This document shows positions 1 through 64,000 of a DNA stretch of 64,000 bases, one piece after another. Position 1 is the stretch's first letter. Each line of letters begins with the position of its first letter. The stretch is from Ectocarpus siliculosus. Its lineage: Eukaryota; Sar; Phaeophyceae; Ectocarpales; Ectocarpaceae. The stretch lies in assembly GCA_000310025.1 (NCBI GenBank), contig FN649759.1, positions 154,282-218,281 of the forward strand, read 5' to 3'. Made by a program: the position numbers and the translations under genes. The notes under the pieces were generated by a model, which had not been told where the DNA came from, ran no database searches, and saw only the letters and a list, made by a program, of their open reading frames with translations.

Positions 1-230
1 GTCTGGAGGTGTCATAAGCTGTCATGAGCTATCATGATGGCTCGTGGGGTTTCATGAGGTGTCATGAGGTGTCATGAGGCGTTTTGACGCGTTATGATGC
101 GTCATGAGGGGTCACGAGGTGTCATGAGGTGTCATGAGGCGTGGTGGGATGCCACGGGGTGTTATGAGGAGTCAGGAGGTGTCAGGAGGTGTCACGAAGC
201 CACGTGGGGTGTCACGAGTCCTCTTGAGGC
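1..230. repeat. 10-bp minisatellite, left end
   Basis: Degenerate tandem array of a 10-bp unit close to GTCATGAGGT. The same unit, reverse-complemented, forms a longer array at 41,460-42,360 beyond the outer end of unit U3. The array runs off the window edge. No coding potential is seen. Confidence 0.9.
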
Positions 231-3072
231 CAGGGTCTCATTGTGTCTCACACAAAGCATCGTGATTTGACCAGTTACACAGATCATGGGGGAGAGTTCA
301 CTCCCCTCTTCACAGAAGTTCTATTATAACCCGCGGTTCAACTGCACGTATGTACTCCCCCCGACTTTCACTGTTGATGTTTCACAAAACAATCAACAAG
401 GGTCAATTCACAAGCCAATCCAAAATACCTTTGGACATGGAGCGCCACAGTCGCTCTTCATATGCTTCAGACCACCACCGGAGGCCCGCCGCTCGACTTC
501 ATCGCCACTCACTCCTCCTGTTGCTCCTGGTGCCTGGCTGAACACCTCCTCCTCTCCGTAAGCTGCTGGAAACGTCGTGTGGTCGTTCTCCTTCTCTGCC
601 CGCACGAAGACCCCCAGAGGCATGGCGCACTGCTGTGCTCCTATGCTCGAACGGAGTCACATATTCCGCCTCTGTCTTTGCGTTCTTCCCGTGAGTGCGC
701 CCTGCGGCGGAGGAGCTGAGCCTCCCTCGCCGACCACGGGATACGTCCGGCCATTCCCAGGGAGGCAAGAAGGATGGTTGTCGTGGGGACGATGATGTTC
801 CATTCACACTCCACCCCACTTGGCGATCATGGTACCGTCTCTGCTGCTGGTGCTGGTGCTGCGATGCAGCCTTCAGGACTCATCACCGTCCCCCGAGAAC
901 AGGGAGAGGAGGCCAGTTGGCAGCGCTTGCGGTGACGCGGGTAGCTGGTTCTGGACGAAGGGTGAAGAGGAATATGCGAAAGCCTTGCCACTGTGACTGT
1001 CTGCAGCTACTGCCCCGCATTGGTCGCGTCCGAGGTGCTTCCCCTGGGATGACGGCGATGTTCTTTGTCGTGAGGTACGGTCGCCTCCGGTTGAGGATAT
1101 CGCGGTCGTCTGACACGCTGGTGTTGGTGACTCCAAGCGATCAAACTGTTTGCTCCTTGACGCTCCTGTACATGCGTCGAAACCAATTGACCGTCACAAT
1201 CAATGCCAGGGCCTCTGCCGTCTCGGCAGCCAAATTGTATTCATTTCGAAGGCGTCCGTGATTACGGAGAGTTTTACAGAGGTACGCCGCTACAGGTCAA
1301 TGACTCCCACCTCGCCACAGTCTATAGAGTTCAGTGCCAGCCCGGTCATCACGGCGTGCCTCATGATGCTCATGTCGGAGGGCCCTTCGGTGAGATTTCA
1401 CTGCACACGCTGCGGTTGTGTGGTCTCAGACCTTTGTCGTGAAACCTTTGGAGAGGGGGCACGGAAATTGATGTTGGACACCAAACACGGGGGCCCTCGA
1501 TTCACAAAAAGGTAGCCTCTGAACGTATGCATACACGGCGAAAGTCCATCTCCACCTTACTCGTTGCAAGGGCCAAGACTAGAACGTCTCAGGCAAGTGC
1601 AGCTTGGATAGGCTGGTGCCCCAGCTGTGATAGTGCGTCCAGGACCGAGTGCTGTTTCGTGAATCAAGTGCCGTTTGTGACACAATCGTCTTGCCGGTTC
1701 ACTCTTGATACTGGAGGGAATGAAACACACTTGCACCCCCTGGGCCGCGCTGCTACCTTAATGGCAGAACCACATTGCTCTCGTAGGAGGGCCACACTGC
1801 AGCAGTGTTGTCGACAATATGTGACTTTGAGCCTGTCATTAGACTTTGTTCACGTTACCACCTGGCTGGTAGTTTCAGTTTGGTCTACAAAAGGTTGTGA
1901 CCATGAAAACATGTGTCGCAGTCTCTCTCTGGAGAACAGGGCCAGGGTCGCACTGAAGAAGGAAGGTTTGTAAAATGTGTGCTGGCGCGTGCCTTGATTT
2001 TGAATGCGAGAAACGTTTACCTTGTCGACAAAACAGTCGAACGTGTAGCGAATACACGAGATATGAATTACGTCGCTCGTTGCCTGTGGAGCACGATGCG
2101 AGAACCAATCCGAGTTTGTGTGACAGTGTGGGGATTCGAACCCACGCCTCAACCCTCGGAAGAAAGCCAGATAGTCTAGCGGATAAATGATATTCATTGA
2201 CATGTGAGCGAACAGCCGTGCGACAGCCAGCAAGCCTTTCATCACCTTCGTTCTCGCTGAGTCTGCCGCACGTGGTTCGAGAGGAAAACCGCCGAGGGAC
2301 TCAATTCCACTTCGTCCCGCAGGGGGTGCGCTGGTGTTTCGTAATAGCAATGCCCATTACTGTTGCTCGATACGGTAGGACGATATGACCATGGCATCTA
2401 CAGCAACATTTATCTGCCCTACACTCGTACAGGATGGTCTCAGTCTTCGAAGCATAGCGCCGCCGTCTAGACGTTGGACAACGATGAAGATATACCACAA
2501 AACAACGTTCTGCACAAGGATAGGTTCAAAATCACCAATTACCATGCCCGCATACACATCCCCGAAGGTAGCTGATGCCGGCTGGCAACTATCTGAGCAT
2601 GTTCAAACAATCAGGCCTATTCATCCGAGGTGAAGCACCCAAGCTCTACAAACACCCGGCATCCATTGCGCAGGTAAACAGCCCAGCAATAAGAGTCACC
2701 TGAGACCAACATACCCAACACAGCTGGAATGGGGGGCTCCAGGCACACAAAGCCAGCAGCAGTGGTAGTGAGTACTTGGGTGTAAGGCGTGGAATACACT
2801 ACACTGAAATTCTGCGAAAACAATTTACATGTTGCTAGTCTGTTCAACCCTGACGTCATTTATCACGTGCCATGGATGGAATACGTGAAGAAGAGAATAC
2901 AGCAACATTTCGGTGTCTGTGACAACACTTCCCCGATTATACACACTTGTATAAGAGAAAATGGAAGTACTACAGATTACGGCTGGGCCAGACCACACGA
3001 CACATACGCCTAGGGGAAGCAATTGAGCCTACGATTCCCCCACCAATCTACATTTTCTCCAGCCACGTTGGC
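231..3072 (-). repeat. Unit U1, 3' flank of the transcription-factor gene
   Basis: Sequence downstream of the U1 transcription-factor gene, repeated in U2 (15,109-17,565) and, more diverged, in U3 (38,621-41,280). U2 lacks the outermost part (231-604), which only U1 and U3 share. It contains a tRNA-derived SINE-like segment (about 1,850-2,235) and two stretches whose minus-strand frames are partly kept between copies (about 499-819 and 873-1,136). The longest matching frame, in U3, is listed separately. The plus-strand frame at 1,150-1,515 is not kept in U3. These could be extra 3' exons of the transcription-factor gene or non-coding flank; the sequence does not settle this. Confidence 0.6.
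1850..2235 (-). repeat. tRNA-derived SINE-like repeat (U1 copy)
   Basis: On the minus strand a Pol III B-box-like sequence, GGTTCGAATCC (about 2,132-2,148), follows a T-stem-like GGCGTGG. A body of about 250 bp follows it. No complete cloverleaf can be folded by eye, so this is a tRNA-derived repeat rather than a tRNA gene. The tail (CAGTGYGACCCTGGCCCT) recurs at 62,425-62,475, far from the units, which argues for a dispersed SINE-like family. Confidence 0.55.
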
Positions 3073-6000
3073 TCACCAGAGACGCTGTCCGGTGTCATCT
3101 CCGCCATCACACGGTGCATCTGAAATGGCATGGGCAGCATCCAGCCAATCTTCTTCGACAATGCCATCTTCACCCGTATCCTCTGGCTTCCTGTCTCGCT
3201 CAGTACTTTCTAGCAACCCCAACAGAGATGGCTCGGGCGTCGTGACCCCCCTGGCAACACCCACGGAGTAAAGGCCTGCCTCAGATTGACCGAATGCATG
3301 ACGTGAGGATATCGGCGAAGTGGGTTGTGCTCTAGGTGCCAGAAATGGCACGATGTCACTCTCAACCCCGCTGTCAGTAGGCCACACGGGTGCGGTCCCG
3401 ATGATCTTTCCAGGAATGCTGTTGAAGGCCGTCAGACTCTCGCGCTGGGTGTATCCGTGACCATGAGGAGCACCCTCGTCGATGTCGCTGCCAGTGGCCG
3501 ATGTTCCAAAGTCGGCATCGATGCCTTCGATGGGTGGCTCCAAGAAGGGTCTCATGTGCCCGCAGGGGACGAGTACCTCGATGGATCTGCCAAGCACGTG
3601 GCAAGTGCCGGAAAACGTGCTCACATGGAGGGAGTTGCTGCTGAAAACTGTTCACACAGTAGTCCACGGTGCGCCGTGTGCTTCACGTCACCGTAGGCGC
3701 GAGGACGAGACCTTCGCCGTCAAAGCCATACTCTACCAACCCCTGGCGAACCCTGGTATTTTTCCCGCTCGGCACCTGCACACCACATCATGTGCATGGG
3801 ACTATGATCTCGCGAACATACATACCTGCAGAATATTTCGTCGCAGAAGGCGCCCACTCCGCGCCACTCCACGAAAGAGGGCACGGGCTGGGACCCAGGG
3901 GGACGAAAAGAGTTCGAAATCACCCGTAACCTGTCGTACACCGCGCGATCACTCGAATCGCCGGCCGCTGCGAGACACATCAGCAACACGTGTGTCATGT
4001 GGCACCTTTTGGACAGGTCCGCAAAAGAGGGGCGAGGAGAAAAGAGGGCATCACGAAAGACGCGTCGACTCGATAACAACCACCAAAAACGTCGCATTCT
4101 TTGCAAGCAGGATAGCGGCGAGAAATACCTATAGACTGGTTGTACCACATGCATAGTCGGGCAGTGATCATGGCTTCCGCGAATGGTGAGAAGAACGCTC
4201 TCATCAACTAAAACGGTAGATCCATCAAACTCGAGAACCAGTGGCAAAAGGGATCTATGATGTTAAACCATCCCGAAAGCGAGGTTGAAACATCTGTGTT
4301 TGTTGTACTCGGTTGAAACTCCAATCTGCGGTCCAACGGTGTGTAATATTATTGCAGAGGTTGACAAGTCGGAGCCGTTGCTCCGGGTATCGTTCACTTT
4401 TTGAATGACAGGGCGTGGTTTGAGTGACCTCGGTTCTTGGTTCCCCATCTCGCGCTAGAGGGATTGACGAGGCCCACTTCACTTCCTTTGATATTCAGAA
4501 ACGTGACATTGAGAGGAGGACTTCACATTGTAACGAGCCGTACTGCTCGGGCAACCCTGTAAAAGGAGAGCGGACGTTGCCTACGCCACCTGAAAAACTA
4601 CTACCATCACCGCCTCCTCCGCAAGTCTCAAGGAGCTCAGGAACGACTCACCCGATCATGCAGCGACACAAGCCAGGATATCGCTCAAGCACTTCAATGC
4701 AACGGCCCATTCTCTCTCGTGTGGCATGCAGATCGCCCTTCGCCGCCGTCTCCACGATGCAGGGTCTTTTGGATGGAGGAGGGTCCGTAGGGGCGATAAA
4801 GCAGTGTGTCAGAAAATCCTGCTGGGCTGGAGAACAATTCTTTTCCGACAAAATATACCAGGTGCCAGCGCCACCATTTCGCAGGTACAGTCAAACCGCC
4901 AAGCGTAGGGATTGCTGAATGTGAGGGTACAAGACGGTGCGGCGTCCCAGGCCGGTGTTGGGTTCTTGAGTACACCACTCTGCAGCAGGCAACGCGTTCA
5001 AGAAGCAGTTAAGGTATACGGCCACGACAAAGGAATGGCTGGGGGTGGGATTCACGTGTGCTCTCATCATGTTAGAGGGGTGCCAACATCCACGTCTTCA
5101 ACACTTCCACCCCAGCTCACCCGTCGATGAAAAGAACGCCGATCCCCCGACGAATGCTTGATCTTCTCACCGAGGAGACCGACCGCACCCCAGTGCGAGT
5201 CGATTGCGGTGGAGACGTATAACAACGGTTGTACGGAAACGCGAGAGCCGGCCGAAGAGGGAAGCAAACATGAGAGTTCGATCCGAGCCTCGTGATGGTG
5301 TTTGTTGGCGTTGCAGCTACCCGTTGTCGGAGTTGGCGAGAAATAGCTCGGGCCTCGACAAATCCTTGATATGTCAGATCAGCTTCACCTTGGAAAAATA
5401 TCTCCAAACGTACCACGGTGCTAACCAACCACGGGTACGCTCTCCTGCTTTGCAACGTGAATGTCCACTCACCGATCCACGGCTTCTTGAAGTGGTCCAA
5501 AATCGATACCATCGCCATCGTCCAACAACGACTTCAAAGCCTTAGAGAAATCAGAAGCCGTAAAGTCTTCCGGGAGAGGTAGTACCCCGCCTGGCCTGCC
5601 ATGAGGCTCAGAGTCGCACAGGCCGTTGCCGCCACTCTCGCTCTGCTCGATCATGGTCGTGTAGATCGCCTCCTCAAACGCTACGCAAGATCGAGAGACG
5701 TATCGATACAGCTCGGCTTCGGTAGCAGCCTCGTTTAACTGGGAGCGTCGTGACCACAAAAGCGGAGGGGTAGGGTAGGTGCAAAACAATGATGTTGAGC
5801 AGTTAGCAGCCATTCTCCTCGCTCGGCTCTGCGTACTCAAGGCCTGTTTCCACGAAGCAAAACGACGCTGCCGGTGGGCGGAGAATCTTTGTCCCCTGGA
5901 ATATACGCGAGAGCCCAGCTGATCATACTTGGCATGAGAATGGGCATCGCCAAGCGACCCCTCGATGCAACCAGCGTGCGTACCTGAGGAGGAAGGTTTT

Positions 6001-9000
6001 CTCCTTGGACAGGGAAAGACTCCATCTGCCACTCCCCACAGGACACGTTGGCGATGTCTTTGAACTTGACGATCTCGGCGAAACCCTGGTCAGCGCATGG
6101 CCGCACGGAAGACGCAGAGAAGCAATAAACACAGCTGCCCCAACGGCAGCGCGAGGAGGCAAGAGGACTCCCGCTTGTTCATATCAGTGACTTGATAGTT
6201 GCCAGTGTAGGATGGTCTCCAAGGAACCGGGAAAGTTATTCGGTTCGGATCACACAATCACACAATGAAGGTGACTGTGGCAGGAAACCTCCATCGCACG
6301 CACAACTCAAGCCGAACATCCTTGAGGGAGCCACCATCAGCGCTCAACCTGTAACCTCCAGCGCCAAGAAAAACTCTCAGCACCAACCTCACCACTGGAA
6401 GGGTATCGATGGACCCTTGCTCGATAGAACTTCTCAAGAATGAGCCCGAAAGAGCCAGGTATTTCTCGAACCGCTCCTGAAGGAACACATGTACCATGTG
6501 GCACATGTACCATGTGGTTATTGAACGAACGCACGTCGGAGGACACAACGATTACACCTCAGCTGGAGCGGATCATTACTCCAAAGTGCCAAACGCGTTC
6601 ATTGGAACGACCCACCTGTAGTCTCCTTACCGGCCTGACGCGTTGTCACAAGATACCAAAACGAAGTTCCAAGGGTCAGGAGCGGTGGACATCCAAGCGT
6701 AGGGCACAGTCACGGAACGAAGCTCACCTTGTCTCCCATAAAGCCGTGCAGGTTAGCCAGAATTACCCATGCCCTGGCCAGAAACAAAAAAACAGGGAGA
6801 ACAAAGATGCACGTGAGTTATCATCGCCAAACTACTAAAAACCTCGTGAGCAGAGAAACCTGGCGGACAGGTCTCGAACACAAGCACCAAGAGGGTCGAG
6901 ATCACAGCATCCACAGAGGAACGCCTGGGTGAAGCGATACGAGAATCGAAAATCGCGCATTCCCTCGAATGAGTGTAGGTTGTTCTGGGTTGACTCACTT
7001 CGCGACCTCGGCGTTTCCGGGACCGGAATTGCTATTGGCAAGCGCTTCTTCTGCCAGTTGGGCGTAACTTGTCACCTGCGGCAGCGAGGCACCAAATGTG
7101 TAGACGGAGGTCTGTCACACGGACGAACAAGCCTCGACGGCACCCTACGGCAAATAGTGACCTCAATGACGTGCGAGAAACGGCCGGAATATTTGGCAAA
7201 CAACAACTCATTCTCACACTTATGCCTTGGAAAACGACACGCCGGTTCATACCGATTCGATCGGGCTACCCTTCACGAGCGCCCCGAGAGCAACCGCACA
7301 CCAGAACGTGCACGCTGAAGGGTCCATAGCAAGCTGGTTTCCTGCAGAGATCTTGCTCAGATCGCCCCCCGGAGCGACTGCTTCGAAGTAGCGCTCTCCC
7401 TCGTCACAGTTGTCCCCAAGGACTGGCTGCTGAGAGGAGGCGGGGGGTAACATGATCTTCACCATTGTCTCCCGAATGTGACTGGCAGAAATAACACAGA
7501 TGGCGCGAAAGTGCCACGGGTCGGATGATTGCGTAGCGTACAGTACTGTAGGAGGGAAGAGCGGGAAGAAATACAACAAAAACTACAACTTGAGACGAGC
7601 ATGTCAACGCCGCTTGCGTTGCGGCAGCTTCGATGACGTATAAATAGGCCAAGGTCGCGAATCAATCGCCGCGTGGACGCAGGCAGCATTTACGACCCAA
7701 TCCGTACGCGGTTCCAGGCAAGCTGGATGTGATACCTCGGGGTGGTGAGTGGAAGGAAACCAACGCAGCCGAAGAAGTCGCTGAGGAACGCGTTCTCCTG
7801 CATTCCCACAAGGCCACTTGCCGGAGAGGCACTTAACCTACATCTGCTACCCCACGATTGAGAGCACGACACGAATGACAGGGGGAGGGGGGGGTGTACT
7901 CATGGTCGTGAGTGCCGTAGTCGTTTGGCCATTGGCCTCGCATCCCTACAAAGCCGGGATGAAGCACGCCGGGTTCTCACTGGGTTCTCACCGGACCAGG
8001 CTCTCACTTGACCAAGCGCGAAGCGCCGTGAGGTATTTGGCGAGTTGCATGGAGGGTGCGCTGCGTCCTGCTAAGGGTGTTCGGCATCTTGTGCTTACTT
8101 CCTTGCGTACGGATGACAGCTGCGTATGACTTTATTATTTTCTGGTGCTTTCACTTCCAGAGACATCAATAAGCACTGCGTAACTGCCTCGAGGGTGCTT
8201 GACTATTTGAACACAACGTGGTGCGATCACCCCCTTTCCGCGGATTCTCGTCCCCGCACAACATAATCTACTCGACCACCATTATGGTTACCGCAAAAAA
8301 AACACCAAAAGGAAAAAAAACTTGTAACCTGGTTGTCGAGCTCACGAAGCGATCGACTTGTTTAATAACGTCGTTGCCAAGCGACGAAAGCCCAACCCCG
8401 ATGGCAAACGCCGGGGGGGGGGGGGGTGTACTCACAGTCGTGCATGCCGTAGTCGTTTGACCATTGACCTCGCATCCCTACAAAGCCGGGACGGAGCGCG
8501 CCGGGTTCTCACCGGACCAGGCTCTCACATCACCAAGCGCGAAGCGCCGTGAGGTATTTGGCGAGTCGCATGAAGGGTGAGCTGCATCCTGCTAAGGGTG
8601 TTCGGCATCTTGTGCTTACTTCCTTGCGTACGGATGACAGCTACGTATGACTTAATTTATGTTCTGGTGCTTTCACTTCCAGAGACAGTTGTAAGCACTG
8701 TGTAACTGCCTCGAGGAAGCTTGAGCATTTTAACGCAACGTGGTGCGATCATCCCCCGTTGCGCGGAGTGAGGTTTCTCGACCCCGCACAACATGATCTA
8801 CTCGACCACCATTATGGTTACCGCAAAAAAAAAAAACGAGGTAAAAAAACCCCCGGTAACCTGGTTGCCGAGTTCACGAAGTGAATTGGCTTGTTTTACA
8901 ACGTCGTTGCCAAGCGACGAAAACCCAATCCCGATGGCAAACGCCGAGTGGGGGGCTTGTTTTACAACGTCGTTGCCAAGCGACGAAAACCCAAACCCCG

Positions 9001-12000
9001 ATGGCAAACACCGGGGGGGGCGGCTTGTTTTACAACGTCGTTGCCAAGCGACGAAAACCCAAACCCCGATGGCAAACACCGGGGAGGGGGATGGGGGGGG
9101 GGAGCAGGGCGGGGGTATGGAAAACCGTGCAACCAGAACGCCACGGGTAACCTCAGTCGGCACGAGAGGCGACAAGCCAGCTGTTTTGATGTTGGTCGAC
9201 ATCGCTGCTCTGCATTGTGACTATAATAGTCGACCATCCTTGGCCATGGGTGAGACCCCGATTTATGGGAACAAAATCTTGTCGATAAATCTTGATCTTG
9301 GCCAAGATCTGCCAGTTTCACGATTTATGGGAGCGAAATCTTCCGATATATCTTGGCCAAGATTTCTCGAGGCCCGATATCTGCCCTTTCGAACAAATCT
9401 TGACCCAAGATCTGTCGAAACGAGCCTTCCGACAAATCTTGAGGCGGCGTAACAAATCTTGCCTCAGTGCGGCGCGATCACCGAAGGTCAGTCAACCTAA
9501 TCGTCCATAACGCGATGAAATCTGCACGTGACACACTCGCAAGGGTCTCTAACGCACCCTGGCGTCACTGTGTCGGCGCCACGGGCGCCGACAGCGAACG
9601 AAAACAACCAAGGCGCGCGAAAAAAATGCTTATTTTGCCCTGGCTCGTTCCACGTGCGTCATCACCAGTCTGTCGAGGGACCGTTCAAAGAGTACTTTAT
9701 TTTGAAGTAGAAAAATAGAGCAGGAGGAACGTTTTGCCAACACTGCTCTGTCGTGTGCGACTCTTCTATCTCTTCATCGAATCACCCCACACCCAACCCG
9801 TTTGCACCCGAGCCAAATCCGTGGGTGCAGATGACAGCGCCGGAGGTTTGACCTCGGTACGCTTGCTACATCGTGAGATACGTGCATGGGTGTCATCGGC
9901 CTCGGGTTGATGCACTTTCTTGTCAGTTGGACAGCAATGGAACAGTTTTGTTTCTCCGCTTGACATGAGCTCGTGGGCAACGGATTCAATTTTGCACCAC
10001 AGGTAGGCGCCCATCGCTAGTATCCACCCACAGTGTTGAGGCAATACACCTGGGGGAGGGATGCCCCTTCTAAAACTGCGTCATGCTCACTTTTCGCCAC
10101 ACCTTGGCATTTTCTGTGGACCAAGTGGCCGTTGTGCCTTTTCCAACTTCAAGCAGAAGAGAGGAACAACACGCCGCTTTTTCAACATTCAACATATATC
10201 CCCCATAAATCGCGATACTGCAAATCTTCGCGGAGATATATTGTGAGCAAATCTTGGGTCAAAATGCCAAGATATAATTGCAAGATAATGTTTCCATAAA
10301 GAAGGGTCTGATGCCAGCCGTGGTTGGAACTCTCGTTGTTGGTATCTACTAGGGATTTTGCCCTCTTCCCGGCATGGTTCTTCGATCTCGGCTCTTCCAC
10401 AGTCCCCCGCCCACAGGTGAGTAGTCGGGTGATCTCACGCTTGCCTCGGCGGCGGTTGGATCTGGGAAAGGCTACTTTTTTCACTGATTGGTCCAGGAAG
10501 TTACGAGTACTTTTCATGTTTGTGCCCCTGTTTGCGTCCCAATACATGTGTCTGCCGTGAGTCATGCCAGCCATTCCTGAAACTTTCAATCGATCCAAGA
10601 CGATCCGAGAAACCACCTGTTCGTTTGTCCCAAACATTTTGTGTTTGTCTGCTGTGGACAAATATCACCCACCCACACACCACAGTACGCAGTGAACGAG
10701 AGAGCGGAGAATGAGAGGCAGGAAAGGAGGGAGAAAGATAATCTACAATGCTCTGCCCGGCTGCACACACCGTTCAATGGCGAGCATGCGCAATGTTCTC
10801 TTGGCTACTACCACGTGCAAAGCAACCGAAAGAGACTACCCTACTTCACCTTTTGAACGGCAACACGCCAGAAGTCACGAGTGCGCCGGTGGTGGAGTGA
10901 AGCAGAACGTCCTTCGCCTTTATGCCATTCCGATCAGGGCCCTGAGGCTGATGCTGCCGCATGCGTGCTCGTTCGCCATACCGCCGTCTTTCGCTGTACG
11001 TGCATTGATCGCCTGATCGCACACAGCGCCTAGAAGATGTTGGTACAAGAGGGGAACAGTCAGCGAAGCAGTCCAATAACGGCACAGCAACGTCGAGCTA
11101 AACGTGTTGGTGTGACAATATGTAACGCTACTGGACAGTTTGTGGAGGGGAAGGCAACCCATTTGCCCCAAGCCTCCAAGCGCCAGAAGGTAGTGTTTCC
11201 CCGAGCTGTGGGCACAGGAGACATTGCAAGGTGGTTGGTTATAAAGAGAATATACGTAATGTCCTACAAGTACGCAACTCAAATACTTCATCCGTGTTGA
11301 AACCAACGAGAATACGCTAATGAGCCGCGACAGTTTCTTGTTTTACCCAGGACGTAGAAAACAGGGTTGATCGACCTGTTACAACGCGATGCAGGCCTTG
11401 GTTTGAATACCATCGTTATTCCGGGGGCCCTCATAACCCTCCATTTAGACCCAAACAAGACCTGCGGAGCACCGAGTGATGATCTGATGGCTTCTGATGA
11501 AGAAGAAAGTAGGGCACGCCTCGTTACACCGGATTGGTGGTGCTCCGTCAAGATGTGGCCGTGCTATACAGGCATTTGTCCCGAACATGGGAGATACCTC
11601 ACCCTAACCCCGGAAGTTGTCGAGGTAAATTAGCACCACAAATTGGAGACCCCGCGTGCGAATTTCGCAGCCAGCTACAGTAGCTACATAGCCAGAAGCC
11701 AGAAGAAACCGAGGTGACACACTCAGCTAAGTCCCGCACACCCACAGAAACACACCCACCCGCCGTGGTCCAATCCCTTCCACATGTGGAAGCAAATCAG
11801 TAACAGCAAACCTGTGCCTGCTCTCTGGCTTCACAACAAGAAATCTTTGTTGGCGATGCGTTCTTCTTGCCGTTGGAAAAATCTCACGACCGACGGGTGT
11901 AAAACAAAAAATGGAAGTCACTGCCACAGCAGCAGCAACAGAGAGCGAAGTCGAGGCGTCGGTGTGCTGTTGCGCATTCGCCACACGAGATTCAGGTACG

Positions 12001-13450
12001 ATGTAGGGATGATGTCGTGCATTGGACCGTAAATGGGGTGCCTGGGGGGGCGAGCAAAGCAGACATACGACGCCGCCTCCAGCAATCGAAATATGAGAAA
12101 TGAGGGTGAGATGGTGAGATGGTCCATCCACGTACGTGAGAGCACGGTTAGAACGGTCAGGGCTGGCTCTGTCTGAATCCTTGAATTGTGTTCCGACTAA
12201 TCAGTAAATTAGTCCATCCGACTAGTCAACGTTGACTGAGTAGTCTGATGGGTGAGCCTTTCTAACAAAAGATATACTCTCGGCTCGTTGCCATCCAGCT
12301 GGTCACTAAGATTTTTAGACGTAGGGATCTCCGGGGACGGACCCCTCGCCAGGCGCTGCCGGAAAAAGAACTAATGGTGCTTATGAAAGTGACCAGCTGG
12401 GATTCGAACCCGTGCGTGCATCCTTCGTTAGTCGGGCGCTCACTCGATCTTGCTCGGTGTCGCTCATCGGTGGCTGCTGCTGATCGCCGTAACGCGATAC
12501 TCCAAGCTAAAGTCGACTCCAATCTCGTAGACGACGTGTCATACGCTAGCGTGATCGATACTTCGGGTGGCTCAGTTGTGTGTGATGGGAGCGTAGAGCA
12601 GCTCGGCCATGACGGGCCGCAAGGGTAGGTAAAGACGTGTAGACGTGTTGAAAAACGTGTTGTATTCATCGGGGGCGTGCTTGAGCTCGTCATTCCATCA
12701 CGGCATCAAGTCACGCATAACGCTTTAACACCCAGAACGAATCTCCATGAATCTCCACCAATCTACCACACTCCCAAGGAAAACACAAAGAAACTTCTTG
12801 TTACTCCGTAGTTCGTCACTGCAATCCCCGCATATGTATACGCAATATACCACCCCCATGCTATGCTACGAGTATATCGAATACCGACCACCACACCGCC
12901 GTGCCCGATGGGCTCTATCTGCATGTATTTAGTATATCCGTACCCGCCGTCATTGTTCATAGAGCCAGCGGCAGTACTGTTACGTGCAGATTGTTTGGCA
13001 TGCCGTAACAGGGTCAGTGTCATGGTGTGTGGGTTGATGTGTTCCTGTGCGTGTAGCATTCCAGCGGGTGGGGCGGATGCACCCGTCTTGATCTGCGGAC
13101 ACTACAGTAGCATTTACGTATGCATATGCATATGCATATGAATTGTCGCGTGGTGTGACTGCTGCCTGGAAGCAGCATGTCTCGAGCGAACAGCCGTTGC
13201 GTCCTCTTGAATGGACACAAGAAGTGTACCGCTGTGTATGGTTACTGTGAGTAAGTAGCCTACACAGCCGTAGTGCATTCGGCACTCACCCACAAGGTCG
13301 TTTACCATCACAGCTCTTCTTTTTTCGTGCGCATTCTGAGCAGCTCCTACACATTCTGCGCAGGATTGGACGCAAGCGATTCCCTTCTTCGTGACCAACG
13401 TGGTTGTCCCCATGGCTCCATGATGGCGATGTTGTAGTTGAGACATCCAT
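3073..13450 (-). CDS. Fungal-type Zn2Cys6 transcription factor, copy U1 (multi-exon)
   Basis: Probable DNA-binding regulator. The first exon starts at an ATG at 13,450 (MDVSTTTSPS) and encodes a zinc-cluster core, C-x2-C-x6-C-x5-C with a basic RKKK run (SCSECARKKKSCDGKRPC), ending at a GTGAGT donor. Further minus-strand exons match those of U2 and U3, among them FWCAVALGALVKGSPIES, YAQLAEEALANSNSGPG, a KYLALSGSFLRSS exon and the FAEIVKFKDIANVS exon. They recall the hydrophobic helices of the fungal-specific transcription-factor regulatory domain. The C-terminal exon is rich in Asp/Glu (EDTGEDGIVEEDWLDAA). The second half of the zinc cluster seems degenerate here: the region after exon 1 lacks the C-x6-C seen in U2 and U3. 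The outer introns hold insertions missing from U2. Gene edges and several joins are unresolved, and the end given is the stop after the acidic exon. Confidence 0.6.
7880..9105. repeat. G-rich tandem-repeat insertion in U1
   Basis: Absent from U2 at the matching point (about 22,320). It contains about 2.5 copies of a ~545 bp unit, starting at about 7,880 and 8,424 after a poly-G run followed by GTGTACTC. Within it a ~67 bp subunit (TTGTTTTACAACGTCGTTGC plus a G-rich tail) is repeated three times at 8,888-9,085 and once at 8,355-8,412. Related fragments lie in introns at 50,470-50,560 and 60,380-60,535, so the family is dispersed. No transposase is seen; the short frames here are by-products of the repeats. 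Confidence 0.75.
9254..10308. mobile_element. TIR DNA element, non-autonomous, 1,055 bp
   Basis: Delimited by comparison with U2, which reads straight through (GGGTGATGCCAGCC at about 22,480). The ends are GACCCCGATTTATGGGAACA and the complement GACCCTTCTTTATGGAAACA, an imperfect 20-bp inverted repeat flanked by a 3-bp duplication, TGA (9,251-9,253 and 10,309-10,311). Both ends are crowded with short motifs such as CAAGATTTATCG and CTTGGCCAAGAT, typical of subterminal transposase-binding repeats. No protein-coding gene is seen inside. A 3-bp duplication is compatible with PIF/Harbinger-like or CACTA-like elements, but the ends do not fix the family. Confidence 0.8.
12198..12883 (-). mobile_element. 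tRNA-related insertion with 5-bp target duplication
   Basis: U2 has the uninterrupted site (TTCCGACCACCACACC at about 24,300). In U1 the site is split and CCGAC is duplicated at 12,193-12,197 and 12,884-12,888. The minus strand carries a B-box-like GGTTCGAATCC (about 12,393-12,410), and the left end holds an AT-rich palindrome (GACTAGTCAACGTTGACT). A related stretch sharing CTCCGGGGACGGACCCCTCG lies at 14,907-15,108. This fits a SINE-like or composite non-autonomous element. Confidence 0.7.
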
Positions 13451-13590
13451 GCTTCCCCGGTAGCTGCGATCGGTTTTTCTCGAGGGGGACGAACCTACTG
13501 ATCACGCTACCGACTGACTCTAAGTTGCCAGCGGCGAATTAGCGGGACGAGTTTTCTGTAGCCTCCTATTGGCTAAAACCAACAGTATTG
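13451..13590 (-). promoter_or_regulatory. Putative promoter of the U1 transcription-factor gene
   Basis: The 140 bp upstream of the U1 start share CCAGCGGCGAATT and CCTATTGGCTAAAACCAACA (13,565-13,585) with the spacer between U2 and U3. ATTGG is an inverted CCAAT box, and the motif is a near-palindrome. No TATA box is obvious. Calling it a promoter is inference from position and conservation. Confidence 0.4.
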
Positions 13591-14140
13591 CACCATGTAG
13601 GAAAAATGACGGCTGTGAGACTCTGTAGACTTGCCCTTTATCCAGCGTGTGTCTACCAGGTGCCTACTGCGCTGCTTCTCTGACGGTAGATATCTCCCGC
13701 ACGCTGCTTTTGGAGATCTCCGTACGAAACTGTACAGTGCATCTATCGAATACATATACTGTACATCCACGTCCAAACAGAAGCAACAACAGTAGTTGAG
13801 ACCGTGCCTCGTTCGAAAAGGAATGCCTACATGTCTGCATCTAGAGACCAAGCGTTCCGTGTCCCAAGGGGACAACGTATCATTTCGGTCCGCTCTGGCA
13901 TCGTGTGTTGTCTAATTTTCAGCGCACTGTGCAGGACGGAAGCGGCCCATGCTGCACAGGAAGCTGAGTGTGGCTGCGTAATATGTGTGCAGGGGTGATA
14001 CCGGTCGCATTTCCCCCCCTCGTCTCGTTGAACCAGGGGAAAGTGAGAGAGGCGAACATAGACTATACGATCCCGTTGAATCCATCTCCATTTGGATTAA
14101 TCCATCTCCACATATTTCTGTATGCGGCACAAAATTTTCA
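13561..14140 (+). repeat. Dispersed repeat R, copy 1
   Basis: About 580 bp that match 46,087-46,690 by eye in collinear blocks, for example TCGGTCCGCTCTGG and GGCCCATGCTGCACAG. It starts with the CCTATTGGCTAAAACCAACA motif. The frames within it are short and not kept between copies. It is either a transposable element or duplicated upstream sequence. Confidence 0.6.
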
Positions 14141-14216
14141 AGTTTCCCAGCGGTAGACTCTTCCTGATGAAGGTGCCGGAGAGAAAACGAAGAAGAGAGC
14201 GCCACCACCGCCACCC

Positions 14217-14841
14217 ATGACCTACAGTACGACACCGCTGGCGATCGAAGTAGCGAGACAGAAGTACGCCCAGAAAGCGGAGAGACGACATCTGGATAGT
14301 CGGGTCAAAGAAGATGCTGAAACCACGCAGCAGATCAACCGACGGAGTAGAGCAGCTTGGGCGTGCCTCCGGAAGTGCGCCCGGGAGCTCTTCCACAGGC
14401 CTGCAGCACCGCGCGGGGACAATATCCGGCTCCTAAACGCGGAAGCGATATAGGCCCTGCTGTACGGATGCATGACGTGGGTCCCGCGCCGCAAGCACTA
14501 CGACCTGCTGATGAGTACGCACTGCCGTTTTCTGCTACGGGTCGTCGGCCACCGCCGCACGCGCGGCCATTTATCGGCAGCTCTCGTGCGCCCAAGCCCT
14601 GAAAATGGTCGGGTGCCAACGCTTGGAGGCTGCTGTCCGACTACGGCGACTACTGTGTGCTGGAGCTTTGACAAGACAACCGGACGGGCGACTCCCGAAG
14701 CGATTGATGTTCGGAGACACTGTGGGGGGCAAGGACCCAAACAGCGGGCGTCCGGAAAAGAATCGGGTGTTGTGCTTACAGAACGACTTCGTAGAGTTCG
14801 GTGCCAACGCCGAATCCGCAGATGACGACCTTATTAGATAA
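14217..14841 (+). pseudogene. LINE (non-LTR retrotransposon) 3' ORF2 fragment
   Basis: Degenerate remnant of the region after the reverse-transcriptase core. Recognisable blocks are a run ending RLLNAEAI followed by a stop, then ALLYGCMTW, then HCRFLLRVVGHRRTRG, then MVGCQRLEAAVRLRRLL and DGRLPKRLMFGDTVGG. The L-L-Y-G-x-x-x-W and R-x-L-L-R-V-x-G-x-R-R patterns are typical of the thumb and C-terminal part of LINE ORF2 proteins. The blocks lie in different frames, with an in-frame stop between the first two. The catalytic RT motifs are not present, so this is a 5'-truncated dead copy. Confidence 0.75.
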
Positions 14842-14906
14842 AATTAGACCATCTGATCAGTCGACGAACGCGTTGACGGATCAGATGGTCTAATTTTATC
14901 TAATAA
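14831..14906. repeat. Perfect 28-bp inverted repeat (hairpin)
   Basis: Arms at 14,831-14,858 and 14,879-14,906 are exact reverse complements (TTATTAGATAAAATTAGACC plus eight more bases), separated by a 20-base loop. It lies exactly between the end of the LINE fragment and the SINE-like block. A shorter, imperfect AT-rich palindrome begins the insertion at 12,198, so the two may be termini of one element family. Confidence 0.9.
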
Positions 14907-15108
14907 AAGATATGCGCTGAGCTCGTTAGCACCCGGCCGGATCACATGGGCTTGAGGCTGTTAGAAGCTTAATCACTGGGATTGAGCGTAGAGATCTCCG
15001 GGGACGGACCCCTCGCCATACGCCGCTGTTTGGTAAACAAATGGCGGTTCTTCTGTAAGTGGACCACTGGGATTCGAACCCGTGCGTGGAACCTTGTGTA
15101 AGAAAGCC
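14907..15108 (-). repeat. SINE-like block next to the U2 boundary
   Basis: Shares AAAAGATAT near its left end, CTCCGGGGACGGACCCCTCG and a minus-strand B-box (GGTTCGAATCC, about 15,068-15,080) with the insertion at 12,198-12,883. Its right end abuts the first base of unit U2, so the break that defines U2 lies at this repeat. Confidence 0.6.
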
Positions 15109-17565
15109 CAGAGGCATGGCGCACTGCTGTGCTCCTATGCTCGAACGGAGTCACATATTCCGCCTCTGTCTTTGCGTTCTTCCCGTGAGTGCGCCCTGCG
15201 GCGGAGGAGCTGAGCCTCCCTCGCCGACCACGGGATACGTCCGGCCATTCCCAGGGAGGCAAGAAGGATGGTTGTCGTGGGGACGATGATGTTCCATTCA
15301 CACTCCCACCCCACTTGGCGATCATGGTTACCGTCTCTGTTGCTGGTGCTGGTGCTGCGATGCAGCCTTCAGGACTCATCACCGTCCTACGAGAACAGGG
15401 AGAGGAGGCCAGTTGGCAGCGTTTGCGGTGACGCGGGTAGCTGGTTCTGGACGAAGGGTGAAGAGGAATATGCGAAAGCCTTGCCACTGTGACTGTCTGC
15501 AGCTACTGCCCCGCATTGGTCGCGTCCGAGGTGCTTCCCCTGGGATGACGGCGATGGTTCTTTGTCGTAACGTACGGTCGCCTCCGGTTGAGGATATCGC
15601 GGTCGTCTTGACACGCTGGTGTTGGTGACTCGAAGCGATCAAGCTGTTTGCTCCTTGACGCTCCTGTACATGCGTCGAAACCAATTGACCGTCGCAATCA
15701 ATGCCAGGGCCTCTGCCGTCTCGGCAGCCAAATTGTATTCATTTCGAAGGCGTCCGTGATTACGGAGAGTTTTACAGAGGTACGCCGCTACAGGTTAATA
15801 GCTCCCACCTCGCCACAGTCTATAGAGTTCAGTTCCAGCCCGGTCATCACGACGTCACTCATGATGCTCATGTCGGAGGGCCCTTCGGTGAGATTTCACT
15901 GCACACGCTGCGGTTGTGTGGTCTCAGACCTTTGTCCTGAAACCTTCGGAGAGGGGGCACGGAAATTGATGTTGGACACCAAACACGGGGGCCCTCGATT
16001 CACAAAAAGGTAGCCTCTGAACGTATGCATACACGGCGAAAGTCCATCTCCACCTTACTCGTTGCAAGGGCCAAGACTAGAACAACGTCTCAGGCAAGTG
16101 CAGCTTGGATAGGCTGGTGCCCCAGCTGTGATAGTCAGTCCACGACCGAGAGCTGTTTCGTGAATCAAGTGCCGTTTGTGACACAATCGTCTTGCCGGTT
16201 CACTCTTGATACTGGAGGGAATGAAACACACTTGCACCCCCTGGGCCGCGCTGCTACCTTCATGGCAGAACCACATTGCTGCACTCTTGTAGAAGGGCTC
16301 ACACTGCAGTAGTGTTGTCGGCAATATGTGACTTTGAGCCTGTCATTAGACTTTGTTTACGTTATCACCTGGCTGGTAGGTTTCAGTTTGGTCTACAAAA
16401 GGTTGTGACCATGAAAACATGTGTCGCAGTCTCTCTCTGGAGAACAGGGCCAGGGTCGCACTGGAGAAGGAAGGTTTGTAAAATGTGTGCTGGCGCGTGC
16501 CTTGATTTTGAATGCGAGAAACGTTTCCCTTGTCGACAAAACAGTCGAGCGTGTAGCGAATACACGAGATAGGAATTTTGTCGCTCGTTGCCTGTGGAGC
16601 ACGATACGAGAACCAATCCGAGTTTGTGTGACAGTGTGGGGATTCGAACCCACGCCTCAACCCTCGGAAGAATGCCAGATAGTCTAGCGGATAAACGATA
16701 TTCATTGACATGTGGGCGAACAGCCGTGCGACAGCCAGCAAGCCTTTCATCACCTTCGTTTTCGCTGTGTCTGCCGCACGTGGTTCGAGAGGAAAACCGC
16801 CGAGGGACTCAATTCCACTTCGTCTCGCAGGGGGTGCGCTGGTAGCAATGCCCATTGCTGTTGCTCGATACGGTAGGAGGATATGACCATGGAATCTACA
16901 GGAGCATCTATCTGCCCTACACGCGTACAGGATGGTCTCAGTCTTCGAAGCATAGCGCCGCCGTCTAGACGTTGGACAAAAATGAAGATATACAACACTA
17001 CAACATTCTGCACAAGGATAGGTTCACACCAATTACCATGCCCGCATACACATCCCCCGAAGGTAGCTGATGCCGGCTGGCAACTATCTGCGCATGTTCA
17101 AACAATCAGACCTATTCATGCGAGGTGAGGCACCCAAGCTCTACAAACACCCGGCATCCATTGCGCAGGTAAACAGCCCAGCAATAAGTCACCTGAGACC
17201 AACATACCCAACACAGCTGGAATGGGGGGCTTCAGGCACACAAAGCCAGCAACAGTGGTAGTGAGTACTTGGGAGTAAGGCGTGGAATACACTACACTGA
17301 AATTCTGCGAAAACAATTCACATGTTGCTAGTCTGTTCAACCCTGAAGTCATTTATCACATACCATGGATGGAATACGTGAAGAAGAGAAAACAGCAACA
17401 TATCGGTATCTGTGACAACACTTCCCCGATTATACACACTTGTATCAGAGAAAATGGTAGTACCACAGATCACCGCTGGGCCAGACCACACGACACATAC
17501 GCCTAGGGGAAGCAATTGAGCCTACGATTCCCCCACCAACCTACATTTTCTCCAGCCACGTTGGC
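15109..17565 (-). repeat. Unit U2, 3' flank of the transcription-factor gene
   Basis: Near-identical by eye to 605-3,072 of U1 in the same orientation. It includes a second copy of the tRNA-derived SINE-like segment (about 16,350-16,740, B-box near 16,640). It starts abruptly at 15,109, whereas U1 and U3 continue outward for about 370 bp more before reaching the minisatellite. No independent gene is recognised. Confidence 0.75.
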
Positions 17566-20500
17566 TCACCAGAGACGCTGTCCGGTGTCATCTCCGCCAT
17601 CACACGGTGCATCTGAAATGGCATGGGCAGCATCCAGCCAATCTTCTTCGACAATGCCATCTTCACAGGTATCCTCTGGCTTCCCGTCTCGCTCAGTACT
17701 TTCTAGCAACCCCAACAGAGATGGCTCGGGCGTGGTGACCCCCCTGGTAACACCCACGGAGTAAAGGCCTGCCTCAGATTGACCGAATGCATGATTTGAG
17801 GATATCGGCGAAGTGGGTTGTGCTGCAGGTGCCACGGGCCCGATGTCCCTCTCAACCCCGCTGTCAGTGTGCCACACGGGTGCAGTCCCGATGATCCTTC
17901 CAGGAATGCTGTTGAAGGCCGGCAGTATCTCATGCTGGGTGTATCCGTGACCATGAGGAACACCCTCGTCGATGTCTCTGCCAGTGGCCGTTGTTCCAAA
18001 GTCGGCATCGATGTCGTCGACGGGTGGCTCCAAGAAGGGTCTCATGTGCCCGCAGGGGACGAGTACCTCGATGGATCTGCCAAGCACGTGGCAAGTGCCG
18101 GAAAACGTGCTCACATGGAGGGAGTTGCTGCTGAAAACTGTTCACACAGTAGTCCACGGTGCGCCGTGTGCTTCACGTCACCGTAGGCGTGAGGACGAGA
18201 CCTTCGCCGTCAAAGCCATACTCTACCAACCCCTGGCGAACCCTAGTATTTTTCCCGCTCGGCACCTGCACACCACATCATGTGCATGGGACTTTGATCT
18301 CGCGAACATACATACCTGCAGATTATTTCGTCGCAGAAGGCGCCCACTCCGCGCCACTCCACCAAAGGAGGCACGGGCTGGGAGCCAAGAGGACGAAAAG
18401 AGTTCGAAATCACCCGTAACCTGTCGTACACCGCGCGGTCACTCGAATCGCCGGCCGCTGCGAGACATATCAGCAACACGTGTGTCATGTGGCACCTTTT
18501 GGACAGGTCCGCAAAAGAGGGGCGAGGAGAAAAGAGGGCATCACGAAAGACGCGTCGACTCGATAGCAACCGCCAAAATATCAGAAGAAATGTCGCATTC
18601 TTTGCAAGCAGGATAGCGGCGAGAAATACCTGTAGACTGGTGTACCACATGCATAGTCGGGCAGTGATCATGGCTTCCGCGAATGGTGAGAAGAACGCTC
18701 GCATCAACTAAAACGGTAGATCCATCAAACTCGACAACCAGTGGCATAAGGGACCTATGATGTTAAACGAAAGCGAGGTTGAAACATCTGTGTTTGTTGT
18801 ACTCGGTTGAAACTCCAATCTGCGGTCCAACGGTGTGTCATAATATTGCAGAGGTTGACAAGTCGGAGCCCATCGTTACACCGGGTATCGTTCACTCTTT
18901 GAATGACAGGGCGTGGTTTGAGTGACCTCGGTTCTTGGCTCCCCATCTCGCGCTAGAGGGATTGACGAGGCCCACCTCACTTCCTTTGATATTCAGAAAC
19001 GTGACACTGAGTGAAGGATTTCACATTGTAACGAGCCTTACTGTTCGGGCAACCCTGTAAAAGGAGAGCGGACGTTGCCTACGCCACCTGAAAAACTACT
19101 ACCATCACCGCCTCCTCCGCAAGTCTCAAGGAGCTCAGGAACGACTCACCCGATCATGCAGCGACACAAGCCAGGATATCGCTCAAGCACTTCAATGCAA
19201 CGGCCCATTCTCTCTCGTGTGGCATGCAGATCACCCTTCGCCGCCGTCCCCACGATACAGGGTCTATTTGATGGAGGGGGGTCAGTAGGGGCGATAAAGC
19301 AGTGTGTCAGAAAATCCTGCTGGGCTGGAGAACAATTCTTTTCCAACAAAATATACCAGGTGCCAGCGCCACCATTTTGCAGGTACGGTCAAACCGCCAA
19401 GCGTAGGGATTGCTGAATGTGAGGGTACAAGATGGGGCGGCGTCCCAGGCCGGTGTTGGGTTCTTGAATACACCACTCTGCAGCAGGCAACGCGTTCAAG
19501 AAGCAGTTAAGGTATACGGCCACGACAAAGGAATGGCTGGGGGTGGGATTCACGTGTGCTCTCATCATGTTAGAGGGGTGCCAACATCCACGTCTTCAAC
19601 ACTTCCACCCCAGCTCACCCGTCGATGAAAAGAACGCCGATCCCCCGACGAATGCTTGATCTTCTCACCGAGGAGACCGACCGCACCCCAGTGCGAGTCG
19701 ATTGCGTTGGAGATATATAACAACCGTTGTACGGAAACGGTAGAGCCGGTCGAAGTGGGAAGTAAAAATGAGAGTTCGATCAGAGCCTCGTGATGGTGTT
19801 TGTTGGCGTTGCAGCTACCCGTTGTCGGAGTTGGCGAGAAATAGCTCGGGCCTCGATAAATCCTTGATATGTCAGATCAGCTTCACCTTGGAAAAATATC
19901 TCCAAACGTACCACGGTGCTAACCAACCACGGGTACGCTCTCCTGCTTTGCAACGTGAATGTTCACTCACCGATCCACGGCTTCTTGAAGCGGTCCAAAA
20001 TCGATACCATCGCCATCGTCCAACAACGACTTCAAAGCCTTAGAGAAATCAGCAGCCATCAAGTCTTCCGGGAGAGGTAGTACCCCGCCTGGCCTGCCAT
20101 GAGGCTCAGAGTCGCACAGGCCGTTGCCGCCACTCGCGCTCTGCTCGATCATGGTCGTGTAGATCGTCTCCTCAAACGCTACGAAAGATCGAGAGACGTA
20201 TCGATACAGCTCGGCTTCGGTAGCAGCCTCGTTTAACTGGGAGCGTCGTGACCACAAAAGCGGAAGGGTAGGGTAGGTGCAAAACAATGATGTTGAGTGG
20301 TGTCGAGTCAGTTAGCAGCCATTCTCCTCGCTCGGCTCTGCGTACTCAAGGCCTGTTTCCACGAAGCAAAACGACGCTGCCGGTGGGCGGAGAATCTTTG
20401 TCCCCTGGAATATACGCGAGAGCCCAGCTGATCATACTCGGGCATGAGAATGGGCATCGCCAAGCGACCCCTCGATGCAACCAGCGCGCATACCTGAGGG

Positions 20501-23500
20501 GGAGGAAGGTTTTCTCCTTGGACAGGGAAAGACTCCACCTGCCACTTCCCACAGGACACGTTGGCGATGTCTTTGAACTTGACGATCTCGGTGAAACCCT
20601 GGTCAGCGCATGGCCGCACGGAAGAAGCAGATAAGCAATAAACACAGCTGCCCCAACGGCAGCGCGAGGAGGCAAGAGGACCCCCGCTTGTTCATATCAG
20701 TGACTTGATAGTTGCCAGTGTAGGATGGTCTCCAAGGAACCGGGAAAGTTATTCGGTTCGGATCACACTAAATATCACACATGTGACTGTGGCAGGAAAC
20801 CTCCATCGCACGCACAACTCAAGGCGAACATCCTAGAGGGAGCCACCATCAGCTCTCAACCTGTAACCTCCAGCGCTAAACGAAACTCTCAGCACCAACC
20901 TCACCACTGGAAGGGTATCGATGGACCCTTGCTCGATAGAACTTCTCAAGAATGAGTCCGAAAGAGCCAGGTATTTCTCGAACCGCTCCTGAACACATGT
21001 ACCACCTGGTTATCGAACGAACGCACGTCGGAGGACACAACGATTACACCTCAGCTGGAGCGGATCATTTTTGCAATGTGACAAGCGCGCCATTGGGGAG
21101 ACCCACCGGGGAGACCCACCTGCAAGCTCCTTAGGGGCCTGCCGCGTTGTCACAAAGAACCAAAACAAAGTTCCAAGAGTCAGGGGCGGTGGACACACAA
21201 GTGTAGGGCACAGTCACGGAACGAAGCTCACCTTGTGTCCCATAAAGCCGTGCAGGTTAGCCAGAATTACCCATGCCCTGGCCAGAAGCAAGAAAATGGG
21301 AGAACAAAGATCAAATCAAGTTATCACCGCAAAACTACAAAAACACTGTCGAGCGGAAAGAGCCTGGCCGATAGGTCTCAAGTACAAGCACCAAGTGGGT
21401 CAACATTACAGCATCCACAGAGGAACGCCTGGGTATGTTGAGGGTAGGTTGTTCCAGGTTGACTCACTTTGCGACCTCGGCGTCTCCGGGACCGGAGTTG
21501 CTCTTGGCAAGCGCTTCTTGTGCCAGTTGGGCGTAGCTTGTCACCTGCGGCAGCGAGACACCAAACGAGCAGAGGAAGGTCTGTCACACGGACGAACAAG
21601 CCACGACGGCACCCTACGACAAATAGTGACCTCAACGACATGCGAGACACGGTATGATGTTTTGGCAAACAACAACTCATTCTCACACTTATGACTTGAA
21701 AGATGACACGCCGGTACATACCGATTCGATCGGGCTACCCTTCACGAGCGCCCCGAGAGCAACCGCACACCAGGACGTGCACGCTGACGGGTCCATTGGA
21801 AACTGGTTTCGTGCTGAGGTCTTGCTCAGATCGCCCCCCGGGGCGACTGCTTCGAAGTAGTGCCCTCCCTCGTCACAGTCGTCCCCAAAGACTGACTGCT
21901 GAGAGGAGGCGCGGGGTAACATGATCGTCACCATCGTCTCCCGAATGTGACTGGCCAAAACAGCACAGACGGCGCGAAAGTGCCACGGGTCCGATGGTCG
22001 CGTAGGGTACAGTGCTGAAGGACGGAAGTGCGAAAAGAAACACAAGAAAACCACAACTCTAGACAAGAATGCCAACGCCGCCTGCATTGCGGCAGCTTCA
22101 ATGACATATGAAAAGGCCAAAGCCATGGACTAAATGTCGCGTGGACGCAGACAGCACTCAAGTGCGTACGCGGTTCCAGGCAAGCTGGATGTGATACCTC
22201 GGGGTGGTGAGTGGAAGAAAACCAACGCAGCCGAAGAAGTCGCTGAGGAAGGCGTTCTCCTGCATCCCCACAAGGCCAGTTGCCGGAGAAGCACTCAACC
22301 TACACCTGACACACCATATGGAGCAAGGCATGGGCAAAGGGGGGGTAGTGGAAAACTGTGCAACCAATACGCCACGGGCAATCTCAGTTGGCACGAGAGG
22401 CCATAAGCCAGCTGTTTTGATGTTGGTCGACATCCCTGCCGCTGCGTTGTTACTACACTAGCCGACCATCTTTGGCCATGGGTGATGCCAGCCGTGGTGG
22501 GAACTTCCGTTGTTCGTATCTAGTGGAATTTTGGCGTGTCCCCAGCATGCTTATTCGATCTAGGCTCTTCCACCGTCCCCCGCCCACACGGGAGTGGTCG
22601 GGCGATCTTACGCTTGGCTCGGCGGCGGTTGGGTCTGGGAAACTCTGCATACGTTTTCGCTGATGGATCCAAGAGTGACGAGAGGTTTTCGTTTTCGTCT
22701 CCCAACACATGTCTCTGCCGTGAGTCGTGCCAGCCATTCTTGAAATTTTCAATCGATCCAAGAAGATCCGAGAAACAACCTGTTTCTTTGCCCCAAACTT
22801 GTGTGTGTCTGCTGGGGAAATACAACACCACTGCACGCAGAGAACGAGAAAGCGGAGAATGGGAGGTAGGGAAGGAGAAACAGGGAGATAACCTACATTA
22901 CTCTCTGCCTACGCACAGTTCAATCGAGGGCATGCTCAATATTCCCTTGACTACTACCCCATGTAAAGCAACCGAAAGAAGCTACCTTACTTCACCTCTT
23001 GAACGGCAACATGCCGGACGTCATGAGTGCGCCAGTGGTGGAGTGAAGCAGAACCTCCTTCGCATTCAAGCCATCCCGACCAGGGCCCTGAGGCCGATGC
23101 CGCTGAATGTGTCGTCGATAGTCATACCGATGCCGCCTTTCGCTGTACGTGCACTGATCGCCTGATCGAACACAGCGCCTAGATGATGTTGGTACAAGAG
23201 GGAAATAGTCAGCGAAGCAGCCGAAGCATGCACCGCAACTTCGAGCTAAACGTGTTGGTGTGAGTTTACGTACCGCTACTCGACAAGTTGTGGAGGGGAA
23301 GGCGACATATTTCCCCCCCCATCGTGAGTGTTTCCCCGAGCTGCGGACACAGGAGGCAGTGCAACGTGGTTGGTGTTAAAGAGAATTTACTTAGACTAAT
23401 TGTTGAATGCTGCAAGTACGCAACTCAAATACTAAATCCGCGTTGAAACCATCGAGAACACGCCACCGAGCCGCGACAGTTTCTTACCTGCAACCCAGGA

Positions 23501-25013
23501 GGTAAAAAGCAGGGTTGATCGACCTTTTGGTAAGGGATAATATCCGCCGACCCTAATAACCCTATATTTCGACCCCGACAAGACCGGTTGATGATCGGCT
23601 GGCTTCTGAGGAGGCAGAAAAATAGGGCACGCTTCGTTATACCTGTGTGGTTGTACTCCGCCAAGATGTGTGGCCATGCTCTACAGGCCTTTGCTCTGAA
23701 AATTCGTGGGAGATACCTCATCCTAACCCCGGGAGTTGTCGAGGTAAAGGGGAGCGCAATGCGCAGACTCCACGTGCGAATTTTGAAGCCAGCTAGCCAG
23801 AAGAAACCGAGATGATACACTCAGCGGAGTCCCGCACACCCATAGAAGCACACACCCTCGCCGTCGCTTACTCCCTGCCGCACGTGAAAGTGTACCAGTA
23901 ACAACCAGCAGACTTGGTGCCTGCCCTCTGGATTCACAGCAAGAAATCTTTGTTGACGATGCGCTTTTCTTGCCGTTGGAAACTCTCACGACCGATTGGG
24001 TGTAAAAATACAAATATAGATACGAAGCCTGTATATGGAAGTCACTGCCAAAGCAGCAACAAGATTGAGCGAAGTGGAGGCGTTCGTGCGCTGTTGGTTC
24101 ATTCGCTACACGATACTCAGATACGATGTGTAGGTATGAATCTGACAGCAGTAACAGGGTGCCCGGCGGGGGGCGAGAGAAACAATCGTATAACGCCGCC
24201 TCAAGCATCGAAACATGAGAAACGAGAGTGAGATGGTGAGATGGTGCATCCACGTGAGAGCACGGTTAGAACGGTCATGTTTGAATGTTTGAATTGTGTT
24301 CCGACCACCACACCGCACTGCCCGATGGACTCTATCGCCCGATGGACTCTATCTACAGCAGTAGTGCACCCGTCTCTACCGCCATTGCTCATCAAAGCCA
24401 GCGGCAGTGCTGTGAGGTGCAGATTGCATGGTATGCAGTAGCAGTGTCAGTGTGTGACGCGTGTTGTTTGGTGTGTTCCTTCGTGTATAACGTTCCCCCA
24501 CAGGTGCGGCGGATGCATCAGTCTTGAAGATCCCCTCAAATATGCGCGCGGATACAAGTCTTTTCATGTACGTCTGCATATGAACTGCGGAAGTGCGTGT
24601 GTGGGATTGCTGCCTGGACGCAGCGTGTCTCGCACAGCATCGCTGAAGACTACGACTGCAACTCCGCGGCGAACTACAGTACCCCGCCGTACGAGTCAAA
24701 TAACTTCCCTCTCCAACCGCGGGAGGGTGGGCACGAACCGGTGCTTCGAACGAACAACAATTCGTTGCGTCTCTTGACGCAAGACGTGTACCGCTGTGTA
24801 TAGTCCACTGTACACGTGTAGCCTACGCAGAATTGGTGCGTTCAGCACTTACCCACAAGGCCGTTGACCATCACAACTCTTCTTTTTTCGTCCGCATTCT
24901 GAGCAGCTCCTACGCATCCTGCGCAGGATTGGACGCGAGCAATTCCCTTCTTCGGGACCAACGTCGTTATCCCCATGGTTCAATGATGGTGATGTTGTAG
25001 TTGAGGCATCCAT
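17566..25013 (-). CDS. Fungal-type Zn2Cys6 transcription factor, copy U2 (multi-exon)
   Basis: Probable nuclear transcription regulator. Exon 1 runs from the ATG at 25,013 (MDASTTTSPSLNHGDNDVG) to a GTGAGT donor and encodes SCSECGRKKKSCDGQRPC, the first four cysteines of a Zn2Cys6 cluster. The next open frame (within 24,376-24,699) holds RSCSRSLQRC, a C-x6-C that could give cysteines five and six after splicing. The rest of the exon series matches U3. The acidic C-terminal exon (17,566-18,114) ends DAPCDGGDDTGQRLW at a stop; a GTGAGC donor overlaps that stop, so coding may continue downstream. The copy carries none of the large insertions found in U1 and U3 and is the best candidate for the least disturbed gene. 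It is divergently paired with U3 across 345 bp. A full exon model cannot be fixed by eye. Confidence 0.65.
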
Positions 25014-25358
25014 GGGTATTGATTTTTCCGGTAGCTGCGATCGTTGTTTCTCGAGGGGGACGAAACACTTTGGAGCTGTATATTTCTTATCACGGTACCC
25101 AGCCAGTTAACTCTCTCGGCTAAGCTGAGGCGCAAGCACAGGCAAGAACGAATATGTAAGGAACGCGGGGAGACCAGCCAGCGGCGAATTGGCGGGTTTT
25201 ACTCCTATTGGCTAAAACCAACAGTTCGGACTGGCAAATTTTCTTGACTCTCTGCTTACGCCGAGAGAGTCACCTGGCTTCGGACCGTGATCAGAAACAT
25301 AGAGCTCCAAAGAGCTTCGCCCCCCTCGAGAAACAGCGATCGCAGCTACCGGGGAACC
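25014..25358. promoter_or_regulatory. Centre of the giant inverted repeat; shared bidirectional promoter region
   Basis: The 345 bp between the two divergent start codons (25,013 minus and 25,359 plus). The central part is unique; the edges pair with each other. It holds CCTATTGGCTAAAACCAACA (25,203-25,225) with an inverted CCAAT box, also found upstream of U1. No TATA box is clear. A two-way promoter is inferred from the gene layout. Confidence 0.55.
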
Positions 25359-28300
25359 ATGGATGCCTCAACTACAACATCACCATCATTGAGCCATGGG
25401 GACAACCACGTTGGTCAGGAAGAAGAGAATCGCTCGCGTCCAATCCTGCGCATCGTGTGTAAGAGCTGCTCAGAATGCGGACGAAAAAAGAAGAGCTGTG
25501 ATGGCAAACGACCTTGTGGGTGAGTGCCGAATGCACTACTGCGGTGTAGGATACACGTGTATAGCAGTGGACTATACACAGCGGTACACGTCTTGGGTCA
25601 TTTAGAGGACGTGGCGACTGTTCGTTCAAAGCACCGGTTGGCGTGAACCCCCCTCCCGCGGTTGGAGAGGGAAGTTATTTGACTCGTACGGCGGGGTACT
25701 GTAGTTCGCCGCGGAGTTGCAGTCGTAGTCTTCAGCGATGCTGTCCGAAACACAATGCGTCCAGGCAGCAATCCCACACACGTACTTCCGCAGTTCATAT
25801 GCGGACGTACATGAAAAGACTTGTATCCGCGCGCATATTTGAGAGGATCTTCAAGACTGGTGCATCCGCCCCGCCTGTGGGGGGATGCTACACGAAGGAA
25901 CACGCCAAACAACACGCGTCACACACTGACACTGCTACTGCATGCCATGCAGTCTGTACCTCACAGCACTGCCGCTGGCTTTGATTAGCAATGGCGGCAG
26001 AGACGGATGCACTGCTGCTGTAGATCGAGCCGATCGGGCAGTGCGGTGTGGTGGTCGGAACACAATTCAAACATTCAAACACAGCCAGCCCTGATAGTTC
26101 TACCCGTGGTCTGTGGATGCACAATCTCACCATCTCACTCTCGTTTCTCATGTTTCGATTACTTGAGGCGGCATTATCCGATTGCTTCTCTCGCCCCCCG
26201 CCGGGCACCCTATTACTGCTGTCCGATACAAGACACCATACCTATCGTACCTGAGTCTCATGTGGCGAATGCACCAACAGCATACTAGCGTTGACTTCGC
26301 TCTCTCTTGCTGCTGTGGCAGTGACTCTCCCATTAATTTTATCTATCTATTCTACATACACCCGTCAGTTCGTGAGCTTTTCCAACGGCAAGAAGAGCGC
26401 ATCGTCAAGAGCGATCTCTTGCCTTGAATCCAGAGAGAACAGGTACCAAGTCTGCTGTTACTGATACACTTTCACATGCGGCAGGGATGTGTGGTGTGTG
26501 TTTCTATGCGTGTGCGGGACTCCGCTGAGTGCGTCACCTCGGTTTCTTCTGACTTCTGGCTATGTAGCTGGCTTCCGAATTCGCGCGTTGAGTCTCCGGG
26601 TTGTGCTCCCCTTTACCTCGACAACTCCTGGGAGGAGGATGAGGTATCTCGCACGAATTTTCGGAACAAAATGCCTGTATGGCACGGCCACATCTGGGCG
26701 GAACACCACCAAACCGGTGTGACGAAACGCTCTCTATTTTTCTGCCTCCCTAGAAGCCAGCAGATCATCAGTCGGTGCTCCATAGGTCTTGTCGGGGTCG
26801 AAACATAGGGTTATTGGGGTCCCCGGACCCACGGCGGATATTAAACCCTTACCAACAGGGCGATAAACCCCGCTTATTTCCTCCTGGGTTGCAGGTAAGA
26901 AACTGTGGCGGCTCATTAGCGAATTCTCGTTGGTCTCAACACGGATGAAGTATTTGAGATGCGTACTTGCAGGATTGGACCACAAGTATGTTCTCTGTAA
27001 AACCAACCACCTTGCACTGCCTCCTGTGTCCGCGGCTCAGGGAACCACAAACAATTGGGGGGGCCAATATGTCGCCTTCCCCTCCACAACTTGTCCAGTG
27101 GCGTTACGTAAACTCACACCAACACGTTTAGCTCGAAGTTGCGGTGCATGTTTGGCTGCTTCACTGACTATTTCCCTCTTGTACCAACATCATCTAGGCG
27201 CTGTGTTCGATCAGGCGATCAGTGCACGTACAGCGAAAGGCGGCATCGGTATGACTATCGACGACACATTCAGCGGCATCGGCCTCAGGGCCCTAGTCGG
27301 GATGGCGTGAACGCGAAGGAGGTTCTGCTTCACTCCACCACCGGCGCACTCATGACGTCCGGCATGTTGCCGTTCAAGAGGTGAAGTAAGGTAGCTTCTT
27401 TCGGTTGCTTTACATGGGGTAGTAGTCAAGGGAATATTGAGCATGCCCTCGATTGAACTGTGCGTAGGCAGAGAGCAAGTAGGTTATCTCGCTATTTCTC
27501 CTTCCCTGCCTCCCATTCTCCGCTTTCTCGTTCTCTGCGTGCAGTAGTGTGGGGGGCGTGTTGTTCTACCACAGCAGACACAAAACAATTTGGGACAAAG
27601 AAACAGGAAGGTTTGTTCGTCGAAGCAGATAGAATAAACTGGTGTTTATTTTGTAACAGTCGAATTAGAATTTGGCTTCATTTTCTACCGGAAACCCAGG
27701 GTCACGGTGTTTGGAATTATTAGTCTATAGTTGGGGGTGTCATTCCGTGATCGAGTCCACGCAGGGGCTGTAGCAAAGTCGGGTAACGTGTGACAGCTAC
27801 AGAGCGCGTGAAGCAACGGAAGGACAGCAGCAGGCGCCTAACGCAGTAGCGGCGGCAGTTTAGAAAAGGGCGGGACGGGACACGGCGCAAGCATTGGGGA
27901 AGTGACCAGCACGCGACTCTCCATATAAAGGTGTGTACTCGTGTCCAACATCCATCGTGTCGGCCGTGTTCCTATTCGCGTCCCGCTACTCTTGTGACCT
28001 CACCGCTGCGTGCATTTAGCACGAGGGGGGAGGGTGCAGTAAGATAAGCGGCGGCAAGCCAACGCAGTCTCGCTCGCCGCGCCGCTCAGATAGGTCCCTT
28101 CCCAAACATGGGATGCGGTTCATCCCAACCGAGACGTACTCTCGCTGAAGAAAAAAAATGCGGTTCGTCCCAACCAGACGTACTCTCTCTGAAGAAAAAA
28201 TTCAACGGCAAAAAGAAAGAGCGGGGCCTGTTGTATGGTCGCACGCTGACTTGTCGCGGTTGATAGCAGCCATTGTACTGCACGGGGTGGAGGAACCCTG

Positions 28301-31300
28301 CGGCATCGGACATAACCAATCGACCCGCGGCAGTAGGGCATGATGCTGTCACGATTATGCACATGAGGCAGGTGCCTTGTTTTCTGTTTCCCCCGGCTTA
28401 CTAGGGACTACTTGCCGGTACAATCTTGTCTGTGCCGCGCACAGAGGGGCATATAGCTGAAGGAATCGACGATAATATGCCCACTCACGTAAGCAATCGT
28501 CTCCACGGATGGTATTGACAAGTCCCCACTGATGGTATCGACAAGTCCCATGGCATACAAAGCGGCCGCATACGTAATCGGAAAGTGCATTCAACAGCAT
28601 TCACGGGAACGGATAAAAGCAAAAACACATGCATGCGAGAGAAAGACTCAAAGAAAAAGACTGAAAAACAATGAAGACGAGAAAAAAAAAACGAGACAGC
28701 GAACTACGTGCTGTATGCATAAGGAAAAAGAAGATGAGAAAAAAATAGGGGGGGGAGGTGGATGTGACACGCGAGGTTCGAAGTCGCGAAGAACGTCAGG
28801 TAGCGGTCCATGTGAGTGCATCACGGTCTCGAGGGGCATCACGTCAAATTTATTGCCGCCGTGACACAAACGTTCTATAAGAATACGTCACGTCCATCGA
28901 CGATTAAGCGACCAAAAACGCCCGGACAGCAATTGATGCATGCCAAAAACTCGTCAACCTGCCGTAGGATTGTCTATGCGGAAGTGATCTCAATGAAAAT
29001 AAAAAAAACAAGGACACGCACCAGCACGGGACGCGCCAATAGTGGAAGCACTCGTCCGTGCTGTTGGCGAGTGGAAGTTAACCGATCTCAACGCAACGAA
29101 ACACGAAGTCATACATGTATCAGCACGGGATGCGCCAATGAGTGGAAGCACCCGCGCTGTTGGCGAGTAGAGTTAACCGAATTCAACGCAGCGGTAGAGA
29201 AATACCACAAATCATGCATCAGTACGGGACGCGCCAATGAGTGGAAGCACCCGTGCTGTATATGTGTTGTCAGCCTCAGCACGGGACGCGCCAACGAGTG
29301 GAAGCACTCGTGCTGTTGGCGAGTAGAGTTAACCGATCTCAAAAAGAAAGAACAAAACGCCGTACACGTATTAGCACGGGACGCGCCAATGAGTGGACGC
29401 ACCCGTGCTGTTGGCGAGTAGAGTTAACCGAATTCAACGCATCGAAAACGAAGTCGTACACGTATCAGTACGGGACGCGCCAATGAGTGGAAGCACCCGT
29501 GCTGCATATGTGTTGTCAGTTTCAGCAAGGGACGCGCCAATGAGTGCTGTTGGCGAGTAGAGTTAACCGATCTCAAAAAGAAAGAACAAAAACGCCGTAC
29601 ACGTATCAGTACGGGACGCGCCAATGAGTGGGCGCACCCGTGCTGTTGGGCGAGTAGAATTAACCGATCTCCACGCATCGAAAACGAAGTCATACACGTA
29701 TCAGTACGGGACGCGCCAATGAGTGGAAGCACCCGTGTTCATATGTGTTGTCAGTTTCAGCAAGGGACGCGCCAATGAGTGGAAGCACCCGCGCTGCGTA
29801 CAAGTATCATCAGTGCGGGTCGCGCCAATGAGTGGAAGCACCCGTGCTGCATATGTGTTGTCAGTTTCAGCGAGGGACGCGCCAATGAGTGGAAGCACCC
29901 GCGCTGTTGGCAAGTGGAGTTCACCGTATCCAACGCATCGAAAAAAAAAAAAAAACACGTATCAGCACGGGACGCGCCAATGAGTGGAAGCACCCGTGCC
30001 GATGGCGAACCGGGGTTCACCGAATCCAAGAAAATATATATATAAAAAAAAAAAAAGAGAAACCATCGCTAGTGTTCCAAAGAGAGAAATATTCGGGATT
30101 GGTCGACGTCCGGTGACCGTAGCGTCAGCAGCAATAATCACTCCATTCAATCCACAGGCGTCGAGAATGAACTAACGCGAGCTCGCGATATAACAACGCG
30201 TCGTTCTGGGCCCGACGAAAACCCACGTCAGATAGTTTCGCCCGAAGATAGGATTTGTAGACCATTCTAACTGCAGATCCAGGCGCGCGATCGACTACGC
30301 CCACGATGAAGAGGAAAAGAAGTGTTCCCGCAACGCCGCCCTGACGCTCGCCTGCCGCCTGCCGCCGGTCCGCTGCTTATACGACTCCAACCGCGACCAG
30401 ATGCCGACACGGGCCTCCACGCGGAGCGGCAGGGCAGCGGCTGGGCAAGCAGGGCGAGGTCGGGCGGCGACACCTTCGACACCACGCACGAGAGGTCTAC
30501 CGCGCGATCGGTGGCGAGCTCGACGGCTCGCCCCTCGACGCGCAGCGGATCACGTACTCCCGCGAGGCGTCGAGCGGTATCCTCCTCGCGAGCGCCAGGG
30601 ACAGGCACCCGCGGCGACCCCCCCGCTGATGAGACTGAGCTCGCTTCTCTCCGCGGGCTGGTGGACGGCCTGAGGGAGGAGCTGCAGCGGAAGCGCGATG
30701 AGGCTGCCGGTGATCGCCAGCAGCTTCAAGCAACGATCGACGACCTGATCGCCACCCAAGCAGCAGGACCTGGCCTTCCGGGGGGGGGTGCAACTTGTGG
30801 GCACAACCGCCCCACCATCGGCCTCTCGGGCCCCCGCTACACCCAGCGCCGAGGCGGCTAAGGCTACGGCAAAGGATAGAGCGCGGATGTGGGGGGACCT
30901 CCGCCGGGTAAAAGCGTGGCTCATCCTGGGGCGGCCCCCGGCAGTTTCAAAACTGTCGCAAGATGGAGTGGCAATCCTTGCTTCGCAAAGGCGTCCTGGT
31001 GACAGAGAAAGTGGCGGCATCGCTCGACACGCTCGTGGTTACTGCTTCGCCTTCAACTCGTCGTCCGGTTGCCATGATCGTAACTGCCCACACATCCACG
31101 CCCAGAACCCTTCCCACGCTAGGCGCGGAGCGTCCGAAACTCCGGCAACCGGCGCGCGCGGCGTTGGCCACGGCAACGGGGGAGGGCGCGGAGGAGAGGC
31201 GCGCGCCGCTGGCGAGGGCGGCGCGAGACCCAAGGCCGCTGGCTTCTTCACCCACGGGAAAGACAAATAGGGGTGCGGGCTCTCCCGCGTAGCGGGGGGG

Positions 31301-34300
31301 CCTACCTCGGATGGCAGCGCACCTGCGGCTAAATCGAACGGCAGCACGCCGGTCTACACGAGGTTGGCTCCAGGGCTATCAGCAGGTTCAGGACCTGGGA
31401 CAGGCAGGACGGGACTTTGTTACCGACGTCTTGGCATGCAGCTCGTCGAGCACTCAGTTGCGTCTTCGTCTAGAAGGACTTACACGTCAGGCTTCAACTC
31501 TTGGTGCACGTTTCGCAGGCTGACGGAGAAGCCCAAGTTCCTAGGGCAACGTGCCGGGGACCTTCATGTGTGGGAGTTGATAGACTTCGTAGCCTGGTGT
31601 TTCCAGTCTGAGGGTAATCTAGCGAGTACAATATCCGGAAAACTCACGGCTGTACAACATTTTCATAGGCTGGAAGCTTCTGTCGAGCTAGACTTGTCGT
31701 CTCCGATGTTGAAATGTGCGCTAAGGGGGATTGCGAGGAACCACGTGGCTGTGGGGACGGTACGCCGTGTGCGCCTGCCTGTGTCTTGGCGTATGCTGCT
31801 GGACGGGGAAAGCGCAAGCCAGAACTGGGGGGAAGGGGGCAGAGTGATGTGGCTGTGTCTGTGCTTGTCCTATCTCTTTATCACACGGTCTGATGAGGTG
31901 TTCGCGAATGATGCGGGCAGGGTGCATGAGGCACACTGTCTTACGAGGGCGGACGTAGCATTGTTTGCTGGCGAGACGCAATTAGTCTTTAGTCACTATC
32001 GTAGAGCAGACCGTGTCGAAATGAGGTTTAGAGGGCACAAGGCCGATCAAGAGCAGAAAGGAAACATACGGGTTCGTACGCGAGACGAAGTCACCGGACC
32101 GCAGTCAGGTGTGAGAGCACGCGGTGGCGGGGTGGCTCTTGTGGTGGAGCTGTTATCGTGTCATGCGACGTTCCCTGACTCCGCACCGTTGGCTTCGTAC
32201 CGTAGTGGAAGAGCAGTGAGAGTAGTGAGGTATACTGCTGCCCTCCGTGCACTCAGAGAAGTGGTAGCGAGGTCGGGGCGTAACCCCCAGGAGTACGCGT
32301 TGCACTCGTTGCGAATTGGAGGCGCGACGGCTCTTGCATCGGGCGGAGACATCGCAGAACGAGTGATTCAGAGAGAAGGGAAGTGGAGGTCGGATGCATA
32401 CAAGCCGTACGCGCGAAACAATGTAGAGGATTCGCGGCGAGTGTCACGGAAACTTACAGACGGCAGTAGGATCGTATCGAGACAGCCGGGGGAGGGGACC
32501 GTCTGGGGGAACGGATAGTTGACTTATTCGGTAGTCGTCCAGAAACTGACCTCGATGTGGGTGTTGTAGAATGGTGTGTACCATTTGAGGACTTGGTCAG
32601 TTTTGGGACTCCTGCGTTTGCAGTCGTAGTCCCCCGGCTAGTATTTGTGGGGAGAGAGATGGATTTGTAAGAGTTGACGCCGGCCTTTGCAGCTAACGCG
32701 GCCGGAGAGACGATGAGCGTGTCGTGCGTCTCTCTCCCCAACACGTAGCCTAGAAACCGAAGAAATAATGAAGCAATTCGAAAGAAAACAAAATAAAAGG
32801 AAGGTTTGTTCGTCGAAGCAGATAGAATAAACTGGTGTTTATTTTGTAACAGTCGAATTAGAATTTGGCTTCATTTTCTACCGGAAACCCAGGGTCACGG
32901 TGTTTGGAATTATTAGTCTATAGTTGGGGGTGTCATTCCGTGATCGAGTCCACGCAGGGGCTGTAGCAAAGTCGGGTAACGTGTGACAGCTACAGAGCGC
33001 GTGAAGCAACGGAAGGACAGCAGCAGCCGCCTAACGCAGTAGCGGCGGCAGTTTAGAAAATCCCGCCCTCCCATCCCTTTTCTTTCGAAGGTGGGGGCAT
33101 AAGTTCGGGAATATTCGGTATCTAGTCAGGTGTTGTAGAATGGTGTGTACCATTTGAGGACTTGGTCAGTTTTGGGACTCCTGCGTTTGCAGTCGTAGTC
33201 CCCCGGCTAGTATTTGTGGGGAGAGAGATGGATTTGTAAGAGTTGACGCCGGCCTTTGCAGCTAACGCGGCCGGAGAGACGATGAGCGTTTCGTGCGTCT
33301 CTCTCCCCAACACGTAGCCTAGAAACCGAAGAAATAATGAAGCAATTCGAAAGAAAACAAAATAAAAGGCTGTTTCTCGGATCTTCTTGGATCGATTGAA
33401 AATTTCAAGAATGGCTGCCATGACTCACGGCAGAGATATGTGTTGGGAGACGAAAACGAAAACCTCTCGTCACTCTTGGATCCATCAGCGAAAACGAATG
33501 CAGAGTTTCCCAGACCCAACCGCCGCCGAGCCAAGCGTAAGATCGCCCGACCACTCCCGCGTGTGCGGGGGACGGTGGAAGAGCCTAGATCGAAGAAGTA
33601 TGCCGGGGACACGCCAAAATCCCTACTAGATACGAACAACGGAAGTTCCCACCACGGCTGGCAGCACCCATGGCCAACGATGGCCGGCTGTTATAGTCAC
33701 AACGCAGCGGCAGGGATGTCGACCAACATCAAAACAGCTGGCTTATGGCCTCTCGTGCCAACTGAGATTGCCCGTGGCGTATTGGTTGCACAGTTTTCCA
33801 CTACCCCCCCTTTGCCCATGCCTTGCTCTATTTTATGGTGTGTCAGGTGTAGGTTGAGTGCCTCTCCGGCAACTGGCCTTGTGGGGATGCAGGAGAACGC
33901 GTTCCTCAGCGACTTCTTCGGCTGCGTTGGTTTTCTTCCACTCACCACCCCGAGGTATCACATCCAGCTTGCCTGGAACCGCATACGCATTGGGTCATGC
34001 ATACTGCCGGCGTTCACGCGACATTTAGTCCATGGCTTTGGCCTTTTCATATGTCATTGAAGCTGCCGCAATGCAGGCGGCGTTGGCATTCTTGTCTAGA
34101 GTTGTGGTTTTCTTGTGTTTCTTTTCGCACTTCCGTCCTTCAGCACTGTACCCTACGCGACCATCGGACCCGTGGCACTTTCGCGCCATCTGTGCTGTTT
34201 TGGCCAGTCACATTCGGGAGACGATGGTGACGATCATGTTACCCCGCGCCTCCTCTCAGCAGTCAGTCTTTGGGGACGACTGTGACGAGGGAGGGCACTA

Positions 34301-37300
34301 CTTCGAAGCAGTCGCCCCGGGGGGCGATCTGAGCAAGACCTCAGCACGAAACCAGTTTCCAATGGACCCGTCAGCGTGCACGTTCTGGTGTGCGGTTGCT
34401 CTCGGGGCGCTCGCGAAGGGTAGCCCGATCGAATCGGTATGTACCGGCGTGTCATCTTTCAAGTCATAAGTGTGAGAATGAGTTGTTGTTTGCCAAAACA
34501 TCATACCGTGTCTCGCATGTCGTTGAGGTCACTATTTGTCGTAGGGTGCCGTCGTGGCTTGTTCGTCCGTGTGACAGACCTTCCTCTGCTCGTTTGGTGT
34601 CTCGCTGCCGCAGGTGACAAGCTACGCCCAACTGGCACAAGAAGCGCTTGCCAAGAGCAACTCCGGTCCCGGAGACGCCGAGGTCGCAAAGTGAGTCAAC
34701 CTGGAACAACCTACCCTCAACATACCCAGGCGTTCCTCTGCGGATGCTGTAATGTTGACCCACTTGGTGCTTGTACTTGAGACCTATCGGCCAGGCTCTT
34801 CCGCTCGACAGTGCTTTTGTAGTTTTGCGGTGATAACTTGATTTGATCTTTGTTCTCCCATTTTTCTTGCTTCTGGCCAGGGCATGGGTAATTCTGGCTA
34901 ACCTGCACGGCTTTATGGGACACAAGGTGAGCTTCGTTCCGTGACTGTGTCCTACACTTGTGTGTCCACCGCCCCTGACTCTTGGAACTTTGTTTTGGTT
35001 CTTTGTGACAACGCGGCAGGCCCCTAAGGAGCTTGCAGGCGGGTCTCCCCGGTGGGTCTCCCCAATGGCGCGCTTGTCACATTGCAAAAATGATCCGCTC
35101 CAGCTGAGGTGTAATCGTTGTGTCCTCCGACGTGCGTTCGTTCGATAACCACATGGTACATGTGTTCAGGAGCGGTTCGAGAAATACCTGGCTCTTTCGG
35201 ACTCATTCTTGAGAAGTTCTATCGAGCAAGGGTCCATCGACACCCTTCCAGTGGTGAGGTTGGTGCTGAGAGTTTCGTTTAGCGCTGGAGGTTACAGGTT
35301 GAGCGCTGATGGTGGCTCCCTCTAGGATGTTCGCCTTGAGTTGTGCGTGCGATGGAGGTTTCCTGCCACAGTCACATGTGTGATATTTAGTGTGATCCGA
35401 ACCGAATAACTTTCCCGGTTCCTTGGAGACCATCCTACACTGGCAACTATCAAGTCACTGATATGAACAAGCGGGAGTCCTCTTGCCTCCTCGCGCTGCC
35501 GTTGGGGCAGCTGCGTTCATTGCTTCTCTTCTTCTTCCGTGCGGCCATGCGCTGACCAGGGTTTCGCCGAGATCGTCAAGTTCAAAGACATCGCCAACGT
35601 GTCCTGTGGGAAGTGGCAGGTGGAGTCTTTCCCTGTCCAAGGAGAAAACTTTCCTCCCCCTCAGGTATGCGCGCTGGTTGCATCGAGGGGTCGCTTGGCG
35701 ATGCCCATTCTCATGCCAGAGTATGATCAGCTGGGCTCTCGCGTATATTCCAGGGGACAAAGATTCTCCGCCCACCGGCAGCGTCGTTTAGCTTCGTGGA
35801 AACAGGCCTTGAGTACGTACAGACGAGCGAGGAGAATGGCTGCCAACTGATTCGACACCACTCAACATCATTGTTTTGCACCTACCCTACCCCTCCGCTT
35901 TTGTGGTCACGACGCTCCCAGTTAAACGAGGCTGCCACCGAAGCCGAGCTGTATCGATACGTCTCTCGATCTTGCGTAGCTTTTGAGAGTACGATCTACA
36001 CGACCATGACCAAGCAGAGCACGAGTGGCGGCAACAGCCTGTACGACTCTGAACGTCATGGCAGGCCAGACGGGGTGCACTCTTCCCCGGAAGACTTGAT
36101 GGCTGTTGATATATCTAAGGCTATGCGGGCGTTGTTGGACGATGGCGGTTTTGTTGATTTTGGACCGCTTCAAGAAGCCATGGATCGGTGAGTCGATATT
36201 CCCGTTGCAAAGGCAGGCGAGGGCAACCGTGGTCGTTTGGCACCGTGGTACATAAGGAGATATGTTTCCAAGGTGAAGCTGATCTGATATATCAAGGATT
36301 TATCGAGGCCGGAGCTAAATTTCGCCAACTCCAACAACGGGTAGCTGCAACGTCAACAAGCGCCACCAAGAGGCTCGGATCAAACGTTCATGTCTACTTT
36401 CCACTTCGACCGGCCGTCACGTGTCCGTACAACCGTTGCTTTACGTCTCAATCGCATTCGACTCGCATGTCGACCTGGCGTGCGGTCCTTCGGTGAGAAG
36501 ACCAAGCATTCGTGGGGGTATCGGCGCCCTTAAAATCGACGGGTGAGCTGGGGCAGATGTGTTGAACACGTGGATATTTGCACCCCTCTAACACAATGAG
36601 AGCACACGTGAATCCCACCCCCAGCCGTTCCTTTGTCGTGGCCGTATACCTTTACTACTTCCTGCACTCGTTTTCTAGTGCAGAGTCGTGTGTTCAAGAA
36701 CCCATCACCGGCCTGGGACGTCAACCGGCCGTGTACCCTCTGATTCAACGACCCCTACGCTTGGCAATTTGTTCACACCTGCAAAACGGTGGTGCTGGCG
36801 CCTGGAATTTTCATTCGGAAATATTTGTTCGCCACCGCACAGGATTTTCTCACACACTACTTGATCACCCCCGCGTCCCCTCCTCCATCCAATAGACCCC
36901 ATGCCATGCGGATGGCAGCGAAGGGCGATCTGCATGCCGCACGGGAGAGGATCAGTCGTTGCATTGAAGTGCTCGAGCGATATCCTGGCTTGTGTCGCTC
37001 CGTTATCGGGTGAGTCGTTTATTGGCTCCTTGAGACTTGCGGAGGCAGTGATGGCCTTTTGTGGTTTTGCTGCGTGGCGCCAGCAACGCCCGCTGTCCCT
37101 TTTGCAGCGTTGTCGGACAAGTATGGCTTGTCACAGGGTGAAATCCTTCGCTCAACGCCACATTTCTGAAAATGAAAGGTGTCAGTGGAGCCCATCATTC
37201 GCTCTAGCGCGAGATCGGGATTCCAAGACCGAACTCACTCAAACCACGGCCTGTGATTCACCATCATAGAGTGAACGATACTCGGAGCAACGAGGGGCTC

Positions 37301-38620
37301 CGACTTGTCGACATCTGCCCCAACAGCTTACTCCATGGGACCGCAGATTGGAGTTTCGACCGAGTACACCGCACACAGATTTTCAACCTCGCGTACGGGT
37401 TGGTTTCACAACCCAGGTCACTTTTGCCAATGTTTCTCCAGTTTTTCTTCGATGAATGGACCGTTTCAGTCGATGCGAGGGTTCTTCTTATCACTTGCGG
37501 AAGCCAGGATCACCCCTCGACTGTGCATTTTTATATTTTGCTACATACACTTCTCGCCGCCATCCTACTTGCAAAGATTGCGAAAAATCTTCTGGTATTT
37601 TGGTGGTTGTATTTCGAGCCGACGAGTCTTTCATGATACATACCACTGTTCTTCTCCATCCTCATCTGCGCATGTGTCCACCAAAAGGTGCCACATGACA
37701 CACGTGTTTCTGATTTGTCTCGCAGCGGCCGGCGATGCAAGTGACCGAGCGATGTACGACAGGTTACGGGTGATTTCGAACTCTTTTCGTTCCCCTGGGT
37801 CCCAGCCCGTGCCCCCTTTCGTGGAGTGGCGCGGAGTGGGCGGCTTCTGCAATGAAATATTCTGCAGGTGCGTATGTTCGCGAGATCAGAGTCCCATTCA
37901 GATCAAGTGGTGTGCAGGTAGGCTTGCCAGGGCTGGGTAGAGTAAGTCTTTGGCGGCGTACGATGCTTCCTCGCGCCAACGGTGACGTGAAGCACATGGC
38001 GTACCATGACTGTGTCAACCGTTTTCAGCAGCCACCCCCTTGATATGAACACGTTTCCCGGTACTTGCCACTCTCTGGATTTGAACACGTTTTTCGGCAC
38101 TTCCCACTTGCTTGGCAGAGCCATCGAGGGGCTCGTCCCCAGGGTGCACATGAGACCCTTCTTGGAGCCACCCGTTGACGACATCGATGCCGGCGTTGGA
38201 ACAACGGCCACTGGCAGTGGCATAAACGAAGATGCTCTTCAAAGCCTTGGACACGCCCAGCATGAGATACTGCCGGCCTTCAACAGCATTCCTGCAAAGA
38301 CCATCGGCACCCCCCCCGTGTGGTCTACTGACAGCGGGGCTGAGAGTGACATCGGGCCCCTTCCGGCGCCTACAATGCCACCCACTGCTTGGCCAATATC
38401 CTCAAATCATGCATTCGGTCAATCTGGAGCAGGGTTTCACTCCGTGGGTGTTGCCAGGGGGGTCACCACGCCCGAGCCATCTCTGTTGGGGTTGCCAGAA
38501 AGTAGTGAGCGGGATGGGAAGCTAGAGGATACTGGTGAAGATGGCATTGTCGAAGAAGATTGGCTGGATGCTGCCCATGCGATTTCAGATGCAGCCGAAA
38601 CCGTGAAACTGCGGAGATGA
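25359..38620 (+). CDS. Fungal-type Zn2Cys6 transcription factor, copy U3 (multi-exon)
   Basis: Exon 1, 25,359-25,519, starts MDASTTTSPSLSHGDNH and ends SCSECGRKKKSCDGKRPC at a GTGAGT donor. A C-x6-C (RSCSRSLQRC) follows in the open frame within 25,643-25,984. Exons with good splice sites and matching phases: 34,614-34,690 (YAQLAQEALAKSNSG), 34,881-34,926 (AWVILANLHGFMGHK), 35,170-35,253 (ERFEKYLALSDSFLRSS), 35,560-35,664 (FAEIVKFKDIANVSCG). Also likely: one ending at 34,436 with FWCAVALGALAKGSPIES, one ending at 36,187, one ending at 37,009 (ISRCIEVLERYPGLC), and 37,726-37,867. The last exon is acidic and stops at 38,620. The helical part resembles fungal regulatory domains (PF04082-like, by eye). 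An Ngaro-type element sits in an intron about 65 bp before the exon starting at 33,434. Exons after 35,900 differ more from U1 and U2 but stay open. Confidence 0.65.
27608..27867 (+). repeat. Split direct repeat A1
   Basis: Left terminal repeat of the Ngaro-type element, 260 bp, starting AAGGTTTGTTCGTCGAAGCA. By eye it matches A2 (32,801-33,060) at all but one position. Confidence 0.9.
29020..30005. repeat. Hairpin satellite array inside the Ngaro-type element
   Basis: About 13 units whose core is CAGCACGGGACGCGCCAATG followed by AGTGGAAGCACCCGTGCTG. The outer parts of each core (GCACGGG and CCCGTGC) are complementary, so every unit can fold into a hairpin. Spacing alternates between roughly 55 and 100 bp, because some units carry a linker ending GAGTTAACCGAATTCAACGC. 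Many short frames on both strands come from the repeats and are not genes. The array lies upstream of the Gag-like region. Confidence 0.85.
30300..31270 (+). CDS. Gag-like region of the Ngaro-type element
   Basis: Open reading in the position of the family's first gene. The later part (frame 30,788-31,270) contains a knuckle of the form C-x8-C-x4-C-x3-H (CFAFNSSSGC then HDRNCPHIH), followed by a Gly/Arg-rich tail, as in nucleic-acid-binding Gag-like proteins of DIRS/Ngaro elements. The earlier part is Arg/Pro-rich and lies in another frame, so the region is probably broken about once or has diverged. Treated as a fossil; not interpreted further. Confidence 0.55.
31364..32518 (+). CDS. Tyrosine recombinase of the Ngaro-type element
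   Basis: A 384-residue open frame that looks whole. Residues about 25-130 form the helical core-binding part (SVASSSRRTYTSGFNSW). The catalytic set is visible: Arg about 175 in YLFITRSDEV, H-x-x-R at about 314-317 (HSLRIGGATALASGG), Trp in the GKW context, and the Tyr nucleophile at about 346 or 349 (DAYKPYAR). In this family the enzyme joins circular DNA to the target without target duplication. It lies directly after the Gag-like region and just before repeat B1. The true start could be slightly upstream or downstream of the ATG chosen. Confidence 0.85.
   Translation: MAPGLSAGSGPGTGRTGLCYRRLGMQLVEHSVASSSRRTYTSGFNSWCTFRRLTEKPKFLGQRAGDLHVWELIDFVAWCFQSEGNLASTISGKLTAVQHFHRLEASVELDLSSPMLKCALRGIARNHVAVGTVRRVRLPVSWRMLLDGESASQNWGEGGRVMWLCLCLSYLFITRSDEVFANDAGRVHEAHCLTRADVALFAGETQLVFSHYRRADRVEMRFRGHKADQEQKGNIRVRTRDEVTGPQSGVRARGGGVALVVELLSCHATFPDSAPLASYRSGRAVRVVRYTAALRALREVVARSGRNPQEYALHSLRIGGATALASGGDIAERVIQREGKWRSDAYKPYARNNVEDSRRVSRKLTDGSRIVSRQPGEGTVWGNG
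32561..32800 (+). repeat. Split direct repeat B1
   Basis: 240 bp starting GTGTTGTAGAATGGTGTGTA, directly joined to A2. It matches B2 (33,130-33,369) at all but about one position. Confidence 0.9.
32801..33060 (+). repeat. Split direct repeat A2
   Basis: Internal copy of A1; together with B1 it forms the internal complementary region used by DIRS/Ngaro elements to template their ends. Confidence 0.9.
33130..33369 (+). repeat. Split direct repeat B2
   Basis: Right terminal repeat of the element. Beyond it the U3 sequence resumes (CTGTTTCTCGGATCTTCTTG), matching the empty site of U2. Confidence 0.9.
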
Positions 38621-40803
38621 CGCCGGACAGTGTCTCTGGTGAGCCAACGTGGCTGGCGAAAATATATATTGGTGGGGGAATCGTAGGCTCACTTTCTTCC
38701 CCGGGCGAACGTTTGGTGTGCACTGGCCCATCGGCGGAATGTGGTGTTTCGATCTTCTCTGAAAAACGTGTTCAAATCGGGAAGTGTCGTCACAGACACC
38801 GAAGCGCTATTGTTTTTCTCTTCTCCACGTATTTCGTCCATGTCATGTGGGAATGACTTCAGGGGTGAACAGACGAACAACACGTAATTTTTTATATTGA
38901 AATACAGTGTAATGTATTCCACGCGTTGCATCCAAATACTCACTAGTACTGCTGCTGCATTCGTGTACCTGGCGCCCCCCGTTCCAACCGTGTTTGGTAT
39001 ATTCGCCTCAATTGACGTATGTCAGGGCTGTTTGCCAGCAATGGATTGTCGGGTGTTTGTAGAGCTTGGGTGCCTCCCCTCGCATGCATAGGTCTGATTG
39101 TTTGAACGTTCGCAGGTAGTTGGCAGCTGACATCAGCTACCTTCAGGGAGGGACATGTGTGCGGGTATGGTGATTTTGATTCCATCCTTGTGCAGGATGT
39201 TGAATATTGGTAGTGTGAAGCTCTATGTTCATTGTTGTCCAATGTCAAGACGAATGCACTTTCCTTCGAAGACTGAGACAACCTTGCGCGCGTGTGCGGC
39301 AGATGAATCTACCTGTAGATTCCATGGTCTTCTCCTCCTACCATATCGAGCATCAGCAATGGGCATTGCTCATACAAGACACCATCGCACCCCCTGTCGG
39401 ACGAAGCACAAAAGAGTCCCGGTTTTCATCTCGAACAAGCTGCCGCTGACACAGCGAGTACGGTTGTTTGCCCACATGCCAACGAATATCAAATATCTGC
39501 TAGACTATTTGGCATCCTTCCGAGGTGTGAGGCGTGGGTTCGAATTCTCACGCTGTCACACAAACTCGGATTGGTTCTCGCATCGTGCTCGACAGGCAAG
39601 GAACGACAGTGACTCGTGTATTCGCAACACGTTCGACTTCTTTGTCGACGAGGGAAACGTTTCTCGGCTTCCTGTAATCAAGACACGCGCCACACCAGGC
39701 ATTGTGCACCTAAGCTCATTCCTGAGTATGACCCTTGCCTGGTTCTCCAGAGAGACTGCGACACATGTTTTCATGGTCGCAACCAATTGTAGACCAAACT
39801 GAATCCAAGTGGTAACGTAAACAGAAGTCTGATGACAGGCGCAAAATCACATATTTCCGACAACATTACTCTTCTAAAAGGGTACAGCAAAGTGATTCTG
39901 GCACGGGGGGCGTAGTACGGCCCAAGGTGTTTCGGTTCCTCCAGAATCAAGAGTGAACCTGCAAAACGATTGTATCACAAACGCGCTTGATTCACAAACA
40001 GCGCTCGGTCTTGGATTGACCATCACAGCATCTATCCAAGCTGACCTTGCATGAGACGTTGTACTAGTCTTGTCCCTTTTACCGAGCAAGGCGGAAATGG
40101 ACTTTCGCGTTGTACGCATATGTTCAGAGGAGGCTACCTTGTTGTGAATCGAGGGTGGTGTCAGACATCAATTTCCTTGTCCCCTCTCCGAAGGTTTCAC
40201 TACAAGGGTCTGAAACCACTATAAACACACGCATAGCCGCAGCTTGTGCAGTGAAATCTCACCGAAGAACCCTCCGACATGAGGATCGTGAGTGATGTGC
40301 TGATGAATCGGCTGGAACTCAAATAATGAAGCTTCGGCGAGTTGGGAGTTGAACAATTCCTATAGCGTGCTTCTGTATAACTCTCCGTACTCGCGGATGC
40401 CTTCGAAATGAAGCCCATTTGGGCGCTGAGACGGCAGAGGGGCCAGAAGGGCCCTAGGGTTGTTTTCGACGGTCAATTGGTTTCGGTGCATGTACAGGAG
40501 CGTTAAGGAGCAAATAACTTGAACGCTTGGAGTCACCAGCACCATCTGTGTCAGACGGCCGCGATCATCCTCAACCGGAGGCATCCGTGCCTGACGCCAA
40601 GGAAACATGGCCGTCACCCCAGGGGAAGCACCTCAGACGCGACCTATGCGGGGCAATAACTGCAGACACTCACATTGGCGAGTCTTTCGCATATTCCTCT
40701 TCGCCCTTTGTGCGGAACCAGCTACCCGCGCCAGCGGAAACCCTGCCAACTGGCCTCCTGTCCGTATTCTCGGAGCACGTTGATGAGTCCGGAGGGTTGC
40801 AAC

Positions 40804-40860
<57 letters not shown>

Positions 40861-41280
40861 GCAACAGGGACGGCGCCATGAGCGCCAAGTGGAGTGGGAG
40901 TGTGAACGGAACATCATCGTCCCCCCGACAACCATCCTCCTTGCCTCCCTGGGAATGGCCGGACATATCCCGTGCTGAGCAAGGGAGGCTCAGCTCCTCC
41001 GCCGCAGGGCCCACTCGTGGGAAGAGCGCAAAGACAGCAGCAGAATATTTTGACTCCCTTCGAGCATAGGAGCACAGTTTTACGCCAAGCCTCTAGGGGC
41101 CATCGTGCGGGCAGAGAAGGAGAAGACCACACGACTTTTCCAGCAGCTTACGGAGAGGAGGTGTGCATCCAGGCAGCAGGAGCAACCGGATGAGCGAGTG
41201 GGAATGAAATCGAACGGCGGACCTCCAGCGGTGGTCTGAAGCATGTGAAGAGCGACTGTGGCGCTCCATGTTCGAGGAAA
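38621..41280 (+). repeat. Unit U3, 3' flank of the transcription-factor gene
   Basis: Diverged counterpart of 410-3,072 in U1 and 15,109-17,565 in U2, in inverse orientation. It includes the third copy of the tRNA-derived SINE-like segment (about 39,450-39,800, B-box GGTTCGAATTC near 39,540). Apart from the open frame at 40,527-41,069, no gene is recognised. Confidence 0.65.
40527..41069 (+). CDS. Possible exon or small gene with an Asn-Ser repeat; function unknown
   Basis: A 180-residue open frame in U3. Blocks such as AYSSSPFVRNQLPAPAETLP and NGTSSSPRQPSSLPPWEWPD are kept in U1 and U2 with mostly conservative changes, which hints at coding. The centre is a CAGCAA-type microsatellite (40,806-40,866) read as Asn-Ser. 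In U1 and U2 the frame is interrupted just before this repeat. It could be a late exon of the transcription-factor gene, a separate small gene, or chance. No domain is recognised. Confidence 0.3.
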
Positions 41281-41439
41281 CTTTGGATTGGGTTATGAGC
41301 TAACCGTGGTTAATTGTTTTGTGAACAATCAATGATATTTCTTAGGCAAGGACGAGTACATCCGTAAAGTTGAACCGCAGATGTTCATAGAATTCTGTGA
41401 AGGGGGGAGTGAATTCTCCCCCATGATCTGTGTAACTGG

Positions 41440-42360
41440 TCTAATCGCGATGCTTGTGTGAGACATCCATGAGACTACTCATATGGCCTGATGGCGTCTC
41501 ATGACACCCCACGAGGCTTCATGACATCTCATGACAGCTCATTACACCTCATTACACCTCCTAACACCTCATGACACCCCACGACGTCTCATGACGCCTC
41601 ATGACAGATAATGACAGATAATGACATCCCACGACGCCTAATGACAGCTCATGACAGTTCAAGACTGTTCATGATACGTGACACCTCATGATACCTTATC
41701 GCACCTCGTGGCAGCTGATAACACCTCATTACACCTGGTGATGCCTCATGACAGCTCGTGGCAGCTCATCACAGCTCTTGGCAACTGATGACACCATATG
41801 ACACCCCACGATACCTCATGACGCCTCCCGACGCCCAACGACACGTCGCGATGCCTCATGAGGCCTGGTGACCGAATGTGACACCTTATGACGGTTCCCG
41901 ACGTCTCACGACGCCTCTTCACGCCTCGTGGCACCTCGCGATGCCTTATGATGCCTCGTGAAACCTCACGTCACCTCATGACGCCTCGCCACCCCTCAGC
42001 ACACCTCACGACACCTCATTATACCTCCAGACGCCTCACAATACTTCATGACGTCTCACAACAACTTGCGACGCCTCACGACGCCCAACGATACCTCATG
42101 ACACCTCATGACACCTCATGACACCTCATGACTCCTCGTGAAACCTCATGAAACATCGTGACACCTCATGACACCCACGACGCTCATCACACCTCATGAC
42201 ACCTCATGACGCCTCATGACAACCCATGACAGTTCAGGACACCTCAGGACACCTCAGGACACCCATGATGCTCATGACGCCTCATGACACCTCAGGACAC
42301 CTCAGGACGCCTCATGACGCCTCACAACGCCGCATGACGCCTCAAGACCGCTCATAACAC
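41440..42360. repeat. 10-bp minisatellite, right end
   Basis: Long degenerate array of ACCTCATGAC, the reverse complement of the unit at 1-230. The flank on its inner side (CCATGATCTGTGTAACTGGT) is the reverse complement of 270-290, showing that U1 and U3 end at the same place. Confidence 0.9.
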
Positions 42361-43213
42361 AAGAGGCGAAAGAACGTGTGGACCCTTTACCGATCTCACC
42401 AGACACGACTTGAAACAAGCACTATATTTTCTTTATACACTCTGCGTGACCCCACCATAACCTAGTAACAACAATACTGTAATTAGGAAGCTCCCGGCGA
42501 GTTTGCAATCTCCGAACAACGTGTTCAACCAAGAACAGATGGTGTGTGCGTTTGTTCGCCACAACCTTCTGGAAGCGGTGACCTGTGTAGAGTAGTAGAC
42601 AAACACGAATGGTCATTCCATTTCGCTGGGATCATTTTTGCCAAGAACCTTAAGACAGAGAATGGAATACAGGGAACAACCCTTCAAGTGGGTTTGGGGA
42701 CCGGCTTTCGTCAGTACAACAAAGCCACCGACGAAGTGGACGGCAAGATATTCGCACAAAAATACTTAGAATATTATCAGGAGCAGGGAAAGTCGTTTTC
42801 GTTGGAGTATAAAAATATTCAGGAGAAAAAACAAGAGGGAAACATGATTGACGGACTGTCTCGAAGCACCGCGCGGAATCGACACGCGTAGCCTCCTTGC
42901 GCAACAACTGGGACTGCGGACAATTGTCTGTCTCCGTTGGCCGTGTACAAAAACAAACATGCTAGGGTGGAAAGCGAAAATTTGGGTTGGGGTGGTGGGT
43001 ACGTGCCACTTCACACAGCTTCTTCAGAAGGGACCGAGGTACCACGCATTATCGTCAGCTGGAAATCATTGGGCGATGCATGGTTCTGGAAAAACTCGGC
43101 TGCAACGTGGTGCAGCCTTCGTTATCCTCTTCGGCAGCAGTGCCGCATGCCCCACCCTGCGCCATTCAATCCGAGGTAGCAAAGGTAGGCGAGAACTGGT
43201 CTAGTACATGCTC
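42361..43213. other. No recognised gene
   Basis: Two open frames (42,544-42,891 and 42,848-43,204, plus) have no recognisable domain and lack convincing splice sites. AT-rich stretches and short direct repeats only. Confidence 0.5.
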
Positions 43214-44199
43214 CTAGCTCGGCCGCTTGGTGCTGTCGGTGCTCAAGCAGCTCTCGTAAAGCTTCACGAGGCGGTCGCCGCGCTGCCTCAGCATCTCCGG
43301 TGCCTCAGGGGCGGGATTCCCTTCCAATATCAGGCACTTAACCTCGGCCTTCTCGAGCCCTGCCCATGGCTGCCGACCCTCGAAGACCTGCAAGGTACAT
43401 AATGTCCATAGTACGACGACAGCACGATCACGCAAGAGTTCCTATTCGGGTCGAATGAGCACGGTAGTGAACCAGATACTGGCTGCTGCGGTGCGGGAAG
43501 CATCGAACCCCCGGAAGGGACGCCGGTAACAGCAATCATGACCGTATCCACGAAGAGAAGGGTGCATACACTGGGCATGGACCAGTCATCCGTGACCGGG
43601 ACCCTGTGACAGGTGTGGACGACACGCCTCCTAGCAGCGATGACCGTATCCAAGCACACTAAAGGCACTGACCAGCTTCCACGAAAAAAACAAGAGCCAA
43701 GCAGCACGGCTGTCCGAGACAACCAATCAACAACCACACCGACTACAACCACCAAGACAACAGCAGCGCACAACAAGAGAGCGACACCACCAACAACCGC
43801 GCCTACTCTCACCTCGTACAAGAACATGCCGTACATCCACGCATCACTTTCCGCGGGTCAGCGGAACCGGATGCAGCAGCGACTCCCGGGGCATCTGCCG
43901 AATCGGCCAAACGTCCTCGTGGTCCTGCGGATCGATCAGAAACGACAATGCGACTCCCCCCCCTCGCAGAAACCGGCTTATCTCGAAGTCGGCAGCAAGT
44001 CATTTCCGCTGGCAATGCCGTTGTACAGGACGCCAGCCGCGTGGGAGTTTTCCAGCCTCAGAGAGACAGGTGGTTGTTGGGTGGTGCGGATGTGGTGTTT
44101 AGAGGTGAGCCGCGTGCCACAGCGATCACATAGAAAGTAACTCTCAGAAGGAGAGGGCGCAGCAGTGAGAGGGAACGGGGGCGAGAGGCACGACCCAAG

Positions 44200-45426
44200 G
44201 ACTCCGAGAGGAATGCAAAAACAGCTCGATATCTCCTCGAAGATTTGCAGTATCGCGATTAATGGGGGAAATATCTTGAATGTTGAAAAAGCGGCGTGTT
44301 GTGCCTCTCTTCTGCTTGAAGTTGAAAAAGGCACAACGGCCACTTGGTCAACAGAAAATGCTAAGGTGTGGCGAAAAGTGAGCATGACGCAGTTTTAGAA
44401 GGGGCATCCCTCCCCCAGCTGTATTGCCTCAACACTGTGGGTGGATACTAGCGATGGGCGCCTACCTGGGGTGCAAAATTGAATCCGTTGCCCACGAACT
44501 CATGTCAAGCGGAGAAACAAAACTGTTCCATTGCTGTCCAACTGACAAGAAAGTGCATAACCCGAGGCCGATGACACCCATGCACGTATCTCACGATGTA
44601 GCAGGCGTACCGAGGTCAAACCTCCGGCGCTGTCATCTGCACCCACGGATTTGGCTCGGGTGCAAACGGATTGGGTGCGGGGTGATTCGATGAAGAGATA
44701 GAAGCGTCGCACACGACAGAGCAGTGTTGGCAAAAGTTCATCCTGCTCTATTTTTCTACTTCAAAATAAAGTACTCTTTGAACGGTCCCTCGACAGACTG
44801 GGGATGATGCACGCACGTGGAACGAGCCAGGGCAAACACGCACTTTTTTCGCGCGCCTTGGTTGTTTTCGTTCGCTGTCGGCGCCCGTGGCGCCGACACA
44901 GTGACGCCAGGGTGCGTTAGAGACCCTTGCGAGTGTGTCACGTGCAGATTTCATGGCGTTGTGGACGATTAGGTTGACTGACATTCGGTGATCGCGCCGC
45001 ACTGAGGCAACATTTGCTACGCGGCCTCAAGATTTGTCGAAGGCTCGTTTCGACAGATCTTGGGTCAAGTATTTTTCGAAAGGGCAGATTTCGGGCCTCG
45101 AGAAATTTTGGCCAAGACATACCCCCCCCTCCCATATAGTGCATTATGATTAGTTGTACGCCGAGGGGGGAGTGTTTTTTTTTGCGGCGCCCCCTCCGGC
45201 CCCCTGCGGGCTCTGCGCTCTGCTCTGCTGGCGCTAAAGCTCTGATTTTCGTTGTTGGCATGTCAGCGTGATAAATATAGGGGTGTTTGATTTAATTAAT
45301 TGTTTTTGGGTTTGGGGAGTACATATCGGAAGATTTCGCTCCCATAAATCGTGAAACTGGCAGATCTTGGCCAAGATCAAGATTTATCGACAAGATTTTG
45401 TTCCCATAAATCGGGGTCTAATGACA
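44200..45426. mobile_element. Second copy of the TIR element, inverted and nested
   Basis: Reverse complement of 9,254-10,308, with long matching blocks such as GTGGCGAAAAGTGAGCATGA. The right end is ATCGGGGTC at about 45,420; the left end is diverged or lost near 44,200. It lies between the two main parts of the kinase pseudogene and is itself interrupted by a 200-bp insertion. Confidence 0.75.
45121..45320. mobile_element. 200-bp MITE-like insertion with 4-bp target duplication
   Basis: Flanked by ACAT at 45,117-45,120 and 45,321-45,324. The uninterrupted sequence is visible in the other copy of the host element (complement near 9,340). The ends ACCCCCCCCTCCC and, on the other strand, ACTCCCCAAACCC form a weak inverted repeat. 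No coding capacity. Confidence 0.8.
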
Positions 45427-45924
45427 AAGGCATTTTGAGACCAACGCGGAAACAAGTACACATGCAAAGACGCCAAACAGGGCGGTCCAAATCTTCCACG
45501 AGAACCGTGGGCAGCTCCTAAAAGTGTTCCCCAAGACACCGTCGCGAAGCTACCCCAAAACAACGGCAACCACTTGCGAGAGGTAGTACACCCACTCCTC
45601 CCATAACGTGGGACCCAAACGCTTTCAGGCTTCTCACCCGCGTGCGATTATCCCAAGCCCACATTTCCAGCGTGCTTCTGTCGAACTCCGAGCCGCCGCC
45701 ATTCCACCCGTTGCCGCCGCCGCCGCCTCAGCAGCTCGTGACCGGAGAACCCCAGCCGCCCCCCCCCCTTCACGCCCAGCTCGCCTTCCATGCTGCCCCC
45801 CTCTTCCAGTTTCGCGACGACGTGTATCTCCTCGTCGCCGCAGGTGCCGTTGCCGTCCCGCCGGCTGTAAGGCCGAAGAACTGTACGACGTTTTGGTGAT
45901 GTCCGATGAGGGAGAGGTAAAAGC

Positions 45925-46290
45925 AGAGTGTGGGAGGTAGTGTGCGAGATATGTACCGTCTTAGAGAAGCAACGCAGTAGACATACACACGCTGGACCAA
46001 GGACTACCAGGTATAGTCTGTAAGCCCGTTGTGTTGGGAACGCTCTTTCATGAAACCTGGTATCGTATGCTGCTGTATGGTGGATGCGGGGTAGCCTCCT
46101 GTTGGCTAAAACCAACAGTCCAGAGGACTGGCTTCATACTTCAAAATTTCGGATCCACAGGTTCCCAACACAACGGGCTAGACTTACAGTCCTTGATCCA
46201 GGGTGTCTACTGCTGCGCGCTGCTTCTCTGGGACGGGACATACCTCCCACACTCTGATTTTCATACGGACATCTCCGTACGAACAGAAAT
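45925..46290. repeat. Inverted repeat centred near 46,105
   Basis: Arms of roughly 160 bp (about 45,930-46,070 and 46,150-46,290) share GTTCCCAACACAACGGGCT and ACATACCTCCCACACTCTG-like blocks in opposite orientation. Near the centre is CTGTTGGCTAAAACCAACAG, close to the motif upstream of the transcription-factor genes. Confidence 0.65.
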
Positions 46291-46690
46291 AACAATCGAG
46301 ACCGTGCCCAGGTGAAAACGAATGATGCAGCCTACTGTCTGCACAGCAATACGCGACGAGGAAACCTACAGTATGTAGTGCCGACTGAGAGATCAAGCGT
46401 CCTTGTTCCAAGCGTACAGAGATAATGTCGGTCCGCTCTGGTACCGTCTGTAAATTTCAGCACACCGTGCAGAATGATCACGGCCCATGCTGCACAGAAG
46501 CGGAGTCTGGCTGCGTTTGTAACATGTGTGCAGGGGTGGTACCGGTTCGCACTCTACCCGTCTCTGTGAACAGCAGGAACAGGGGAAAGCGAAAGAGAGA
46601 GGCTAACATATTCATAGTCTGTAGTCCCGGATGAATCCATCTCCATCCGGATGAATCCATCTCCATATGTTTCTGCATGCGGCACAAACT
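46087..46690 (+). repeat. Dispersed repeat R, copy 2
   Basis: Collinear by eye with 13,561-14,140, including TCTCCGTACGAA, GAGACCGTGCC, GGCCCATGCTGCACAG and TCCATCTCCATATGTTTCTG-like blocks. Its left part is also the right arm of the inverted repeat centred near 46,105. Confidence 0.6.
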
Positions 46691-48767
46691 GCAAATAAGT
46701 TACAGGAGTGAGTATAGACTAGGAGCGAAAAGACGGCGTTGCCGGGAAAGGGTGCCTACGTACTGTTGTCTATTATCTGCCGCGCACAGGCTTGTATGAA
46801 TAAACGTTGAAATCAACTTCTGTAACTGTACGTCAGGCCCACGACAAGGAAACCAATGGGCGTACTTCCCACCATCTGGTGGAGGGGAACGGTCTCGGGA
46901 ACGTTGTTTGCTCAGTACATTACATTTCCCGGACGAGGATCACATGGAGATGCAGAAAAGTTTGCAGACCGCGGAGAACGCACCCACGTCTTTTGTTCGT
47001 TGCGTAGCGGAGATGTGCACGAGCATGATGCGTGGTTTTGGGGGCAGGGTAGGAGGCGTGGCTCGATCCTCTGGTGGAAACTGGATGACATCACTTGTTC
47101 TTCCCGTCCGGCATCAGCCGATACCTCGGGGAGATCAAACGTTTGCCAGAAACTGCACGAGCCGCGCACAATCACAGTATTGCTCGGGGTGTCAAGGATT
47201 ATCGCTCCGCCCTCAAAAGCGGATGCAGAGAGCGCGCACACAGGGTGACGGGCAAGTGTCACTAATCATCTCCTCGAGCTAGCTGGAATTGTTCGGATCG
47301 CGTGGGTAGTGCACGACTCAGTCGGGTACCGCCCAGAAACCAAGGGCGGCCCCGATCGAACGCGTGGAGACGACTGCGCAGCAGTCACTCACGTGGTCTA
47401 ACCGTTGCGACGGAGAAAAAGAAAACGATCATACCTTATCGTGAGAAATCCGAGTGGACTGGGGATACGACGTCAGACATGTCGCAGGCTTTCAAACACC
47501 TCAGCGGATGGGATTCCACGCTGGCCTCGAACACAACAAACCAAGTCAAGATATAGTGAAAGAAAGCGGACGGATACGAAGTTTCGTGTGGAAACAATCT
47601 GTGTCGGACAAATGTGACCAGCAAAAGTGATTACATGCTCTCTTTGTGCAACGTAATGGGGTGTTTGTGGGCTCCACATACCGTGGTGGTCGATGTATGC
47701 GAGCAAGGCAGCATGAGGGTTCTTGCCGCGTTTGGAAACTGTGCATAGTAGGTCTCCTCAAAAGAAAACATGTTCGCCTAGCCAGCGGCCATATTTCGCG
47801 GCCAGTCTCATATAGCAACGAGGCAATATCTTGGAGGTTGTATTGTACGGTGCAACGAAGATCCTAAAATATCGCAATATGAGCCCTGCTGTGTTTCTCT
47901 CGGGACGTCTTGCTCTATCCGAAAATTCCAACGCACCAACGGAGGTACAGCGGCCAAGGGATGCCTTGCTCCACCCAAATTCGAACGCACCAACGCAGCT
48001 ACAGCGGCCGAAAATAAACGCAGCTTCAGTACCTAACGCACCGGTCGGGCAGAGCGGGGTTACACGTTCCCGTCCCGCGTCACTCCCAGCAAGCCCATCG
48101 CATGCTTCGTTCCGCCTCTATGCGTACACCCTTACACGCCTACTAAATACCCCAGTTCCTCGTTCATGCCTGACGCCTAAACTCTCGCTGCGTTCTTCTT
48201 CACGCCGCGCTCGTATCAGCTTGTACCCAAATTCGAGTTGCGCAGCTGGCTTGTAGCGAGGCGGCCACTGCCGCCGCCGAAGAGCAGGGATCTAACTAAG
48301 AAGAGTGAGACCTGCGCGACAAGGTACTAGGGGCAGCTAGACAGCAAGAACGCCGTGTCGTTCATATCGCCCCGTACACCAGGCCTGAAAAGAAGTAGCG
48401 GATGAAGAACCTGAGGCCACACGCGCTCGCGCAGAGAGGTAGCTAGACAGCAAGAACGCCGTGCTGATCATGTCGACCCGTATACCAGGCCAGCAAAGTA
48501 GTAGCGGATCACGAACCCGAAGCCACACGAAGCAGCCTGCAGCGCCTGCAGTACGCGCGAGTGACGCTTTTCGTCGTGAGGTAAGCTTAGGAAACAAATA
48601 CAGACGAAAGGGTGAAAGAACAAATTCCGAACTCGATGGACAAGAAAGGATGATCTTCACCACAGCATCCCCCCCCCAGGCCCCGACGCCGCCGTCTTGA
48701 GGGTTCCAACACAAGGTTCATAGTCTACCCATTCATGGTTTGAACACCAGAGAACGGAAAAAATCTG
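46691..48767. other. Intergenic stretch without a recognised gene
   Basis: Frames of up to 141 residues on both strands (for example 46,856-47,282 and 47,831-48,256) show no recognisable domain. Short tandem duplications are present: a ~62 bp unit at 47,924-48,012 (CCAACGCACCAACG, ACAGCGGCC) and a ~103 bp unit at 48,335-48,540 (GCTAGACAGCAAGAACGCCG). Confidence 0.55.
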
Positions 48768-51700
48768 CTAACGGGGAACACGAGAGGGGTTAGCAGCAGA
48801 AAGTGTCACCGGCAGCAGCAGGAGAACGTATGTAATGTAGATCGAGGCAACGAAAGCGAAGTCTGCAGGGGCGCATGGCCCCTCGAAAATGATTGTCACA
48901 TATTTCTGTCGATTCGAAATACCCAACGACAAGAAATCCAGCAGTAAATCACACGGGCATGTGTTGAAGGTCACCCACTAAAACCTGTAAAAAGCGGCAT
49001 GGATGAAATGCCAAACATACAACACGACACACAAAATTGAAGATGAAACTGCAGCTATGAACGGATTTTATGCTCGTGGACTGTCAAAATACCGCACACA
49101 TTTTGACAGAGGCAGCCATACAGGCAGCAGCACGCCTGCGAGAGAGATCACCCTCGCTGTACGCCTGTCCCTCCGTCCATCAATCCTTGGTCCACCAACA
49201 ATATCTTCCGCTACTATTCCCTTTCGCCTTACCAGAAGCAGCGTGCAGAGGGATCTCTCTCGCAAAGGTCCGACGACGTGAAGGACGAGGTTGATGAGCG
49301 TCAGGTTGATCACCTCACCGTCTGGACGGACGTCCGCCCCGCACGGAGGGCAAAGGGACACCGACCGAGCAGGCGTAATGAGTCAGCGCAGGTGTTCACG
49401 TTTGCATGTTTGGGGTGTTCAACCCTCCGTATAAGGCCCACTGATACGCAAGATATGGTCTACCACCCCGACACTACAATTCCTCTTGGCCAACCTACAG
49501 CAGTACCAACTCTTGAATCGTAGGTGTCTGTCGCTCAAACCTTAGGGGGCTAGTAGCGTCACCAAAGCAAAAGGGAGAATGAGCCCGAGAGAGTGAGGGA
49601 TAGAGTAGAGAGAAGCGAGAGAGAGCGCGTAGGAAAATATTGGTGCTTCGCTTTCCTCGTACCGGGATATCAGCGCATAAATACCACGATCAGCCAGCGA
49701 GATGTTACGGTACGGGTCGAGGTCAGCGTGTGGGTCTCGCGAAAGGTAGGCCAAACGGCTGGGACAAGCGTTGGGCCCGTTCAAGACATTCTTCGGCGGG
49801 GCGTTTTTTTCTTTCCCGACGGCCGAATCATAAAGGCAGCGTTGCCAGATAGAGTGGGGAAGACACTTCACCGTTGGCACAATCCATGGCATAGCGGCTG
49901 AAGCGGGGGTGGCATGGACTCAATCAACCGCACGACACCCCCCCTCACCCGCGTTTCTCAACTGGGTGGCAACACTGCCCTCGGAACAAAAGCCATATCG
50001 GTGAGTGAGCAAAACAATTTCTGAGGAAAGGGTGAGCGGAACACGGCAATCGGAAAAGGAATTACGCGGAGGCAAGGGGGGGAAGAAGCGTCTCACCTGG
50101 GCCCGATCTAAGGAACTGCCAGACCGGAAACTCGCTCTTGTACGGCATTGTCGACGGCACTAGCAGTCCCTTTTCGGTGTCCATCCTGTTCAAAAGGAGC
50201 GTCGCGCCACAACAACCGCACAACACCCGCCAGGAAGCAAGGCTCAACTTGAGTTGAAGTGCAGTCTCGGGCCGCCGACAGGACGGACGTATGCCGAGCG
50301 GGTACCCCGCATTGGGCGAGTTAATATCTTGCAACGAAAATCATGCAACACATGGTTTGTTTTTCGCTTCGGGGTAGCCTTCGCAGCTAGCCGCCCTAGA
50401 CATGGTCCACGACTGCTGAGAGAACAAGCGCGGTTGGAAACAAAACTATTTCTCAAGTGGTGCACCGTACGCGCTAGTGGCTGAGGAGTCAAAGCCCCCC
50501 CGTCGTTGTAGGGATGCGAGGTGAATGTTCTAACGACTACGGCAGGCACGGCCCCCCACTTGCAGAGCTCCCCTCTCCTTGCCGCCTGGGCAGCATCATC
50601 ATGGACGTAGTTGCACAAACCTAACTCGCTCACAGCCCTGCTATTCAACCAAAATGGACCCAGAGAACTCGCACCTAGGCAGACGATGTCTCGGGCAAGG
50701 CAAAACCTTAAACAGCTGCGGCACCGACAAGAGGAAGTTCGTAACCTGCCAAGAAAAAACGGCCAAAGTCAGACGTACGCAACAAACGAATCCGGTAATA
50801 GGACACGCGAAAAAAAAAAAGATGCGTTGCTCTCGACGCCGTGTTTGGTTGAAATGAACGGGCAGGGAAGGCAAGCAAATCGCGCATCGGACACGACAAC
50901 AAACTGCCGCAGAGACATTGGAAACGGTAGGAATACCGGCGAACGGAGGGCAACCAGATTATGGGCGGGGCTATCGGCACCACAACACAAAACGGCCAGC
51001 AACTACAGAAGAAAAACAAATAACTTACAATTATGATGAATTGCATATCCATCCCGGACCCAAATCTCTGGAAGAGACGGATTTGTTGTGTTTGTTTCAA
51101 GAAAAAAACAGAAAACACGAAACACGCAGCGACGAGACAATGAAAAAAAATAACACCTGGGGCAAGAACATGAGGATGAGAGTTTTGCTGAAGTGGCCAT
51201 GGATGCCGACCACGGCGAATGTCATGCCGGCGAAGTAGCAGTACGTGTCTCCCACGAAAGCGCGCGCCGGGTACCTGGGCGAGAGCAAAGGGAAAGGGAG
51301 GGGGACACCCGCGGCGGAGACTTGTAGGAGTGAATATACTTGTCGTGGAAAAGCGACCACGCGCAACGCCATCAACTTGGCGATATCGCTTCTTCTGCAC
51401 ATAAGAGGGTTGAAACGAGTATGTACATCGACGGCAAGGGCGGAATAGCCGCAAGGGGTGCGCGCCATACGGAAAAACACTAATCGGTACGGAAACAACT
51501 CACGGCGTTATGAACTGGATGAAAACGTAGCCGAGCGTTGTAGCGTCGCTGCGTAGAGCTACGAATGTGGTGCGGGGGGCTAATGGCAAGACCGTTCGTA
51601 TTCGGTAGGGCACGTTTGAGACTGCATGCCAAGGGGCGCCGACAACTGCATCAAGGCGCTGAGACAAAAACAGCTGGACAAGAGTGGGTGTAGAAATTCA

Positions 51701-54700
51701 CCGCAGGAGACCAACATGCTCGAGGCGTGCTTGCAACCAACATATTCCACATACACCATTCGACCAACATCAAACAACAACACCAACGAGTACTTCATAC
51801 TTGTGTTGCATAAGATACCACCCCCCCCCCTGGACCGATTCTCAAAGCTCGAGCGCTTGGCAGCAAAAACGACGACGGTGTCGAAAATGGCGGCATTGGA
51901 ATCGTCTCGTCGAGATCGCTACGAAAACGTACACCGCTTGATATTTTGGCACCCTCGTCATCGTGGAGCAAAATCGAGCTTTGAAAAATCGGTCCAGGGG
52001 GTGTGGAATCAAAATGCAACCCTGTGGTACGTACGTGGTGCGCGCGCGAGGATGTTGAAAGCTCACCAGTTGTACCGGAGGAGCCCGAGCGTGGTCCCGA
52101 TGAACGGCAGCAGGAGCATGGCCGAGAAGGTATGGTTTCCTGCAAACAGGAGAGGGGAGGGTTTCGACATCAAGCACAGGCGTGTTTAGGGCACCACCAG
52201 ACGCGCCGCGGGGTGCGGAAACGGAAAGAAAGGGTGTGTGCACTGCTTTTGCGTGTGTGTGTGTGTGTGTGTGTGTGTGCTTTCCGGGGAGGATCGCGGG
52301 GAAAAAATGCGACAGGGTAGGGTAAAAAAATGTGACAGTCCCGGCAATGACACGTCGCGTACGCCAAACTCAGTCTCTTCATATACGGACGGCCCCAAAA
52401 ATCGGCCCGAGGAGACCTGCGGACCCCCCCCCCTCCCCCCACGAGGACAGCACAGCAAGTGAGAATCTCCCTGTGCAGGCGAACTTGCCCGTATCTCTCC
52501 CACGCCGCAGCTCGTGCATGTTGTGGGCGAGGATCGCGCAGGCGACCACGAAGGACTGCCCGGCCTCCAGCCCGTTGATACCGGCGTAGATGTTGACGGC
52601 GTTCGTGCAGAAGACGGCCAGCAGGCCCATGTACACCATGTACGCCATGCCTGGTTGTGTGGAGCCAGGCCGCCAGGCCCGATCGATCATCGAACAAGCG
52701 AATCAGAGTTAACAAACTGCCTATATGTGAAGCGTTTGGGATGGAGATGGGTGTTCTGCTTGAAGAGCAGTGAGCAAAACAAAATGTCACTAGAACCCCG
52801 ACAGCGTCATGAACAAAATTCAGGGGGAGGGATCCAGCGTTTTCATCCCTGGGCTTCCTCTCGCCCACCCAACCCAGTCAGGACGAGAAACGACGGTTCT
52901 GATATCACACAAACCGCACCGCGCACACAGCTAGCGATGAACTCGCCTAGATCGAGGAGCACCACCCCGCCCAGCTTGCCCGGCACGGTGATCGAAAACA
53001 CCGACGATACCGCTCTCCCCACCAGAGTCAATACGCTGTCGCCCCCTCCTCCTGCTCCGACCGCAACCAGCAGGTGATCCAAAGGCCTGAATCGTTTCGC
53101 CGCGGGAGGGAATCGTCCGCGAAGGGGTTGACCGGCAGCGGCGAACCGGAACTTACTCAGAGCCCTGGCGTAGTATTACCGAACCGCAACTTACCAGGGC
53201 CCTGAATACAGTTTTACCGAGCCGCAACTTATTTCTCTTGCTGAACCGTAGCTTATAAGAACCCTGGCTCAGTTCTTACGTCCCCGGTAACAACTGACGT
53301 GCCGAGGAAGACAAATTATTGCCATGCGTTGGATGCCAGTCGGACACTTTTCACGTATTCAAATCACCTGGGCACGACAATAGATGTGCTGCCGTCGTAA
53401 GCGCAGAGCAGAGGAAGAGTCGCAACAGTAGGAAGCAGAAGCTTGTACCTTCGTGTACGCGCACGGGTGCGGCGTCCAGTCAAAGGAGTGTTTTGCCGGA
53501 AAGAAAGCGAAGACACAATCGACAAGCAAAAGGGTGTACAATGATCACCAACGGACTTATTGTTTTTTCGTGGGATGGAAGTGGGCAAGGTCAGAACAGA
53601 AAGTGATCCGCAAGTTATAGACAGCCGCAGGGGGGCAGAACATCATCAACAACACCAGCGTCACCGTATTAGTACCAACGTCAACATCATCACGTGAAAC
53701 TTTAACACGAACGAGATCAGAACTGCGGCCAGCCACGCCGAAACAGCCGCAAAGCTCTCCCGCCGAGAAAGGCCAAACCACTTCCTTCCAGGGGTACACT
53801 GCAACCGTCAGCGTGAGCATCGAATGAGACAACAACCAGCAACAACAGCAACAACAATAACAGCAGCAACAGCAACAGCAACCCTGCAAAGAAGTGACCC
53901 GTGGTGTCTCACCGCCAGGGGAGGTCAAGAACGTCGTCCGTAAAGCCGAGAAAGGTCATAAAGCATATCGACAGCAGGGCCGACAGATAGTCCACCATCT
54001 GCCCAGAGAACAAAGGAGATGTGCACAAGGTCAGCACAACAAAAACATCATACAACTGCAGAAAGGTGTGTTATTTTGCTACTCTCTCAGCTTGTAACAT
54101 CACTATATATTGCCTTGCGGTCTCATCTGATCTGCTGCAGAAACCCGGTGTTCAGTAAATAAATTCACACACGGAAACCAAATTTCTTTCAGCACGGAAA
54201 ACGATCGTCAAACAATATGGTCTTCTGGCGCAATTCGTTAGCGGAGGCATGAAAAAAAGGAAAAAACAAAAAAAACACTAAATAGGAAAAAACACATTCA
54301 ACCTATGGAGGATACATACCCGCTTCTGAAAGTAAACAATATGGAACTGACTCGAGTCTTTGCATGAACGGCACACCCGCGGGAATGATCGTACGGTCTG
54401 TCAGGAAGCGATACCCACTGGAGTAAAGGGGACCCGTGAGCCGAGTGAAAACATATTCAACGGAAAATAAAGTCTATGCCATGGTCTCACAAGGCAGGCA
54501 AGGCAAGCGGACGGTTAGTTCGTTCGCCTCTCCCCCGCCCCCGAAGCACTCTCTGAAACTCTGACACCCTCCCCCGCAATGCTGAACAAGCCACATCTAC
54601 CCTCTCGCACCTTGTGGCACCTTGTCAACGGAGTTCTGCCCTGCGACAGGTGCAACGTAACCCCCCCCCCCCATCCCACTTCTAGTACCAGCACTGTGAC

Positions 54701-56122
54701 CCCCACCCCTCGCGTCTGCCTTCTTTACCCACCTTGTCAGAGGAATCCCTGCCGTAGAAGAGCTGTAAGATCACCACGCAGATGAGGAACATCGTCCCCG
54801 CGATGACTCCAGTGCCTTCCGGACTGTTCCTCAGAAAAATAAAAGAAACGATTCAGCAAGGGATGCCGAAAGCAAAGTCAAGAGAGCATACCATAAATAT
54901 ATCCGACTGTGGTGATATCTCGAACGCGTAGTCTTTCTTTGACTATATGTAACGGGTAGTCTCTCTTTGACTATTACGTATATTTCCTGACCTAAAATTT
55001 CAACACATAGAACGCGGTGCGTACCAAAGATGCTGTCGTCACCGTTGAATGTATGATTGCTGCGTCTTGAATAACACGCCTGAACCCTGACACATAGCCA
55101 CTCGCAAACACATATACGCACCATCTGTTATAAATGGTGTGTGCACATCCTCAGGGAGTGGTACGTCCTACGGTAAAAATCGCACGCAATGGATTAATGT
55201 TCTAGTGTTGCGCCTTGTTTTGGTGAAGGCATAGCACGAGCATTCGAGTCCCTGGGGTATTTCGGACCAGCTCGGGGGAAGAGTCCATCTTTTCCGTGGA
55301 CAACAACCTCTCGGATGGTACTGTTACGATCATCTCCACAGCTCGCAAGGAACACATGGTCTGTTGTCAAGCAAGGTAGGCTACTGGATCCCTAACCAAC
55401 ACATCGTGTTATTGGAAGCCCACCACGCAAAAATACCGTGGCACCTACTTGACAAAAATTCCGTCACGGCGTTTGAGGAAAGGCGAAAACGATACACCAT
55501 GCGTTCCACACGTCGAAACTTTCACAACAGCAAAAGCCGTGTGCATGCATGCATCCCTGCGGTGGAATTTACGGGGAACACGTGGCCCCTCGTCCCTGCA
55601 GAGCACGGACAAGTGTGATGGCCGGGCACGACTACTGTACCTACTGACGATTCGATGCACTGCTACCGCTGCCGCACTCAGCATCATTTTCTCTGTACGT
55701 GAGGTGGACGATGGCATAGCCACGACCGAACAGCGGTGCGTGATCTACATATCGACGCGAACGCTGAGAGCAGCACCGGCAGATATGTAGGTATCCAGGG
55801 GCTGCTCCCATGAGTGCGAGACTGTATCGTGCACGCGGAGACCTGATCACAACTTTGCGGTCCCAACCACTCACATTTCTTTCTCGGCAGACGCGGTGCC
55901 CTTCTTGCACAGGTCCTTGCCCGTAAGCCCGCTCCTAGCCAGGAAGGGAGTGAACGTCGGGAGCACGTAGATCGTGGCCACATACCCCAGCGTCGCCAGA
56001 GCCGCGCTAGCTTGAAGCTGCCCGCGCGCACTCCGGTCTTCGATCTGGCCGAACAGTGCTAAGGACGGCAGAATCGATGCCGCTACCAGTAGCTGGCCGG
56101 GGACGCGCCCCCGTCTGGCCAT
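48768..56122 (-). CDS. ALG7: UDP-GlcNAc:dolichyl-phosphate GlcNAc-1-phosphotransferase
   Basis: Multi-pass ER membrane enzyme that starts N-glycan assembly by moving GlcNAc-1-P from UDP-GlcNAc to dolichyl phosphate (DPAGT1; tunicamycin target). Exons: 55,875-56,122, 54,733-54,829, 53,913-53,998, 52,947-53,086, 52,504-52,650, 52,067-52,139, 51,157-51,274, 50,675-50,745, 50,097-50,185 and 49,233-49,321. Phases match from exon 1 through 50,097. Family motifs: [10 protein letters not shown] (residues about 135-144), [20 protein letters not shown] (about 199-218, Asn210), [15 protein letters not shown] with Asp273, and PCPRHRLPR (about 319-327). [20 protein letters not shown] near the end matches the family C-terminus. 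One small exon before 49,321 is unplaced, and the last exon (candidate 48,768-48,881, LLLLP-rich) is uncertain. The expected length is about 400 residues. The start ATG is the first before [16 protein letters not shown]. Confidence 0.93.
50470..50560 (-). repeat. Fragment of the G-rich dispersed repeat in an ALG7 intron
   Basis: The complement carries GCCGTAGTCGTT and CCTCGCATCCCTACAA, matching 7,910-7,955 and 8,445-8,485 of the U1 insertion. It lies between ALG7 exons at 50,185 and 50,675. Confidence 0.6.
52252..52280. repeat. (GT)n microsatellite
   Basis: About 14 GT dinucleotides in the ALG7 intron between 52,139 and 52,504. Confidence 0.9.
52651..52946 (-). other. ALG7 intron with GC-AG borders
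   Basis: The exon before it ends CTCGATCTAG and the intron starts GCGAGT; the acceptor is ACAACCAG. Joining there gives LDLG followed by [13 protein letters not shown] with matching phase, the same spacing as the LDLG[13 protein letters not shown] stretch of the family. No GT donor nearby gives an equivalent product. Confidence 0.8.
53147..53275. repeat. Degenerate ~57-bp tandem repeat in an ALG7 intron
   Basis: Three units around ACCGAACCGCAACTTACCAG and CCCTG. Non-coding. Confidence 0.7.
53822..53885. repeat. CAA/CAG microsatellite beside an ALG7 splice donor
   Basis: Imperfect CAACAG repeats begin about 20 bp inside the intron that follows the exon at 53,913-53,998. Confidence 0.85.
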
Positions 56123-56563
56123 CGTTGGGGGTAGAGATCTATGTGTGAGATCCTAGAAAGCGGGAGCGGTGTATCCTACAAAAAAGGCCTGTGGCGAATG
56201 CGGCGCAATTGCTGCGGACGATCGCACAATCGTTTTGCTGCACGGACGAGGGTCCACAGCAACAGTCCTCCGGGGCAACTCTTGCCACAAATATAAGGCC
56301 AAAGATTGGTGCAAGCTTTGGGTGTGTGTTGGCTCCTTGGTTGGGCGTGTATTCGCGGTAGGACACTGCTGTGTCTCACCATCGACCTTGGCCAGGGGGG
56401 GCAACGGGAACTGAAACGTTTGGTCCAAGGGACGTGCGTATTTCATCCGGCGGGCCGCCATCCCGGCAGAGACACCTGGTGACCTGCCGGGGCGGCGAGG
56501 CCTAGCAGTGCAGGGCTTAGAGCAGTGAGATTTAGGGATGCTGTAGGTGACTAGGGGGCGCGT

Positions 56564-56601
<38 letters not shown>

Positions 56602-56668
56602 TTGATCAGCAGCAGTAGTTGTGGCAGTAGCGGGTTGAGAACCTCGTCCCAGACATATCGCAACACTA
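56123..56668. promoter_or_regulatory. Divergent intergenic region between ALG7 and PSMB5, with (GA)n tract
   Basis: The 546 bp between the ALG7 start codon and the proposed first exon of the beta-5 gene. It contains a (GA)n tract at 56,563-56,600, which could act as a GAGA-type promoter element or be a plain microsatellite. A shared promoter is inferred from the head-to-head layout only. Confidence 0.5.
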
Positions 56669-59600
56669 ATGGCGTATTTACCCGCACAGAGAAGACGACG
56701 CCCGCAGCATCACCATCATGACAGCAGCAGTGCAACCGGACGACGGACACGGCGTCTCACCGTGGTCCTACTCGCGCTCTTCTCTGTAAACGCCACCACC
56801 GCCACTGCTCATACACCGTCGGTGCCCTTTTCACCCGGCGGTAGCAGTATCTTCCAGGGTGTTGGCGACAATTCTCCCCTGGCGCGCACGATGAAGGGGG
56901 CTGCTGGATCGGCTAGGATGGCGGGTAGGGCAGGTACGGTACAGACTTGTACGGTGGACCGCACACAGCAAAGGATAGGGGGGCTCTAGTGCTCTGCCGC
57001 AGAGAACGTAGCTGGTTCTTGAGTTTTGCACCGTACCGGCAAAGCGTAGGGACCGAGGAGGCCGGCCGACTGTGCGTGTGTTGCGGGAAGTCTTGCACTG
57101 GCTCTTTCGGCTCGCTCGCGTCTTGCGGTCCCGGATCACGACAAGGCTACCGACAGGCAGCAGTCACCGACCCTACGCGTCACAGCACTTTCTTTTTTTC
57201 TGCGGGGATGTGCATGCTAGCTCGAAAACTTCGAGTGTTGATGATTATGTACGGATACTGATCGGGTGTGGCTGGGGAAGGTCGAGTGCTTGTCTTGGGA
57301 GTGTCGAGTGTTTCCCGTTCTCTCCGCCGGATATTGATCGGGTGCGGGCTTGCCAGACCATCGCGCAACCTCCGGAATTGTCTCGTTCTCCCGTGCAAAG
57401 GCTTCGTACGCATGCGGAAGAGCCCGTCCATCAAGGACAGCCTGGGACTCCTACTGTGCGGTGGCGCTATAGCCGAGTAGCTGTCATGAACCAGTGACTT
57501 TTGTAGTGACGCTGACCGCGGTGTCTCGACAACTTCTGTCATTGGATCATTGGCCTTTCGAGCCTGATCAATAGTGGCAGGCTACCGCCGCAATCAATCT
57601 TCTCCATTAAATCAGTCTGCCGGTGACCTCTCCGCCAACCATTCCCGAGCCTCCTCGAAGGTATCGACACGTACGTCAAATGCCCGCCCCGTGTATGTGC
57701 CTCTTCAGGAGGAGGGGACCCTTACACGGTGGCGGCGCCGGGGGCGGAGCCCCTCAAGCTGAGCCACGGCACGACGACGGTAGCGCTCGTGTGCGACGGC
57801 GGCGTGATAGCGGCGGTGGACTCTCGCGCCAGCATGGGCTCTTTCGTGGGCTCCCGCACGACTCAGAAGGCGAGGCTTGGAGAGGGTGGTGGTACTGTCG
57901 TTGCGGCGGCGAGATGAAGGGAACTTGAGGGACGGGGCGAATGAGCTCGGAATGCCAGAAAATATACATCGTAAGACACGGAAATACTACCCGTTCGAGA
58001 AAAAAGCACAGTCGAAGGGGATGTGCTGAAGTCTTGTATATGATCGTCGGGAAAAGTTGCGCCTAGCTATCGTTGTTTTTCGCTTCGAAGTGGGGCTTCG
58101 GATGGGTGTGAACGAGATGGGTCTCTTGACAAGATGTTTCTTTTTCATCACACCGCCGAATCGACATCGTTTCCCGACGAAGAGTATCGGGTCAGGTGGA
58201 TCATGGGCTCGGGACAAACGAGAAATGGTTCGAGGTGGGCGGGGGGGGAGATTTGTACGGGGTTGCACCGGCGCATGGTCGGTTGCAGGCTTGGCGATTG
58301 CTTAGCAACCAGTGATCGCGGGGGTGCCGGAGAGCACCAGTTGCGGTAGACCCTCAAGAGGTTCGTATAGCGGAGTTGGTTCCCTGTCCCCCACTGGTGC
58401 TGAACTTGCTTTACTTCAGCGATGGTTGGCGTACCCGGTAGCAGCGGTTCGACACCCCCAAGGCGGAGCTATCTCGTGGAGATGTCGTACAACTGTGGGA
58501 CGAGAAAATTAATATTCGCCATTTATGCGTATCCACGATGTGTTTTGCGACGCTTGCCATGCACTTGCTCCGGTGCTGTGTCGTCATGATTGTTTTCGTT
58601 CCCACTTTGTGCCTTGGAAAGCACTCTCTGACTCAAGGCTCTAAGTCGATCCCCGGCTGACGGGGTGTTTGTATCTATCGCACACAGGTCATTCCAGTGT
58701 CGCAGCATATCCTTGGCACCATGGCCGGGGGAGCGGCAGATTGCACCTTCTGGCTGCGATACTTGGGCATGCAGGTGAGGAGCTAGCTCGCTTGGCCCCT
58801 CTTCGAACCTGCTTTAAACATGGTTTTTGTGAATCCAAGTTACATGAAATCGTGTTTGGTGAGCGAGAACGATGCAGCACACATTTTCTAGGAAATGTCT
58901 CGGGTGTTTTTTTCGGATAAATACCCTCCGAAGCCTTTCCCCACCAGCGGGACACTAGTACGTACTTTTGATACGGCCAAAGAACTTCAATAGTTCTGAA
59001 CTTAGTGGAGAGTAGCCGTTGGCAGTGTCTCGTTCGCCAGAACTTCAGTCGCTCGCAATAAACGGGGACAACCCCGCTCTTGCCTAAATCCCCTGCTGGC
59101 TGTGCGAATGAAAACACAGACATGCTCCGTGCTGGCCTAGGAGTACGTAGGTTTTACAAAAGGTTGTCGCATACATGACCACGTGTACACCTCCCCCCCC
59201 CGCCATGTCGCCAACACGCACTTATCGCGTGAATCCCCATCTCGCAATTTAGGCCAAGGTTTTCGAAGACCGAAATGGGTTCCAAATGCCTGTCGCCACA
59301 GCAGCGCGGGTGCTCGCGGACGCTCTCCTGGGCCAGAGAGGGAAGGGGCTATCGGTGGGCACGATGATCATGGGACACGACAGGGGCAACAGAGACAGCA
59401 GCGGCAGGGGTAGTGTCAGCGGCGGAAATCAAGGCGGAGGGCAGCTGTTTTATGTGGACAGTGACGGTGCAAGGGTGAAGGGACGGTACTTCTCTGTGGG
59501 GTGAGAGAGACGGGCTGGACGTCGGTTTGTGTTTTTTGGCAACCCCGCCTTGTCAAACGATGACCACAGCCGTTGGTTTTGTGTGCTTCTCGAGCTTACA

Positions 59601-61595
59601 CGTTGTCGCGCGTGTGTGTGTGAGGTTGGTTTGCGCGTTGATTTTTAATGAGACGAGCATTAGGTCAAAGAAGACTACTTGTATCCGTTCGATATAGCAC
59701 CCCGGTCCTAGGGATGTGTTGGATGAAGTTTGCCGGGCGATGCATGGTTGGCCCTTCTTCCAGTCGGTGGGGTCACTCTGTGGCACAAGCTTGTGGGCTG
59801 GGTGGAGTCCACAAGAATGAGGGAGGCCGAACAAGGGAGTGACGTGTGAATTTTTGAGAGAAGTGACCAACAGCGTAAAGGTGTCAAGGGGAAGCACAGG
59901 CGAGGCAGAAAACAGAAATACTGCCCTTTTCGGTTTGCTTTTACGCACAAGAAACATTGTGGACGTATTGACAACTGTTTTCTCGACCCTCTTGTCTTGA
60001 AGTGCCGTTCGCAGTAGTAGCGCCATCTCGACCCGCCGTCCTTGATTCATATCGATTGGAGAATTTCCTGTCCTCGGTGCCCTCTCGCCTCCTGCGGTCC
60101 TACCTCCCGGGTTGGTCCCGTCCGAAACCGTGCACGTGACACTGTTTCCAGCGACTTTGGCCGAACTGTCGCCCCGCAAGTATCCACCTCAGGTTGGGTC
60201 ATCAGCGGACTTTGTGTACGTCAAGTGACGTGCCCTCGAAGTTAATGTGTTGGGTAGCGCCTACGTGCGATTTTCGTCCCAGCGTATCAGACACAGGGGG
60301 TAGGGATATCTCTGTCGCTGACGTGACGTCTTTCATGCACAATTTTTTTTTAACAGTTCCAAACCGGTGTCTGTATTCATGGAGAACATTAACCCCACCC
60401 CCCCCGAGAGCCTGGTCCGGTGAGAACCCGGCGTGTTCCGTCCCGGCTTTGTAGGGATGGGAGGTGGATGGTTTAATTATTACGGCATGCAGGATTAGGA
60501 GTACACCCCCCCCCCCCACGGTACAGTGTGCTTGCTCATTTCATGAATACACTCGAGTGAATCGACATCCTAACATTTTTTACCTTCTGTCCGTGTTCTC
60601 GTTCTGCGAAACAGGTCAGGGAGCACGTACGCGTACAGTGTCCTGGATGAAGGGTACCGGGACGGCATGTCTCTGGAAGAAGCCGCCGATCTCGCCAAGA
60701 GGGCGGTTCGTCACGCCACCTATCGGGACGCGTTTTCAGGTGAGGTTCCACATGAGCAGCTCTTGCAGTGGAAGGTTCGCTGAGTGGAGGATTTCGGTAT
60801 TCACGGCAGTGGCCCCGATATAGCGTAAATGACTCCGGTCGCCCTGTACATGGCTTGCTTGCGAAACCGTGTAGAACAGATGTTTATTCGAGTTGTTTCA
60901 TACTCTCAACATTTGCGGGTACCTTATAGACGGCAAGCCGATTCCCTTGGCGTCACACGGCCTTATACCGGGACCACGGTTGCGGGGCTCGATGCCAGTG
61001 GTCGTCTACTCGCACTGCACTCGACTCTCATGAAGGACATTTACATTTCTAAGTTCTTCGCTTTGGGGTTTACTGGGTACGTTTCTAGCTCGGCGTTGGC
61101 CATCGGGGTTGGCTGATGACGGGGGGAACACACGCTTGGTCAATCGGTGAGTGGTATTGCTGCTCTCCCATGCTCACCTCCCACAGAGATACTATGCAAT
61201 AGTATAGCAACTTGCGCCTGCCGATTTATCCAGGCACTCCTACATCCACCTCCTGGTGGTTTCTTTCGCAGACCTTGCGGGTATGGTTTGTATTCGCGTC
61301 GCTGTCTACTGATGCCGCTTTTTTTTTCTTTTCTTTGCGATTTCTGGATGACACCCAACTATTTATGTTTCGCAGCCCTTGAGAATATGATTTCATTCGC
61401 GTCGTCGTCGTCAGTCTCCTGTTTCCGCTCTCCTACTTGTTGTTACTCGTTCAAACCGAAACAGGCGGTTTCATCAACGTTTTCGTAGTCGACGCTTCTG
61501 GCTGGACACGGTTGGACGTCGACGACTCGGGCTTCTTGGACTTGACACAACCCTCTGATGCCACTCCCGACCCCATAGGGCGGGAGCAGCGATAG
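56669..61595 (+). CDS. PSMB5: 20S proteasome subunit beta type-5 (chymotrypsin-like)
   Basis: Catalytic beta-5 subunit, an N-terminal nucleophile threonine protease in the core particle. Exons: 56,669-56,933 (proposed), 57,709-57,869, 58,688-58,774, 59,253-59,500, 60,615-60,739 and 61,466 (first base 61,465)-61,595; all joins keep phase and total about 338 residues. The propeptide ends LKLSHG before [11 protein letters not shown]. Counting from that Thr1, Asp17 (VDSRA) and Lys33 (RTTQK) are in place. [49 protein letters not shown] and [10 protein letters not shown] follow the family in order. Odd points: a Gly/Ser-rich insert ([16 protein letters not shown]) before LFYVDSDG, a GC-AG intron right after Lys33, and a long propeptide of about 109 residues. 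The first exon fits by phase but encodes a signal-peptide-like stretch ([19 protein letters not shown]) and is the least certain part. Confidence 0.92.
57870..58687 (+). other. PSMB5 intron with GC-AG borders
   Basis: The exon ends ACTCAGAAG, the intron starts GCGAGG, and the acceptor is CACACAG before GTCATTCCAG. The join yields [20 protein letters not shown] with exactly the family's spacing. The nearest GT donors downstream would add seven or more residues inside a conserved stretch. Confidence 0.75.
60370..60535 (-). repeat. Fragment of the G-rich dispersed repeat in a PSMB5 intron
   Basis: The complement reads poly-G, GTGTACTC, then CATCCCTACAAAGCCGGGAC and GGGTTCTCACCGGACCAGGC, as in 7,880-8,000 and 8,424-8,525. 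It lies about 80 bp before the acceptor at 60,614. Confidence 0.8.
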
Positions 61596-64000
61596 GGGCA
61601 TGAGGATGGTGACCGCGGTGAAAGTTGTAAGCGAATCCCCCTGGGCCGTGCCAAGTGATAGGAGGCAGAATGAGCCTCCCTGGTAAGAATCAGGGAGGAG
61701 ATGCAACCCGTGGCCTATGTCATCTCGAGTTTGTCAAGATCGTGATTGGCAGGGATGAGGGCTTCATAGGCGTACCTTTCACGGTTGATTGCCCGAACCC
61801 CCCAAAGTGATGTTGTTGAGGTTGGGTGGACATAAAGTTGTTAGGGTACCCGGCGTGCGGAGAGAGCACCTACGCCCCTTCCTACATGCAGCAACGATGT
61901 AAGCACCAGCCTGTCGTCCTCCATGACGAAGTGGCCAAAATATTATCATGTTGTGATGCGCTCGTATCAACGGCATTTTTTTGGCCTTACAAGGCTCTCT
62001 ACCGACGAACGTGGCTCCTATTTACAACTATTTACAACTTAAGTACCTGGTACCAGATATTTTTTATTTAGTTTCACTCTCTATTTGACTTGGTTAACTG
62101 CTGTAGGTGTCTCGGAGGCGTGTTTTCGTATTTATGTGGCTTGTACAGCTGCGCGTTTCCTTCGACCCTGGAATGTGTACTTGCCTTGCATCTTAGACAG
62201 GGAACTTCATTCCGGGTGACCGCACACCTTAGTAGGTGCCCGCAGTTTTGTTTGGCCATTTCTTATTTACGGAGGGTTCTGATTGGACAAAAAATCCATG
62301 GTTTCACGCTTGAAACGGCATGGCAATGTGACTCACAGCAGTCCCACCCCCCCAACGTATTGTTTGTGTGTGGCCAGGCACACAGAAAACTGCCATTGCT
62401 CATCTCTGCGTAGAGGCTCAAATCTTCCTTTTTCAGTGTGACCCTGGCCCTGCTCTCCAGAGAACGACTACACTCTATGGGCATGTAAGATTTGGTCACT
62501 TTTTATGCTTCGGCACTCTTTCCCTCGCGGAAACGAGTCGTTTCTCGCGATTCCTTCTCAGGGGCACGCACGAGGCCCGTCGGTACATTAACACTCGTGC
62601 CCGGAGCTCTGTTGGCCTCCGTGGCGCGTTTGGTTGACGGTAAAAGTTGAAAAACTGGCTCAATTCCCCAGGGGCGCGTTCCGCGCAGGCAAAGCCTGGC
62701 GAACCAAGTCTGAAACCCATCAAGACACACGTCTACATGTACTGCGGCTGTAGGATCCCGGCGGACGTGGTGGTCGAATCCAAGCACGTCTACATGTAGA
62801 CCAGAAGCAACGCCGCAGGAGATTCAAGCTCCCCTCTGCCCGCGACAGCAGGCCCCTTTGGCGCTGCTCATCTTGCTCGTTGTTAGACTCCCGCCGGCTC
62901 TACGAATGTCCCCGCCACAGACAAGTCATCGACCTCCTTCTCCTCCGCATGCGTCCAGACGCGGTTTTGAGGCCCAGAATCCGCTTGCGCGTAGGTCGCC
63001 GGTGTCTCTAGGTCACATGCCGGTTCTGTAGGAAGAGGCGGTGCCAGACAGACCTCGTCGTGAAGGTCATCAATGGTCCGCGCTTCCGTCGCAAGCAGAG
63101 CAAAAGTCCCCAAGACCCAAGTGGCGTTTGGCGCTGGATCTGGTAACGGCGGACGTGACCTTGTACTTATCCCGCTGCCGCCGCGTGCTCATACCCATGT
63201 CTTGATCATGCACCATGCCGTCCCAGTTGTCCACCACCGGTGGTGCCGCCGCATCGTTCCATTACGTCGAAACCCCATCCCCGATCCGCGAAATCTCATC
63301 CCCAATCCTACCCGATCCGCCTTGCAACGCGCCGCGACTAGTTGTCTCTCCCGCCGATGCTCCGAAAGAAACACGATCGCCGGCCGCGCCGCCGCTGCCG
63401 CCGCCGCCCCGCCGCCCCGCCGCCCCGCATGGCGCGCCCAGCCGTTCCTTACGCCACCGCAAAAGAAACGACCGCTAGGCGCCTCCACCGGCGGCGTCGC
63501 CGCTCAACCGCTGCGGAGCGCTCACCCGTTTCCTCTACCGACAGGGCAAAGGAAACACCACGACTAGGCCTCCACCGCAAGCGAAGATGGCGTTGATCCC
63601 GAATCCCCGGCGGCATCACCGCGGCCGGGGGAAGATGACGAAGGCTTGGCCCCGGCGGCGTAGCCACCGGCAGGGCGTGACGACGCCGCTCCGGTGTCCC
63701 CGGCGGCAACACCGCGCCCGGCGGCAGAAGACGAAGGCATGGCCCCGGCGACATGGCCGCCGTCAGGGCGTGACGACGTATCGTGTTGGGTAGCGGGTAC
63801 TTAGCGTCAGAGGCTGTGGAGAAAAGGTTGTCTAAAGACCTTTGCATTAACGAAATTAACGAGTGAACAGTAAGGCAAGCAAGCCCTGCATACCAGAAGG
63901 GGCTCCGCCCTTCCGGTGACACACACCCACATACATACATACACGATCCGTAGATCCGTATCTACACAGTGCGGAGTACACCCAACAATGTTGTTGTGGC
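61596..64000. other. Downstream region without a recognised gene
   Basis: Contains the tail of the SINE-like family (62,425-62,475), a duplicated CACGTCTACATGTA (62,728 and 62,786 area), CCG-rich low complexity (63,370-63,440) and about two copies of a ~78 bp GC-rich repeat (GACGAAGGC, TGGCCCCGGCG) at 63,630-63,780. Long frames in the CCG-rich part exist on both strands in several frames, as expected from composition; none has a recognisable domain. Confidence 0.55.

Follow-up and report, generated by a model that had tools for sequence, protein, structure and literature searches.

The large inverted repeat in this part of the Ectocarpus siliculosus genome is probably a tandem array of three related units that was altered by one inversion and by gene conversion, a reading to which we give a probability of about 0.7. 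The window, which is the whole stretch of 64,000 nucleotides that was analysed, has a GC content of about 53%, includes no N and has few recognisable genes. Comparison of the window with itself reveals three related units, of which U1 and U2 are in direct orientation and U3 is inverted. The units, and the minisatellite at two of their ends, are as follows.

1 to about 13,560, plus strand: U1, first repeat unit, from its distal part to the promoter of the transcription factor (TF) gene (self-comparison).
15,107-25,239, plus strand: U2, second repeat unit and left arm, up to the putative inversion breakpoint (self-comparison, inversion grid test).
25,240-42,360, minus strand: U3, third repeat unit and right arm, with a distal minisatellite from about 41,498 (self-comparison, inversion grid test).
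1-230 and 41,498-42,360: 10-bp minisatellite (GAGGTGTCAT / CTCATGACAC), found at the distal end of both U1 and U3 and absent from that of U2.

A preliminary description had taken U2 and U3 to be reverse complements of each other, apart from an inserted element, and this is what the self-comparison gives. In the main block, U2 15,107-22,790 aligns with U3 41,097-33,358 at 84.5% identity over 7,892 columns, the match of U3 to U2 ending at 41,097. In a central block of 4.8 kb, segment 22,779-27,607 aligns with itself inverted at 83.3% identity over 4,983 columns. Chance is ruled out for the U2/U3 match by its length and identity. The U3 arm is broken by a 5.76-kb element at 27,607-33,369, for which U2 has the empty site. 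The arms, which diverge by about 16% overall, are unevenly alike (about 75% to 99.6% in windows of 250 columns), and they do not exceed 99% identity over their full length, the main block being at 84.5%. To judge from these alignments, the arms are old and do not form a fresh palindrome. U1, which probably continues past the left edge of the window, has insertions of its own at about 7,860-10,309, and both U1 and U3 reach further distally than U2, into the minisatellite. The palindrome had also been presented as a unit in itself. The inverted repeat is real, but it is part of a three-copy array that includes U1, and it is better read as a tandem array with one inversion.

Each unit has a copy of the TF gene, in which two exons were delimited.

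13,290-13,450, minus strand: exon 1 of U1 (PF00172 on spliced exons).
10,849-11,029, minus strand: exon 2 of U1, end uncertain.
24,853-25,013, minus strand: exon 1 of U2 (PF00172 on spliced exons).
22,995-23,178, minus strand: exon 2 of U2 (PF00172 on spliced exons).
25,359-25,519, plus strand: exon 1 of U3 (PF00172 on spliced exons).
27,198-27,381, plus strand: exon 2 of U3 (PF00172 on spliced exons).

Exon 1 has 161 nt and exon 2 has 181-184 nt, with a GT-AG intron of 1.7-2.3 kb between them, and the spliced exons form an open frame of 114-115 amino acids in all three copies. The identification of these genes as transcription factors holds as far as their DNA-binding domain is concerned. Exons 1 and 2, as spliced by us, match PF00172 (Zn_clus) with 36.8, 37.8 and 38.5 bits in the three copies (E 1e-9 to 4e-9), the cut-off being the gathering score of 21. 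The Zn(2)-Cys(6) cluster is intact and canonical in each copy. The consensus spacing of Zn_clus, CX2CX6CX5CX2CX6C, is found in U3 (CSECGRKKKSCDGKRPCGRCVRSGDQC) and, with the same spacing, in U1 and U2. With an E of 1 or less, 17 PDB sequences match the U3 protein; Pho7 comes first (E 0.0018), and GAL4 is found at E 0.007. The Zn(2)-Cys(6) regulator family is best known from fungi.

The Zn cluster is apparently under purifying selection in all three copies, with a dN/dS for its codons of 0.17 (U1/U2), 0.15 (U1/U3) and 0.30 (U2/U3), values that rest on small synonymous counts of 3-5 per pair; for the whole frame, dN/dS is 0.68-1.03 across the pairs. The open frames alone prove little, because 11% of neutral copies were still open at 15% divergence in a substitution-only simulation. 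In each of the three copies, exon 2 is followed by a donor-like AG|GTGAAG. Codon-position counts and a scan for synonymous changes revealed no exons past exon 2 and no convincing coding frame in the distal 7 kb. The scan is of low power, and the TF exons themselves were not top-ranked in it, except for one exon 2 window (U2/U1) that came third among the rows listed. A tblastn search of the window with the TF, aimed at a fourth copy, yielded no match below E 0.69 apart from the three copies, among the matches listed. Of the 169 open reading frames of at least 110 amino acids in the window, 27 (one in part) were compared with Pfam, and none scored above the cut-off (best E 0.021).

The TF genes adjoin a 24-bp core, and across two of its copies lie flanking segments, named X, that look non-coding.

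13,563-13,586, plus strand: core copy 1 (TF / core / X), exact, 112 bp upstream of the U1 start codon.
25,202-25,225, plus strand: core copy 2 (TF / core / TF), exact, 188 bp away from the start codon of U2 and 133 bp away from that of U3.
46,096-46,119, plus strand: core copy 3 (X / core / X), with 1 mismatch, adjoining the second putative inversion breakpoint.
13,626-14,133, plus strand: X1, flank across core 1, homologous to X3.
45,939-46,041, minus strand: X2, short flank, in the opposite orientation to X1 and X3.
46,161-46,688, plus strand: X3, flank with homology to X1 and, in reverse orientation, to X2.

With up to 3 mismatches allowed, the core has three matches in the window (two exact, one with a single mismatch), and it has none in 100 shuffles. 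It is presumably a promoter element. Between the two facing start codons there are exactly the 345 bp previously reported (ATGs at 25,013 on the minus strand and 25,359 on the plus strand), and this centre keeps core 2, flanked by 93-nt arms that are 87% complementary with 139 nt between them. X1 (13,626-14,133) aligns with X3 (46,179-46,688) at 68% over 547 columns (E 9e-57), and X2 faces X3 in inverted orientation at 78%. The arm of X2 scores 92 against X3, 60 against X1 and 14-17 against TF-side sequence, and the maximum in 2,000 mononucleotide shuffles for each of X3 and X1 is 26; the match is only about 100-140 bp long. The remainder of 42,360-45,939 has no convincing likeness to X1, its best other match having E 0.023. 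As a candidate gene X was rejected by eye, with no conserved frame and with indels that are not in threes. The X1 region also includes a local near-palindrome, or hairpin, of 76 bp at 14,831-14,906.

The ancestral locus would probably have consisted of three head-to-tail units, each composed of a distal part, a leftward TF gene, the 24-bp core and X. The third TF gene (TF3) would then have been turned round by one inversion, about 20.8 kb long. Its left break would lie a little past core 2, at about 25,240 in the sequence upstream of TF3, and its right break at 46,040-46,160, beside core 3. Both head-to-head junctions, TF/core/TF at 25 kb and X/core/X at 46 kb, would have been created by this event. 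We infer the inversion and its timing from the homologies, the orientations and the three cores, all within this window alone. In a grid test, one inversion reduces the number of bases aligned in inverted orientation between units from 23,704 to 76, with a fine optimum at i = 25,240 and j = 46,040-46,160, and the leftover 76 bases are the local hairpin at 14,831-14,906. Of 93 homology pairs the test took 18, and the 75 that it excluded lie in inserts, in minisatellites or beyond 46.7 kb; over all 93 pairs, unmasked, the same inversion lowers the inverted bases from 29,091 to 502. The left end is set by 14 unit pairs, with which the right end could fall at any tested position between 41.7 and 60 kb. 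By themselves the 4 X pairs, an independent set, put the right end at 46,040-46,160, and of their 600 bases 0 are then still inverted.

When the inversion is undone, the regular order TF-core-X-distal-TF-core-X-distal-TF-core-X is obtained. With that one inversion the copies of the unit all become direct and the two junctions are reciprocal, although the support from X2 is short. Some observations weigh against the inversion. Most of X2 would have to have been lost or replaced, because the rest of 42,360-45,939 bears no convincing likeness to X1, and a separate deletion at 15,107 is needed, since U2 does not have the minisatellite end common to U1 and U3. The TF3 upstream stretch expected at 46,041-46,095 is barely recognisable: just its last 10 bases fall within a 47-bp match, at 81%, to the centre.

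The identity between the units is a mosaic, given here in U2 coordinates.

15,107-20,150: U1/U2 96-97%; U3 about 82% to both.
17,500-17,800: U3 91% to U1 and U2.
17,800-20,150: U2/U3 82%.
20,480-22,900: U2/U3 97.5%; U1 87-88% to both.
22,900-23,230: U2/U3 97.9%.
23,230-24,200: U1/U2 80.5%, U1/U3 79.6%, U2/U3 84.1%.
24,200-24,740: U2/U3 93.4%; U1 non-homologous over most of it.
24,740-25,014: U1/U2 85.1%, U1/U3 87.2%, U2/U3 87.0%.

Tracts of 97-99% identity lie in the arms beside sequence at 80-84%, and outside the putative conversion tracts all three copies differ from one another to about the same degree (23,230-24,200). The partner of U2 switches at 20,368-20,439, with a maximum chi-square of 870 compared with a highest value of 24 in 1,000 permutations. 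Gene conversion, of U1/U2 and of U2/U3, is the process that fits this mosaic best. Old and nearly equidistant copies would later have been converted over several kb, once between the direct pair and once between the inverted pair, with tracts at 15.1-20.4 kb (U1/U2) and 20.4-23.2 kb (U2/U3), before and/or after the inversion. The earlier suggestion of conversion between the arms is supported by U2/U3 at 97.5% in 20,480-22,900, as against 84% in 23,230-24,200 and 82% in 17,800-20,150. Unequal crossing-over between two units was considered as the source of U2 and rejected. It predicts a U3-like distal and a U1-like proximal part, and conversion is preferred because this product would be the reverse of the observed mosaic. 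At 20,150-20,480, where the partners switch, all three units are 96-99% alike.

The inverted pair could instead have arisen by direct inverted duplication, through fold-back or a template switch close to the core, with the X-X junction at 46 kb as a separate small event of this kind. The short spacer of the centre, 139 nt between the 93-nt arms, is what such events give, and the shortness of X2 also fits. Two independent events would then have had to stop at the same 24-bp core, where one inversion explains both, and we regard this origin as rather doubtful. Least probable of all is an artefact of assembly, in which one unit was joined, as a chimera or hairpin, to its own reverse complement. 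Palindromes are hard to assemble, and this one was evaluated from the assembled sequence. However, a chimeric hairpin would give near-identical arms and these differ by about 16%, the insertions of U1 and U3 differ, identity shifts abruptly inside the arms, and there is no N in the window.

The inverted repeat might also be kept by selection as a DNA structure, a cruciform or palindrome controlling both genes, as was proposed for divergent paralogues of Caenorhabditis in the accessible part of PMC1803023, the closest published case found. The two cases resemble each other: in both there are divergent, head-to-head paralogues, a short asymmetric spacer in an inverted-repeat intergenic region and proposed gene conversion, and in both there are further direct duplicates, in Caenorhabditis of the pair and in a related species (PMC1803023, same part). 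The intergenic region described there has 446 bp, with 160-bp arms and a 126-bp spacer. Intergenic arms are at 95.7-99.2% in the divergent example and at 83.4% in a convergent one from C. remanei, whereas here they are at 87%, and the U2/U3 tract of 97-98% is situated distally and around exon 2, away from the centre. The arms of the C. elegans example extend over 2,207 bp at 99.7%, those described here over about 10 kb at 84%, one of them with an insertion (accessible part of PMC1803023). The present repeat was seen in one species, and selection for structure is a very unlikely explanation. Unlike the case as described in that part of PMC1803023, the reciprocal X-X junction here points to inversion within a tandem array. 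In the parts of PMC3723533 and PMC8981503 that were available, sex-chromosome palindromes are likewise large inverted repeats with multi-kb conversion tracts, but their arms exceed 99%, while conversion at this locus would be patchy and would also join the direct pair U1/U2.

It is plausible that both TF copies are co-expressed from the 345-bp gap, which would then drive the two of them. Cruciform formation or instability seems unlikely at such divergence. Neither of these two, nor dosage change, all raised in the preliminary description, finds support. The arms beside the centre are 87% complementary over 93 nt, have a 139-nt spacer and belong to a repeat that diverges by about 16% overall. 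More speculatively, the core may have been an ancestral two-way promoter between TF and X, whose partners were swapped by the inversion, so that two TF copies share one core and X is left without a regulator. If true, promoter partners would have been swapped naturally here, with the effect of coupling the dosage of a duplicated regulator, and the locus would offer a natural test of swapping divergent gene partners. One window appears to show both reciprocal junctions of an inversion as well as conversion on direct and inverted pairs, and much of the history of the 'palindrome' is thus readable without reads or relatives. The locus is well resolved but of an ordinary kind, mostly local gene-family history made of tandem regulators, probably one inversion, and conversion.

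Two Zn_clus genes of E. siliculosus, Esi0071_0075 and Esi0071_0081, are both classed as Cu_Oxi_up, i.e. induced by copper and oxidative stress, in the available part of PMC4108028. Like the TF copies, they are Zn(2)-Cys(6) genes outside fungi, and their locus numbers are six apart (PMC4108028, same part); the likeness is by description, not by sequence. Literature searches returned no paper joining Zn2Cys6, brown alga, transcription factor and Ectocarpus, and none joining Zn2Cys6, stramenopile and transcription factor.

The insert in the U3 arm has its own organisation.

27,607-33,369, plus strand: tyrosine-recombinase-type element with A1-B1-A2-B2 split direct repeats (self-comparison, repeats, motifs by eye).

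The repeats are arranged in the order A1 ... B1-A2-B2, with A1 and A2 identical at 261 of 262 positions and B1 and B2 at 240 of 241, and because of this near identity the element would have entered the U3 arm recently. There is no clear target-site duplication at the insert, where a repeat of up to three bases is possible. By eye, the 3' open reading frame includes ITRSDEV, HSLR and then Y, which we take to be the tyrosine-recombinase motif, and the frame upstream of it has a zinc-finger-like C/H stretch. The recombinase-like frame has no Pfam or PDB match, and its fold model, with a pLDDT of 31, is unusable. Four frames of the insert (31,271-32,515, 30,310-30,858, 28,816-29,418 and 30,749-31,267) gave no Pfam match above the cut-off, to a reverse transcriptase or otherwise. 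The insert has the same split-repeat layout as Ngaro and PAT elements, as given in the accessible part of PMC4157794, but no reverse transcriptase frame was recognised in it, and its membership rests on structure and on motifs by eye. Within the insert, at 29,014-30,035, there is an array of 95-235 bp repeats.

A plasmid search with one 797-bp piece gave no relatives, and a scan of viral contigs with the TF, the recombinase frame and the core confirmed none. The window has no Rfam match at the gathering score and no tRNA. Other repeats are dispersed in it. A repeat of about 1 kb, at 95.5%, is found in opposite orientations at 9,253-10,239, inside U1, and at 44,229-45,419, in the gap to the right of U3. 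Segment 7,881-8,955 of U1 consists of a sequence of about 540 bp present twice in tandem (86%), parts of which are found again at 50,499 and 60,406, and it is followed by a 68-bp minisatellite at 8,888-9,090. A 51-bp piece is present at 1,920-1,970 in U1, at 16,428-16,478 in U2 and at 62,419-62,469, at 86-88% and inverted.
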